Shown here: positions 1-64,000 of the stretch, one piece after another
How positions within the stretch are numbered: the stretch's first letter is position 1
Layout of the letters: each line of letters opens with the position of its first letter
Source of the DNA: Closterium sp. NIES-65
Lineage: Eukaryota > Streptophyta > Zygnematophyceae > Desmidiales > Closteriaceae
Direction of reading: 5' to 3'
Length of the DNA stretch: 64,000 nucleotides
NCBI GenBank assembly: GCA_948144175.1
Contig: CANXME010002325.1
Span: forward strand, 62,001-126,000
The notes under the pieces: model-generated
Database searches by the model: none
The model's input: only the letters and a program-made list of their open reading frames with translations
Told to the model about the DNA's origin: nothing
Made by a program: the position numbers and the translations under genes

Positions 1-866
1 AAGGCAGCTCGCATGTATCGCATGGAGTGTGAGAAGGTGGCCACTCACACGGCTGGGGACATTGAGGTTTGCTTTTCTCAAGATGGCACTTGCCTCTCTT
101 TTTCTCCCTCTCCCCTCTCCCAGGAGGGAGGTCCTGCCAGACGGGGTGCTGTACGCGTCTAGGGAGTCCCATTACTCTGTCTTCAAGGCAGCTCGCATGT
201 ATCGCATGGAGTGTGAGAAGGTGGCCACTCACACGGCTGGGGACATTGAGGTTTGCTTTTCTCAAGATGGCACTTGCCTCTCTTTTTCTCCCTCTCCCCT
301 CTCCCAGGAGGGAGGTCCTGCCAGACGGGGTGCTGTACGCGTCTAGGGAGTCCCATTACTCTGTCTTCAAGGCAGCTCGCATGTATCGCATGGAGTGTGA
401 GAAGGTGGCCACTCACACGGCTGGGGACATTGACTGCCGGGATCTGGCTGGGAAGCTGGCCAGGCACAGAGGCCGACCTGCAATCCTTAATGTGAACATT
501 GGTACGTATGTAGTATGTGTCTAGCACGTTTGTAGTGAATCCCACTACTCCGTCTTCAAGGCAGCTCGCATGTATGGCATGGAGTGTGAGAAGGTGGAGA
601 CCATACGGCTGGGGACATTGACTGCCGGGATCTGGCTGGAAAGCTGGCCAAGCACAGAGGCCGACCTGCGATTCTCAATGTGAACATTGGTGAGTGCGCG
701 ACTAGCAAGGACAAAATAAAGCGAGAGAGAAAGGGGTGGATAGGTAAATAGTAGAAGACTCACATGCGGCTGGGGACATTTGCCGAGATCTGGCTGGCAA
801 GCTTGCCAAGCACAGAGGCTGACCTGCAATTCTCAGTGTCATCATTGGTGAGTGTGACTATAGATG
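1..866 (+). repeat. Tandem copies of SDC exon A ([19 protein letters not shown] block)
   Basis: Two apparently identical 184-bp units (1-184, 185-368) are followed by a third that continues into the complete exon and a GTACGT donor near 507. Two more diverged copies follow, each ending at a GTGAGT donor: about 536-691 and about 760-850. The later copies lie downstream of the complete exon and keep its 3' end plus donor. Confidence 0.85.
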
Positions 867-3800
867 ACTTGAGCTTGTTATGAAAATTATAAAGTTAGAC
901 GACCAATTTTCTCATTGCATGCGCATGCCCTCTCCTCTCCTCCTCCCTTCTGCCCTTCCCCCTCATGGAGCCCTATCTCTCCCGCTGCTCCACACGCAAA
1001 AACCACATCAAAGGGAGCAGTGGACGATTTGGATCTGGTCATCACCACACTGCATGAGGCAGGGCTGTCAAACTCACCCAGGGGGCTCGCTTCTGTCTCA
1101 CGGCCTCCTCTCCCTCCCCTCTCAAGCGGTCCATGTATTAGCAACCAGAAAGTACAAAGCAAGCACGGGGGGATATAGCACATGGGACATACATCTCAGT
1201 TACTAACCAGGGTTTAGGGTGAAGGGAGCAGTGGACGATCTCAACCTGGTCATCACCACACTGCACGAGGCAGGCTTTTCAGACTGACTCAGGAGCTCTC
1301 TTCCTCCTCACTCCCTCCGCTCCCTCTCTTCTCTCTCCCATCTGCCTCTGTTCCTAACCCCCCCCCAGGCACCACGGTGAAGGGAGCAGTGGACGATCTC
1401 AACCTGGTCATCACCACACTGCACTGCATGAGGCAGGCTGACCGGATCACTAGTTTCTCCCCCCACGCTTGCTGCCCCCACCCTCCCCCCCCCCAGGCAC
1501 CACAGTGAAGGGAGCAGTGGACGATCTTGACCTGGCCATCACCACGCTGCACGAGGCAGGCCTGTCGGACCACCAGTTGTCCCCCCCACGTGTGCTCCCA
1601 TCACACGTGCTCAACCTGCGCTTGCTGCCCTCACCAGGCTCTCTTTCTTCCTCCCCATGGCTTGTTTCCCCTCCCTCACCACCCCCCCCCCCCCCAAGGC
1701 ACCACGGTGAAGGGAGCAGTGGATGATCTCGATTTGGCCTTTACCACACTGCACGAGGCAGGCCTGTCAGACTGGTGACCGGTTCTATACCCAGAGGCTC
1801 TCTTCCGAGTCGACTCAAAAGTCAACTTTTGAGTCGACTCAAGAGTCAACTCTGGTGACCCGTTCTATACCCAGAGGCTCTCTTCGTCCCCACGTCTTGT
1901 TTCCTCTCCCTCACCCCCCCCCCCCTCTCCACCCCCAGGAACCACGGTGAAGGGAGCAGTGGACGATTTGGATCTGGTCATCACCACACTGCACGAGGCA
2001 GGCCTGTCGGATGAGCAGTTCTACATCCACTGTGACGGAGCCCTCTTTGGCCTCATGCTGCCGTTTGTCAAGAAGGTAAGAGGCGGGCTGGGCACCGTGC
2101 AGACAGCAGGTCATGGGTGCTGCCGGTACCAGTAGCGTTCCTCCACAAGGCGGGTCCCTCAGGCGAGCAGTTCTACATCCAATGCGACGGAGCCCTCTTT
2201 GGCCTCATGCTGCCGTTTGTCAAGAAGGTACCACATGGGTAGTATGCAATCAGTAGTGCCATACGGTACAGCACGGCACTGTGTTTTGAGACGTCTCAAA
2301 CAGGTACCACATGGGTAGTATGCAATCAGTAGTGCCATACGGTACAGCACGGCAGTGTGTCTTGAGACGTCTCAAACAGGTACCACATGGGTAGTATGCA
2401 ATCAGTAGTGCCGTACGGTACAGCACGGCAGTGTGCAGGGTGTGGTATAGTGTATCAGTAGAGTCACTCCACGAGGCAGGCCTGTCGGACGAGCAGTTCT
2501 ACATCCAATGCGATGGGGCCCTCTTCGGCCTCATGCTGCCCTTTGTCAAGAAGGTACGCTCTTCCTATTATGCTCTCAGTAGTGCCATACGGTACAGCAC
2601 ATCAGTGGTGCTGGTGTGGTGTATCAGTAGAGCTTCTCTTGAGGCGTCTCAAAAGTCGTTCCTATTATGCTCTCAGTAGTGCCATACGGTACAGCACATC
2701 AGTGGTGCTGGTGTGGTGTATCAGTAGAGCTTCTCTTGAGGCGCCTCAAAAGTCGTTCCTATTATGCTCTCAGTAGTGCCATACGGTACAGCACATCAGT
2801 GGTGCTGGTGTGGTGTATCAGTAGAGCTTCTCTTGAGGCGCCTCAAAAGTCGTTCCTATTATGCTCTCAGTAGTGCCATATGGTACAGCACATCAGTGGT
2901 GCTGGTGTGGTGTATCAGTAGAGCTTCTCTTGAGGCGCCTCAAAAGTCGTTCCTATTATGCTCTCAGTAGTGCCATACAGTACAGCACGGCAGTTTGCTG
3001 GTGTGGTGTGCCAGTAGAGAGACACTCCACGAGGGGGGGCTGCCAAACAATCAGTTGTACATCCACTGAGGTGGGGTGGGGGCTACTTTGGCCTCATGCT
3101 GCCCTTCGTGAAAAAGGTAAGGTGTGGCTAGTGGCTAGTGTGTTGGGCAATCAGCAGTGCCATACAGCACATCAGTGGTGCTGGTGTGGTGTGCCAGGAG
3201 AGACACTCCACGAGGCACTCCTGTCACACGAGCAGTTCTACATCCACTGCCACGGAGCCCTCTTTGGGCTCATGCTGCCCTTCGTCAAGAAGGTACGTTG
3301 TGGCTACTGTGCTGTGCGATCAGCAGTGCCATACAGCACATCAGTGGTGCTGGTGTGGTGTGCCAGGAGAGTCACTCACACGAGGCAGGCCTGTCAGATG
3401 ACCAGTGCTACATCCACTGCGACAAGGCCCTCTTTAGCCTCATGCTGCCGTTCGTCAAGAAGGTACGCAGTGCTGAGTATGCTGTCAGTAGTGCAATGCA
3501 GCACACCAGTGTGCTGGTACCAGGAGAGTTACTGCACGAGGCAGGCCTGTCGGACGAACAGTGCTACATCCACTGTGACGGGGCTCTTTTTGGCCTCATG
3601 CTGCCCTTCGTCAAGAAGGTATGCCTTAGCAACAAATGCCTTTTCACCTTGTTTGCCTTGCACCACATGCTACTTCAACAGCACCTAACCTAACCCTCAT
3701 CCCTGGTCGTCACCCCCACAGGCCCCCTGAGTGACCTTCAAGAAGCCTATCAGCAGTGGATCAGTCTCAGGTCACGAGTTTGTCGGCTGCCCCATGCCCT

Positions 3801-5285
3801 GTGGGGTGCAACGTGTATGCATCAGTCGCATCACTCCCCTCTATCCTTCCCACCTTCTTGCCCTGCACACCTTTCGACCCACCAGGCCCCCCTTGTGACC
3901 TTCAAGAAGCCTATAGGAAGCGTGTCAGTGTCCGGTCACAAGTTCATGGGCTGTCCCATGCCCTGTGGGGTGCAGACTATTCATCAGCCTCTTTATCCTC
4001 TCCCGCTTTTAACTCCCGTATTCACCCCCCTCTCAGGCTCCCCGTGTGACTTTCAAGAAGCCTATAGGCAGCGTGTCAGTCTCCGGTCACAAGTTCGCCG
4101 GCTGCCCCATGCCCTGTGGGGTGCAATGTGTATGCATCAACCCCATCTCTCCTATCCGCATTCTTCCCTTGCACACCTTTCACCCACCAGGCCCCCAGCG
4201 TGATGTTCAATAAGCCAATCGGCAGCGTGTCAGTTTCCGGTCACAAGTTCGTGGGCTGCCCCATGCCCTGTGGGGTGCAATGTGTATGCATCAACCCCAT
4301 CTCTCCTATCCGCATTCTTCCCTTGCACACCTTTCACCCACCAGGCCCCCAGCGTGACGTTCAAGAAGCCAATCGGCAGCGTGTCAGTTTCCGGTCACAA
4401 GTTTGTGGGCTGCCCCATGCCCTGTGGGGTGCAATGTGTATGCATCAACCCCATCTCTCCTATCCGCATTCTTCCCTTGCACACCTTTCACCCACCAGGC
4501 CCCCAGCGTGACGTTCAAGAAGCCAATCGGCAGCGTGTCAGTTTCCGGTCACAAGTTCGCCGGCTGCCCCATGCCCTGTGGGGTGCAGATCATGCGACGC
4601 TGCTACCTCTCCGCTCTCTCCTCTGACGTTGAATACCTCGTCCCTCGCGCCGCTACCATCATGGCCGCAATGCCTCCACCATACCTTGATCTTGTGCACA
4701 TGCGCTCACCAGTCCCCTATATCCTGCCCCATATTTCACCCCCACCAGGCCCCTCGAGTGACCTTCAAGAAGCCAATCGGCAGCGTGTCAGTTTCCGGTC
4801 ACAAGTTCGTCGGCTGCCCCATGCCCTGTGGGGTGCAGATCATGCGACGCTGCTACCTCTCTGCTCTCTCCTCTGACATCGAATATCTCGCCTCTCGCGA
4901 TGCAACCATCATGGGCTCGCGCAACGGGCACGCACCCATCTTCCTATGGTATACCCTCAACAAAAAGGGTTACCGCGGATTCCGGAAAGACGTGCAGCGG
5001 TGCCTGCGGAACGCGCTCCACCTGCACGCGCGGCTGCGGGCGGCGGGGTTCGGCGCGATGCTGAACACTCTCAGCAGCACGGTGGTGTTTGAGAGGCCGG
5101 AGGAGGAGGCGTTTGTGAGGCGGTGGCAGCTGGCATGCCAGGGGAAGGTGGCTCATGCAGTGGTGATGCCGAGCGTGTCTCCGGAAAAGGTTGATCTGTT
5201 TGTTAGGGAGTTCGTTGCGAGTCGAGAGAGGTGCCGAGCAGCTAAGGCTGCTGCTGATGATGATGATGATGATGATGATGATGCA

Positions 5286-5320
<35 letters not shown>

Positions 5321-5633
5321 AACTGCTGCTGCTGCAACTGCTGCTGACGGTTCTGCTGCTGGAGGTTCTACTGCTGGTGCTGCTGCTGTTGCCAACGGTT
5401 CAGCTGCCACCAGCACAGATGCGTTAACAAGTGATGTGTGTGTGGCAGACGTGATTGGTCCTGAGAACTGCTCTTGTGCGGCCCACGTTGCCATCTGGCG
5501 CACTCGTATTGAGCAGGATGCTGTTGGAAGAAGACGGTACAGCTGCTACAGTGACACGTCTGGGGACGATGCTTCCTTGCACGGAAGCAGTTCTGTGCAA
5601 AGGCTAAGCAGTTCTGTGCAAAGGCTGTCATAG
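1..5633 (+). CDS. SDC: Serine decarboxylase, PLP-dependent group II (gene extent, 5' end outside window)
   Basis: Converts L-serine to ethanolamine, the head-group precursor for phosphatidylethanolamine and choline in plants. Seen: coding blocks in the family order, beginning [22 protein letters not shown] (about 139-190 and 323-374) through AILNVNIG (donor near 506), then [20 protein letters not shown] to LMLPFVKK (exon 1939-2075), then a terminal exon from about 4750. The terminal exon carries [17 protein letters not shown], whose Lys is the PLP Schiff-base residue, then [20 protein letters not shown] and the conserved C-terminal domain to about 5230. A non-conserved tail follows with nine Asp, long Ala runs and a Cys/Ser-rich end, stop at 5631-5633. 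The phase-1 junction (I-G|TT) and phase-0 junction (K|AP) both read through correctly. The introns are filled with partial exon copies annotated separately. The N-terminal exons lie outside the window. Family assignment is very secure; which duplicate exons are used is inferred. Confidence 0.9.
1001..1775 (+). repeat. Upstream copies of the SDC exon B start (acceptor plus [19 protein letters not shown])
   Basis: Five partial copies, at about 1006-1070, 1220-1290, 1367-1440, 1494-1572 and 1697-1775, precede the full exon at 1939-2075. Most carry a pyrimidine tract and CAG just before the coding block, then lose similarity after HEAGLSD, before the exon's donor. They are 3'-splice-site copies without a partner 5' splice site. 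Confidence 0.85.
1773..1885 (+). repeat. Direct duplication split by a double palindrome
   Basis: A block starting ctggtgaccggttctatacc occurs at 1773-1805 and again, nearly identical, at 1851-1885. Between them, 1807-1842 holds two TTTTGAGTCGACTCAAAA-type palindromes. Together they can form a 16-bp stem with a 2-nt loop. Confidence 0.85.
2227..2430 (+). repeat. 76-bp tandem repeat with a palindrome in the first two junctions
   Basis: The unit beginning ggtaccacatgggtagtatg starts at 2227, 2303 and 2379. Each of the first two units ends in a TTTTGAGACGTCTCAAA palindrome or a close variant (2284-2300, 2362-2376). Confidence 0.9.
2557..2999 (+). repeat. 97-bp tandem repeat, about 4.5 units, palindrome per unit
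   Basis: The unit begins ttcctattatgctctcagta, and its palindromes sit at 2639-2654, 2736-2751, 2833-2848 and 2930-2945. Three have the GCGC centre, and the first has GCGT. The arms are one or two bases shorter on the left (CTTGAG) than in other loci. Confidence 0.9.
3719..4660 (+). repeat. Upstream copies of the SDC terminal-exon start (acceptor plus PLP-lysine block)
   Basis: Six copies begin with CAG|GCC at about 3719, 3885, 4036, 4189, 4344 and 4497. They encode the [26 protein letters not shown] block, then stop matching. The last extends further, to about 4660. The complete exon follows at about 4750. The first copy has a stop codon and Glu in place of the PLP lysine; the next five retain the lysine. 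Confidence 0.88.
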
Positions 5634-5689
5634 TGTGAACAATAATCCACAAATCGGTGTGCTTGAGTGGGGCAGGGTGCTTTGCAGCA

Positions 5690-5881
5690 AGGAGGAGCGA
5701 TTTGTGCGAGGCAGATGTGTTGGGTGCTGCGACCTGCTCCTGTGCCGACCACGTGGCCATCTGGTGGACACAAGTGGGGCAGGATGCAGGGAGGAGACAG
5801 TACAGCTGCTACAGTGATACGTCAGGAGACGACGCTTCCTTGCACGGCAGCAGCAGCAGGAGTGTGCAAGGTATGCTATGA
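5690..5881 (+). pseudogene. Duplicated 3' end of SDC beyond the stop codon
   Basis: Codes for a diverged repeat of the SDC tail (CSCADHVAIWWTQ.. and [19 protein letters not shown]) already present at about 5470-5600. It lies just past the SDC stop, so it would be 3' UTR. Confidence 0.8.
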
Positions 5882-6430
5882 TGCGTACTCTGATGCTCAA
5901 AGTGTTCATGGAAGGTACAAGACTCTAGAAAGCTTAAGTAGTGTGGTGTGATACCAACGTACCGTACATACTACGGTACCAACCTGACTACCATTCATTG
6001 GGAGTAGGCATGGTCCCCCTAAGGAGACCTCGGGTTTGCTAGGCTGTAAGAGCAGCACTATACAGAGGGTACCGTACTACTGCAGTAAATCTTGGGATTG
6101 GTATAGATTAACTACCATACAACACTGCGACACGGGGAAAGCAAAACGTCGGTAGTATTGTCGGTAGTGCCTAATTGTTATACCTACATTACACAGGCGC
6201 GCATTATTGCATCAAAGGTTCCAACCAAATTAAGATTCTTTTTGCTCCTCCACAACACGTAACACACGTCCCTGCTAACTGCACAATGCAGTAACACGAT
6301 CATTCGAACCTACAGTACGGTACTTATGCCGGCAAGAACACGGCATGGTACGGTACAATTCTGCAATGCTCTTTGCAGCCCTACCTATCTACTACGGTTT
6401 TTACCATGCCAGAATCCCACTGTAAAATGG
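5882..6430. other. Intergenic; no gene seen
   Basis: AT-richer than its surroundings and rich in short gtacggtac/accgtac words. No coding signal. Confidence 0.5.
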
Positions 6431-7205
6431 TCATGCTTCAACAGGTTGCTGCTTCATCCTCCCGCAAAGTGCATAGTTACTTTTCGGATGAGTCACGACT
6501 GTATACAAGCCTGATGCTTTACCAATCTGGTATCCAATGATTTCCCGAGCATCTGCCTCTGCCACCGGTCCTATAACAAACGAGGACTTGAAGCTGTAGC
6601 GATTCGGCTTACCACCTCTGGCACTCGTGGTGTTCCCCCAAATGTTGCCGTCAAATGTCTCCTTGTACTTGCCGGCAAGGCAAGATTTGAAGTAGCTCAT
6701 GTGGGGCATGGCTCCTCCAGACTTGATGTTGTTGACGCGTGCGTTGATTACAACATAGCTGTCACTTTCAGAGGCCCTGTCACCGACGCAAGGGAGAAAA
6801 GGAAGGAAATTACTTTTGAGAATTCTCAAAAGAGGTTCGTGAGAAGCTGGGACCCTCCAGACTTGATGTTGTTGATTCTTGCGTTGAGCATAATGTAGCT
6901 GGCGTTTGCAGAGGCCCTGTCACCGAGGAAAGGGGAAAACGGGAGAGACAGGAGCACCACGTGTGTTGATTCAAGGATCCTCACATTATATTTGTGCGAA
7001 GACAGGAGAACAAGACACGTTTACATTCTTAGACGCGTTTAAAGCACATATTGCAACCTGTTCTTCTGCGTTGAGCTTAATTGGTTAAGGCTTAACCAGT
7101 GTCACCATTTGCAGGGCTGCACTAAAGCCAATTATGGTTTGCAAGGACTCACTTCACTCCCAGTATAATTGATAATCCAGTTGCTCCTAGGTCGCCAACT
7201 ACCGT
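6431..7205 (-). other. Possible exons of an unrecognised gene
   Basis: On the minus strand, about 6431-6800 reads GDRASESDSYVVINARVNNI, then SGGAMPHMSYFKSCLAGKYK and onward to IGYQIGKAS. A diverged second copy of its first part (GDRASANASYIMLNARINNI) lies at about 6856-6935. About 7139-7205 (VRYVAKLTPTRENGTVVGDL) ends at a GTGAGT and may be an upstream exon. I do not recognise the family. The repeated exon start upstream of the longer block follows the pattern of the confirmed genes here, which supports real coding origin. A pseudogene is equally possible. Confidence 0.35.
6715..6935 (+). repeat. Diverged tandem duplication with AATT-centred palindrome at the junction
   Basis: The two copies (about 6715-6795 and 6856-6935) both start ctccagacttgatgttgttg. 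Between them, 6814-6831 is TTTTGAGAATTCTCAAAA. Confidence 0.85.
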
Positions 7206-7252
7206 TCCATTTTCACGAGTGGGAGTGAGCTTGGCTACATATCGCACTGGAA

Positions 7253-7312
7253 AGAGGGAAGGCAGGGCAGGGCAGGGCAGGGCAGGGCGGCAGGGCAGGG
7301 CAGGGAAGGGAA
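7253..7312 (+). repeat. GGGCA short tandem repeat
   Basis: About ten units of gggca/ggaag type. Confidence 0.9.
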
Positions 7313-7398
7313 GGGTAGGCACAAAGTTAGATACCCAAGATGTTTCCGTTTTTGGTAGTATTTGGGTGATTGGTGCAAGGGAGCTAGGTGCGTTGACT

Positions 7399-7529
7399 CG
7401 CGACGTGCGTGAACGAGGCTTACTGTTGCTTCAAAGAACTTTTGAGACGTCTCAAAATTTTTGAGACGTCTTTTGAGACGTCTCAAAACGCGACGTGCGT
7501 GAACGGGGCTTACTGTTGCTTCAAAGAAC
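7399..7529 (+). repeat. 41-bp direct duplication separated by a palindrome cluster
   Basis: The copies at 7399-7439 and 7489-7529 differ at about one base. The entire interval between them is palindrome: full TTTTGAGACGTCTCAAAA at 7440-7457 and 7471-7488, and a half copy at 7459-7470. There is no other filler DNA. Confidence 0.93.
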
Positions 7530-7729
7530 GTGGGACCCTACCCTACGCAACTGGTGGATCGAGTGGTAACGGAAGGGTGACAGCCCAACAACCTCGCCGC
7601 TGAAAGCTGACAGAACTGAAGGATTTCATATGAGTCACTCAACGAAACTTTCGAATTATCATGGCACTTGACGCGTTCTAAAAAATTATTCCGAAAAAAA
7701 CAACACGCTCGGGTGGGAACACGTACACC

Positions 7730-7965
7730 TTCCCTTCACCAAAGGAGCGGCCTGAGCAGAGGACGCGACAGGCAGCTGTCCGCCGCGGAGGAATGCTGCG
7801 AGGCTCTGAAGGTGACGTTGGGGGGGGTTGGTTGGGAACCAGGCTCAATGGGAGCACTTACAGAAAATCTTCCCTTTCACCAAAGGAGCGGCCTGAGCAG
7901 AGGACGCGACAGGCAGCTGTCCGGCGGGGAGGAATGCTGCGAGGGGCTCTGAAGGTGACGTTGAG
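7730..7965 (+). repeat. Tandem duplication, period about 138 bp
   Basis: The block beginning cttcccttcaccaaaggagc occurs twice, with a few differences. There is no palindrome here. Confidence 0.8.
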
Positions 7966-8749
7966 GGGGAATCATCGGTTGGGAGCGACGACGTTGCAGG
8001 CCGCGCTGCACCAGCCGTGAATAGTGTTACAACTGCACAAGGGACAATAACACCCAAGATGAGCTTTAATCAGAAGGTGTTTGACTCAAACATCACTCGT
8101 TTCGGAACGGCAGATTCTGACTCAGTGGATGCAGTTGCGGAAGGCGTCTGTGGGCGCTCACATATCAGTACCCAGCAAAGCACAATTCGCTCCATAATAA
8201 AGAAAGTCAAGGAGACGAGCCGTTGATAGTTCTAGTGGCCGTGAAATATGTAGGTTTCAGAAGCGAGTTAGGCGGGACTAGATAACGTGACGTTGTTCAA
8301 CGACAGCGAAAAATGTTGCTAGTAGTTATGCGGCGGGGTGCGGCTCGTTAGGGCAGTTGAAAGTCATCGTCCCGACTTCCGAGTCCCAACAAAGAAATAT
8401 TTCAAGAAATATCTCACATGTCCATGACGGTGCCACCAGCACGACATGTCATCCATGCACCAGCACATACAATTCGCGCTACGGCCAACTCGGCGGCGCG
8501 GGGGAGGAATGGTCACATCTGGAGAGGCACCTGACGAGCCCGAATCTGACGCTAGGGATGGTCACATTTGGGCACCTGACATTCCCGGAACTGACGCTAA
8601 GCTCACATAAACACATCTGGGGCTTCTCCGAAACGCATTTCCCGCAAACATAAGGGCGTGTCCAGCGCGTACATTTACCGTTCATAAATCCTGTCTGTTA
8701 CCACATTTGGAGTTGTAACACTGCATTTTACTGAAAGGGTGGACATGAC
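7966..8749. other. Intergenic; no gene seen
   Basis: No convincing coding or repeat signal. Only short chance ORFs. Confidence 0.5.
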
Positions 8750-8934
8750 CAACAATTGTACATGAGACGGCACGTTTGCTGCCCACTGCGGCCCAGCAAC
8801 ACCTATGTCAGGAGCACTGGGCTAAGGCTTTGGCAAGATTACTATTTAACAGTGATGTGCTCAGACTACCGGCTCATTGTTCTCAACAACTCCGTCTGTC
8901 AGAGTTTCGGCCGGCTTCTTGTCATCATTGCACG

Positions 8935-10392
8935 ATGCCTCCTAAGAACTCCCGCAAGGCAGTGGCTGATGCTGCCTTGGTCAACCGTGCTGGTGGTTCT
9001 GATCCTGCGAGCAAGTCAGCGCCAAGCAAGCGGTCAGATGTGGACATTAATCTACCGTCCGAAGCGGAAGTTACCGCTGGGAGCTCAGGCCTTTCTGTCG
9101 AGGAGAAGCTGAAAGCGTTGGCCACGGTGGCTGCTGACGACTCAATTATCGAAGATGACTCTGATGAGGAGCTGGAGATTGATGCGAGGAAAGGATTTTC
9201 CCCTCACCTGCGTTCGACGGTGATTCTGATTTTTCCAGTGATCCCGTCACATGAAGTCGCTTATGTTATTCTAATTGTGCGAACGCTTATGAAGCGTGTT
9301 TGGGCAAACCTCCTCTCTGATGACGTCTTGGCCACGGTGAAGTTGCTTCCCGCCTTTGTTGCCAAGACCCGCTTTAATCGTCTCCAAGTGTCATTCCTGC
9401 GAGAGTCCGACGTTGTGAACATTAAGCAGACATCGGTGGATCATAAGCGTCCCAACGAAATTACGATTCATTGTTTCTGGCTGCACCAGGAGGATCCAGC
9501 TTACCTGCGTATGAAGGCGACAAGTCCGCAGATGCTGGAGGTGTATTTCAAAGGTGTCCCCGCTGACATTCCCCCGGAGCTGGTTTTGGAGGTGATGGTG
9601 AAGCATCCGCTCAAGATCCGGAAGAAGTCGGCCTTCAGCGAAGGTCACTGCTTTCACCGCGTCCTTCATCCGGTGACCGGCGCTGACACGGACAAGATCA
9701 AGGGGCTGGTTGTTCAGCACGCTGGCGACAAGCACCACTGGCGTCACGAATATCGTCATCAGCTGCTGGGTGGCACGACTCTGCTGGCCCACTTCCCCCT
9801 GCTATCCTGCTCGCTCTGTGGTGGGCACCATTATGACAAGTTTCATAATGCGTTCGTCACGGAACGTCAGAATAACATAGGGAAGTGGAGTTTGACAGTG
9901 GGTCGGGTGCATAGGATTAACGGTAACTCTGCTTTCTGGATTTGCAGTCGTTTATTGTACTCACCGTCGTCGGTCGCTAACGTCGCGTCTGTCCCTCGCA
10001 GCTGCTTCTCTCTGCGCTTCTCCGCTTGTTACCCCGCTTCTGCTGGATGCGGCTTTTGTTCTCATCTCCACTGGAAGCAACCGGGAGGAGTGGTTGTGCA
10101 CCCAGGAAAGCTGTGGGAAATCTCATGGCAAGACCTTCATGGCTGCTGCGGACCATGTTACATCGGCAAGTCACCTGTTAGGTCTCAAAAAGCTGGGGGT
10201 GGCCACGCGTGTTTCGCTGGAGAAGTTGAGCCTGCACGTCATCCGCAAAGATCATGGAATCTGAGATCAGGGTCCAGACACCTGAAGAGGAGCTGTGTGG
10301 TTGTCGCTGTTGCCTGTTCTTGTGTAGTAGTATCCTGTATCACCGGCCTGTGGATGCAAGGGGGCCTTCAAGCAGTGTTTAAATCAGTATAA
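8935..10392 (+). CDS. LINE ORF1 protein
   Basis: A 485-codon ORF. I chose the ATG at 8935 (MPPKNSRKAVADAA); the frame extends upstream but with no coding character. The N-terminal third is acidic and Ser/Ala-rich (DDSIIEDDSDEELEIDARKG). The middle resembles plant LINE ORF1 proteins that end in a Cys/His knuckle: CSLCGGHHYDKFHNAF at about 9808-9855. ORF1 proteins of this class bind RNA and chaperone the element's transcript. The region after the knuckle is Cys-rich and poorly conserved in look, so it may be decayed. No enzymatic motif is present. Assignment rests on position upstream of ORF2 and on the knuckle. Confidence 0.6.
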   Translation: MPPKNSRKAVADAALVNRAGGSDPASKSAPSKRSDVDINLPSEAEVTAGSSGLSVEEKLKALATVAADDSIIEDDSDEELEIDARKGFSPHLRSTVILIFPVIPSHEVAYVILIVRTLMKRVWANLLSDDVLATVKLLPAFVAKTRFNRLQVSFLRESDVVNIKQTSVDHKRPNEITIHCFWLHQEDPAYLRMKATSPQMLEVYFKGVPADIPPELVLEVMVKHPLKIRKKSAFSEGHCFHRVLHPVTGADTDKIKGLVVQHAGDKHHWRHEYRHQLLGGTTLLAHFPLLSCSLCGGHHYDKFHNAFVTERQNNIGKWSLTVGRVHRINGNSAFWICSRLLYSPSSVANVASVPRSCFSLRFSACYPASAGCGFCSHLHWKQPGGVVVHPGKLWEISWQDLHGCCGPCYIGKSPVRSQKAGGGHACFAGEVEPARHPQRSWNLRSGSRHLKRSCVVVAVACSCVVVSCITGLWMQGGLQAVFKSV

Positions 10393-13300
10393 AGAGCTTA
10401 ATATCATTTGCAGGCCTGAATGTCAACGGCCTGGGGGATGGTAACAAGCAACAGCGTACAAAGAACTGGTTGAAGCAGGCAGCAGATATCGTCGTATTGT
10501 TGGACTCTAGGCTCAATGATTATCACCCTTACTGGAACTCGCCTAGGCAACCGCAGATCCTGGTAGCCTCTCCTACCGCTAAAGCCGGCGGGGTTGCTTT
10601 AATCTGTCGGAGGCACGAACTGTCATTGCATAACACCCTCATCCACCCATCTAGTCGGCTGGTAGCAGCTGAAGTTCGACTTGGCGTTTTTCACATCACC
10701 TTGGTCGCGGTTTATTTCCCGGCTGATGTTGCTGAACGTAAGGCGTTCATCCGCGGAGTGCTGGGTCCGGTGGTTGACACGGTGTCGCCGGGTTCTCATC
10801 TGCTCATTATGGGGGACTTCAATCTTGTAGAAGATCCACTGTTAGATAGGACATCACGGAAGGGGTCCACGAAAGAGAATGAGGAGCTGTACCGTCGTTG
10901 TGGCGCCTTTCACCTCTCGGATGCTTTTAGAGTTCTACATCCATACAGGCGGGAATTCACTTTCTACTCAGTTCGCGTATAGACAGAGCACTTATCTCGC
11001 AATATTTGCTGGCGCATGTTGAGTTCGTCTCACATATTATGCCGACTGACCCCATCTCTGACCACAGCTTTGCAGTGAAGGCGGCTTTCAGGTTGAACAT
11101 GCGGGTGCAGTTGGGCCCGTGGCTTTGGAGGCTTCCTGCATACATGTTGGACAGACCGGGGGTCAGAAAGGTGATTGAAGCCGTGGAGCGGCAAGCGGAC
11201 TTGTGTGGGGACGGTTTTGAGCTTCTAATCTCCCGCCTCAATACTGCTCTACGAGCTTACGCGAAAGAGGAGCGGAAGAGGGTCCGAGCTACGATGGTTC
11301 ACCTTCAGCGATCGGTTGCGGTGCTAAAACATGCGTGGCTGGGTGACCCGGGGTGTGCTCGGCTGAAAACCTTGCTTGGCGAAAGAGAGGCGCAGTTGAA
11401 GAGCTACCAGCTGGTTCGGCAGGAGCGACTTCATCTAATGGCTGGGTTAAAGGAAGAAGTCATGGGTGAAGTGGCCTCCCCGCACCTGTCGGCAAATATC
11501 AAAGCCAGAAAGGGGCGGACGCAGATTACGGAGTTAAACGCAGGCGGGAAGCTGGTGAATGACAATAAAGCTATCATGAAGGCAGCGTCACAGTATTATA
11601 AGGAGCTGTTCGAAAGCAACATACAGCAGGCCGTGTCTGCTTGGTCTCCTGCTCACGGGAGGTCTCTGTCGCAGAAGTCGGCGGAAGCGGTGTGTGCGGC
11701 CTGGTCGGAGGAAGAAGTGAAAGCTGCTTTTCGTTCGATGGCGAAGGATAAGGCTCCCGGGAAGGATGGGTTGCCGAAGGAGCTGTTCGAGTTTCACTGG
11801 GATATCTTGGGCAAACATTTCATGAAGCTGGTCGACAGTTTCGCAGCTACGGCGACGCTGCCGACGAGTACGAATAACGTTGTTACCATCCTGCTACACA
11901 AAAAGGGGGGGAGGGAGCAGCTTGAGAACTACAGACCGATCACCCTTCTGAGCCTCACCTACAAAGTGATCGCGAGGGTGGTGGCAGACAGGATGAAAAG
12001 AGTGTTGCATGAAGTCATCTCTCCGGAGAAGTACGATTTCTTGCCTGGTAGAAGGCTGTCGGACGCGGTGGGCTTGGTTGCGGATGCTATCGAGGCCACG
12101 AAGAACAAGGATCATGACTGGTATCTTCTGCTGGTCGACTTTAGAAAAGCTTTCGACTCGGTCTCGAGGAACTTCTTGTTCACGGTGCTCGAGCGGATGG
12201 GTTTTCCGAGCCGTCTCGTGGACTGGGTTAGGGGCCTGCACAAGGATACACGGACCAAACTGTTAATCAACGGCTGGATGGGGGAAGCGGTTGACGTGGT
12301 GTCTGGGGTGCGGCAGGGTTGTCCGCTTGCGCCTTACCTCTTCCTGTGTGCGGTGGAACCATTGGCCCAGCAGGCGGCTGCTAGAAAACTTGGTCTTGGA
12401 AAGGGGGAGCAGCGGCTGGCGTATCTGGGGTATGCTGACGACATGACTTTAGTCCTGCAAGGAGAAGTACAGATTGCGGAAGCAGAGCGGTTGTTAGCAG
12501 ACTTCGAGGCAGATTCGGGGTTGGCAACGAACATAGAGAAGTCATCCATCTTACCCCTGGGGTGTAACCTGAACAAACAGGCATGCAGGACGGAGCCGGG
12601 ATCTACTATATACGGCCAGGGCCGATGGCGGTGTGGGGGTGAGGGACCCGGAAATAGAGCTCACCTGTCTTGCAACCAGGCGCATCGGACTGTTGCTCAC
12701 CGAGACGAGTGAACTGAAGCGGGAGATTATGCTCGTAGCGGCGGACCTGCCGCTGGGGACGGACACCTTAGTCGCTCACGTGAAGCTTCTGAAGTGCTGG
12801 CGTGGGAAAAGTGAGAGATGGAAGCTGGCCTACGGGAGCTTTATGCAGTCGCCGCTGATAGACTTACTACCGGCCCTAACGAAGGAAGAAATTGTAGCGG
12901 AGCGGATTGTTTTTAACAGCAACAGCCTGCTCAACAGCAGGACTCCAGTGGGGGGTCAGAAGGCTGCGGCGAAGCTGTGGGAGCTCCGGCTGGGTGATCT
13001 TTTGCTACCGGATGGCGTGGGGGGACGGAAGGTCAAAGATGTGAAAACCCTGACAAGGGAGCTGGGAGGTTCTAAGCAAGCGAAGCTGGCACTACGGGCT
13101 TGGGAAGCGGTACCACAGACCTGGAAGGAGAGTCTATTGTCTGCCGAGCAACTGGTACCTCCGCCTCTGTTTCCCCGCCTTCAGAAATCGGCATTGTTCA
13201 AGGATGGGCAGGTGGCGTCGTTGAAAGAGCTGAAGGGATGTTGGAAGGGGCAGAAGCGTCAATCCGCTAAGAGGGAGCTTTGGGCAGGAAGATGGTCAGG

Positions 13301-13949
13301 GGAAATTGACTAGAAGAAAGTTATCAAAGTTCGGGACTCGCTGGTGACACCGAACAAGCCGCGTGACGTGTTGCTTAGGATTCACAGCCTCAACCTGCAA
13401 GTAGGGGAGATGCTCTCCTTTCTAAGTGGCAGGCCGGTCTGCCTGCACTGTGGGGAGTTTGAAACCTTGGAGCATTGTCTTTTCAGCTGCCCGCGCATCC
13501 AGCAGGTGGTGGTGGCAGTCAAGCGGTCCATGCGCATGCTGAACCCTGCGAAGCAAGTGTCGGCCCTGGGGGACCGACTGTTCGGAAAGGCAGCATCGGC
13601 CTCAGCGTTTCCTGAAGCGACCCTCTCTGCAATTGCCGTTCACCAGATCTGGGCGGGTACTCAGGCGCATCGAGGCAGCTTTTCGGCTGCATGTGAAGGT
13701 GTACACGCGAGCAATGGGAAAGAAGACTGGCAGCAGCGGTGGTTCAAAGGGACAAAGGAGAACTCATGCGCTGGCGGAGTAGGAGGACGGTTTACTTGGC
13801 CGCATTCGCTGCATGACGGTGAAAGGTTGGAAGTGGACGCACAGTTTCGGCACGCTTTGGAGCCTGGCAAGGGGAGCTCTGCATCTGCCTTAGAAGCCTC
13901 ACGTGAGGCCACCATGTGGGTTCGGCCTCCCACGCTCAGTTACGATTGA
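10383..13949 (+). pseudogene. LINE ORF2: APE endonuclease, reverse transcriptase, zinc-binding domain
   Basis: Order seen: apurinic-type endonuclease from LNVNGLGDGN (about 10416) with LLIMGDFNLVEDPLLDR and SRIDRALIS..SDHSF; reverse transcriptase with KAPGKDGLPKELF, LENYRPITLLSLTYK, VDFRKAFDSV, SGVRQGCPLAPYLF and the catalytic GYADDMTL (about 12430); and a C-terminal CLHCGEFETLEHCLFSCP zinc-binding motif (about 13441-13494). Breaks: a frameshift near 10973 inside the endonuclease, a second near 12610 after the RT domain, and an in-frame TAG at 13311-13313. The open frame begins at 10383 and has no ATG before the endonuclease core. It overlaps the ORF1 stop by ten bases. Confidence 0.9.
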
Positions 13950-13965
13950 CATATATCGCCTATAC

Positions 13966-14793
13966 CAGGGCTGACGTTTCATATTAGGCCTCCCTGATTC
14001 CGGGGAAAAATTTTCCCCTCTATTATGAGTGCACATTTTTCAGAATAATGCTACTCTGATTGCTCAGGGTTGAAAAGTATATAACTCTGATTGTTCAGGG
14101 TCGAAACTCGAGGATCAGAGTAGTAACGCGCCCTTTGTTACAGGGGGAAAAAGTTTCACCCCGCAGGATTCCATCACAACGCGACATCATTTCGTGCACA
14201 CCTTGTGCGCTTTACTTTCTGACCCGTTACTTCTATTTAATTAGTATATCTCCATACGTTTTAGCGCGGGGAAGAAACGAGCAGTTTCGGTCCACCAAAC
14301 AGTTCGGTACCAAAGATGTGCCAAGATTTCCTATTCGCTGATTACTCGCGATTCGCCAGCTTCATTGTGCGAAACGCAAAAATTGTGTTGAAAACTTCAC
14401 GCACACGTAATTGCGACAATACGACCAACATCTTCGACTTCTGTAACAATAACATACATTGAGTGTATTCACCTGTCAGACATGTTGCCGCGCGATGCTT
14501 TCGCTGTTGCTGTACTACGACCAATCCGAAGGCGAGGTTATCGGAAAGAAATGTCCGAGAAACTTCTTTCCGATAAGGTCAAATTCAGGGTCCACAGAAC
14601 GCGTACTCTACATTGACAGAGTCAGTAAGAACACTACTCTGAGCCTAGATACAATATTTCAGGGTTCGCTAAAGCACTATTCTGAATGGATCAGTGTTCA
14701 CAAGTCAGAAATTCTGAAATTGCAGGGTCCACCAAGTGAGAAGCCTGTAATCACCCTGAAATCAGGGTAATTACCCTGATATCGTCAGCCCTG
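13966..14793. mobile_element. Non-autonomous hAT-type DNA transposon, 828 bp
   Basis: Termini are CAGGGCTGACG and its exact complement CGTCAGCCCTG, matching the hAT consensus start CAGGG. It is flanked by a perfect 8-bp target duplication GCCTATAC (13958-13965 and 14794-14801), the length typical of hAT. Subterminal tcaggg/ccctga words recur at both ends. It encodes no transposase. It is inserted in the LINE 3' region, so it is younger than the LINE insertion or was carried within it. Confidence 0.93.
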
Positions 14794-14859
14794 GCCTATA
14801 CGCTTGCTCTTTCGGTATATTTGGATATATTCATAATGAAAAAAGAAAAAAGAAAAAAA

Positions 14860-15278
14860 TCGCCGAGACGAAAAAAACCTAGGGTAGCGAAAGTGCTGGC
14901 GAACACGTAGGCAGTTCTGATGACGAGTGAGCTGGCGGACGAACATCAGCGAGGATTTCGAAAAATATAGCTGACAGCTTTCACAAGGTCACTCCAATGA
15001 CAGCAAAGCTGAATGTTACACGAAATCATTGTTTTTGAACAATGCTGCTACGTTCTCATAATATGCTGGCTATATGCTACAATGTGGGTAAGTTAGGATA
15101 CACTGGTAATGATCTGCCATTTACCAGGCACATTTATTCTCCCCCGGTCTTCTTTTACTGTTACAAGTTCAATCCAGGAACGTCAGGAACCCTTCATGGG
15201 AGTAGTGCTGAGAGCGCCAAACACCACTGTCAATACCCCTGCTATGTTCTCTTCTACGATAAAGACGGAGCGAGACGG
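14860..15278. other. Intergenic between LINE and RNR1; no gene seen
   Basis: No coding signal on either strand. Confidence 0.5.
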
Positions 15279-15558
15279 TAGGTGTCAGCGGCACATCTCA
15301 CCTCTCCCCCATCCGCCCAGCTCTTCATCTGAGCCACTCTGAAGCTCAGAGGAGCTTTTGAGTCGACTCAAGTGCGATAAAGGCAGGGCAACAGGTATCA
15401 GCGGCATATCTCACCTCTCCCCCATCCGCCCAGCTATTCATCTGAGCCTCTCTCAAGCTCGAAGGAGCCGTGTCACGGCTTATCCCTCACAGGGTCCGCC
15501 TCTGCTATAATCACCATCATTACAATCACCACCATCATCACAATCACCATCAGCAGCA
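15279..15558 (-). repeat. Copies of the RNR1 3' end beyond its stop, with palindrome
   Basis: Two related blocks (about 15279-15355 and 15389-15469) share tctcacctctcccccatccg and a following tcatctgagcc segment. They resemble the last RNR1 exon around 15706-15790. TTTTGAGTCGACTCAA (15356-15371) lies between them. Transcribed from RNR1, this is downstream of the stop codon. Confidence 0.7.
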
Positions 15559-16250
15559 TCATAGCTTTGCAAGTGGCTGGATCTCAACATCCACGCTACC
15601 CTCCCATGCCTCTCCACTGCTCTCCCCCTCCCCAGCTTCCAATTCCCCTTCCTCTCTCCTATCCTCCTCCCCACCATCCTCCAGCCCACCTTCCTCTCCT
15701 TCCCCATACGCCAAACCTCTCATCTGAGCTTCTCTGAAACTCGGAGGTGCTTCCACGAGCCGCAGCTTGTCCCTTGCAGGATCCGCCTCTGCTATAATCA
15801 CATCCACTGAGTCTCCCACCCGCACGTCCCGCTGCATCTTCATGACTGTCTCCATCCCAACCTGAGGGACGAAAAGGCAAAGAATAAACATAGAGAAGAA
15901 AGGAAAGTCAGCTTCCGCTAAAATCACATCCACTGAGTCTCCCACACGCACGTCCCGCTGCAACTTCATAACCGTCTTCATCCCCACCTGTGGGAAGAAA
16001 ACGCAAAGAATAAACATAGAGAAGAAAAAAGAGTCTGCCTCTGCTATAATCACATCCACCGAGTCACCCACCCGCACATCCCGCTGCATCTTCGTCAGTG
16101 TCTCCATCCCCACACGTTAAGAGAAAAGACGTCAGGAATGGGACAGCAAGGGTGCAGATAAGAGAGGGCAGAAGCAAGGGTCAGCACGGAGTCACTTGGG
16201 AACACGAGGGGGTGGATCAGGGTCTGCCTCTTCCGTCATCACCTGATTCA

Positions 16251-16290
<40 letters not shown>

Positions 16291-19200
16291 TGCACGCACG
16301 CACGCACGCACGCACACCCTCTCACCTCCTCCACCAGTATCAGCGCCAGCAGGCTGCCATATGGCCCGAGCCACCACTCCCTTTAATATATCCACCCCTT
16401 CTGCCACACGGCCTCCCCATCCCTCCCACCCCCTCAACACCCTTACCTCCTCCACCAGAATCAGCGCCAGCAGGCTGCCAGATGGCCTGAGCCATCTCTC
16501 ACTGCCTTTTGACCTCTCTCACTCCTCCACCCATCCACCCGTACCCCTCCCAACCCCCCCAATCTCACCTCCTCTACCAGCATCAGCGCCAGAGGGCTAC
16601 CATCAGCCCGGAGCCACTTGAGCATGACAGCTGTCAGCACGGTATTGGCCGGCAGCCGCCGCAGGTACTCCTGCAGCCAGTAGCGCTCCACCGCCCCTTC
16701 CGCCCGCCGCACCTCGCGCTGCCGGGCGGCACAGTGCGATACGATTGTGTCGAGATCTGATACGGATAGCGGAGGCGGCTCACCCCTTAGTAGTGCCTTC
16801 ACCTGGGAGCAATCAGGAAGGCAAAAAGGGAGGTAATAGGGGAGGCGACGAGGGAGGCGATCAGGAAGGAGCACTCTGTGTGAGAGGCAGCAATCTGTGT
16901 CTGTGTGTGAGAGAGTCAACAGCCGCCGCAGGAACTCCTGCAGCCAGTAGCGCTCCACCGCCCCTTCTGCCCGCCGCACCTCGCGCTGCCGGGCGGCACA
17001 GTGCGATACGATCGTGTCGAGATCTGATACGGATAGCGGAGACGGCTCACCCCTTAACAGGGCCTTCACCTGAAGAGATCAAGGGCAAAATACCAGAAAG
17101 AGAGATCTTTGTAAGAGGTGCAGCGCGATACGATCGTGTCGAGATCTGATACGGATAGCGGAGGCGGCTCACCCCGTAAAAGCGCCTTCACCTGAAGAGA
17201 ATCGGGCAGGGGGGAGGGGTAGAGGGGGTGGAAAGGGGAGGGAGCAAGGGAAAAAGGGGGGGTCGGAACGATGACGAGCAATCTCTTGTAAGAAGCGCAG
17301 TGAGATGCGCTGGGAGGTGGACGGGTGTGCAGTGAGATACGGCTGGGGGGTGGACGGGTGTGCAGTGAGATCCGCTGGGAGGTGGCGGGATGAGCAGCGA
17401 GCAATCTCTCAGAATAGGCTATGCCATACCTGATAATGCGCCAGCAAGTCGGAGTATCTTCTGATGGGTGACGAGACCTGCACATACCCCTGCAGCCCCA
17501 GCCCAGCATACCTGGTGTTGGTAGTAGGGGGGCACATGCTTGCACAAACACACAAGCTACACTACATCACATACCTGATAATGCGCGAGCAGGTCGGAGT
17601 ATCTTCTGATGGGCGACGAGAACTGCACGTACCCCTGCAGCCCCAGCCCAGCATGCGGAATCGGCCCGGAGCATTTGATCTCACTGCGACTCATAAACGA
17701 TCTCAAATGCACCGCTCTGCATGGCCCCTCGGGGAGCGCTTGCATATCCTCCTCATCCTCATCTGTCATTCGGTCCGGAGGGCCCTGGCCTCGGTACGGC
17801 AGCGGCAGGTCACGTTCGGCGCCGAACCTAGCCACAGCCTCGCCGCAGAGAACCATAGCTTCGGACACGAGCCTCCGGGACGGGTCGGACTGGTCGATCG
17901 TGCTGACCGAGATTTCCGGGCAGTGTGACGTGGCGGAAAAAACTTTGATGTCGGATTCGGGGATTGAGATGTTTGCTGCCCCGTTTTGCATGCGGTAACG
18001 TAACCGGCCGGCAGCAACGTCTGATAGGAGGAGAAGCTCCGGTTCGTGTTCGCCCGCCATTGCAAGCATTTCGGGAAGCTGGTCGTAGGCTAGTCGGTAG
18101 GTCGGGCAGATGAAGGAATTCATGATGTCCACGTCATCGATGCTGAGGGCCAGAAAAAAAAGGGGGAAGGGGGAGGTGGGGGAGGGAGGGATGGGGAGGA
18201 GAACAACGGTTAACAGTCGGAAAGAGAATGATACGGAAAATGCATGAATTTGTCGGAACATACATATCGTTAGAAATGACAGAACCGAGACATTTCAAAG
18301 CTCATTAATTCACTTGATCCATCCCTCAACCACCAAACACATACCTGAAATCGGGATTCAGTGTGACTACTACAGTGACCGCACAGACGACAGCAGAAGC
18401 AGAGTCCCCAGTAGCAGCACCACCATTAGCACCAGCAGCATCGGCAGCAGCAGCAGCAGGAGCAGCAGCAGGAGCAGGAGGAAGAGAGAGACTCATGGGA
18501 CCCGCGGCCAGGGAGAACGGAATCATAGGCACAGCTCCCGTAGCAAAATACGCGGACGTGGCTCGCTTCCGAGCCTCCGTGTCAAGCCTGTCGCCGAGCC
18601 TCATCCAGCGGCTCGGATCAGCCACGTGGATCCAGACCTTGATCCGGCCGTCCGGGAGGGTTTCTGCACTCAACCCGTCGTCCACTTCTACCGTGTCGTA
18701 TGAGTCGATGGTGTAGACTTTGAGATGCGTCAGATCAACTCGTATGCCCTGCAGCGCGGAATAGGGGAGAATGGGTCGGGGGAGAGGGCGGGAATGAAAT
18801 GAGGTTGGTGCAGGAGCATCAACCCGTCGTCCACTTCTACTGTATCATGTGAGTCGATGGTGTATACTTTGAGATGAGTTAGGTCGACGCGTATGCTCTG
18901 AAGGGGTAAATAGGAAAGAACAGGTTGGGGAAAGGGGAAAAGGGAGGGAGTGGGATGAGATTGGTGCAGAGAGCATCAACCCATCGTCCACTTCTACTGT
19001 ATCCTATGAATCAATGGTGTATACTTTGAGATGAGTTAAATCGACGCGTATGCTCTGAAGGGGGAATGGGAAGAGAAGGGGAAGGGGGGGAGGGAGGGAA
19101 TGGAATGAGATTGGTGCAAGGAGCATCAACCCATCGTCCACTTCTACTGTATCGTATGAGTCAATGGTGTATACTTTGAGATGCGTCAGATCGACACGTA

Positions 19201-22200
19201 TGCTCTGAAGAAAGAGAGAAAGGAAGAGGGGAAGGGAAGGAGGAGAGGGGACAAAGAGAGGAATGAGAGGGAGAGGAAACAGAGGGAGAAGTATCAAGGG
19301 GAGAGCGGAGAGAGGGGAGAGGTATATTAATGGCCCATTAACCCTCTACTATCAGACCGGGGTGGAAGGTAAGGCGAGAGAAGCAGATTAAGACCGATTG
19401 AGACAAATATACTCAAAGGTAAAAAAATAGCGTGGGAGTGGGTAATGGGGAGGGGAAAGGGTAGGGAGAAGCAGCAAGGAAGAGCCGCGGAAGAAGAACT
19501 GTTTTGAGACGTAGGTAGCTGTTTTGAGACGTCTCACAACACTCCTTCCTAAAGGGTAGGGAGAAGCAGCAAGGAAGAGCCGCGGAAGAAGAACAATATG
19601 TCTACCTGATCAGGGTCTGGTGGGGGGTTAGCTGCGAGATTAGCAGAATAATCGGCGACACTTGCTGGGAAGGTTGCAGGCATGGCGGAGGCAGCAAGGC
19701 GGAAGGAGTGGGAGTGGAGGGGAAGGGCGCCTGCTCGGACGAGCAGATCGCAAGCTGCTTCTGGCGTTCTCACACAGCCGAGGAGCTGCAGGGACTGTAA
19801 GATTCAGAGGCAAAGGAATGAACGGGGGGGGATGGGCAAAGCGAAGGAAAAAGGAGACATGAAGAGGGAGTGAGAGTGCAGTAGAAGGGCTCCTGCGCGG
19901 ACGAGCAGATCACATGCTGCTTCTGGCGTTGTCACACAGCCGAGGAGTTGCAGGGACTGGGGGAGAGAGCAGAGAAGAGAAGGGGAATGCGGGAGGAACG
20001 GGCAGAGAGTGCCGGAAAGAGAGATGTGATGAAGGAGTGGAAGTGGAGTGGAAGGGCGCCCGGACGGACAAGCAGGTCACATGCTGCTTCTGGCGTTCTC
20101 ACACAGCCGAGGAGTTGCAGAGACTGTGGGAGGGAGCAGAAGGGAGAAGGGGAATGCGGGAGGAACGGGCAGAGAGGGCCGGAAAGAGAGATGTGATGAA
20201 GGAGTGGAAGTGGAGTGGAAGGGCGCCCGGACGGACAAGCAGGTCACATGCTGCTTCTGGCGTTCTCACACAGCCGAGGAGTTGCAGAGACTGTGGGAGG
20301 GAGCAGAAGGGAGAAGGGGAATGCGGGAGGAACGGGCAGAGAGGGCCGGAAAGAGAGATGAGATGAAGGAGTGGAAGTGGAGTGGAAGGGCGCCAGCACG
20401 AACGAGCAGGTCGCAGGCTGCTTTGGAGATTCCACGAGTGTCACACAGACGAGGCGTTACAAATACTGCAAACCTCACAAAAAAGGGGGATTCGGGAAGA
20501 CATGAGCATGGCCATGGGTGTGGGCACAGTGCTTTTGAGTCGACTCAAAAGCATGGCCATGGGCGTGGGAACAGGTTTGAAGAAGTGTTTTGAGACGTCT
20601 CAAAGCATGGCCATGGGCGTGGGAACAGGTTTGAAGAAGTGTTTTGAGACGTCTCAAAGCATGGCCATGGGCGTGGGAACAGGTTTGAAGAAGTGTTTTG
20701 AGACGTCTCAAAGCATGGCCATGGGCGTGGGAACAGGTTTGAAGAAGTGTTTTGAGACGTCTCAAAGCATGGCCATGGGCGTGGAAACAGGTTTGAAGAA
20801 GTGTTTTGAGACGTCTCAAAGCATGGCCATGGGCGTGGGCACAGTGCATGGGGCATGGGCATGGGCAATGGCATGGGCAGGAGCATGGCAGAAGTATGGG
20901 CATGGGCATGGGCATGCGTGCACACCCGAGACCCTCTCCCATCATCTTGCCTTCTCCGCACCCACCTCCTCAGCCAATGCTGAGTTGCCACCTGGCTTCT
21001 CCTCTGCATACTCCAACAGTGCCTGCATCCTCGCAGCCAATCCCGGGCCGCCACGTCCTCCCCCAACCCCATGCCCCTGCCGCTCCCCTTCCCCTTCCCC
21101 TCCTCCTTCACCCCCCTCCCTTGCCCTTCCTTGCTCCTCTGCCCTCTCTGCCCTCTCCGTCCCCTCTATCCTTTCTCTCCAAATTTCCGGTGTTGGTTTT
21201 TGGGCAGGAGGCATCCTTAATGCTTCTCGAACGCAGGTAACAAACTCCTCCTGCTCCGCTCGCACTGCTGCCTCCGCTGCTGCTTGCTTCCTCAGCTGCT
21301 CCACCTGTTGGGATAGGGTTGAGTTAGGGGTGAGGAATAAGGAGCAAATTCGCCTGTGAGAACAAGGGCTTTTGCCCTGAGGAGGGCAATCTCAACTCAT
21401 TGCTTCTCGAACGCAGGTCACAAACTCTTCTTGCTCCGCTCGCACTGCTGCCTCCGCTGCTGCCTGCTTCCTTAGCTGCTCCACCTGATGGGATAGGGGA
21501 GAGGAGTAAGGAACGGATCCGCATGTAAGAACAAGGGCTTTTGTCGTGAAGCCAGTGTCTCAACGTAGTGCCTCTCCTCTCCAACGCTGGGTACGAACTC
21601 CTCCTGCTCCGCTCTCACTGCTGCCGCTGCTGCCTGCTTCCTCAGCTGCTCCACCTGATGGAGTTGGGGTTGAAAAGAGCAGTGATAAACAAACCCGCTG
21701 GATCTCGCTCATTTCACTCCCCCCTCCTGCTCCCTCTGCCCTCTCTGCTCTCGCTCCTCTTGCTCCGCTCGCACTGCTGCCTCTGCTGCTGCTTGCTTCC
21801 TCAGCTGCTCCACCTGTTGGGGTGGAGAGAGGAGTAAAAAGTACATTCGCCTGTAAGGACAAGGGCTTTTGGCCTGGGCTTTAATTACAGGTAATACCCG
21901 AGCAGGGGAAGGCTCTACCTCTGACTAAAAGACTGATAATACATGCACTGATGAGCTTTACTACAAGACAAAATGATACCTGCACGGGCGGCCGCAGCTC
22001 AAAGGAGTGGGCGGCGCCGCGGACTCTCTTGAAGAAGATGCGGTCGGCAGTCAGCATTCGATGGGCGGCAAAGTGCGGCACTAGCGGATCCTCAGCCTCT
22101 CCAAAGGCGATCTGGGAGGTAGAGTAGAGAGGGCGAGGGTGAGGGAGAGGAGGAGGAGGAGGAGGAGGAGGAGGAGGAGGAGGAGGAGGAGGAGGAGGAG

Positions 22201-24785
22201 GAGGAGGAGGAGGAGGAGGAGGAGGAGGAGGATAAAGGTGACTGTGGGCTGCTTGAAGAGATATGCTTATAGCGAGTACAAGGTCAACACAAGGTTAATA
22301 CATGCTGGTTGCCTCTGCAAACTACTGCGTGGTAGTAACTGTGGGCTGCTCTGAAAGAAACATCTCCCACACCTATGCTGTTGCGACGGTGGTGGTGGCG
22401 GTGGTTACCAGGTATGATTATAGTGAGCATAAATTTAAAACAAGACGAGTGTGGGTTTACCTCTGCAAACTCCTGTGTGGTGACTGTGGGCTGCTCTGAA
22501 AGGAACATCTCCCACACCATCTCGAGGAGAGAGCCATCAGCCTGGTATTTTAGGGGACAAGCAGGGTTTAAGATCAGGGGTTTTGGGTTAAGGGTTATGA
22601 ATTGAAACTTGTCAGTGGGCAGCAAAGTGACACAGACAGCTACAAGGGAGAGCGAAAGAGAGACGGCAGAAACACAGAGTAAGACTGAAAACTGGAAAGA
22701 CTTTTGAGTCGACTCAAAAGAGAAAGAGAGACGGCAGAAACACGGAGTAAGACTGAAAACTGGAAACCGAAAAGCAACGCAAGAAGAGTTCCGAGACTTC
22801 TCTTAGCATTCTTGCTAAGATGGTGCAAAAAGGGAGTTTAGACATATAGAAACTTGGAAATTTTGCACAATAGCAGAATGTTGGGTCTCTGACCGTTAGT
22901 GAGTCAACAGATGAGAGGAAGGAGGAGAGATCGGCAGCGTTAAAGTCCTCCTCCCGTACTTCCACGAATGTCAGCTGCTGCGGCCTCACAGAGAAGGTGT
23001 TGCCGTTCTGTCATCGCTCAATGCAATGAAGTGGGGGGGGAGAATGGAAGGGGGGAGTGAGGGAGAGACGAGAGAATGAAATCCTCCTCCCCCACTTCCA
23101 CGAATGTCAGCTGCTGCGGCCTCACAGAGAAGGTGTTGCCGTTCTGTTGTGGCGCAATGTGGTGGAAAAAGGGAATGAAGTGGGGGCGGAAGTGAGGGAA
23201 AGAAGGGAGAAATTATCCTTCATCCACTTCCACAAATGTCAGTTGCTGCGGCTTCACAGAGAAAGTGCTGCAATTCTCCAGTTGAGCGGCAGAGAGGAAA
23301 GGAGGAGGAAGCAGGGGAGGAGAATGTTAAAATCTGAGACGCCTCCAAAAGTCTCTCAAGCATGGTGGAAAGGAAGGGTTGGGCGGGGGGCGGAGAAGGG
23401 GAGAAGACTGGAAGTGAAGGAAAGTGAGGAGAGGGGAAGAGAGGGGACGGAAGGCAATGCCCATTCCCATTTCTCATCTCATCAGTGTGACTCATCAGTG
23501 TGTCTCGTCAGTGTGACTATGTGACTTAGGAATTTCGGAGTTACGGATTTTGGGCTCGAGTTCTCTTAGGTAAACGACACAAGCATTCTAGTAAACCAAT
23601 CCGCATCAATTTTCTCAATTTTCGGTTCTTGATTGTCCTTTTTCGATGCATATAACGCGTACGTACCTGATCCATAACGATCCAGTTCTTCTTTCCTTCC
23701 GGTCGCATCACCACCCCCACCACGTGCCTCTGCTGCTCCTTCTCGAATTCCACCAGAGCGCCTTTCTTCACCCTCTCACCCAAAGAGCCTCCTCCGCTCT
23801 TGCCCGCTCCGCTTTTAGCCGCTGCGTTACCAGCTGCGGCCTGTACAAGCCTATTGATTTGTCTACCACCGTTACTGCTTGCTGTTCTGCTGCTACTCCC
23901 ACTGAAGGCACTGCTGCTGCCACAGCCACCACCAACACCACTACCACCACCGCCGCCGCCGCCGCCGCCGCTACCGCCGCCAGCACCTTTCCTGCAGGGA
24001 GGGCTGCTGCTCGTGAATCCAGCCGCAAAGCACCCGCTGCTGCTGTTGATGCGACCGCTGCTACTGCCGTTAAGCAACGTGGACGAATAAGTAGCACCCG
24101 GTGACGTGGCACCCGCTACAGGCGTAATCCTTCGACCTACATTTGGTTGAGCTGCAGCCGGGTGGGGAGCAGCTGAACGAGCTACAGCCGGCTGGGAAAC
24201 TAGGAATACCGTCGCGCTACAGCTCAGATCACGTTGCGCTACAGCCGGTCTGTTCCAGGCTATTCGACTAGCCTGGTCCGTGCCGGCTGTAGCCGTTCCA
24301 GCCGCTGTAGCTGTGTTAATGCCTGTAGCCGCTGTAGCGGCTGTAGCATTTCTAGTGGCTGTAGCAGCTGTAGCTGCTCTAGCATATGACGCTGCTCTCG
24401 CGGCTGAATCCGTACCAGCCGCTGTAGCTGCTCTAACGGCTGTCGCGGAATGTCTACGCGCTGAGGTTGCTGTAGCTGCCACTGCTGCGGCAGCGAGACG
24501 ATACATCGGCCCGCCGCAATCAGCGCCGGGAACCACGGCAGATCTGCCGGCTCGGACAGCCCTCGTGGGAGATCGGACGGCTCTGGCGTACGATCCGCTC
24601 CTCCTGCGGGGAGAAACGCCGCCTGCGGAGACGGAGGCGGAAGCCGCGCTGGCGCAGGGAGAGGCGGAAGCGGAAGCGGCAGAGGCGCAGGCGGAGGCGC
24701 AAGCGGAAGTGGTTGCGGAAGCGGCTGCGAGGTTGGTCCTGCTGCCGGCGAGTAGCGCTTGATGCGGCGCGACAACCGGCCTCAT
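15559..24785 (-). CDS. RNR1: Organellar RNase II/R-family 3'-5' exoribonuclease (RNR1-like), gene extent
   Basis: Plant RNR1 trims rRNA, mRNA and tRNA 3' ends in chloroplasts and mitochondria. Likely exons in gene order: 24785-23667 (Ala/Ser/Arg-rich acid-poor leader, a probable transit peptide, then GERVKKGALVEFEKEQQRHV..KKNWIVMDQ); about 23007-22897 (RPQQLTFVEVREEDFNAADL); 22541-22461 (ADGSLLEMVWEMFLSEQ); 22111-21980 (DPLVPHFAAHRMLTADRIFF); 21304-20966; 19794-19606; 18748-18345 (RNB start, TIDSYDTVEVDDGLSAE and KVWIHVADPSRW); 18142-17575 (ICPTYRLAYDQL through YVQFSSPIRRYSDLLAHYQ); 16802-16569; 15861-15559 (S1-like VGDSVDVIIAEADPARDKLR). The metal-binding acids are present, with Glu where E. 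coli RNase II has Asp207. SPIRRY, with the catalytic Arg region, is intact. Exon 2's donor is unclear. Low-complexity Ala runs interrupt the RNB domain. Confidence 0.88.
15862..16115 (-). repeat. Upstream copies of the RNR1 last-exon start
   Basis: Two partial copies (about 15915-15990 and 16035-16115) of acceptor plus METVMKMQRDVRVGDSVDVI precede, in transcription, the full exon ending at 15861. Confidence 0.85.
16250..16316 (+). repeat. (CACG)n microsatellite
   Basis: About sixteen cacg units with one tgcacg interruption, in an RNR1 intron. Confidence 0.95.
16325..16486 (-). repeat. Downstream copies of the RNR1 penultimate-exon end
   Basis: Two copies (about 16325-16365, 16444-16486) of the LALMLVEE|GT exon end and donor follow the full exon (16569-16802) in transcription order. 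Confidence 0.8.
16917..17195 (-). repeat. Upstream copies of the RNR1 exon VKALLRGEPPPLSVSDLDT
   Basis: Two copies precede the full exon: a long one (about 16917-17070, through EGAVERYWLQEFLRRL) and a short one (about 17115-17195). Both have the acceptor. Confidence 0.88.
17437..17512 (-). repeat. Downstream copy of the SPIRRYSDLLAHYQ exon end
   Basis: Repeats the last about 70 bp and donor of the exon at 17575-18142. Within the motif region it reads YVQVSSPIRRYSD. Confidence 0.88.
18810..19212 (-). repeat. Three upstream copies of the RNB-start exon
   Basis: Copies at about 18810-18902, 18974-19062 and 19124-19212 encode IRVDLTHLKVYTIDSYDTVE VDDG with acceptor. They run out just after the catalytic acids. 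The full exon is at 18345-18748. Confidence 0.9.
19457..19594 (+). repeat. 42-bp duplication with ACGT-centred palindromes between
   Basis: agggtagggagaagcagcaa blocks at 19457-19499 and 19553-19594 flank a half palindrome (19502-19512) and a decayed full one (19522-19539). Confidence 0.85.
19885..20470 (-). repeat. Four upstream copies of the RNR1 exon CVRTPEAACDLLVRAGALPL
   Basis: Copies with period about 170 bp precede, in transcription, the full exon 19606-19794. The two between 19990 and 20370 are almost identical, so some duplications are recent. Confidence 0.88.
20533..20833 (+). repeat. 54-bp minisatellite with one palindrome per unit
   Basis: The unit begins gcatggccatgggcgtggga. 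Palindromes TTTTGAGACGTCTCAAA lie at 20588, 20642, 20696, 20750 and 20804. The array opens with a TCGA-centred one at 20533-20550. Lies in an RNR1 intron. Confidence 0.95.
21398..21817 (-). repeat. Three upstream copies of the RNR1 exon VEQLRKQAAAEAAVRAEQEE
   Basis: Copies at about 21398-21487, 21575-21657 and 21765-21817 each keep the acceptor and exon start, then diverge or reach a stop. The full exon is 20966-21304. Confidence 0.88.
22142..22232 (+). repeat. (GAG/AGG)n microsatellite
   Basis: About 30 uninterrupted trinucleotides in an RNR1 intron. Confidence 0.97.
22230..22375 (-). repeat. Downstream copies of the RNR1 exon WEMFLSEQPTVTTQEFAE
   Basis: A near-complete diverged copy (about 22310-22375) and a remnant (about 22230-22260) follow the full exon 22461-22541. 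Confidence 0.75.
22650..22768 (+). repeat. 50-bp duplication with TCGA-centred palindrome
   Basis: gagagacggcagaaacacag-type blocks at 22650-22699 and about 22719-22768 flank TTTTGAGTCGACTCAAAA at 22702-22719. Right and left copies differ at a few bases only. Confidence 0.93.
23075..23285 (-). repeat. Two upstream copies of RNR1 exon 2 start
   Basis: Copies of FSVRPQQLTFVEV at about 23075-23145 and 23214-23285. The full exon ends near 23007. Confidence 0.85.
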
Positions 24786-26080
24786 ATCGCCGTCACTCCT
24801 GGAGTAAATTCAGAAGTTGGATCGCGCCTTCTGGCCTAAATCAATTCTGTTTTGAGCACAACAATGGCAATTCCTACGCGATGAATGTTTGAGTCAAACG
24901 CCGACTGAACTGCGTAAGGGATATTAGTCAACTAAGCAGCTAGGCCCTCAGACTCGTTAAGGCGTAGGTAATAAGGTCCTTAAACTCTTACGCATGGCCG
25001 CACGTTCAAAAAGAAGAGATAGCGAGAAAACGAAGAGCAGCTCATATTCCTGAAAACACGAGTGTGATACCACAAACGCATTCCTGAGAAAATAGAGTGA
25101 GCAAGCTAATAAACAGCAAACGAGACTAGTCCTGAACTTGTACGTTTCGTTACGGTTGATAACACAAGCTGAGATTGAATATGGTGGAATAAATTCCCAC
25201 TTTCCAAAGGGGAGCCCACTAGCCCATCGTAATTCGGGGCTTGGGATTAGCCAGGCGTTGGGATTGCTTTGCTCCACGCGGCGCTCTCTGAACAGTCGGT
25301 TCGCCGCTGATGTGGAAGGCGCTGGTTTGCTTCAGCTCGTGCCATTCAGCGACGACATCAAGGGCGTGTAGGCAGCTGATAGTAGAATATCGGTCTACCT
25401 ACACCGAGTGCGAAATTGCTGCGTGTAGCTGTAACACCACAAATTTTAAGCATTCCCATTGCGAGTTCGCGAATAGTCCAGAACCAATCCCAGCTCGTGT
25501 AACGAGTGCGTGTCAGGGTTTTCAGAAACCCAGATTCCTCCACCAAATTCTGCTCGTCCGCGCAACCTCGAGGTTTCCACCCCGCGCCTGCTTCGTGCAC
25601 ACGCAACACCTACACCGCACAACCACCCGAAACCCCACCCCACCATCCTGGCACGCGCGGTTCTTCCTTTCCCCTGGTTGAGTGCGTGCCACCGCAACGA
25701 GTTCGCGTGGTGCTTCTTGTTTCCTCTCGGTTCTACTCGGCTCTACTCGGGTCTGCTCTTCTGTCAATGATGACTAACATACCTCACCAGCACGATTCAC
25801 GGCAAGGATTCAAATCATACATCCCTGTTTTGAGGACGGCTTTGCGTAGTTCTGAAGTGAGTAGCAGCTTTGCCTGAAGGTCATTGTAGGTAGTAGGTAG
25901 TCTTGAGCAGGTATCGTCTGGTTCTTGCGACAAAAGCAGACAGCAAGAAAGATATTCAGTACCCCCGCATTCTATTCAGGCTCTCGCCATACCTTCGTTT
26001 TCGTTTTCTTTATTTTTTTTCGAGCTCACGCGCCAACGAATCTTCAGAGGCCGCTCGTCGATCGTCTTCCCGACGTAAGC
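24786..26080. promoter_or_regulatory. Shared upstream region of RNR1 and NFXL1
   Basis: 1.3 kb between two divergent start codons, with no other gene seen. It must hold both 5' UTRs and promoters. I identify no specific element. Confidence 0.5.
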
Positions 26081-29000
26081 ATGTCGGATAATAACGCCCA
26101 GGCAGATTCTCCCAGTAACCGCAACTCTCAGCCTCCAGAATCTTTGTCCGCAAGTACTGATCGGCAAAGCGGAAGAGGCGGCCGCCGCAGGGGCGGAGGC
26201 AGAGGGCGGGATCGATATTTTCAAGACCGAAATTTCCAAGACAGTATTTCACAAGCTAATGGCCGGTTTCCGGAGGATATTAACGGCCGCGGAGGCTATG
26301 GTGGCCGGGGCAGAGGGAGAGGTCGCGGCCGAGGCTCAGACGATAATTTTGCTCGTGGCGGATATGACGGAAATCGCGGCGGCGGACGCGGCGATGGCCG
26401 CGGCGGTGGTCGCGGCGGAGGTGGAGGCGGTGTCGACGGATCTGCCAACACACTTCTAGAGTTGTACGGCGTGTCTGCAGATCGTCAGACGCAGGACTTC
26501 GCTCAGCCTCGCCGCGGTTATTCCCAACCTTACCGGCCGTTTCTGGTGCCTGCCGGGCAGTCTAATCAGCCGGCAGATCTGACCGGCCAGTCTCCTCAGC
26601 CGGCAAGTCAGCCGGTGTTAGTTAATGCTGACGGAAGCATGCGTGGGAGCGGGATTAGCGCGGGGAATATGCCGTTGGAGAATCAGTCCAGGGGGACAGC
26701 TGCGCATCCTATTAACATTAATGATTTTCTGCAGCCAGTTCAACCGCGGGCAGGTCCTGGAATATTGGACCTGCCCGCGCTTCTTGCCCCGCCAGATGCT
26801 CGAGCACAGCAGGGAGGCGCGCGGGGAAGGGGAAGGGGGGGAGGGGGCGGCAGGAGAGGAGGCAGGGAAGGGGGAAGGGGGGGAGGAGGGCGTGGAGACA
26901 GAGGGGAGGTAGAGCTGCCCTTGCAGTCACAGCAGCAGGTAACAGGGTTACCAGCATCAGCCCCAGTTTCGGGTTCACACCAGCCGTTTCGCCATCAGCA
27001 GCAGCAGCAGCAGCAGCATTTCAACCAACCGCCACAGTGGACACAGCAGCAGCCTTACCAACACCAGCCACGTCAGCAGCAGCGAAGACCAATTCCAGGT
27101 TCTAGCGGCTCCAATTCCGACCAACGAGGTGCGAGAGGCACCAAGACGGACGCCGTGATAGGCGCCGCGAGTGGCGCCAGAAGAGACGGAGTGGAAGTTC
27201 CGCACCTGCTACAGGAGATAGAGAACCGGCTGCGGAGCGGGCAGGTGGAGTGCATGATCTGCTACGACCCCGTGGGGCGATCCGCTGCCGTCTGGACGTG
27301 CCACAGCTGCTACAGCCTGTTCCACCTCCACTGCACGCGCAAGTGGGCCAAGGCGCCGTCCTCCGGCGCCGCGCCGGACCTCGCCGCGGCGAATGCGACC
27401 GGAAGCGCGGGCGGGAACGCGAGCGCGAGTCAAAACACAGCAGGAGCAGCAGGAGGAGCGGGAGGAGCGGCAGGAGGAGCAGCAGGATCAGGGGGGGCAG
27501 GAGGGGCTGGGGGCGAAGGCTGGAGGTGTCCGGGTTGCCAGGCTGTTCAGCTAACCCCTCCCTCTCAACTCCGCTACTTCTGCTTCTGTGGGCAGCGGGA
27601 AGATCCCCAGTTCGATCCCTACCTGGTCCCCCATTCCTGTGGCGAAACCTGCCATAAGCCTCTAGGGTTACCCGGTTCGTCCTGCCCCCATTCGTGCACG
27701 CTGATTTGTCACCCGGGGCCCTGTCCGCCTTGCAGCGCTATGGCTAATACTGAGTCGTGCTTTTGTGGGGGACGGCGGTTCCAGAGGCGGTGCAGCGAGG
27801 CTGCTGCGAAGCCCGGGGGCGTGTCGTGTGGAGAGCGGTGTAATGCGGTGCTGAGGTGTGGTAGGCATGTGTGTGGGAGGGTGTGTCATGAGGGGGAGTG
27901 TGGGGAGTGTGAGGAGGTGGTGGTGGCACAGTGTGTGTGTGGGAAGGAGGAGCAGCAGAGGCGGTGTTCTAGTCTGTTACCAAGTAACCCTCCTCTTGTC
28001 TCCGCTCCTACTCCTGCTGACACTCCTCCCCTTTCCACTCCTCTTGTTTCCTCCTCTGAAGAGAGCAACACCACAACCAGCAGCGGCAGCACAATCACCA
28101 GCAACACCACAACCAGCAGCGACAGCACAACAGGCAGCAGCAGCGGCAGCAGCGGGGTTTACCTCGTCAAAGATGCATTCTCCTGCGAATCTGTGTGTAA
28201 CAAGCTGCTTCCGTGTGGTAACCACCGCTGCCAAAAACGCTGCCACAGCAGCAGCAGCAACGCCAGCAGCACCAATGCCGATTCCTCATGTGGTGACTGT
28301 CAATTTTCGCCCTCCGCCGTGCACACCTGCCCGTGCGGCAAGCAGCCAATCACCGCCCTTCTCCAGAAACCCGGGCAGGCGAAAAAACAGCGCACCTCGT
28401 GTCTAGACCCCATACCCACGTGTGGTGGCGGGTGTGGCAAGCTACTGGCGTGTGGCCAGCACATGTGTGGCAGTCTGTGCCACGTGGGCGAGTGCCCCCC
28501 CTGTGAGAAGCCAGTGGAGCAGCGGTGTGCGTGTGGGGAGTCTGTCAGAACGGTGCCGTGCTATAAAACGTTGATTACTCATGCCAGCAGCAACGCTGCT
28601 GGTAGTGCTGGTGGTGGCGTTAATGAGGGTGTTACAGGAGCGGAATTTGCTGCAGCTGTGACAGGAGGAGCAGCCGAAGGAGCAGCAGTTGTAGGAGGAG
28701 CAGGAGGAGGAGCAGGAGGAGGAGCAGCAGGAGGTGTTGACTCGGAGCCCTTCCGTTGTAACCGCAAGTGTAACGCCAAGAAGAACTGCGGGCGGCACCG
28801 CTGCAACACCAGCTGCTGCCCGAAAAACCCTAAAAACAAAGCACCACCCGCCGCATCCGACACAGACCCCCATCTCTGCATGCTCGTCTGTTGGAAGAAG
28901 CTTCGATGCGGGAAGCACTCCTGCATGGAGCTTTGTCATTCCGGCCACTGTCCGCCTTGTCTAGAAGCTTCTTTTACAGAAGTTTCCTGCTCCTGCGGCT

Positions 29001-29397
29001 CTTCCTTTATTCCTCCGCCAGTCCCCTGCGGCACCTCCCCTCCCTCCTGCTCTCAGCCCTGCTCTAAAGCGAGAGATTGCGGGCACGATCCGGATCACCC
29101 CTGCCATTTCGGGGATTGTCCGCCGTGTTCCTCTGCAGTGGCCAAGGAGTGTGTGGGCGGTCATGTGGTGTTGAGAGGGGTGCCGTGCGGTAGTAAGGAT
29201 ATCCGGTGCAGTAATGTGTGTGGGAAGAGGCGGCAGTGTGGGGTGCATGCTTGCTTGAAGCTGTGTCATGTGGGGCCTTGTGATGAGCCGGGACCCACTC
29301 TTCCTGCTGCGGCTGAAACTGCTGCTGCTGGTGCTGCCTCTGTAACTGCTGGTGAGGATTCTTCAGAAGGTTCTGCGAGCAAAGTGGAGCAGGAACA

Positions 29398-29433
<36 letters not shown>

Positions 29434-31294
29434 GAAGCAGCGATTCACCGGCCCTCTCTCCTGTGGTCAGCCCTGCGGTGCTCCTAGAAGGGAGTGCCAG
29501 CACACCTGCACATCCACCTGTCACATAGGCTCCCCCTGTCCCGAAACCCGCTGCACCACCCCTGCCACCATCACTTGCGCCTGCGGCCGGCTCTCCGCCC
29601 GAGTCCCGTGCGGGGCAGGCGGGAAAGATTCTGATTGGCTGACTGGGAATCTTATTCTGCCCGGGCTGCCGACTGCGCTGGTGCAGCCTGTGGAGGCGGC
29701 GGGGGGTGGCGGCCGGTCAGCGAGAAAGTTTCCGCCCGGGCAGTGCAAGCTGGCGTGCAATGAAGAGTGTGAGAAGATTCAGAGGAGGAAAGTTTTGGCA
29801 GAGGCATTCCATCCCTTGGCTGGAGCAGCAGAGGGCGGTATTACCAGCAGCACTGGCACCAGTAGCAGTATTTGGGACAGCCGTGACAGTACCAGCAGCA
29901 GCAGCACCAGGAGCGGTATCAGCAGCAGCAGCGGCACCAGCAGCAATACCGGTGGTAGTGGTGTTGGGACCACTGGGGAGCTGTCTCTATCGGTAATGGA
30001 GATTATTCGAGCCGACCCCCGTTGGGCTGCAGACATTGAATCCCGCTTACAGTATCTAGTTCTTGGTCCTACCTCCAAAACCTCACCAGGAGCAGCAGCA
30101 GTCGCAGGAGGAGGAGGAGGAGGAGGAGGAGGAGGAGCAGCAGCAGCCGCGGCTACTGGGTGGCCGAGGGACAGTGTTCGTCTGCATATCTTCAGGCCGA
30201 TGGGGAGGGAGAGGCGGGAGGCGGTGCATCAGATGGCGGGTCGGTGGCGGTTAGAAACCGTTTCCAAGGGAGCCGAACCGCACCGGTTCACGCTCGTGTA
30301 TACCACGTCCAAGTCCCGCGCTCCCACCAGGAAGCTTCCTCTCACCAGCATCGGCACCAGCAGCACCAGCAGCAGCGGCAGCAGCGGCAGCAGCGGCGGC
30401 GGCAGCGGCGGCGGCATCGGGAGCAACCTAGTGCCGTTAGGCCCAGGGTATTCCCCTTCTCTCACTGCTCCTGCCCCACCGTTCGACCCGGAAATCGACC
30501 TCAACCCGGCTCGTGTGGTGGCGCTGCTATCCCTTCCCAGAGACTCCAACGTGGCAACCCAACTCGTGAGGTTCGGAGGAGAGTGTGAGCTCGTGTGGAT
30601 TGACGATCGGAATGCCGTGGCCGTGTTTGAGGACCCGGGGCGAGCAGCCACGGCCATGCGTTTTCTGGATCATGCGAGACCGTTCTGGGGTGCTGTTGCT
30701 CGCGGGAGTGTGTACCAGTTGCAGCAGCCGCAGGGGCAGCAGCTGCAGCAGGGGCTTGGGCACGGGCAGCAGCAGCAGCAGCAGCAGCAGCAGTATGGGA
30801 GTGGGACAGGTTCGTGGGGTCTACCTGGGGCAGGTGGGTCTGCAGTAACAGGTACAGGTGGTTGGGGTGGGAGAGGTTCGGCCGGGCCTGCCGGTGCAGG
30901 TTCGGGTAGAGGCTGGGGAGCAGGAGGGGTGGGAGTTGGGGGAAGTGGGTCTGGGGCGGGTGGGACTGCAGGAGGGGCTTGGGGGAGAGGAGGGGGCGGC
31001 GCAGCCGTGATTAAAACGGGGGTTGGGCATGCATTGTTGGATGAGGCATGGGGGGGTGATGATGGCGCTGCTGGTGTGGCTGGTGCAGCTGATCCTGCGC
31101 CTGCCATGGCTGCTACCATTGTTACAGCAGTGTCAGCTGCTGCAGCATCACCCACCCTTGCAGCTGCTCCTGCTCATGCTCTTGCTCCTGCTGCGTCTGC
31201 TGCTGCTGCACCTGCTGCACTTGCTGCTGCGGTTGGTGGAGTGGCAGAGGATGGGGCTGATGGTGAAGATGATTGGGAGAGGATGGCCGATTAG
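26081..31294 (+). CDS. NFXL1: NF-X1-type zinc finger protein, NFXL1-like, intronless
   Basis: Plant NFXL1 proteins are nuclear regulators of stress responses with a RING-type domain linked to ubiquitin transfer. 1737 codons in one uninterrupted frame, starting at ATG 26081 (MSDNNAQADS); upstream codons in frame lack an ATG. Domains: Arg/Gly-rich RGG-like N-terminus (about residues 25-130), Gln/Gly tracts, RING-CH finger CMICYDP..CHSCYSLFHLHC..WRCPGC (about 390-485), at least eight NF-X1 fingers such as CGNHRCQKRCH, CGQHMCGSLCHVGECPPC and CGKHSCMELCHSGHCPPC (about 515-1160), an R3H-like region (about 1305-1415) and the plant-specific DLNPARVVALLSLPRDSN..ECELVWIDDRNAVAVFEDPGRA block (about 1470-1530). 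A Gly/Ala-rich tail ends DDWERMAD. It is longer than the roughly 1200-residue land plant protein because of Ala, Gly, Ser and Gln inserts. Confidence 0.92.
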
Positions 31295-31403
31295 CAGTCG
31301 GTCGGTTGGTTGTGTTAGGCATGGTACTGCTGCCAGTAATACGGTAGTTATATACAGTATGCTACACTTGTTGCGGCTGGCTTGAGTTAAAGCAGTTTCC
31401 CGT

Positions 31404-31832
31404 TGTTGGGAACAATTAGTCTTAAGCGCCTCTGTCGTGTCGAAACTCAAGACACAAGCGAAGCAACTCAAATCGAAGCACCGCGAGTCAACCCTCGGAG
31501 GTTAACGTAACCACTGGAGGTTACGAGAAAGTCAAAGGTCAGCGACCTTTGACCTGACGCAGCGCGACAGCAAGGACACACAACTGACTCGACATTGAGC
31601 AGTTGCCCGAGTCGCACTGTATCGAACCGCAACAGTAAAACAGTTACAATTATGTCTCTTCATATTCTCTGTACTCATATATATATTCCTGTATCTCTTT
31701 GCTTTAATTAACTTACTTTGCCCTCACATACTAGCGCAAGGTGGTTCAAGGACTTTATTCAAACGCTTCCGCTACTACATCATTTACTCAGACTTTAACT
31801 CTACTAAAGATCCTAGGGCGTTCAGCCCAACA
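31404..31832. mobile_element. Solo LTR, Ty1/Copia type, 429 bp
   Basis: Starts TGTTGGG and ends CCCAACA. A perfect 5-bp target duplication CCCGT flanks it (31399-31403, 31833-31837). No internal region remains. It lies 109 bp past the NFXL1 stop, so it may overlap that gene's 3' UTR. Confidence 0.9.
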
Positions 31833-31837
31833 CCCGT

Positions 31838-32199
31838 ATCAGTAATTTGCAGAAAATGTGTAGGCAGTGACTTGTGGGGAGCTGAGGATTCTAATATTGC
31901 CCTTCTGTATTGCATGACTGGAGGCCTCCTGAAGACACTTGTGTTTATACTTGGCTGTGAGCTTTGTGGAGTTGTATTTGAGGCAATGATCTAAGGTTCC
32001 TGATTTTTTGGAGACAATTATTGAATATCCTAAAACACAAGCTTTGAATCTCCTGAAGACAGGGCAATGATCCAAGGTTCTTGATGCTGCTGCTCCTAAC
32101 GATGCTGCTGCTCCTGACGATGCTGCTGCTCCTGACGATGCTGCTGCCCAAGGGAAGAAGCTCCCTGGCTGTGGTATACACGAGCGGAAAATTAAGAGA
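31838..32199. other. Intergenic with an 85-bp tandem repeat and a 14-18 bp GCTGCTCCT array
   Basis: gcaatgatctaaggttcctg recurs at about 31982 and 32067. Short units of gatgctgctgctcctgac follow at about 32085-32150. No gene seen. Confidence 0.6.
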
Positions 32200-32715
32200 A
32201 ATGAGTAGAGAGGGCCTGAGGGTGAGTGGCAAGGATATGAGATGAAAGCAGGGAGAGAGGAGGGGGGAAGGGGGGAGAGCGGGGAGAATGGAGCGAAATG
32301 CAGAGGGGATCTGAGGGTTGAGCAGTAAGGAGATGAGGAAGGAGCAGAGAGAGATGGGGAGGAGGGAGGAACGGGGGGAATGGAAGTGCGGAGGGAACGA
32401 GGAGAGAGCGGGAGAAGATGAGGGATGCCCTCCCCACCCAACCATACCCAACCACACCCCACCACACCCAACCACACCCAACCACACATCGCCACACCCC
32501 CTCTCCTCCCTCTCTCCTCACCCCGCGCACTGCCTTACTGCTCACCTTTCTCTCATTTTACCATCTTGCGCGGTAACGTCCGCTTCAATGTGCCTTCTCG
32601 TCATCTCCTTGTTTCCCTTCTCTTGATCACCCAACGACCTCGAGTAGGCGCACTACCGGCGGTTATCTGATGCACCCTCCCCCCATCTGCTGCACCCTCC
32701 CGCCATCTGATGCCC

Positions 32716-33010
32716 CATTGGAGTCTCTGGCAGCGGCAACAGCAGCACCACACGCGCCTGATTTAGGTTAAGATTCGTGCCAGTTGAAGGTTGGATCGAA
32801 CAAACGAGGGGGGGGGGGGGATAAAGGGGTGAACGGGAGGGGGAAATGCGGGTGACTTTTGAGTCGACTCAAAAGTCTCTGGCAACGGCAACACCAGCAC
32901 CACACGCGCCTGATTTAGGTTAAGATTCGTGCCAGTTGAAGGCTGGATCGAACAAACGAGGAGGGGGGGGTGGGGGGGATAAGGGGTGAAAGGAGGGGGA
33001 AATGCGGGGA
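32716..33010. repeat. About 135-bp duplication with TCGA-centred palindrome
   Basis: Copies 32716-32852 and 32875-33010 flank TTTTGAGTCGACTCAAAA at 32857-32874. The palindrome extends to 24 bp (32854-32877). On the minus strand each copy can read LNLNQARVV.LPLPE, faintly like the NFXL1 C-terminal block. Confidence 0.88.
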
Positions 33011-33185
33011 GAGCGGAGGGCGTAGAGGGCAGAGCGGGGAAAGAAGTTAATATAATCGGTGAGGCGGAGCGTTGGGGGGAAGAGGAGGTGATGGTTGGAA
33101 GGAAAAAAGGGGTGAAGAGGGGAGAGAGCAGGGAAACGTGGGGGAGATGGAGGGAGAGACCATGGTTGAATGGTTGGACGGGTGG

Positions 33186-33356
33186 GGGGGGGGGGGGGGG
33201 GGGGAGGTGGGGGGAGGGGGGGGGGGGGGGGAGGTGGGGGGAGGGGGGGATGCGGAAAGAACGGGGGAGATGCGGAAAGAGCGGGGAGAGATGCGGAAAG
33301 AGCGGGGGAGATGCGGAAAGAGCGGGGGAAGATGCGGAAAGAGCGGGGGAAGAGTG
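33186..33356 (+). repeat. Poly-G tract followed by a 17-bp minisatellite
   Basis: G runs of up to about 20 at 33186-33250. These are followed by about seven units of gatgcggaaagagcggg. The G runs could form quadruplexes. Confidence 0.85.
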
Positions 33357-34055
33357 AAGGGGGGAATGAGGAGGGGAGGTAGAGAAATAAATGTAAAGAA
33401 GGGGATATGAGGGGTGAACAGGGGGGGGGAGAGGTGAGAGGAGAGCGGAGGGGAGACGGGCATACAGAGGGGTGCGGACGAGGGGAGAACAGGGCGAAAT
33501 CACGTAAGAACAGAGGGGACCAGCCGGGTGAGCGGTAAGGAGACGGGATGAAAGCGGGGAGGAAGGGGGAGGAGTGCGGGGAAGGGGGGAGAGCAGGGAG
33601 AATTGAGCAACGAGCAGAGCGGACATGAGGGGTGAGCAGTAAGGAGAGGAGATGAAAGCGGGGAAGAGAGTGATGGGAAGGAGGAAATAGCGGGGAGAAC
33701 TGAGTGGGAAACAGAAAGGAAATGAGGGGTGAGCGATAAGAAGACGAGATGAAACCGGGGAGGGGGGGAAAAGGGGAGGTGGGGTGGGGGGAACGAGGGG
33801 AGAGTAGGGCGAATTGAGCAAAGAGCAAAGAGGTGAGCGGTAAGGAGATGAGGAATGAGCGGAAAGAGATGGGGGAGAACCGGGGGAACGAGGAGAGAGC
33901 GGTAGAAGATGAGAGTATCCCTCCCCACCCAACCACTCCCAACCACACCCCGCCACTCTCCCTCTCAGCCCTTCTCACCCACCCCGCATGCTCCCTTACT
34001 GCTCAGCTTTCACTTGTTTTACCGTCTTGCGTGGTAACGGTCCGCTTCAATGTGC

Positions 34056-34655
34056 ACGCGCCTACGGACCGAAGCTATCAACGCGTCCGCATATTAAGTG
34101 CATACGGATCTATGTGCTCGCAGATCGGTACTACTATTGCGTCCGCAAATGGTGCTAGAGCGTCATTAGTCCGCCTGCAAATGAACGTTATTACTCGGGC
34201 CGCAACGCAACTTTTAAGATGAACGCAAAAATCGTATAGCTGGCGGTACTTACTTGAAGCTACGTGAAGCGGCGAATATTAATCTACGGCAAATATTAAC
34301 CGCGACACACACTAACCACGGTGTTAAGACTTCAATTGTGCTTAGCTCCGAGAAGGAATGCGGGATGAAAAGCAGAAAGCGGCAGTAAAGCGCGTAGCGC
34401 TTAAATCTAGCAGAGACTGAAGACCTAAAAGATAGAAACGAAGATGACAGGCGTGCATCACTGAAGTGAATGAAAGGTGTGAGGTGCCGGTCGGTAAAGA
34501 CTGGTTGGTGGATGTGCGACAGTGGACCAAATCACCCTCAATCCCTATTGCCAGAACCTCGTTCAGAGGCAGCTCAACTTCGTGGCAGCTCCACTTCTTA
34601 CAACATTCCGCACATTACGCAAACAAGAACTGCCACGTTAGATTTCTCCTAGACT
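34056..34655. other. Intergenic; no gene seen
   Basis: Normal-complexity sequence without recognisable coding or element ends. Confidence 0.5.
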
Positions 34656-36036
34656 CTTCCTGCCCCAGCTCCAAACCTGCGTAGCCAGCTGACAAAGACC
34701 ATCCACAAGCAATTCGCTCCCTGTGGGGTCCCTGAGAAGGAAGCTTATGCCCTGTGGGGTGCTTTGGGAGGAAGAAGAGGGTGTTGAGTTGGGGGGAGAA
34801 GGATGGGAAGCTTGAGGTAGTAAAGGCGTAAAGCCTTGTGGTGGAGAGAGGTAGAACATAGGCATTGGTTGTGTGGGATAATAGGGAAAGGGATGAGGTT
34901 GACTTGGGTAGAGTTGGGATGATTGAAGTTGGGGTAAAGGGAATTGATGAGTCTCATTTTGAGAGCTCACTGCGTAAGATAGGGCGGCTCGACCCTTAGA
35001 AGTAAGAAGGTGAGGTGGAGGGGTCCAATTGGGAGGTTTTCGAGGACACTTGAATCATGGATGTCCCCATTGATGACAAAAATGACAAGTGAAATTGAAT
35101 TTCCCCGATTGGGGCTTAGCGGGTTGAGAGGGATTAGATGAGAAAGGTTGATTGGGCGATGAAATTGATGGGGGGTAGCGACCAATGATAGATGGGTTAG
35201 AAGGCTTACTTGCTTGTCGTTGATTCTTGCCTTTGTTGTTGTTGTAGTTGTTGTTGTTGTTGCCGTGACCTTGAGTAGAAACGGCGGCCGACCATGCGGG
35301 TTTGTTGTTCTCCTCCTTTGCCTTGGCTAGCTCGCGCGTTTGATGCTCGTTGATAAGGGTGTTGAAGATGAAGTCGCGCGTCTTTTGTTTCTCGGGAAAA
35401 GCTTGAATCGTGCTCCTCATTTGAATCCATTCCGATGAAAGCCCGGCGAGGAGAATAGTAATGAAGAGCTTCTCGGGAACGGTGACTTCGAGGACGTCGG
35501 CGTCGTTGAGAAGAATCTCCGCGCGCTCCAAGTACTCGGGAATCGTCTCCTTTTGCTCCATCCGTAGGTTGGAGATCTTGCCCCACATTTCCGCCTTGGT
35601 GCTCTCGGTGCGAGGTTGATGGAGCCTTGTGAGCCTCTCCCACGCGCGCTTGGCACTGTCGGAATGACTTGCGCACGTGAGCAACGACTTGGCATATTGA
35701 TCTTGGACGGAGTTGGGGAGGTAGAGGTAGGCTTCGGCATTCTTCTTGATCCACGCGGTTTGCTCTGTGGGAGGGGCTTCGGAGGTAGGAGGAGAGAGAG
35801 AACCAGAGTAAACAGGCCACCACTCTTGGAGAGTGGAGGCCATTTGGAAGCGAATTCGCCACGTTTGGAAGTCCTTTCCGTTGAACCGTGGCACTTCTAG
35901 CTTAGGGGTTAAGAGAGGGAAGAGTAGGGGATGATGAGGTGTCTTTTCCTCCCGTGTTGCCGCTTACTTCGGAGGAGCTTGATTCTCCTTGCGAAGTGGC
36001 ACTCTTTGGCTTAGAGCCTTTGGGAGAGGGAGTCAT
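34640..36036 (-). pseudogene. Copia gag polyprotein, broken
   Basis: Starts MTPSPKGSKPKSATSQGE (36034-36036). Continues with PRFNGKDFQTWRIRFQMAST, WERLTRLHQPRTESTKAEMW and LLAGLSSEWIQMRSTIQ, the plant Copia gag (UBN2-like) fold. It ends in a zinc knuckle CHFCHQWGHP.FKC. Breaks: a one-base frameshift near 35908 before the conserved domain, and a TGA inside the knuckle (35055-35057). Asn- and Pro-rich segments flank the knuckle. Gag forms the virus-like particle of the retrotransposon. This copy could not make it intact. The final codons run into the 68-bp direct repeat, so the true gag end has been lost. Confidence 0.85.
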
Positions 36037-37516
36037 GGAGAGCGGGTATAAAGCTCTTGTTAAGAGGACACGAGCGAAAGCGAGGAGGTAAGTGGCTCTG
36101 ATACCAGTAGAAAAATGAGATAAGGACAAAAGAGTATGATTGCACACTAGAATAAGACAAGAGTGAACAGTAGAACTGTAGCATATGAGGATGTGTTTGA
36201 TAGAAGAGAAGATGATACTTAGAACTTGTGCTTATAAAGAGAAACTTGTGTAGGGTGGAATGCTTGATGGGGTAAGAACTCAAAAGAGAAGAAGAGTGTG
36301 AGCTTGTTGAGAGAATGAGAGAGGTAATAAACACTTACTTAAGTGAATCTTACTAGGGATAGCTGTAGAAGTAGCTTGAAAGAAGAACTTGAACTTGTAT
36401 GGTTTACTTGGGAGTGACTTCAAGCCTTGGGTTGGATGATGATCCTGTTGGGATTCTGACAGATCCTTCCTTGAGCTTGTAGCTTGTAGCTTCCTTATAC
36501 TCTTAAGGAGTGTGAGGTAGACTACTCTTCACTTGATAACTACTTTGCAGACTATGTGAGAGAGAGCCTTATGAGCATAAACTTATATTAAAGAAAGTAT
36601 AGTACAAGCCTTATAGATCCATGAAGGATACATAGGCATGCATAGAAGAGTAACCATCAATGGTAGCCTTAGAAGAGAGTAGTATGAGAATATCAACTTT
36701 GGAGACATTGAAACTTGGTTGCTAGTGAGGAGCCTTTGTAGTTGAAGAGGAGATTGAAGGAGAAGCTTGGAATGAGCTTGGAGAGGAGCTTGATGAAGAA
36801 GCTTGAGAGGCATTGTTGTCATTGAAGAACCTTCTTGAGAAGTTGTAGAGATGCTTGATGTAGATGAATAGTATTGGAGCATATGGTGGTAGTTGAGCAC
36901 TTGGTGAGTTGGAGATGTAAGCCTTGTTGAGTTAGAAGAGAGCTTAGTGAGTAGGATAAGTATGAGTGGAGAAGATGATGAGCTTTGTTGCCTTGGAATA
37001 GGTGGTGATGGGATAATCGTGAAGTCCTTAGGGATGAGGTGGCAACTTTGGTGACTTGGGAAAGGAAGGAAGGAAGGAATAAATGAGAGGCATGTGGAGG
37101 TTGATGACTAGGAAGTGGAAGCATGTGCTTAAAGGCACATGGGAGGAGGATAATTGGAGGAGGTAAATGACTTGGGTAAACTTTAATGAGTAGGAAAGGA
37201 AAACACATGGAAAATCATGAGGAGTCATGTGCCTTATGGTGGGACTTGAGGATGAGTATGGGAAGTTGGTTTAAATATTGGTTGAGTTGGACTAGGAAAT
37301 GCTATGGTGGTTGGAGATAGTTAAGGAGGAATTGGTGGGCTTGGCTTGGAAAAGATGAGTTGGAAAAGGAAAGTCTTGGTGGTTGGGTAATTTGAATTTG
37401 TTTGGAGGGGTTGGGTAACTTCGGGAAGGTAGGAAGGAAAGTTACGATAGTGTTTTGAGGAGAAGGGGTTGGAGTGCCAAAGTGGGTAGCACGTGATGCG
37501 TGTGCTATTCGCAACA
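34724..37516 (-). mobile_element. Truncated Ty1/Copia-type element (5' LTR plus gag)
   Basis: The 5' LTR (minus strand) begins TGTTGCGAATAGC at 37516 and runs about 1.4 kb to just before a primer binding site at 36095-36106. Gag follows. Protease, integrase, RT and 3' LTR are absent: the sequence stops at 34724 inside or just after gag. Confidence 0.8.
36095..36106 (-). other. Primer binding site for initiator tRNA-Met
   Basis: Minus strand TGGTATCAGAGC, the standard plant Copia primer site, between the LTR end and gag. Confidence 0.9.
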
Positions 37517-37584
37517 CTTCCTGCCCCAGCTCCAAACCTGCGTAGCCAGCTGACAAAGACCATCCACAAGCAATTCACTCCCTG

Positions 37585-38616
37585 AGTATCTCTAAGCCAA
37601 AAACTAAAAGTGTTCAAATTGTACTGTACCACCAGCTCCATCCCACAGCGCGAGGTGGTCTCCAGTGTTGACTGCGGCTACGATCATCCACTGCCATGCG
37701 TTCAACTTTCGCCCGTTCTTTAGCACAGAAGGGAGCGGCCGTGTCGCACCTGACTACACACAGCGTGACTTCATATTTGAAACATATTTGAAGCTGAGTC
37801 GCCTATGCCGCGCGCGGCAGCCTGAGCTCCATGGAGTATGCAGGATGGTTTGTTTAATGCCTAAACCTTATTATTCACAAAAGTCATAAACAGCACTTGG
37901 ATTTATGAAGTACAACAATTGGATTTATAAAGTACAAGCCATACAATTCCAAAATGCATCGCTAGAGCGTCTTCCTCCGGAGTGTCTTCCTCCTCAGATC
38001 CGCCGCCGTTTGAACATCGCCTCCTCCGCAGATCCGTCGCCGCTCGATCTTCCACTTACCCTTGACCCCTCTTGGCCGCTAGAGGCAAATGCCTCTAGCG
38101 TTACACCCGAACACCGCGCTGAGGTGGAGGTCATTCGTTCGGGACACCTGTTTGGGAGGGGAGGGACGATAATTTCGGAAGGGAGGGACGATAATTTCGG
38201 AAGGGAGGGACGATAATTTCGGGTTAAAACCCGCAGCCTGAATTACAAAAAAAGTTGGGAGGTGTTAACACCTTCCCTCCCGAACCAGGGTGGTTACCAG
38301 TTGTTCACCTGCAAAACGTGATGAAGTCGCAGGCAGCTCAGGGAGGTCGCTCGGTTCCTGCGCAACCACTCTGGCCGAGGTGTGCACACCAAACTCGAAA
38401 TATGTAATTCAGGTCGACAGAAACTGCCTAGTCTGATCAGCTAGAGCCGCAGCCATAGCTTAGAACAGCTAGGCTCCAGCCCCATTCCAGCCCCAGGTCT
38501 CTTATTTCCGCCTTACTCTTTAGGACTATTACTCCATTCCGTAAATGCCAGGGATAAACTTTTCGGGATTCTAGGGCACGTTTTTACTCGATCGACATAG
38601 CTAGCCGTGCCCATGG
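37585..38616. other. Intergenic with a 23-bp repeat
   Basis: Contains three units of gggagggacgataatttcgg at about 38154-38222. Otherwise there is only an unconvincing short ORF near 37665-37889. Confidence 0.55.
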
Positions 38617-38779
38617 ATGCACATAGGCTCGTCGCTCTGGTTGCACCTCACCATCGCCCACCGCATCGATGTCGCCCCTGTTCATAGCCGCAGCGTCCTC
38701 TCTGTCCGCGTTTCAAAGATTTTATTCTATTACTTCGTCCCATTCGCTTCTTCTCCCCGATCCCCTTCCGTCCCACACA

Positions 38780-39404
38780 CGCACTCCCCTCCATCGCTCA
38801 CGCATCCTCGCTCCAACGAGCACGCTCCCTCCCCTCCCGTCTCCTTTGCGCAATCCCCATTGTCGCGCACGCTCGCTTCCCAGGGTTGCGGATTACAAAT
38901 TCCTTCCGTCGCCCACGCGCACTCCGTGCCGCCGCGCGCACTCCCTTCCGCCGCCCCCGCCCAAGACCTTCCCGTCGCCCACGCTCACTCGCTTCCCATC
39001 GCCTTCGCGCAATCGTTCCGTCGCCCACTCTCACTCACTTCCGTCGCCTGCGCTCACTCCCGTCGCCCGCGCTCACTCCCTTCCCGTCGCCCACGCTCAC
39101 ACCCTTCCCATCGCCTTCGCGCAATCCTTCGGTCGCACACGCTCACCCCCGCTCGTCGCACACGGCCAATTCCCTTCGTCCCACGCTCACTCCTCCCCGT
39201 CGCGCACGCTCTCTCCCCATCCGTCGCCCACGCTCACTGCCCGTACGTCGCACGCTCTCACTCCCTTTTGTCGCCCACGCTCACCCCCCTCCCGTCGCCT
39301 TCGCTCACTCTCTCCCGTCCCCTTTCTCCCTTCTCATCTCCACCCTTTCTCCCTTCTCATCTCCACCCTTTCTCCCTTCTCATCTCCACCCTTTCTCCCT
39401 TCAG
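38780..39404 (+). repeat. Imperfect GTCGCCCACGCTCACTCC repeats and a 23-bp array
   Basis: Degenerate repeats of cgtcgcccacgctcactcc fill 38780-39310. Four units of ctttctcccttctcatctcc close the stretch at about 39318-39404. Confidence 0.85.
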
Positions 39405-40820
39405 GCTGGAGTTAGAGTCAGCGCATGCAGCGTACGACAGGGCAACGGTTTATTTCCAGGTGCAGAGCCATCCCTCACCTCCGCATCCCTCACCTCCCCA
39501 TCCCTCACATCCCCATCCCTCACATCCCCATCCCTCACATCCCCATGCCGCATCTCCCCGTCCCTCACCTCCCCATGCCTCTCCTCCCCATCCCTCACCT
39601 CCCCATCCTTGCTGCTGTTGCTGTAAATGATGCGGAAACCCGCCCTGTGTGCCCCTCCCCGCGTCACCATCCCCGCCTCTCCCCCGTCAACCCCATCCCA
39701 TCCCCTGCCCTCAGGGATGGGGTGGACGCGAGGTGGAGGAGTGGGGGCGAGTCGTCGTGCTGAGTCGGGGGCGCCGCGACAACGTGGGAGGCACCATTTC
39801 TGCCCCACCCCTTTCCGCCCCAACCTCTTTCCGCCCCACCCCTTTCCGCCCCACCCCTTTCCGCCCCACCCCATTCCGCCCCACCCCATTCCGCCCCACC
39901 CCATTCCGCCCCACCCCATTCCGCCCCACCCCATTCCGCCCCAACCCAGTCTGCCCCACCCCATCTCCTCCCCAACCCTTTCCGCCTCACTCCATTCCGT
40001 CTCAACAAGATCCCCCTGTTTCCCTTCCCGATCGCCCTCTCCCTTATTTCCCTCTATAGCCTCGATCCTATTTTCCCCCAGCCCCCTCTCCCCTGTTTAC
40101 CCCCTTCCCGCCCCTTCACCATCTTCTGCAGGGACAAACGGAAGCGCGTGCTACAGCTGCTGCTGTGCTCGTGCTACAGGTGACCCACAACACAACATGC
40201 TCTGCTGTGCGGTTGTGAGCTCTGTTCTGCTCTGCAGTGCTGTGCAGTGTGGTGCTCTGCTCTGCTGTGCACAGCTACGCGAGATGCGGTGCTCTGCGCT
40301 GCTCTGGGGCTCTGCGGTGCTGTGCTGTGCTCTGCTTGACGCACACCCATCCTCTCCTCTCCCCATCCTCTCCTCTCCCCATCCTCTCCTCTCCCCATCC
40401 TCTCCTCTCCCCATCCTCTCCTCTCCCCATCCTCTCCTCTCCCCATCCTCTCCTCACCCCATCGTCTCCTCTCCCCATCCTCTCCTCTCCCATCCTCTCC
40501 TCTCCCCATCCTCTCCTCTCCCCATCCTCTCCTCTCCCCATCCTCTCCTCTCCCCATCCTCTCCTCTCCCCATCCTCTCCTCTCCCCATCCTATCCTCTT
40601 CCATCCTCTCCTCTCCCCATCCTCTCCTCTCCCATCCTCTCCTCTCCCATCCTCTCCTCTCCCCATCCTCTCCTCTCCCATCCCAGGCGAGCATGACAGA
40701 GGCCCAGACGACCTGCATGGACGTGCTGCCTTCGCTTGCTCCTGTTTTCAGCATGTCAAAGGCCCAGACGAGCCACATTGCAAAAGGGACAGGAAGATGG
40801 AAACACACAAGACTATAGCA
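39405..40820 (+). CDS. Candidate exons of an unrecognised gene (low confidence)
   Basis: Three segments look like spliced exons. 39407-39459 (LELESAHAAYDRATVYFQ) is preceded by a pyrimidine tract and CAG and followed by GTGCAG. About 40132-40180 (DKRKRVLQLLLCSC) follows CTGCAG and precedes GTGACC. The third, from 40685 after CCCAG, contains MTEAQTTCMDVLPSLAPVFS. The minisatellites between them would be introns. I see no homology and cannot place the start. Upstream codons at 38617 onward read through the repeat array and are probably meaningless. Confidence 0.25.
39800..39960 (+). repeat. 15-bp minisatellite
   Basis: About nine units of ccgccccaccccatt with ccttt variants. Confidence 0.92.
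40340..40685 (+). repeat. 16-bp minisatellite ccatcctctcctctcc
   Basis: About twenty units with small length changes. Preceded by ctctgctgtg-type repeats (40200-40335). Confidence 0.95.
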
Positions 40821-41277
40821 ATGGTTCGAGCTTGGTCTTCTATACTGATAATGCAAGCTTATGTCATGTGTATTACATCTCAAAGAAAATATATGTGGGT
40901 CTAAACGTTTACCGGTACATGTTGTCGCTTGATTTGTATGCCGGTCTACAGTGAAACGGGTTACAAAGAAAACTAACAGAGGCTACCATAACAGCAGCAT
41001 GAACAGCGACTTGAGTACAGTTTCAACATGGTGTAAGATGCCATTGGATGTCACAATGAGGACACACAGCAGCCTCAACTGAAATCAAATCGTACTGGGT
41101 TGCTCCATGCTGCAATGCATAGCTCGTGAAGAGAGGGAAGGTGGGAAGGACTGGAGAGGGAAATTAGAAACAGGGAAGGGAGGGAATGCAGGTGAGTCAC
41201 AGGGTCGTGAAACCACTCCAGCTCTTCGAGTTACATGCTTGTTGAAGACAATAACAGGGTTGAAAAAGGACAAGAGA

Positions 41278-41940
41278 GGGGGGGAAGGGATGAGAGAGGG
41301 GAGGACGGGATGAGAGAGAGGAGGAAGGGATGAGAGAGGGGAGGAAGGGACGAGAGAGGGGAGGAAGGGATGAGAGAGGGGAGGAAGGGATGAGAGAGGG
41401 GAGGGGGGATGAGAGAGGGGAGGAAGGGATGAGAGAGGGGAGGAAGGGATGAGAGAGGGGAGGAAGGGATGAGAGAGGGGAGGAAGGGATGAGAGAGGGG
41501 AGGAAGGGATGAGAGAGGGGAGGAAGGGATGAGAGAGGGGAGGAAGGGATGAGAGAGGTGAAGAAGGGATGAGAGAGGGGAGGAAGGGACGAGAGAGGGG
41601 AGGAAGGGATGAGAGAGGGGAGGAAGGGATGAGAGAGGGGAGGAGGGATGAGAGAGGGGAGGAAGGGATGAGAGAGGGGAGGAAGGGATGAGAGAGGGGA
41701 GGAAGGGATGAGAGAGGGGAGGAAGGGATGAGAGAGGGGAGGAAGGGATGAGAGAGGGGAGGAAGGGATGAGAGAGGGGAGGAAGGGATGAGAGAGGGGA
41801 GGAAGGGATGAGAGAAGGGAGGAAGGGATGAGGGATGGGAGGAAGGGATGAGAGAGGGGAGGAAGGGATGAGAGAGGGTAGGAAGGGATGAGAGAGGGTA
41901 GGAAGGGATGAGAGAGGGGAGGAAGGGATGAGAGAAGAGA
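41278..41940 (+). repeat. 20-bp minisatellite gggatgagagaggggaggaa
   Basis: About 32 units, highly homogeneous. Confidence 0.97.
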
Positions 41941-42000
41941 AGGGGGTAAGAAGAGAGAGGAACAGTGAGAAGAGGATAGGCGGGAAGGATGCTGGCCTAG

Positions 42001-42140
42001 ACAGCGTGGAAGGCAAGAAGGGGGTGGACAGGGGAACCAGGGGGCGGGAACAGGGGAACCAAGGGGGGGAAAACAGGGGAACCAGGGAAAACGAACAGGG
42101 GAACCAGGGGGGGGAAACAGGGGAACCAGGGGGGTGACGG
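42001..42140 (+). repeat. Short GGGGAACCAGGG repeats
   Basis: About seven imperfect units. Confidence 0.85.
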
Positions 42141-42199
42141 AGGACATTCAGGGGAAACTGAGCTCAATCGGGGGGGGGTGGGGGAAGAATCTGAGTGCA

Positions 42200-42565
42200 A
42201 TCAGGGGGGGAAACTGAGCGCAATCAGGGGGGGAAACTGAGCGCAATCAGGGGGGGGATCCGAGCGCTCAGGGGGGGAAACTGAGCGCATTCCGGGGGGG
42301 AAACTAAGCGCATTCCGGGGGGGAAACTGAGCGCATTCCGGGGGGGAAACTGAGCGCATTCCGGGGGGGAAACTGAGCGCATTCCGGGGGGGAAACTGAG
42401 CGCATTCCGGGGGGGAAACTGAGCGCATTCCGGGGGGGAAACCGAGCGCATTCCGGGGGGGAAACTGAGCGCATTCCGGGGGGGAAACTGAGCGCATTCC
42501 AGGGGGGAAACTGAGCGCATTCCGGGGGGGAAACTGAGCACATTCCGGGGGGGAAACTGAGCTCG
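42200..42565 (+). repeat. 23-bp minisatellite (gggaaactgagcgcattccg)
   Basis: About 15 units. The 5' units read gcgcaatcag in place of gcgcattccg. Confidence 0.96.
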
Positions 42566-43349
42566 TCATGAATTAGAATGCAAGTTGCGACGTGGGCGGA
42601 TTGGGAGATGATGCGACTGAAAACGGAGAATGAGAAGGGGGAAAGTGGCCTCCGCAAAAAGGAAGCAGCAGCGATTGAAGGGACAATAGGTGTTCGAATG
42701 GGAAGAGGAGAGAAGGCGGCGGGGTGGAAAACCAGGGCGTCGGCGCGAGAGAGGGGAGTAGGCATGGGCGACGGGAATGAGAACGACATCGACGCAGCGA
42801 CAGGTGGGAGAGGAGAGGTCGATGGGGCGAGCGATGGGGAGGGGAAGCGAGGGCGACGGGCGGGGGAAAGCGAGGTCGACGGGCAGAGGAAGAGGGGGCG
42901 ACGGGCGGCGGGGCGGCGAGGGCGACGGGCGAGGCGAGGGCGGTAGGCGGATAAAGCAAGGGCGACGGTCGAGGGTCGCGAGGTCGGCAAAGTGCTAATT
43001 TCTCATCTCCTCGTGCCCATTTTTTCCGTGCTTGACACTCGCATCTTGCGCCTGCGTTTCCCTTCGATTGCATATACGCGCTGCACCTACTAATTCAGGT
43101 TGTCTGAAATGTGCTCACTAAAAAACCCTAGTGGTGTGCGATCATCAGAATCTAAAAGTGAGTGAATGAGTTGTTAGCCGTGCTGTCGCACATTTTCTCA
43201 CTCTACTCCAGCACTCGTGTTGTCGCATTTTGTTTTCGCTAGCTCGCTACTTTCGCGATTCTTACAAACCTCACTCAACCCAAACCGAACCCAACCCGAA
43301 CCTAGCGTTGACTCAGATTTGTAATTCAGGCTTCGGGTTTTAATTTGAG
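42566..43349. other. Intergenic with GGGCGACGGGC-rich stretch
   Basis: Imperfect gcgagggcgacgggc repeats at about 42830-42960. No convincing gene. Confidence 0.5.
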
Positions 43350-43440
43350 ATGAGAGCGACGCCTCAGGAAGATCTCTCTTCCGTTGTCAGGTTGAGCAGA
43401 GCAGTGAAGACGGCCGTTGAGGAGAGGGAAGAGGAGGAGG
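43350..43440 (+). CDS. Possible first exon of an unknown gene
   Basis: ATG at 43350 opens MRATPQEDLSSVVRLSRAVK TAVEEREEEEE, ending at a good donor (GAG|GTAAAC). The composition is protein-like, but no homology is recognised. Downstream exons are unidentified among the repeats; a stretch near 46365-46523 is one weak candidate. Confidence 0.25.
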
Positions 43441-43559
43441 AGGTAAACCGGACCTAACCCAACCCCCCACCACTAGCTCCCTTAATCTATCGTTCCTAAT
43501 CGTCCTAGCTGACAACGCTAGTTCCTGCCTGCAAAGGGAGGGGGAACGGGGGAGGGGGA

Positions 43560-43760
43560 AGGGGGAAGGAGTCAAACTCCAGCGCGGCTCCGCCGGAGGT
43601 CCGCCGGTCCGCCGATCCGCCGCTCTGCTTCATCGCCACGCCGCCACTCCGCTGCTCCGACGCCCCGCCGTCGATCCGCGCCACCGTCGTTCCGCGCCAC
43701 CGTCGTTCCGCCGTCGATCCGCGCCACCGTCGTTCCGCCGACGATCCGTTGTTCCTCTGC
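43560..43760 (+). repeat. CCGCCG/GATCCGC degenerate repeat
   Basis: Short imperfect units such as gtcgttccgccgtcgatccg. Confidence 0.75.
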
Positions 43761-43771
43761 TCCTCGCGGAT

Positions 43772-44095
43772 CCTGCTACAAGGGCAAGCAGAATGAATTA
43801 GTAAAGGTAAAGTAAAAAACTACTAAAACTGAAACGACACCTCACCCTGGAAGTTGTTGTTGCCGTTCCCGCTCCCGTTGCTGCTCTTGTTCCTGCTACA
43901 AGGGCAAGCAGAGAATGTTAGTAGTAAGCAATGAAATAACATTCTTAACTGAAACGACAACTTACTATGATAAAAGTTGCTGCCGTTCCCGCTCCCGTTC
44001 CCGCTACTGCTCCTGCTACAAGGATAAACAGAAACTGTTAGTGATTTTGAAGAAAACAATTAAGTACAATTGAAACAACACCTTACCAGGGAGGG
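43772..44095 (+). repeat. About 120-bp tandem repeat, three units
   Basis: Units contain tcctgctacaaggrcaarcaga and gctgccgttcccgctcccgt. They start near 43770, 43890 and 44010. Confidence 0.85.
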
Positions 44096-44212
44096 TGGTT
44101 GAAGAAGAGCCGCCAACCGCCGTGCGAAGGGCCGCACGACGAGAGAAGGGTCGCCAACCGCCGAGCGACGAGAGAAGCGTCCGAGCGATGCGCCGTGCCA
44201 AACATGCCGCTA

Positions 44213-45600
44213 CACTACCTGCGGGTAACAAGGAGCATGGTCAGAACTTGAAGATAACAAAGCGAAACAGAAAACATCAATAAACGAGAAAAAAACGACG
44301 ACGAAAAAGAGAAGTGCCGCCATGCGAGGAGACGCGTCGCCGAGAGCCGCATGAAGCGCCGCGCGACGGGAGAAGCGTCACCAACCGCCAAGCGAAGCGC
44401 CGTGCCAATCGCTGTGACGTCGCCGAGAGCCGCACCAATCGCCGCTCCACGGAGGAAGAAATGTCGCGAATCGCCGTGTGAAGCTTCAAAACAGGCCGCT
44501 TTACTAACTGCAGGTAACAATGACCATGGTCAGAACCGAATGATAAAAAGGCGAGACAGAAACGATGACGAAGGAAACGAGAAACAAACGACGACGAAAA
44601 CGAGAAGTGCCGCCATGCGACGAGACGCGTCGCCGAGAGCCGCACGAAGCGTCGCGGCGGGAGAAGCGTCGCCAACCACCGAGCGACGGGAGAAGCGTCG
44701 CCAACCGCCGAGCGGCGGGAGAAGCGTCGCCAACCGCGGAGCGAAGCGCCGTGCCAATCGCCGTGCGGTGGGAGAGCCGTCGCCAAGAGCCGCTCCAATC
44801 GCCGCTACACAGAGGAAGAAACGTCGCGAATCGCCGTTTGAAGCTCCAAAACAGGCCACTTTACTAACTGCAGGTAACAACGACCACGGTCAGAACCGAA
44901 TGATAAAAAAGCGAAACAGAAAACAACAACAAACGAGAAAGAAACGACGACGAAAAAGAAAAGTGCCGCCATGCGACGAGGCGCGTCGCCGAGAGCCGCA
45001 CGAAGCGCCGCGCGACGGAAGAAGCGTCGCCAACCACCGAGCGACGAGAGAAGCGTCGCCAACCGCCAAGCGACGGGATGCGTCGCCAACCGTCAAGCGG
45101 AACGCCGTGCCAATCGCCGTGCGGTGGGAGAGCCGTCGCCAAGAGCCGCTCCAATCGCAGCTCCACGGAGGAAGAAACGTCGCGAAGAGCCGTGTGAAGC
45201 TCCAGAACAGGCCGCTTTACTAACTGCAGGTAACAACGACCACGGTCAGAATTGAATGATAAAAAAGCTAAACAGAAAACAGCAAAAACGAGAAAATGAC
45301 GACGACGAAAAAGAGAAGTGCCGCCATGCGACGGGACGCGTCGCCGAGAGCCGCGCGAAGCGCCGCGCAACGGGGGAAGCGTCGCCAACCGCCGAGTGAC
45401 GGGAGAAGCGTCGCCAAGCGCCGAGCGACGGGAGAAGCGTCGCCAAGCGCCGAGCGACGGTAGAAGTGCGCCAAGCGCCGAGCGACGGTAGAAGCGTCGC
45501 CAAGCGCCATGCGACCGCACCACGGAAGCGACGCCAATCGCGGTGTGAAGGTCCACCAACGGGCCGCTTTCTTTTACTGCATATAACAACAAACAAGGTT
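44213..45600 (+). repeat. Tandem array with period about 357 bp, five units
   Basis: ctaactgcaggtaacaa recurs near 44504, 44860 and 45219, with diverged versions near 44213 and 45577. Each contains a CAG|GTAACAA that looks like a donor on the plus strand. Period 357 is 119 codons. Consistent with that, an open frame crosses unit borders at 44351-45223, but no family is recognised. Confidence 0.85.
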
Positions 45601-45861
45601 AGAAACTTGGATGTAAAGCGAGGATCATTAAAGCGACGAAGAACAATAAAGCGGGTGCCTTACCAAGTTGAAACTGAAGCTCCATTACCGATGGTCAAAC
45701 CATCAAGTTGACATCGGCGCCACCGCGTGAAGCGCCAAGGTCGCAATGCGTGAGCGAGAAGAAAGGAACATTGAACTTACCGAGATGAGCGGCGAGAAGC
45801 GAGGTGACGACGTTAAGGCGAGAAGAGAAGAGATAAACTGAACTCACCTCCGCGAGAGTCC

Positions 45862-46127
45862 ACACGGGAGGAGACTGAAGCCCACACGGGAGGAGATTGA
45901 AGCCCACACGGGAGGAGATTGAAGCCCACACGGGAGGAGATTGAAGCCCACACGGGAGGAGATTGAAGCCCACACGGGAGGAGATTGAAGCCCACACGGG
46001 AGGAGATTGAAGCCCACACGGGAGGAGATTGAAGCCCACACGGGAGGAGATTGAAGCCCACACGGGAGGAGATTGAAGCTCACACGGGAGGAGATTGAAG
46101 CCCACACGGGAGGAGATTGAAGCCCAC
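45862..46127 (+). repeat. 22-bp minisatellite gaagcccacacgggaggaga
   Basis: About 12 units. It merges into the next array by sharing gcccacacggga. Confidence 0.96.
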
Positions 46128-46360
46128 ACTGGGTTGGAGCCCACACGGGATTGGAGCCCACACGGGATTGGAGCCCACACGGGATTGGAGCCCACACGGG
46201 ATTGGAGCCCACACGGGATTGGAGCCCACACGGGATTGGAGCCCACACGGGATTGAAGACCACACGGGATAGGAGCCCACACGGGATTGGAGCCCACACG
46301 GGATTGAAGACCACACGGGATTGGAACCCACACAGGATTGGAGCCCACACGGGATTTTAA
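46128..46360 (+). repeat. 17-bp minisatellite ggagcccacacgggatt
   Basis: About 13 units, derived from the same core as the preceding 22-bp array. Confidence 0.96.
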
Positions 46361-46582
46361 CGGGAGTTCTCGCGGAGACCATGCCGCGAGAACCTCGGCG
46401 TCGTACCAGGATCAGCTCGAGGCAGCGCAGCTTTTACGACTCTCTAAGCTACCCAACCCATCCCACCCAGCTGCAGCATGCCAAGTGCTTCCTCTTGTAC
46501 GAGCCGGTTGGCTTCATTAATCACAAACTGCTCCGTGGAGCTTGTAGCCTAAAGTCCGTATAAGGTAGGAGAAGTTCTTGTG
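46361..46582 (+). other. Short stretch with possible coding character
   Basis: Reads GDHAARTSASYQDQLEAAQL LRLSKLPNPSHPAAACQVLP to a stop near 46522. No family is recognised. It could be a last exon or chance. Confidence 0.2.
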
Positions 46583-46594
46583 AAGATCCTTCAA

Positions 46595-47723
46595 TTTTTT
46601 TTTTTTTTTTTTTTTTTTTGAAGGAGGTGAAATCACATTATACAATGCAAAAAACACCATCCACGGTCGTAACCGGGCTAGAGGGCCTGGGTACAATTGT
46701 ACCGTACCCTCGCGGAAACATCTAAGGTGGTTTAAAAGTCAGGTGCCTAAATATTGCAATCTGCCCGTTCAGAATTCTCTTCACGCCTTTGACATTTCTC
46801 ACTCCTGGCAGAAACACCTTGGAGCATCCCACATGCTGTACTTGTTGCTTCATACAGGTGCCGAACTTGCCTTGCCGAAACTGGTAGGTTGGGGTGGTTG
46901 CACTCTTCACCTTCTTGAGGCGAAAGACGAAAGGAGTGGTTGCTGTGAAAGCCAATTTAGCACGAATGCGGTGAAAACCGGTTCCAATGGCATATGTGGT
47001 CGGACGTTTTGGGTGACGCAAACTGGCTTGAACGGCTCCCAATCTTCGATGCGGGGACTGACGACGAGATGTCGCAGCAGCAGCTGAAGCTGCTAACTCA
47101 GATCTGATGTTCACTCCATGAAACAAGATTCCTTCACGAAAACATACAGCTCCCACGGACGAGAACTCCTTAGAACATTGCCGCCATGAATCATCATCTT
47201 CTAGCTGCAGATGCGCATCTTGTAGTTTATTAGTGTCACCAAAGTCATCCATGTTTGTATGAGTTTCAGGGTCATTGTCATTGTCGGCGTTGTCTTCTCG
47301 TTGAACATAAAAAACTTGGAGTTTCTTGTCTAGATCTTCATGCTTAAGCGTTTCAGAAAGGAAGATGACTTCATCATCAAGCACTTTAGAAGCCATCGAA
47401 GTAAAGATCTTGGACTTTTCATGAGATAAACGTGGTTGTCGATGAATGGCAGCAAATGACGATAAACGGAAGATGTTCCGTTGACGAACTTGTTTGAACT
47501 TAGATTTCCCGTGCTGTCTTCTTTGGTGAATACTTAAAACGTGTCCAGCCATTATGTTCTTCGTCGGAGCATCTTTAGCAATGTCTGAAGCTTGAAAGTA
47601 TTTAACCTGAAAACACGGGAACTTTAAGAAGCAGCTTCGATCAACCAATGTCCGCTGTGTGGACATAATGTCGGTGTCGATAGTCAGCTCCTGGTCTGTA
47701 GATCCCGAAACTGTGTTCAGATT
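46595..47723 (-). mobile_element. Retroposed unit with poly(A) tail and 12-bp target duplication
   Basis: 25 T residues at 46595-46619 are the A-tail of a minus-strand insertion. AAGATCCTTCAA occurs at 46583-46594, directly before the tail, and at 47724-47735, directly after the other end. This is a target-primed-reverse-transcription signature for a 1.13-kb RNA copy. It is either a processed retrogene or an element mobilised by the resident LINE. Confidence 0.85.
46722..47666 (-). CDS. Unrecognised 314-residue protein inside the retroposed unit
   Basis: An intact ORF from MSTQRTLVDRSCFLKFPCFQ (ATG 47664-47666) to ..IFRHLTFKPP. The stop is about 100 bp from the poly(A) tail, as in a processed copy. 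It includes an acidic middle (EDNADNDNDPETHTNMDDFG) and a basic C-terminal half (RLKKVKSATTPTYQFRQGKF). The C-terminal half contains four Cys, but I see no zinc-finger spacing. The frame continues upstream without a better ATG into the target duplication, so the 5' end may be truncated. I do not recognise the family. Absence of stops over about 1 kb suggests a recent insertion or retained coding. Confidence 0.5.
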   Translation of the reverse strand: MSTQRTLVDRSCFLKFPCFQVKYFQASDIAKDAPTKNIMAGHVLSIHQRRQHGKSKFKQVRQRNIFRLSSFAAIHRQPRLSHEKSKIFTSMASKVLDDEVIFLSETLKHEDLDKKLQVFYVQREDNADNDNDPETHTNMDDFGDTNKLQDAHLQLEDDDSWRQCSKEFSSVGAVCFREGILFHGVNIRSELAASAAAATSRRQSPHRRLGAVQASLRHPKRPTTYAIGTGFHRIRAKLAFTATTPFVFRLKKVKSATTPTYQFRQGKFGTCMKQQVQHVGCSKVFLPGVRNVKGVKRILNGQIAIFRHLTFKPP

Positions 47724-47735
47724 AAGATCCTTCAA

Positions 47736-49190
47736 ATGTAATCGCGAAGGATAAATCTGAAATTGGTCTATTGATTCTACTTGACTGTTTTTTGGTTGGG
47801 AGGTATGGGATGCTCGCTGTGAGCGAAGAGGCTGCAGGAGAAGACAGAGAAGGCTGTTTCAGGTGCTCCAGAAGAGGATCAAGTCAGGCAGGAGATGAAG
47901 CAGCGATGAACTCCATTCGAGCATGGTGTTGGGCGCAGGCCGCCCCGCGCGGCAGAGCGCGCCCTAAATTCAAAAAGTGATGTGCTGCTGGGTGCAGTGG
48001 GGTGCGACACGGCAGCTCTTTCTGCCTGAAGTGCGGGAAGGGCTGGCATTGGTTGGTTTTTGCTGAATTGATGCGCTGGATTACCATAGTCTCCGTCAAC
48101 GGTAAAGATGGATTAGAGCTGTCAATGGAGCCGCTATTTTACGGTGGAGATTTTCTCGAGGGCCCCGCGTGGATAATGTCTGCGGGGAATGCCGGAATAA
48201 TTTGGAGGCGGCTGAAGTGTGTACAGTACACAACATTCAAACTCCATTGCAATACGATCTGAACACTTCAATGTTCAGTTGAGAATTCTGTTCAGTTTGG
48301 TTTGCATTGGTTTGCTGCAAACGAGTTTTCTTGGGGCGCGTATCGCAGGTGGATGGGTTTGGTGCGCACCCCAGGTTTGGAGTTGGGGCAGGCTCGAACC
48401 TTTTAGGAGGAAACTGACGTGGCACACTCTGCTAGAAAAGGACCACGAGTTTTACTTAGTGAGGCCCGCGTGAGGCGCGGGATTGTGTGGTGTAGAATGT
48501 GGTAAGAAAAATGTTTGGCTGAATCCTCAGGAAGTTTAGCTGCTCTCGAAAGTACCTTCGCTGCGTGTGAACCAGGTTCGGGCAGCAGAAATAGCTTGGA
48601 GTGGTTGATATAAACAGTCATGCGAGCCAATCGGAGTCGAGGGTGTTTCGGTCACCCATCGTACTACCACCTTGGCATTTCAACCAACACCTCGCACCTT
48701 CTACTAGTTCAGTGATGCACTTCCATTACTTGTATTTGTTCCTTGTTAGTAGATCTAGGCGCGCCACCGTCGCTTCTTGTTGTCATTCCGATAGATCTGA
48801 ACGCGACCCAAGGCGTAGCACCGTAGATAGTGTCAGTCGCTGAAATTATGCGTAGTTCTAAAGTAGTCGCTTCACGTGATGATGTGAGCACCGCCAGTAA
48901 CTCTTACCATAATCAGATCTTAGTGAATATGTACCGACAGTTGCGCGCTTCAGATTACATAAGGCAGCCAGTAGTCGCTCCATTTTTTCGAACTTACTCA
49001 GTGCGGCTGGAATTCGACGTTAAATTTCGGGACGGATTAGTAACATCGACTTGCGGACACATTAACCGTGTCGATTTGTGGACACATTTCGGACGGATTA
49101 ATTAACATCGACCTGGCGGCCACCGTCGATTTACGGAAACTTTCGATACGGACGCATTAGTAGCTTCGGTTCGCACCTGTTAGATTCCGA
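47736..49190. other. Intergenic; no clear gene
   Basis: Only a 45-bp relative of the 68-bp repeat (about 48350-48395) stands out. Confidence 0.5.
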
Positions 49191-50280
49191 GCTGCCGACG
49201 ATTCGATCGCGTTAGGCAAGTCAAGCGTCAAACGCGGTGATTGCAGGTCCGCTAGCAGGCAAGTCGGCAGAAAGGTGAAAAGGGGAAATGTAAGGGGGGT
49301 GGGGTGGGGCGTGTGAGCGGGGGAAGGGGGGGGAGGGGAGTGGAGGAGGAGGGGGGGTGGGGTGGTGGGGGGTGAGGAAGGGGAGGTGGGTAGAGATGGG
49401 GAGGGGGGATGGGGTGCAGTTGGGTGGGGGGGGACATTCCCCATCTCCTCATCTCCTCCCGCTCTCCCTGCATGTTCCCCCCCTCTCCTCTCTCCTCCCC
49501 CCCGCTTTCCATCATCTCCCCCTGCTCCTTCCCCGATCCTTCCTCATTTGTTTCCCGTCACTCCTCATTTCCCCTCCGCATTCCCCTTAACTTACCCTGC
49601 TCTCCTCATCTCCCCTTCCAGTTCTCCCATCATCTCCCCGTTCTCCCCTCTTCTCGTCTCCCCCATCTCCCGTCACCACCCCTCCCCTCCTCCCCCCCCC
49701 CCCCCCCCCCCCCCCCCCAATTCCCTGCCCCGCTCTCCTCTCATCTCCCCGCCGCACCCCTCATCGCACCCCATCCTCCATTCACCCCTCATCTGCTCTC
49801 TCCCCCTCCTTTCCCTCCCCCACTCACCCCTACTTTCCCTTCCCGCTCAACCCTCCTTTCCCTTCCCGCTCACCCCTCCTTTCCCTTCCCGCTCACCCCT
49901 CGTTTCCCTTCCCATTCACCCCCCATTTTCTCCCACCCACCCCCCATCCCCCATCATCTCCACCCGCGCTCACCCGTCATATTTCACCCCACCCATCCCT
50001 CATCCTCCTCGCCCTCTCCCCCCCTTCCACCAACTCACCTCTCGTCTCCCCCACACTTTCCTCTTACTGTTCCCCTGCCTTACAGATGTAAGTTTTCCCT
50101 GCCTCTCATCCCTTGCAGCTTCACCTACCCCCCGACTTTCTCGCGTTTCCGCTGCCTGTATCTTCCCTCAACCTCCCTCCCCTACCTTCAGTAACCACCA
50201 GGCTCCTCCTAGCCTACCGTCTGAAACTGACACTGGCACCGACTTGACTTGCTTTTCTAAATTGCCTTCGTGAATCCCTT
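49191..50280 (+). repeat. Strand-asymmetric C/T-rich low-complexity region with a 37-C run
   Basis: G-rich to about 49430, then C/T-rich. Uninterrupted C at 49692-49728. Degenerate ctcacccctcctttcccttc units at about 49815-49930. Confidence 0.85.
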
Positions 50281-50589
50281 TCGTGTCTTGCCTTAGCAGC
50301 AGAAGAGGCGACTCCTAGCTTTTTATTATTCTTATTGATTGCCTGGATTGTGTGACTGCTAGGCTAGCCCATGTACCGTAGTATCTATATTCCACTTGGA
50401 AAATGATCCACTACATGCAGTGTAATGTGATGTTTAAAACCACCTGTTTTCATGAAAGCAGAGCTGCATACCAGTACTGTACCAGTTTAGCTTGAACAGC
50501 ACAATGGGATGCTTGGATCTTGTACCATCAGTACCGTACTAGACCTTGCTTCTAGATCCAGCTTGATCCAGTTTCTAGATCTTGCCCTC
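50281..50589. other. Intergenic; no gene seen
   Basis: Several tctagatc words; nothing else recognised. Confidence 0.5.
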
Positions 50590-50945
50590 CTCCAGCTTCT
50601 AGATCCGATCTTAGCGATCCAATTGGCACGACAGGGTGCAATAGCGGGATATCATTCACGCAATACACAGGTAGTAACGTTGGTACATTTTCATGAGCTA
50701 GGAACGTGCTACAGTAACTATTTTATTGTATATTTCAAGATAAATAATCACCAGAAAATGCTAGGCTTCCTTGATCTCCTCTCCTGCTCCTATATCCGAC
50801 CTCGGCGATCCGACCGGCACGACGCTCGCCCGCACATTGCCTCGCGCTGAAAAGCCTCCAGAATCCAGACGCACCAAGCGCACGGTGCAATAGTGGCAGC
50901 GGGAAATCATCCGCACAATACAACTGGCAATATTGTTGGTACACT
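50590..50945 (-). repeat. Two copies of the DUF1218 gene 3' end beyond its stop
   Basis: Diverged copies (about 50590-50690 and 50758-50945) of the terminal exon end around 51020-51190. Each includes gatccgaccggcacgacgct-like sequence and the 3' flank. Both lie downstream of the functional stop. Confidence 0.82.
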
Positions 50946-51019
50946 TTAACGAGCTAGCAATGTGCTACAATATGTGTATTTTGCATGTTTCAACAATAAA
51001 TAACTGGTAGTAGAAAGTG

Positions 51020-53624
51020 TTAGGCCTCCTTTATCTCCTCTCCTGCTTCGAGATCCGATCTCGGCGATCCGACCGGCACAACGCTCGCCCGCATGGCCTC
51101 GCGCTGAAACGCCTCGAGATGCACCGAGCGTACAGTGCAATAGCGGGAGATCATCCACGCGTATTGCCGCGTGCGCATGGCAGCGAGGTAATACGCCTCC
51201 ATGAGAAGAACGGTGAAGAGGCAGAGGAGAGAGGTGGAGAGGAAGAGAGCCGAGTCGGCGACTGGGCAGGGGTCGGGGGTTTGGTTGGGGGAGAGGGAGG
51301 CGGAGGAGGGGGAGGTGGAGCGGAGGGCGTAGGTGCCGGGATGGGCGTTGTCTAGGGAGGAGACGGAGAGAGCGAGGATGGTAACACAAAGGAAGATCCT
51401 GTTTGGGGAGGTGTATGAAGGGTATTGGATATAAAAACAAAGTCAGTTGAAGGAATCTAAGGAGAGAGAAGAGATGGAGAGGACGAGGATAGTTACACAG
51501 AGGAAGATCCTGTTAAGGGAGGCGAAGGTTGAAAAGCAGAGAGTCAGGGTTAATTGAAGGAACCAAAGGTTGGGAGGAGGCGTGGAAGGTGAAGGATGAT
51601 GAAGAGAGCACGAGTATGGTGCCATAGAGGAAGACCCTTTCGAGTCGTCTTAAAACACAATACAGATTGGTGAGGAGAACAATAAGTGAAAAGTTTCTGT
51701 TCTGCCGCGTGTCGAGGTGGGAGGCATGACACCAGTGGGTTACCCTACACAGGAGAGCAAAACCCTGAGCCACCACCAGCAACAGCGCTGCTGCTGCCGC
51801 AGCAGCGTAGGCCCCCGATTGGTACAATTACAGATTGGCGAGGAGAACCACCAGCAGAGGGTTGCAATTCCTCCGCGTGTCGAAGCGGGAGGTATGGCAC
51901 CAGTGTGTGCTCACGTGCAGGACAGCGAAACCCTTTTGAGTCGACTCAAAAGTGTCGAAGCGGGAGGTATGGCACCAGTGTGTGCTCACGTGCAGGAGAG
52001 CGAAACCCTGAGCCACCACCAGCAGTAGCGCCGCTGCAGCAGCGTAGCCCCCACCCGGGTCCTCAAAAGGCACGCCTGGCAGCAGTGGGTGCCTCCGTGC
52101 AGCAGAGTGAAACCCTGAGCCACCACCAGCAGCAGCGAGGCCCCCGATTGGTAAACTCACAGGTTGGTGAGGAGAACCACGAGCAAGAGGTTGCGATTGC
52201 GCCGTGTGTCGAGGCGGGAGGCCTGGCACCAGTGGGTGCCCCCGTGCCGGAGTGCGAAGCCCTGAGCCACCACCAGCAGCAGCGCCGCTGCTGCAGCGTA
52301 GCCCCCCGAGGGGCTGCTGGGGTAGATGCAGTGCAGGGCGTTCTGCGCGTCGAGCATGTGAGTGGATGACTGCTGGTGGGGGGAAGGGGCGGGGGGGGCA
52401 ACGAAGGGGGAGATACAAAGGGGGTATATGGGAATCTAGAACGCGCTGCATTGCATCTACCCCAGCAGAGGCAACGGAGCAGATGCATTGCATTGTATAC
52501 AAAGGGGGTATATGGGGGTGCTGCTATATTGGTATGACTTTTGAGAATTCTCAAAAGTCATACCAATATGGGGGTGCTGCTGGGGTAGATGCAATGCAGC
52601 GCGTTCTGTGCGTCGAGGATGTGAGTGGCGGACTGCTGTCGGAGGGGAGAGAGAAGGGGGGGAGGCGGAAGATGGGGGAAGCGGGGCGGAGCGGGGGGGG
52701 TACATGAGGGCTGCTGGGACCGATGCAATGCAGCGCGTTCTGTGGGTCTAGCATGTGAGTGGATGACTGCTGGCAGGTGAAAGAGAGTGCGCGTTGGGGG
52801 GGGGGGGGTGGATGGGGGGAAGGAGGGGCGGAGCGGGGGAGATAGAGGGGATACAAGAGGGTTGCTGGGATAAACGCAGTGAAGGGCGTTCTGTGCGTGG
52901 AGCATGTGAGTGGCGGACTGCTGGCGGGGGTGAAGGGGAAGGGGTGGGGGAAGGGGTGGGGGAAGGGGAAGAGGGGACAGGATGGGGGAGGGAAGCGCTG
53001 TGTATTTGCAACTCGCCCCGGTGCCAAGCCGAGGGGAAATGAGTTTGCATGCCGGAGGGAGAGGGGAGCACTTTTGCAACTTGCAATGCAACTCGCCCCT
53101 CAAAGGCGACCGCAGCACTGCAACTTGCACCCGTGCATATCGGAGATGCTTTTGAGAATTTGCATTGGCGACCGGCGCAGCATTGCAACTCGCCGTGAGT
53201 GCCGAGTCGAGGGGAGCGGAGAAAGACCGTGCCTGCCCTGGCGATCGAGGGCCTAGGGAGCCATGGGGTTGCATGCGAACGAGTAGGAACGGAATCGAAC
53301 GGTAATGAACGGCTGCGAGCGGCCGCGATCGGTAAAGAACGGTAACGAACGGCTGCGATACTCTTGGCTCGCTACGCGTCTCACCTTCACCCGCATGACG
53401 TCAGCCGCTAATGTCATCGCCAGTGCAAGCCCGCCAATCACGGCGATGAGCACCACCACCCACTGCTGCGCCTTGGGCGGCGGCGATGACGCTGATGGCG
53501 ACACAGTCCCCGGTGAGGCTCGCGACGGGCTTCCGGATTCTCCGCCGTAGGATGCGGACGAAGCGGTGCCATCCTCGGTGTTGGTCGCGACTGGCTGATA
53601 GTCGTGGCGCGTTGACCAGAACAT
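51020..53624 (-). CDS. DUF1218 four-helix membrane protein (gene extent)
   Basis: DUF1218 proteins of plants are small membrane proteins, some of which modulate secondary-wall lignin or vein patterning; the biochemical role is unknown. Likely exons: 53624-53385 (MFWSTRHDYQPVATNTEDG, then TM segment WVVVLIAVIGGLALAMTLAA and DVMRVKV); about 52374-52161 (MLDAQNALHCIYPSSPSGGY AAAAALLLVVAQGFAL..GTHWC, the family's Cys-YPSSPA signature and second TM, then RRNRNLLLVVLLTNL as third TM); 51398-51020 (IFLCVTILALSVSSL completing the third TM, then ALFLSTSLLCLFTVLLMEAYYLA as fourth TM and a cytosolic tail ending EEIKEA). Junctions read GT-AG. The introns are filled with partial copies of exons 2 and 3. 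The family call rests on the Cys-YPSSP motif, helix layout and size. I could not check exon 1 homology. Confidence 0.68.
51399..51660 (-). repeat. Upstream copies of the DUF1218 last-exon start
   Basis: Copies of the RIFLCVTILVLS segment with acceptor at about 51460-51515 and 51575-51640. A decayed palindrome (TTTCGAGTCGTCTTAAAA, about 51636-51653) adjoins the second. Confidence 0.75.
51665..52140 (-). repeat. Four downstream copies of the DUF1218 exon 2 end
   Basis: Copies of YAAAAALLLVVAQGFALLH..THWCHTSRFDTRRN at about 51665-51825, 51830-51935, 51955-52050 and 52060-52140 follow the full exon in transcription order. Confidence 0.85.
51877..52009 (+). repeat. 57-bp duplication with TCGA-centred palindrome exactly between
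   Basis: Copies at 51877-51933 and 51953-52009 differ at about one base. TTTTGAGTCGACTCAAAA occupies 51934-51951, leaving one extra base. This is the clearest single example of the junction palindrome. Confidence 0.95.
52427..52608. repeat. 44-bp perfect palindrome nested in a larger inverted repeat
   Basis: 52526-52569 is perfectly self-complementary, with TTTTGAGAATTCTCAAAA (52539-52556) as its core. About 30 bp of exon 2 start appear inverted at about 52436-52467 and direct at about 52577-52608, giving a second, outer stem. Confidence 0.9.
52571..52925 (-). repeat. Three upstream copies of the DUF1218 exon 2 start
   Basis: Copies of THMLDAQNALHCIYPSSP at about 52571-52640, 52709-52772 (GPSSP variant) and 52860-52925 (YPSNP variant). 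Confidence 0.87.
53106..53193 (+). repeat. Short duplication around a half palindrome
   Basis: gcgaccgcagcactgcaact (53106 on) and gcgaccggcgcagcattgca (53169 on) flank TTTTGAGAATT (53150-53160). The right arm is lost. Confidence 0.7.
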
Positions 53625-54467
53625 GGCGGTCGCTGCGATATCAGGGTTTCACTATTGGGAACGAGAAAAAAAAGGGAATGAAAGAATCTAGCTACATACA
53701 GAAGTATCCTGAGCAATAAAGTTGATTCTAACGGGATCTGTAAGCCAGAGAATGCGGCGGTTGCTCTGTGCGTAATGCCGATCCAGCCATCAACTGCCGC
53801 CCTGTGATGGTTATTGATGCCCGTATGCAGACTAGAAGCGTGAAAAGCGGAAAAAGGGTGTGAGATGGCGTGGGACGATGTGGTGTTGGGCTCTCTCAGA
53901 ACCAGAACCACTTTGTAACCCACCATATCCTACTTCAACGTGGTTTAGCGTTTTCAATCGTTCTGATTCTACTACCTACTAGATTTGAAACGGATTTGTC
54001 GGGCTCGCTCGTCGGATTTGGGTGAACTGATTGTTTGAGGGAGGGATTGGAGGTGGATGGTGTTGACGATTGGTTGACATGGTAATCCGTGTTGCAATGA
54101 GTTTGAGTACGGTACAATACGGTAACATTTTCAGATCAGCCAGTCATTGCAACAGCACACCCTTTTTTTATGCAGCTTTCACATCTTTTTCGGTGGGTGT
54201 ACAGCTGGTTACAGATGCTGGGTGCTCATTTCACCTGTTTGTTTTTGCCTTGTAACGAGTACACGCTCTTGCCTTGCCTTGCCAAGCATCGACTCTCTGG
54301 TCTGGCGGGGTTGGGCAGGACCAGCTAGGCAAGAAGAGTCAGCGCTAGAATTCGTTTATGCTGGGCCTTAATCACATTTACCCGATTTGTATTCTCGCCG
54401 TCTGACGCGCGGATGTTCAGCAGGTGACAGGAGTAGACCGTTTAATATTAGACCAATTCACGTTCCG
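53625..54467. promoter_or_regulatory. Shared upstream region of the DUF1218 and SDHAF1-like genes
   Basis: About 0.84 kb between divergent start codons. It must hold both promoters. No specific element is recognised. Confidence 0.5.
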
Positions 54468-54770
54468 ATGCGGGTTTCCGGAATTCAGCGCGAGATCTTC
54501 TCTCTCTACCGCCGCCTGTTACGCGTAGCCAGATCGAAACCACCCGCGGAATCCGCGGCTTTGCGGGAGTACCTGACGTCAGAATTCAGAAAAACTGCGA
54601 ATTCGGTCGGACGGGCGGAGATCGGACGTATTGAGTACCTTCTCAGACGGGGGGAGAAGCAGGTGGATCTGTTAACGAATCCGTCTACAACGGGGATCTC
54701 ACTGCCACAGCTGCACACCCCCGTCGCTCCGACGACTCCTGACTCAGATCAGTCGTTTAATTCCCGCTAA
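54468..54770 (+). CDS. SDHAF1-like LYR-motif protein, complex II assembly factor
   Basis: LYR proteins help deliver iron-sulfur clusters; SDHAF1 does so for the SdhB subunit of succinate dehydrogenase in the mitochondrial matrix. 100 codons, single exon, from ATG 54468 (MRVSGIQREIFSLYRRLLRV). Seen: the LYR tripeptide at residues 13-15, basic RRLLRVARSKPP, then FRKTANSVGRAEIGRIEYLL RRGEKQVDLL, matching the SDHAF1 helix with RIEYLLRRG, followed by a disordered tail ending FNSR. Length fits the family (about 80-115). The frame is open 27 codons upstream but without ATG. No classical presequence, as usual in LYR proteins. No intron and no duplicated segment. Confidence 0.85.
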   Translation: MRVSGIQREIFSLYRRLLRVARSKPPAESAALREYLTSEFRKTANSVGRAEIGRIEYLLRRGEKQVDLLTNPSTTGISLPQLHTPVAPTTPDSDQSFNSR

Positions 54771-55160
54771 TATCTTCTCGCGCTCAGATTAGACGATCCA
54801 AACCAATCAGATGCTCTCATGCTTATCAAGAAGTGACGCAACTGTTGGGTGAATGGCTAAAGCCGAGGCAGCGGCAGCAGCAGAAGCAGCAGCAGCAGCA
54901 TGATTTTAAGAAAACAGAGCCGTGATTCGTGCGAATTCGTGCCTGCTTGTGCTCTAGTTAGTGCAGCTGGGTCTTTCAAGGTCGAGCTCTGTACCGGTAT
55001 GCTCTAAGATGCCTGGTGGTATATGACTGGACGAGCAGTCACTACTCACTCTCCTGCTTCTTGTGGTAAATTAGTTGTGTAATAAAATGTTTACTTACTA
55101 CTGGTACTTGCATCCACAGCAGATGCTGCCCTTGTGCGAAGCAATATTGCAGCATTACTT
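54771..55160. other. Intergenic between convergent gene ends
   Basis: Short CAG repeat at about 54874-54900. No gene seen. Confidence 0.5.
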
Positions 55161-56487
55161 TCATTTCCACAAGAAACTGCCATCCCGCAACAACCTAGCC
55201 AGGTCTGTGTTGATAGGAAGAAAGAAATCCTGTAACGCTTCTCTAGTCTTAGGGTGCATCTCCTGCCCCTGCCCTTGCTCTTGCGCCCGAGCACCCACAA
55301 CTTCCTGGCTCGTAACATCTCTCCATGCGTCATCTGGGATTTTATCGATTTCTTCTGACGGAACTTGGAGAAACCTCATGGCTTGAATGAGGTGTAGCTT
55401 CGGGTTTGATATATAGTCCTCAAAATTTATAAAGAGGAAGTTCTTTCGGGGGTAGACTTCCAGCCAGTCCTGCCAAAGGCCAAAGGGACACCAAAGAGTG
55501 AGCAAGTGCATCAAACAGAGAAAGTGGCTCTCAAGGCACATGGCAGTTGATTTTGCAGTAGGGAGGCTTAAGGACGAATGCAGGTGTAATTTCAGGATCA
55601 TAAGTAGGTGTGTGTGCTGCCGTAGAAATAAGGGAGACGATGGAGTGATGACAGAGGAAATAAAGCAAGCATATTTGCTGCAGCACATATGCGGAAGGTA
55701 ATGAGGCAGGCAGAGAGCGGTGGGAATAAAGAGGTGCGTCAACTTACCGATAGGAAATAGGCATACATGCTGCGGCACACATGCGGAAAGGAGTGGAAGA
55801 GCAGGCGGGAGCAGTAGACAGGGGAATGGTCCACCATACACCCTTTAATTGCGGGTAACACCACATCTACGTGTCTCGCAAAAGCGTCAGCTGCACTGCT
55901 GCTGTTGTCGTTGCTGTTGAAAGCGATGTGAGAGTCATCATGTTGCTTCGCCGACAGGAAGGAAGAGAACCACCTGTAAGGGATTGACAAAGACAAAGGG
56001 GGGGGGGGGGGAGGGGGAGGGGGAATTAAAAAGAAAGGTTATATTTTGCTGCTGCTGTCGTTGCTGTAAAAGGTGATGTGAGAATCGTCTTGCTGCTTAG
56101 CAGACAGGAAGGAAGAGAACCAGCTGTAAGGGATTGCACACAAAGAGGGGGGTGGAGAAGATTTTGAAGTAGATTCGGAGGCTTCTGCTGCACTGCTGCT
56201 GCTGCTGCTGCTGCTGCTGTCATTGCTGTTGAAAGCGATGTGAGAGTCGTCATGTTGCTTCGCAGACAGGAAGGAAGAGAACCACCTGGTAGGGATTGCA
56301 CAAAAAGGGGGCGGGGGAGGGAGAGAAAGGGAGAAAGTTTTTAGTAAGCTAAAAATCATCCGCTGCACTGCTGCTGCTGCTCCTCCTGGGGCTAGGAGTG
56401 ATTTCCCAATCCCTAGGGCGCGGTTCTCTTCGGGGCTACCTTGGCCAGGCTTGTCCTGGTCCGGGGTTACGACGGAGTCGTACAGGC

Positions 56488-56525
<38 letters not shown>

Positions 56526-56803
56526 GCTGCTGCAGTCGCTGCTGTCGAATGTGATGTGAGAGTCGTCCTGCTGCTTAGCGACAGGAAAGACGAGAACCAG
56601 CTGGTAGGAATTGCGCAAGGAAAAGGAGAGAGAAAGAGGGAAAGCAATAATAAAAAGTATTTGAAGTTTCTGTTTTTTTATGTTCTACCATCTTACACTG
56701 CCAGGGTGCTTGTTTCGATTACCCAGGAAACGTGCGTTCCAGGAGGAGAGAGGTGCACGGGGTCATGTCATTGCTAGCGGAACTATGCATGCTCGTTAGT
56801 GTA

Positions 56804-56862
<59 letters not shown>

Positions 56863-57750
56863 CCATGTGTGTGTGTGTGTGCGTGCGGCATTCGTGCCCG
56901 TGTGTGTGTGTGTGTGCGTGTGGCATGCGTGCATGTGTGTGTGTGTGTGTGTGTGCGTGCGTGCATGAGTGTGTGTGTGTGTGAGGGTGTGTGTGTGTGT
57001 GAGTGTGTTGTTTCCATTTATTTTCCTATATAATTTATTTCGAGGGAATGGACTGACCGGTGGATGGGGTTGCGGAGGAGCACGGCGAAACGTGCACGAG
57101 GCAGCAGCGAGAATATTAGCTCTGGGAGCAGGAGGCTGCGTGCGTGAGGCCCTCGAGCCAGAATGCCCGAGTGGGTAAGCAGCGAGGAGGGAAGGCGTGG
57201 CATTCCCCTCTCTACCTCCCCCCTTCGACTACCTCCGCAACCCCATCCACCGGTCAGTACCATAAGAAACGTGGACTGACCGGTGGATGGGGTTGCGGAG
57301 GAGCACGATGAAGCGGGCATGGGGGAGCAGTGAGAAGACAGTGAGAAGACCAGCTCTGGCAGCAGGAAGCTGCGCGCATGTGGCCCTCGAGCCACGATGC
57401 CCGAGTGGGTGAGCAGCGAGGAGGAGGGGAGGGATGGCACAACATTCCCCTTCCTTCCCCCTTCACTGCCTGACCTGGTACCAAGTGAAATGTGGACTCA
57501 CCGGTGGATGGGGTTGCGGAGGAGCACGATGAAGCGCGCATGGGGGAGCAGTGAGAAGACCAGCTCTGGCAGCAGGAAGCTGCGCGCATGTGGCCCTCGA
57601 GCCAAGATGCCCGAGTGGGTGAGCAGCGAGGGGGTCACCTCCCCTGCGATGGCGGCTGGATGCGTGGCTATGTGCGCTGCTGCTTGGCTGAATTTCTCAG
57701 TGTACCAATCGAAGGGATCATACTCCCTCATGTCCCACCTGGTTGGATCA

Positions 57751-57790
<40 letters not shown>

Positions 57791-60700
57791 GGGCAGGGAA
57801 GAGAGAAGGGAGGAGCAAAAGGAGGCACGTGGTAGTGAAAAGAGGGCCAAGATGCCCGAGTGGGTGGGCAGCGAGGGGGTGACCTCCCCTGCGATTGCGG
57901 CTGGGTGCGTGGCTATGTGACCTCCCCTGCTGGTTGGAATTTGCCCGTGTACCAGTCTAGGGGGTCGTACTCCCTCATGTCCCACCTGGTGAAGGCATAG
58001 GCACACGCACACATGGGAAGTGAAAAGAGAATCAACGGTGCGGGAGTCACCTCTCTTGTGTACCAGTCTAAGGGGTCATACTCCCTCATATCCCACCTGG
58101 TGAGGACACACACACATGTATGGAGAATTGAAGAGTGAACAAGATGCCTGAGTGGGCCATGGTCAGCCGATGGAAGTAGGAGGGTAGCTCATAGCAGAAA
58201 TGTGCTGCGCAAGCAGAGAGGCAGAAATGGAAGACTGACCGTTCAAGGTTGCTTTTGAGTCGACTCAAAGTCACCTTTTTAACTCGACTCAAAAGTCACC
58301 TCGCGAGCAGAGAAATAGAAATGGAAGAGTGACCGTTCAAGGTTCGCCACAGAGTAAGGTAGCATGGCAGGGTGATGGGACATGGTCAACCAATGGAAGT
58401 AGGTGAATGGGGGCTGTCAAGAGAGGACAGGTGGGCTGCAAAGGCCTTACTTCCATCAATCTCGTGTTGTACTAGACCACAGAGTAAGGCAGCATGGCAG
58501 GGTGATGGGACATGGTCAACCAATGGAAGTAGGTGAATGGATGGAGCATGGCAGAAAGGAATTGAGGAAGCAAGGCGTAGCGGGATAAAGGGAGCACGGT
58601 ATAAAGGGAAGACTGACCATTCAAGATTGGTCATAGAAGCAGGCAGCACAGCAGTCGGATGCACCATGGTCAAGCGATGAAAGAAGTCCCGAGCGCCACT
58701 CCTGGTTGCATGGAAAGAGGGGATGGGGGAAGAGGGGCGAGAGGTGTGTAAGGGAGGGGCTTGCAAGCAGCACAGCAGTCGGGTGCACCATGGTCAAGCG
58801 ATGGAAAAAGTCCCGAGCGCCACTCCTGGTAGCATAAGAAGCACAAAATTAGGTGGGGTGAAGGGGCAGGATTGGCATGAATGGGGGGCAGAGGGTCGAG
58901 AGGTATGAAGGGAGGCAGGCAGTGAAACCCGGACCCGTCCTTCCAGCAGGGGTTGCGGAATGAGGGATCGAATTCCGAAGGAGGCAGCTGGGCGAAGCAC
59001 TCTCACATAGGGTGTGCTGTAAGGCATGGTGACGTGGTGGGTGTTCCTACCTCATAGCCCCGATAACGAGGAAATAGGGCAGGCAGTGAAACCCGGACCC
59101 GTCCTTCCAGCAGGGGTTGCGAAAGGCCGGGTCGAACCCTGACTGCGGCAGCTGGGCGAACCACTCCCCTGCCACCTGCATGATCTCGCCCCTGTGGTGC
59201 TCGTTGTATATCACTGGAAACACCGCCCCTTTTCCTCCTTCTCCTGCTCCTCCTCCTCCTCCTCCTCTCTCCCCCCAACCTGCCCCTGCTGCACCTTCTC
59301 CCCCTGCTCTTCCTGCTCCGCCTCCTCCTCCTGTCTTGTCTTCCCCACTATGTACCCGCTCCCACTCTTCCTTAACCACTTGTTCCATCTCAACCACTTC
59401 CAACTCCTTGCCGCGCTCCGCCCGCCCGAAAACAAGCCCGTGGTGCGACCCTGCTGCTACAGTGTCCACGTGCAGACAAGCCAGGCCGCCCACGAGGCCG
59501 GGAAGCGGGTCGGCGGAGTTTGACGTTGGGCGGCCAAGCTGATGGTAGTTGTTGTGACCCCACGAAAAGACCTGTCCAGTGCTGGTCCGGGCGAGCACAA
59601 ACGACGCACCCCCCACCACCTGCACCACCCCACCCAACCGCAATCCCCCGTCCCCCTCCTCCTCCTCTCCCATCACCTCACTCGGCTCTTCCGCTGCTCC
59701 CCCTGTTCGCCCCAGTAACACAGATCCTGCTGCTGCTGCCGCTCCTCCTCCTGCTGCTGCTGCTGCTGCTGCTAGTCCTCGTTTCCCCCCACCATAGCCC
59801 CACGACAGAAGCTGCTGCGAGGATGCCATGACAGCAAAAGATGCGCCTGCTGCTGCTCCGATGGTTGATGCACGCTCGGAAGACAAGGGACCGGAGGTGA
59901 TGCGGTGGGGGAGGGCAAAGCGGGAGTGGGAGGAGTGGGCTAGAAGAGGCGCGTGGATGGCCGGATTGACTCGAATGCCACTTGCATTGAAACCGGTGCT
60001 GGTAGGGGGGAGGAAATGGGGTGGAAAGGGGAAGAGAAGGCGTATAAGAAAGTACATTCATTATTGCAAGGGACGCACCTGCCTGCTGCTGCTCCAATGG
60101 TTGATGCATGCTCGGAAAACAAGGGACCGGCGGTGATGCGGTGGGGGAGGGAGAAGCGGGTGTGGGAGGAGGAGGAGGAGGGAGAGGGGACGGGGTGGGC
60201 TAGAAGAGGCGCGTGGAGGGCCTTATTGACTCGAACGCCACTTGCGTTGAAACCAGTGCTGCAGAGGGGAGGGAAGGAGGTGGGAATGAAGAAAGGGGAA
60301 GTAAGGAAAGGAGATGGGGTGGGCTAGAAGGGGGGCGTGGAGGGCAGGATTGACTCGAACGCCACTGGCGTTGAAACCGGTGCTGCAAGCAGGAGAAGAG
60401 AGGGTGGACGGAAGGAAACGGGGCAGGAGCACAAAAAGAGTTTTGAGCTTAGACAAGGCAAAGGACGCGCTTGCTGCCCCTCCAATGGTTGATGCACGCT
60501 CGGAAGACAAGGGACTGGCTGTAATGCGGTGGGGGAGGGAGAAGCGGGTGTGGGAGGAGGAGGAAGAGGAGGAGGAAGAGGGAGGGGGGATGGGGTGGGC
60601 TAGAAGGGGGGCGTGGAGGGCCGGATTGACTCGAACGCCACTGGCATTGAAACCGGTGTTGCAGAGGGGAGAAGAGCGGGTGGTGGAAGTCAGCGGCAGG

Positions 60701-63700
60701 CAGAGAGTACTTTTGAGTCGAGCGAGACGATGGAAAGTCACCTGAGGAAAGACAGCGGCACCTTTTGAGGCGCCTCAAAAGACGATGGAAAGTCAGCGGC
60801 AGGCAGAGAGTACTTTTGAGTCGAGCGAGACGATGGAAAGTCAGCGGCACCTACTCACCTGAGGGCCCCTCCCCTCTCACCTGAGGGCACCTACTCACCT
60901 GAGGGCACCTACTCACCTGAGGGCACCTACTCACCTGAGGGCACCTACTCACCTGAGGGCACCTACTCACCTGAGGGCCCCTACTCACCTGAGGGCACCT
61001 ACTCACCTGAGGGCCCCTCCCCTCTCACCTGAGGGCCCCCTCTCAAATGGTCCGTTGTATTAATTCAGCAGGGGTACAGACAGGGCCCCCTCTCCCTCTC
61101 CCTCTCCCTCTCCCTCTCCCTCTCCCTCTCCCTCTCCATCATCCTTCCCACCTCTCCCTCTGTCTGCTTCTCAACACGCCATACTCGAGCTTTGAGATGT
61201 GCGTGCTTCGACCCTCGTCTCCTCTCGTCTCCTCTCCCTCACCTGCACGCGTACACGTGGCCTTTATCAGTGACCGCCAGCCAGTGCTCCTCCCCTGCTG
61301 CTATCTTCTTACTTGCATCGCCTGCCCTCCTCCCTCGTACCCTCTAAAATGTGCCTCACCTGCATTGCATGCGTACACGTGGCCTTTATCTGTGAGCGCC
61401 AGCCAGTGCTCCTCCCCTGCTGCTACCTCCACCACCCTCTCCCCCTCCAACGCCCTTCCCACCCTCCCCCCTGTCTGCTTCTCAAAACCCCGTGTTCTCC
61501 CACCCATGTTCTCTCACCTGCATGCGTACACAAGGCCTTTATCTGTGAGCGCCAGCCAGTGCTCCTCCCCTGCTGCTATCTCCACCACACTCTCCCCCTC
61601 CAACGCCCCTCCCACCCTCCTTGGTTCTGCTGCCAGTGCCAGTGCTGCTGCTAGTTCCTTCTCTAATCCACCGCTGGTGCTGGTGCTGCTGCCGGCGCTG
61701 CCAGCGGCAACAACAGCAGCAGCAGCAGCAGCAGCAGAAGAAGAAGCAGCAGTAGGAGTATGGCAGAGGTCATGGTGGTGGGTCCAGGGAGCAGGGAGCG
61801 AGAAGAGGTTGAGGCCCCAGGTGAAGACTTGCCCCCCGGCAGAGAGCGCGAGGGAGTAGTGCGGCCCTGCTGCTGCCGCCACCACCACCACGTTTTCTAG
61901 TGCCCCCCTCACTGGTGCCGCCTCATGCCTGTCGCCCTGGGAGGTGGAGGAGGGAGAGGGAGGGGAAGAGATAAGAGGTTGAAGCTCCGGGGTGTAGAGC
62001 TGACCACTGGAAGAGAGGGCAAGAGGGCGAGGGAGTAGTGCGGCCCTGCTGCTGCCGCCACCACCACCACGTTTTCCAGTGGCCCCCTCACTGGCGCCGC
62101 CTTGTGCCTGTCGCCCTGGAAGGTAGGAGGAGGGAAAACGGAGAGGGCAGACATTAGGACCCCCAGGTGAAAGGGTATGATCCCTGGAAGAGGGGGCAAA
62201 AGGGCGAGATAGGGTAGCCCTCAACCTATTTCGCATAACTTTTACCATGCTCCTTGACTGCCAGCCCAGCTGTCCCCGCCCATCGCACCCCCATGTGTAC
62301 ACCACCCCTCCTTTGTCACGGCTAGGGCAGATCTGAGTAAACTCAAACGTCAACCTACACTCCCTCACACCATTCAAAACCGCTTACCATGCTCCTCGTC
62401 TGTCTCCCCAGCTGGCCCCTCCCATTACACCCCCACGTGTACACCACCCCCTCTTCAGTCACTGCCACCGAATGAAACTTCCCAGCAGCGACCGCCCTCA
62501 CTCTCCCCGCCACTCCCGCCACCCTCCCAGGCCTCCCAAACGGCCCCTTCCGCCCCAGCTGCCCCGCTTTCCGCCGCCTACTGTCCCAGTTTCGGCCGAA
62601 TGAGTAGAGTGCTCCGTCTACTGTCACTGCTAGCGTGTGCCCCGATGCTGCCACGGCTTTCACCCCCTTGCGCCCCAGAACCCCCCCTGCTCTGTGTGAG
62701 CCTGGGGGAAACGGATCAGCAGCACCCTTCTCTGCTTCCACTGCTCCCATCTTCTCTCCCATAGCAGCAGCGTCTGCTGCTCGCCTGCCTGCTTCCACCA
62801 CAGGCCAAGCGGCCCTGTCCTCCTCTCCCCACCCCATGCGGTAGCTCAGGTCCCCCCCTGCCCACCCAAACAGGTAACCTGCCTTTTGAGCCGCCACAGC
62901 GCCAGTACCACTTCCTCCTTTCCCTCCCGGGGATCCGGCATAGCGCCATGCTGGCTGAGAGAAGGCTGCTGCTTCGTCTCCTGCCATTGCTGCTGCTGCT
63001 GCTGCCTCTGCTGCAGCTGCGCTTGCTGCTGCTGCCTCTGCTGCTGCTGCGTTTGCTGCTGCCACCTCTGCCGCCGCCCGTTCTGCCGCTATAGCTGTCT
63101 CAGCTGCTGCTGCTGACTGTGTCTCTGCTGCTGCAGCTGTTACAGCATCGGCCTCTCCTGCTACAGCCGCCTGTGCTGCTGCTCCGACCACTACATCCGG
63201 ATCTGCTCCAGCATCTGCCTGAGACGGCGTGAAAGGAACGGTTGATGCGATTGCTGCACGTGGGGGATAAGAATGGGAAAGTGGAAACAAGTTTGGGACG
63301 TCTCAGAACCTGTTGAATGTCTCAGCAATTTGAGACATCTCAAAGCTTCTGCCTGGGACGGTGTGAAAGGAACAATCGATGATGTGCCTGCTGCAACAGG
63401 GTGAGAAACAATGGTAAAGTGAAAGCAACAGAACCTTTGATTGAGATTGGATTTGCCTTGAAACGCCACAGACCACCAATCACCCGCTCCAATCTGGCAT
63501 CTTACCGCTGCTTAGATTGCCCTTTGGCAGCAGAAGAACCACCTAGGCCAGCAGGAGCAAGGCGAGCAAGCCCACCAGCACGTCACAGACCACCCCCGCT
63601 CCATTCTGGCATCTTACCGCTGCTGCTTTTGGGAAGCAGAAGAGTCACGGAGGCCACCAGAAGCAAGGCTATCAAGCCCACCAGCACGTCACCAATCACC

Positions 63701-64000
63701 CGCTCCATTCTGGCATCTTACCGCTGCTGCTTTTGGGAAGCAGAAGAGTCACGGAGGCCACCAGAAGCAAGGCTAGCAAGCCCAACAGCAGACCACCAAT
63801 CACCCGCTCCAGCCAACCCGGAGAGCTCTCAGACCCGCGATTGCTGCTAGAAGCTGAGAACAACCAGCCGCGAACAGGTGAAAACCGTGCTGTACCCTTC
63901 AAATTCGGCCATCCGGTTGTAGATACCCCCGTCGTGTCCCTGCTGCTGCCACTACTGACACCACTGCCGCTTGTGGTTGCTCCTGCCGTGGCTCGATCAC
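55161..64000 (-). CDS. Membrane-anchored RCC1-repeat/carbohydrate sulfotransferase fusion (gene extent, 5' end outside window)
   Basis: Likely exons in gene order: from the window edge to 63722 (signal-anchor [20 protein letters not shown]); 63218-62398 (Ala-rich, then RCC1 units [25 protein letters not shown]); 61936-61518 ([30 protein letters not shown]); 59998-59051, one continuous frame from RCC1 ([26 protein letters not shown]) through a Gly-rich linker into sulfotransferase sequence [23 protein letters not shown]; about 58704-58619 ([15 protein letters not shown], 5'-PSB loop); 57738-57502 ([35 protein letters not shown], 3'-PB region); 55973-55748; 55469-55161 ([31 protein letters not shown]). 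The sulfotransferase resembles CHST15/NDST-type PAPS enzymes. Type II topology suggests the Golgi. The PSB loop has Ser where relatives have Cys. The fusion is supported by the shared exon. Confidence 0.82.
55668..55700 (-). repeat. Downstream copy of the penultimate exon end
   Basis: gcagcacatatgcggaaggt resembles gcggcacacatgcggaaagg at about 55772 in the exon 55748-55973. Confidence 0.65.
56045..56603 (-). repeat. Three upstream copies of the exon [20 protein letters not shown]
   Basis: Copies at about 56045-56130, 56187-56288 and 56367-56603, each with acceptor (CAG or TAG). The last is split by the A-tailed insertion. The full exon is 55748-55973. Confidence 0.88.
56381..56523 (+). mobile_element. 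A-tailed short insertion (SINE-like), about 143 bp
   Basis: Ends in 35 A (56489-56523). Flanked by actgctgctgc on the left (within 56367-56380) and again right after the tail. It splits a repeated exon copy. The body (tggtccggggttacgacgga near its 3' end) matches no family I can name. I cannot distinguish a true SINE from a truncated LINE tail. Confidence 0.7.
56803..57010 (+). repeat. (TG)n microsatellite, interrupted
   Basis: Long tg runs broken by cgtgcg/catgcg. Intronic in the sulfotransferase gene. Confidence 0.97.
57040..57410 (-). repeat. Two downstream copies of the exon end [11 protein letters not shown]
   Basis: Copies at about 57040-57175 and 57275-57410 of the 3' half of exon 57502-57738 ([35 protein letters not shown] plus donor). 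Confidence 0.9.
57752..57788 (+). repeat. (CA)n microsatellite
   Basis: About 18 units next to the acceptor of exon 57502-57738. Confidence 0.97.
57845..58105 (-). repeat. Upstream copies of the exon start [13 protein letters not shown]
   Basis: Copies at about 57845-57990 (includes [22 protein letters not shown]) and 58045-58103, each preceded by an acceptor (CACCAG). Confidence 0.87.
58155..58830 (-). repeat. Multiple copies of the PSB-loop exon [14 protein letters not shown]
   Basis: Copies at about 58155-58250, 58325-58400, 58475-58540, 58625-58705 (best) and 58765-58830. Reading varies: [23 protein letters not shown] versus [23 protein letters not shown]. Confidence 0.82.
58207..58347 (+). 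repeat. 46-bp duplication with two palindromes between
   Basis: Copies 58207-58252 and 58302-58347 flank TTTTGAGTCGACTCAAA (58253-58269) and a decayed version (58275-58294). Confidence 0.9.
58915..58985 (-). repeat. Downstream copy of the exon end [14 protein letters not shown]
   Basis: Repeats about 70 bp of exon 59051-59998 (region 59079-59160), with [13 protein letters not shown]. Confidence 0.88.
60054..60660 (-). repeat. Three upstream copies of the RCC1 exon start [20 protein letters not shown]
   Basis: Copies at about 60054-60257, 60300-60390 and 60455-60660 encode [19 protein letters not shown], and in two cases [19 protein letters not shown]. The full exon ends at 59998. Confidence 0.88.
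60675..60845 (+). repeat. Duplication with GCGC-centred palindrome and two half palindromes
   Basis: gtcagcggcaggcagagagt occurs at about 60689 and 60792. TTTTGAGGCGCCTCAAAA lies at 60763-60780. Half forms ttttgagtcgagcg lie at 60711 and 60814. Confidence 0.88.
60850..61036 (-). repeat. 18-bp array, each unit an adjacent acceptor-donor CAG|GTGAG(T)
   Basis: On the minus strand the unit is GTGAGTAGGTGCCCTCAG. Ten ctcacctgaggg occurrences lie between about 60855 and 61034. Every unit joins a 3' splice site directly to a 5' splice site, with a zero-length exon. It lies in the intron between RCC1 exons 61518-61936 and 59051-59998. Confidence 0.9.
61083..61136 (+). repeat. (CCCTCT)n hexanucleotide repeat
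   Basis: About eight uninterrupted units. Confidence 0.95.
61245..61470 (-). repeat. Two downstream copies of the RCC1 exon end [17 protein letters not shown]
   Basis: Copies at about 61245-61310 and 61362-61465 keep the exon end and donor. The full exon is 61518-61936. Confidence 0.88.
62040..62320 (-). repeat. Copies of two RCC1 exon edges
   Basis: About 62030-62125 repeats the start of exon 61936-61518 ([20 protein letters not shown]). About 62245-62320 repeats the end of exon 62398-63218 ([21 protein letters not shown]). Confidence 0.87.
63208..63431 (+). repeat. About 85-bp duplication with decayed palindromes between
   Basis: Copies 63208-63292 and 63345-63431 (ctgcctgagacggcgtgaaa and a variant) flank GTTTGGGACGTCTCAGAAC (63291-63309) and ATTTGAGACATCTCAAA (63328-63344). 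Confidence 0.82.
63465..63715 (-). repeat. Two downstream copies of the membrane-anchor exon end
   Basis: About 108-bp units with [20 protein letters not shown] plus GTAAG donor at about 63500-63590 and 63608-63700. The full exon begins at 63722. Confidence 0.88.

Follow-up and report, generated by a model that had tools for sequence, protein, structure and literature searches.

Vaughn and Bennetzen are said to have described, in 2014, small tandem duplications in rice that arise through fill-in and end joining. Among short inverted repeats, MITEs are characterized by target duplications of a fixed, short length and by conservation of the outer ends of their inverted repeats, while REP/BIME palindromes are bacterial, about 20 bp long, intergenic, RAYT-linked and free of long duplications. 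In mouse cells, small tandem duplications arise when complementary overhangs are filled in and the ends are then joined; those in mouse ES cells are local and direct, tens of base pairs long, without a fixed length and sometimes with inserts (PMC5730883, PMC8355091). The palindromic repeats of Volvox carteri are short, dispersed, noncoding and inserted into one another; they are mainly organellar stem-loops with loops of 3 to 5 nt and are considered inert in the nucleus (PMC2670323). The GC clusters of yeast are tiny, mobile-like mitochondrial palindromes that vary in copy number and merge, with flanking repeats of 2 to 3 bp (AG or ACT) and a main form of 42 nt (PMC4478555).

Here, we analyzed a window of 64 kb of contig CANXME010002325.1 of Closterium sp. 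NIES-65 (coordinates below refer to this window), which carries a palindrome family of the form TTTTGAGN4CTCAAAA. Its copies share with the mouse duplications the local direct duplication of tens of base pairs, but differ in that one specific palindrome family forms the insert at very many places. Set against the Volvox repeats, the Closterium palindromes are loopless, have long flanking duplications and lie on contigs with intron-bearing genes, as is the case for the contig of the window; stems with a noncomplementary loop of 3 to 5 nt were absent, the Closterium copies being perfect palindromes. Like MITEs they are high-copy short inverted repeats, but it is their inner core that is conserved and their outer ends that vary, and their duplications are 16 to 130 bp long or missing instead of fixed in length. 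The variable duplication is also a trait of SINEs and LINEs, yet no one-sided 3' tail or orientation was found, the cores being symmetric. With REP/BIME palindromes they share a size of about 20 bp and a place in intergenic DNA, the long duplications occurring only on the Closterium side. No earlier report of this palindrome family was among the matches listed in the open-licence literature (motif strings, palindromes in Closterium or Zygnematophyceae, and palindromic mobile elements, judged by titles and abstracts; subscription papers lay outside this scope), and the window had no Rfam match at gathering score.

A genome-wide palindrome family with four main centers

The whole-assembly search proposed in the initial annotation returned 30,327 exact copies in the 874-Mb assembly, against 4 for a reversed-motif control, and the four centers named there (TCGA, GCGC, ACGT and AATT) accounted for 26,579 of them. 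The palindrome family is real, and it occurs throughout the genome. Within the window, where about 30 full or decayed copies had been claimed, every listed site was present; 34 matches with at most 3 mismatches were found (2.89 expected; maximum over 100 shuffles, 8), a few of the 3-mismatch matches probably being due to chance.

Further statistics come from a 264-kb sample (the window, 100 kb of the same contig and 100 kb from contigs C6, C9 and C10), which is nonrandom, the last three having been picked around listed palindromes, and which holds 80 exact copies, about nine times the genome mean. Four more stretches (37.5 kb) that were not picked for palindromes held no copies and were left out of the sample. 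Of the 131 perfect palindromes of at least 14 bp in the sample, 103 belonged to the family, all with one of the same four centers. Because the copies are palindromic, just two center bases are independent (GA, GT, GC or TT preceding CTCAAAA). The loci showed no excess of local clustering over random in this sample.

The palindrome sites of the window are as follows, D denoting a direct-repeat copy of host DNA that flanks a palindrome insert.

1772..1885, D (34 bp), 46-bp insert of two TCGA palindromes with GTCAAC spacers, D
2226..2435, 76-bp array with duplicated intron start and one ACGT palindrome per junction (2284-2301, 2360-2377)
2562..3019, 97-bp array carrying GCGC palindromes (2637, decayed to GCGT; 2734; 2831; 2928)
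6814..6831, AATT palindrome flanked by diverged (83%) repeats of about 87 bp
7399..7529, D (41 bp), 49-bp insert of ACGT palindrome, half copy and ACGT palindrome, D
15280..15468, TCGA palindrome (15356-15373) with decayed right end, flanked by 76-bp repeats (91%)
19456..19594, D (44 bp, 100%), 51-bp insert with an ACGT half copy ahead of an ACGT palindrome, D
20506..20847, TCGA palindrome (20533-20550) and 54-bp array of five ACGT palindromes (20588-20821)
22654..22766, D (45 bp, 98%), GAC, TCGA palindrome, GA, D
32723..33009, D (130 bp, 95%), TGAC, TCGA palindrome, D; common to the second genome copy
51638..51655, decayed palindrome with TCGT center, repeats not found
51877..52009, D (58 bp, 98%), bare TCGA palindrome, D
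52526..52569, perfect 44-bp palindrome with AATT core, flanked by 16-bp repeats
58208..58344, D (43 bp, 88%), two TCGA units with GTCACC spacer, D
60687..60849, GCGC palindrome (60763-60780) within a nested duplication; TTTTGAGTCGA half copies at 60711 and 60814
63291..63345, decayed ACGT-type copies, with repeats of about 77 bp (79%) in one comparison and none by the cluster rule

The copies at 2284-2360, 2637-2928 and 20588-20804 form tandem arrays, so independent events are fewer than copies. An open reading frame at 46725-47735, which had been taken for a hAT element, had no Pfam match.

Flanking duplications, their decay and empty sites

Direct duplications proposed at five loci (7399-7529, 22654-22766, 32723-33009, 51877-52009 and 58208-58344) are real. 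The broader view that almost every palindrome lies between direct repeats holds for the window, where 23 of 25 palindrome clusters had them on both sides under a lenient rule; in the wider palindrome-rich sample the share was lower (99 of 124 clusters). Among single loci, variable-length local direct duplications, such as those known from end joining, were found at 41 of 54 under the lenient rule, compared with 311 of 1,500 random points (21%), and at 26 of 54 under the strictest rule, compared with 17% of random points; the other 13 of 54 had no D even under the lenient rule. In 43 isolated loci, chosen because D was present, its length was 16 to 130 bp (median, 44), plus a doubtful case of 237 bp at 73% identity, and such variation means that there is no fixed-length target duplication. 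Arrays of palindromes reached 11 or more units. Similar junctions also carry other DNA: 45 had different filler of 19 to 90 bp, a copia-gag fragment was flanked by 71-bp repeats, and the family filled 28 of the 72 junctions with gaps of 17 to 60 bp in the palindrome-rich sample.

Decay of the palindrome tracked divergence of the repeats (rho, -0.44; permutation p, 0.0012). Across the 43 loci, 25 palindrome mismatches were found and 28.8 were expected under a one-event origin with D, with 1 found and 1.0 expected at D identities of at least 0.97 (12 loci), 10 and 8.7 at 0.90 to 0.97 (17 loci), and 14 and 19.1 below 0.90 (14 loci); the test takes recognizable palindromes only (at most 2 mismatches outside the center positions, center within one base). 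Since the two decay in step, palindrome and flanking D were, on this sequence comparison of recognizable copies, probably born in the same event, as filler and duplication are in end joining.

In a second copy of the region, 97 to 99% identical to the first, 20533-20821 is represented by a single D unit without palindrome, which could also reflect later collapse through recombination between D copies. Eleven further window loci were common to both genome copies, in a comparison that left out 51638, 51934 and 52539. The array at 2562..3019 has 3 palindromes in the second copy versus 4 in the window, and its sister introns (read from 3113, 3291 and 3463) have a single unit without palindrome. 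The initial annotation saw no palindrome inside the LINE, hAT or Copia element of the window, and absence from other elements is not general: the one at C6:112012 sits within a dispersed repeat of about 400 bp, as a 21- to 22-bp insert in place of 2 to 3 bp and without duplication. It was missing from the four other repeat copies compared, and all 33 repeat copies among the matches listed had 16 to 25 fewer bases over the match. Empty sites are seen both for an insertion with duplication and for one without.

Origins of the inserts and their duplications

The reading that we put first, at even confidence, is that the palindromes are fillers joined into double-strand breaks and that overhang fill-in yields the duplication. 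The donor would be a short palindromic DNA, either double-stranded or a hairpin, in which the core TTTTGAGN4CTCAAAA is constant and the outer arms depend on the class; end joining would capture it between the two ends of a break. Offset nicks, or some other origin, would leave complementary overhangs of about 16 to 130 nt; a polymerase would fill both before joining, and the filled sequence would remain on both sides as D-palindrome-D. Near-blunt ends would take up the palindrome with small loss and no D, and a D-palindrome-D dimer would then grow into a minisatellite array via slippage or unequal exchange. The sequence itself shows the structure, the copy number, the four main centers, the parallel decay and the empty sites; the break, its filling, the pathway of joining and the free donor are inferred from these. 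Filler at staggered breaks with long overhangs, as the initial annotation had suggested, is the best fit because of the decay in step, the continuous D lengths and the one duplication-free insertion with small loss. Against it, ordinary capture should sample many DNAs, yet one family accounts for those 28 of 72 junctions in the palindrome-rich sample.

No donor molecule or parent element of the palindrome was found. Among candidate viral or prokaryotic sources, viral contigs gave 26 stretches with the motif, just 5 of them with a self-complementary center; the TCGA 18-mer had 4 matches in 257 billion bases of genome contigs, about chance by our own estimate; and plasmids gave a single weak match. 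A hidden larger transposon with half-palindrome ends seems unlikely from the half copies in the 264-kb sample: just seven include the center, and several of these lie within or beside palindrome inserts.

The arms, called fixed in the initial annotation, often exceed 7 bp and are cut back unequally on the two sides. In the TCGA class, 17 of 23 nonempty outer arms were cut-backs (C, AC, GAC, TGAC and so on) of GGTGAC/GTTGAC or close to it, differing between the two sides, and two of the 17 were a single C. Inserts combine center classes and include half copies, and insertion sites had no cut-site consensus beyond a weak preference for T immediately outside the insert (23 of 56; one of 20 positions tested), which could point to primed synthesis. 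Such details invite a rather improbable alternative, in which an RNA-templated, telomerase- or reverse transcriptase-like activity adds the same 11-nt tail, TTTTGAG-N4, to each 3' end of a staggered break and the tails anneal via N4 and are filled in. This would account for the constant arms around a self-complementary 4-nt center, the unequal arm starts, the outside T and the half copies that stop after N4 (19502, 53150, 60711/60814), but it requires four templates, each with a self-complementary 4-mer end. Half copies are moreover scarce and no more than suggestive of two annealed tails, and D accounts in part for the one at C6d 7507, whose AAAA it supplies. Nor does this model predict long arms beyond the core, such as those of 13 bp (perfect) at C2027a 39142 and at 52526-52569 and of 16 bp (one mismatch) at C6e 5291.

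Target-primed reverse transcription, in which a LINE-type enzyme would produce D by nicking the two strands at varying distances from each other and would copy short hairpin RNAs, seems slightly less probable still. The variable duplications, the AAAA at insert ends and a reverse transcriptase frame in the window (11006-12712) are compatible with it, but the inserts are symmetric and carry TTTT at the opposite end, there is no clear nick consensus, insertion without duplication occurs (C6:112012), and for the window's own LINE no flanking direct repeats were among the matches listed.

That a transposase moves the palindrome as a minimal transposon, cutting target strands far apart, is unlikely. 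High copy number, a specific sequence, and conserved dimer-like TTTTGAG half-sites beside a variable center and outer arms would suit it. Cut-and-paste transposases, though, leave fixed short duplications, whereas those here are 16 to 130 bp or absent, and the scarcity of half copies (seven with center in 264 kb) also speaks against it. The "tiny mobile hairpin" of the initial annotation may still apply, because a specific dispersed sequence in 30,327 exact copies needs a source.

Palindromes are known fragile sites, and arrays containing them are common here; a preexisting palindrome might, as a hairpin, have set off slippage or breakage and in this way have led to duplication of the DNA around it. 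We consider this very unlikely as the origin, with a single palindrome lying between two D copies and not duplicated along with D, the two decaying in step, and empty copies lacking both palindrome and second D, although it may apply to later array growth. A binding site that triggers duplication is disfavored likewise, there being one palindrome between two units and neither in the near-identical region copy. An assembly, linker or library artefact, in which a spacer joining overlapping contig ends mimics D-linker-D (the gap joining once considered), is scarcely credible given the exact copy number, arrays of 11 or more units, repeats diverged up to about 20% with palindromes decaying in step, the same sites in two assembled copies of 95 to 99.9% identity, and an insertion that a single member of a dispersed repeat carries.

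A tentative extension of break capture, which we hold less probable than capture itself, would make the palindrome a minimal form of mobile DNA that lacks an enzyme of its own and is spread by host break repair. The four classes would be supplied by a free, replicating DNA, palindromic or hairpin, or by end-tailing, and each insertion would duplicate up to about 130 bp of host DNA, with minisatellite birth and intron growth in this lineage as consequences. If break capture is true, one 18-bp palindrome has been taken up tens of thousands of times via break repair in a genome from the class of algae most closely related to land plants. That genome would then record a very large number of repair events, each datable and tagged by its sequence, from which overhang length, joining and array birth could be read, and it would raise the question of how a high-copy palindrome originates without a known coding parent.

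Copy number and centres of the palindrome family

Across the 874,075,685-bp assembly (2400 contigs), the exact palindrome TTTTGAGN4CTCAAAA occurred 30,327 times, compared with 4 occurrences of its reversed control; with up to 3 mismatches allowed, the window held 34 copies versus 2.89 expected. Four N4 centres accounted for 26,579 of the 30,327 exact copies (87.6%), the remaining 3,748 being pooled over centres.

Exact genome-wide copies by centre, each with its own reversed control
TCGA: 13,080 copies; control, 0
GCGC: 5,851 copies; control, 0
ACGT: 5,047 copies; control, 0
AATT: 2,601 copies; control, 0

Among the 80 exact copies in a nonrandom 264-kb sample (the window, 100 kb of its contig, and 100 kb of contigs C6, C9, and C10 around palindromes; exact-copy density about 9 times the genome mean), these centres numbered 31, 14, 11, and 18, respectively. 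The 6 others were each one base off a main centre, 4 of them as expected from CpG decay. Because the copies are palindromes, the true variable is the dinucleotide preceding CTCAAAA (GA, GC, GT, or TT). Of all perfect palindromes measuring 14 bp or more in the sample (131), 103 belonged to this family. A second palindrome family of ~44 bp, around CCTGTTCGGTTCGCCTCGAACRTGTTCGAGGCGAACCGAACAGG, was seen at L049:3472-3551 and about L040:506-640, with at least ~20 further places at 95 to 99% identity among the matches listed.

Direct repeats flanking the palindromes

Under a lenient rule, direct repeats lay on both sides of 99 of 124 palindrome clusters in the sample and 23 of 25 in the window. By the identical rule, flanking repeats were found at 41 of 54 single loci versus 311 of 1500 random points, and at stricter scores at 36 and 26 of 54 versus 262 and 248 of 1500. 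In a set of 43 isolated loci, all with repeats and chosen to leave out arrays and neighbouring loci, repeats spanned 16 to 237 bp (median, 44; the 237-bp case is doubtful, at only 73% identity) and inserts 17 to 75 bp. The insert was a bare palindrome at 51934-51951 and consisted wholly of palindromes at 7440-7488; others included arm bases beside the palindrome. In the TCGA class, 17 of 23 nonempty arms were cut-backs of GGTGAC or GTTGAC, or near, two of these being a single C; some palindromes had longer arms of different sequence. Single inserts can contain two or three palindromes, mixed classes, or half copies.

Were palindrome and repeats coeval, palindrome mismatches should equal 18 times half the repeat divergence. 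Observed and expected mismatches were 1 and 1.0 at repeat identity of at least 0.97 (12 loci), 10 and 8.7 at 0.90 to 0.97 (17 loci), and 14 and 19.1 below 0.90 (14 loci), the last count being lowered because over-decayed palindromes go unfound; the totals were 25 and 28.8. Palindrome decay and repeat identity were rank correlated at -0.44 (permutation p 0.0012).

Like junctions also carried other fillers: 45 repeat pairs enclosed palindrome-free spacers of 19 to 90 bp (none self-inverted, 3 resembling the outer flank), compared with 26 with a palindrome under the identical filter, and the palindrome occupied 28 of 72 direct-repeat junctions with gaps of 17 to 60 bp. Direct repeats with gaps above 17 bp were common in the sample, palindrome present or not, and those with gaps of 3 to 16 bp were nearly missing: none was found at ≥25 bp and ≥88% identity, and one appeared in a separate junction listing of the sample. 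At 34653-37584, 71-bp direct repeats (97%) bracket a 2.8-kb stretch that includes this frame:

35055-35894, minus strand, copia-type gag frame

Target duplications of LTR elements are far shorter than 71 bp, and this stretch may represent another break-capture event.

Filled and empty sites

The window region also exists in a second version on contig C1969 (95 to 99.9% identity over the parts read), and near-identical duplicated segments are present in the assembly. Eleven window loci (1803, 2284/2360, 6814, 7440, 15356, 19522, 22702, 32857, 58253, 60763, and 63328) were counted as present in both copies, being spanned by continuous alignments. The array at 2637 has three palindromes in C1969 versus four in the window. 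C1969 has no palindrome at 20533-20821, just a single GCATGGCCATGGGCGTGGGCACAGTGC, in contrast to the TCGA palindrome plus five-fold ACGT array of the window; this empty state may reflect later collapse between repeat copies. Coordinate offsets make C1969 ~7 kb shorter somewhere within 33773-57999.

The palindrome at C6:112012 sits within a ~400-bp dispersed repeat, four other compared copies of which lack it: the filled copy reads GCC-TGTTTTGAGACGTCTCAAAACA-CCTACC and the empty ones GCC (one GGC)-AGA-CCTACC. All 33 copies among the matches listed, a count leaving out near-identical segments on contigs C1658 and C347, were 16 to 25 bases shorter than C6 over the match. Insertion of a palindrome is thus possible without duplication, with 2 to 3 bp lost. 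In the serine decarboxylase-like gene, whose exons are duplicated, three sister introns comprise one unit and no palindrome. C6:106500-113500 also lies on C1658 and C347 (97 to 99% identical), and ~420 of its bases match twice in both, which suggests a local tandem duplication.

Proposed joining at breaks, and genes of the window

The sequence patterns favour end joining, in which a palindrome would be joined into a chromosome break and the overhangs filled in, leaving direct repeats on both sides. This reading is favoured because repeat lengths are continuous, decay is in step, one insertion lacks a repeat, no clear cut-site consensus exists, arms are frayed, and other fillers occupy like junctions. 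Filler-bearing tandem duplications are a known repair outcome. Experiments have demonstrated that small tandem duplications result when complementary overhangs are filled in (PMC5730883, PMC8355091). An attractive alternative, with thin support, is that both ends are tailed with TTTTGAG-N4 and the N4 tails then anneal. Models of reverse transcription and of a transposase were each contradicted by the test of a defining feature. Tiny palindromes acting as mobile DNA have been described from organelles (PMC2670323, PMC4478555). A search of open-licence literature, judged from the papers listed, found no report of a palindrome at duplication junctions in such copy number.

Features of the window include:

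1-5640, serine decarboxylase-like gene, its partial exons and introns repeated many times in tandem with unequal divergence
25925-31294, long ORF for an NFXL1-type zinc-finger protein (Pfam)
20382-21359, 54-bp palindrome array open in one frame (KKCFETSQSMAMGVGTGL repeats)

Among the matches listed (best 120), the long ORF was closest to CLOM_g16455 from Closterium sp. NIES-68 (69%, or 883 of 1277 aligned positions); the remainder matched at ~34 to 43% and were land plants where named. Given the open frame through the 54-bp array, such arrays could supply protein repeats.
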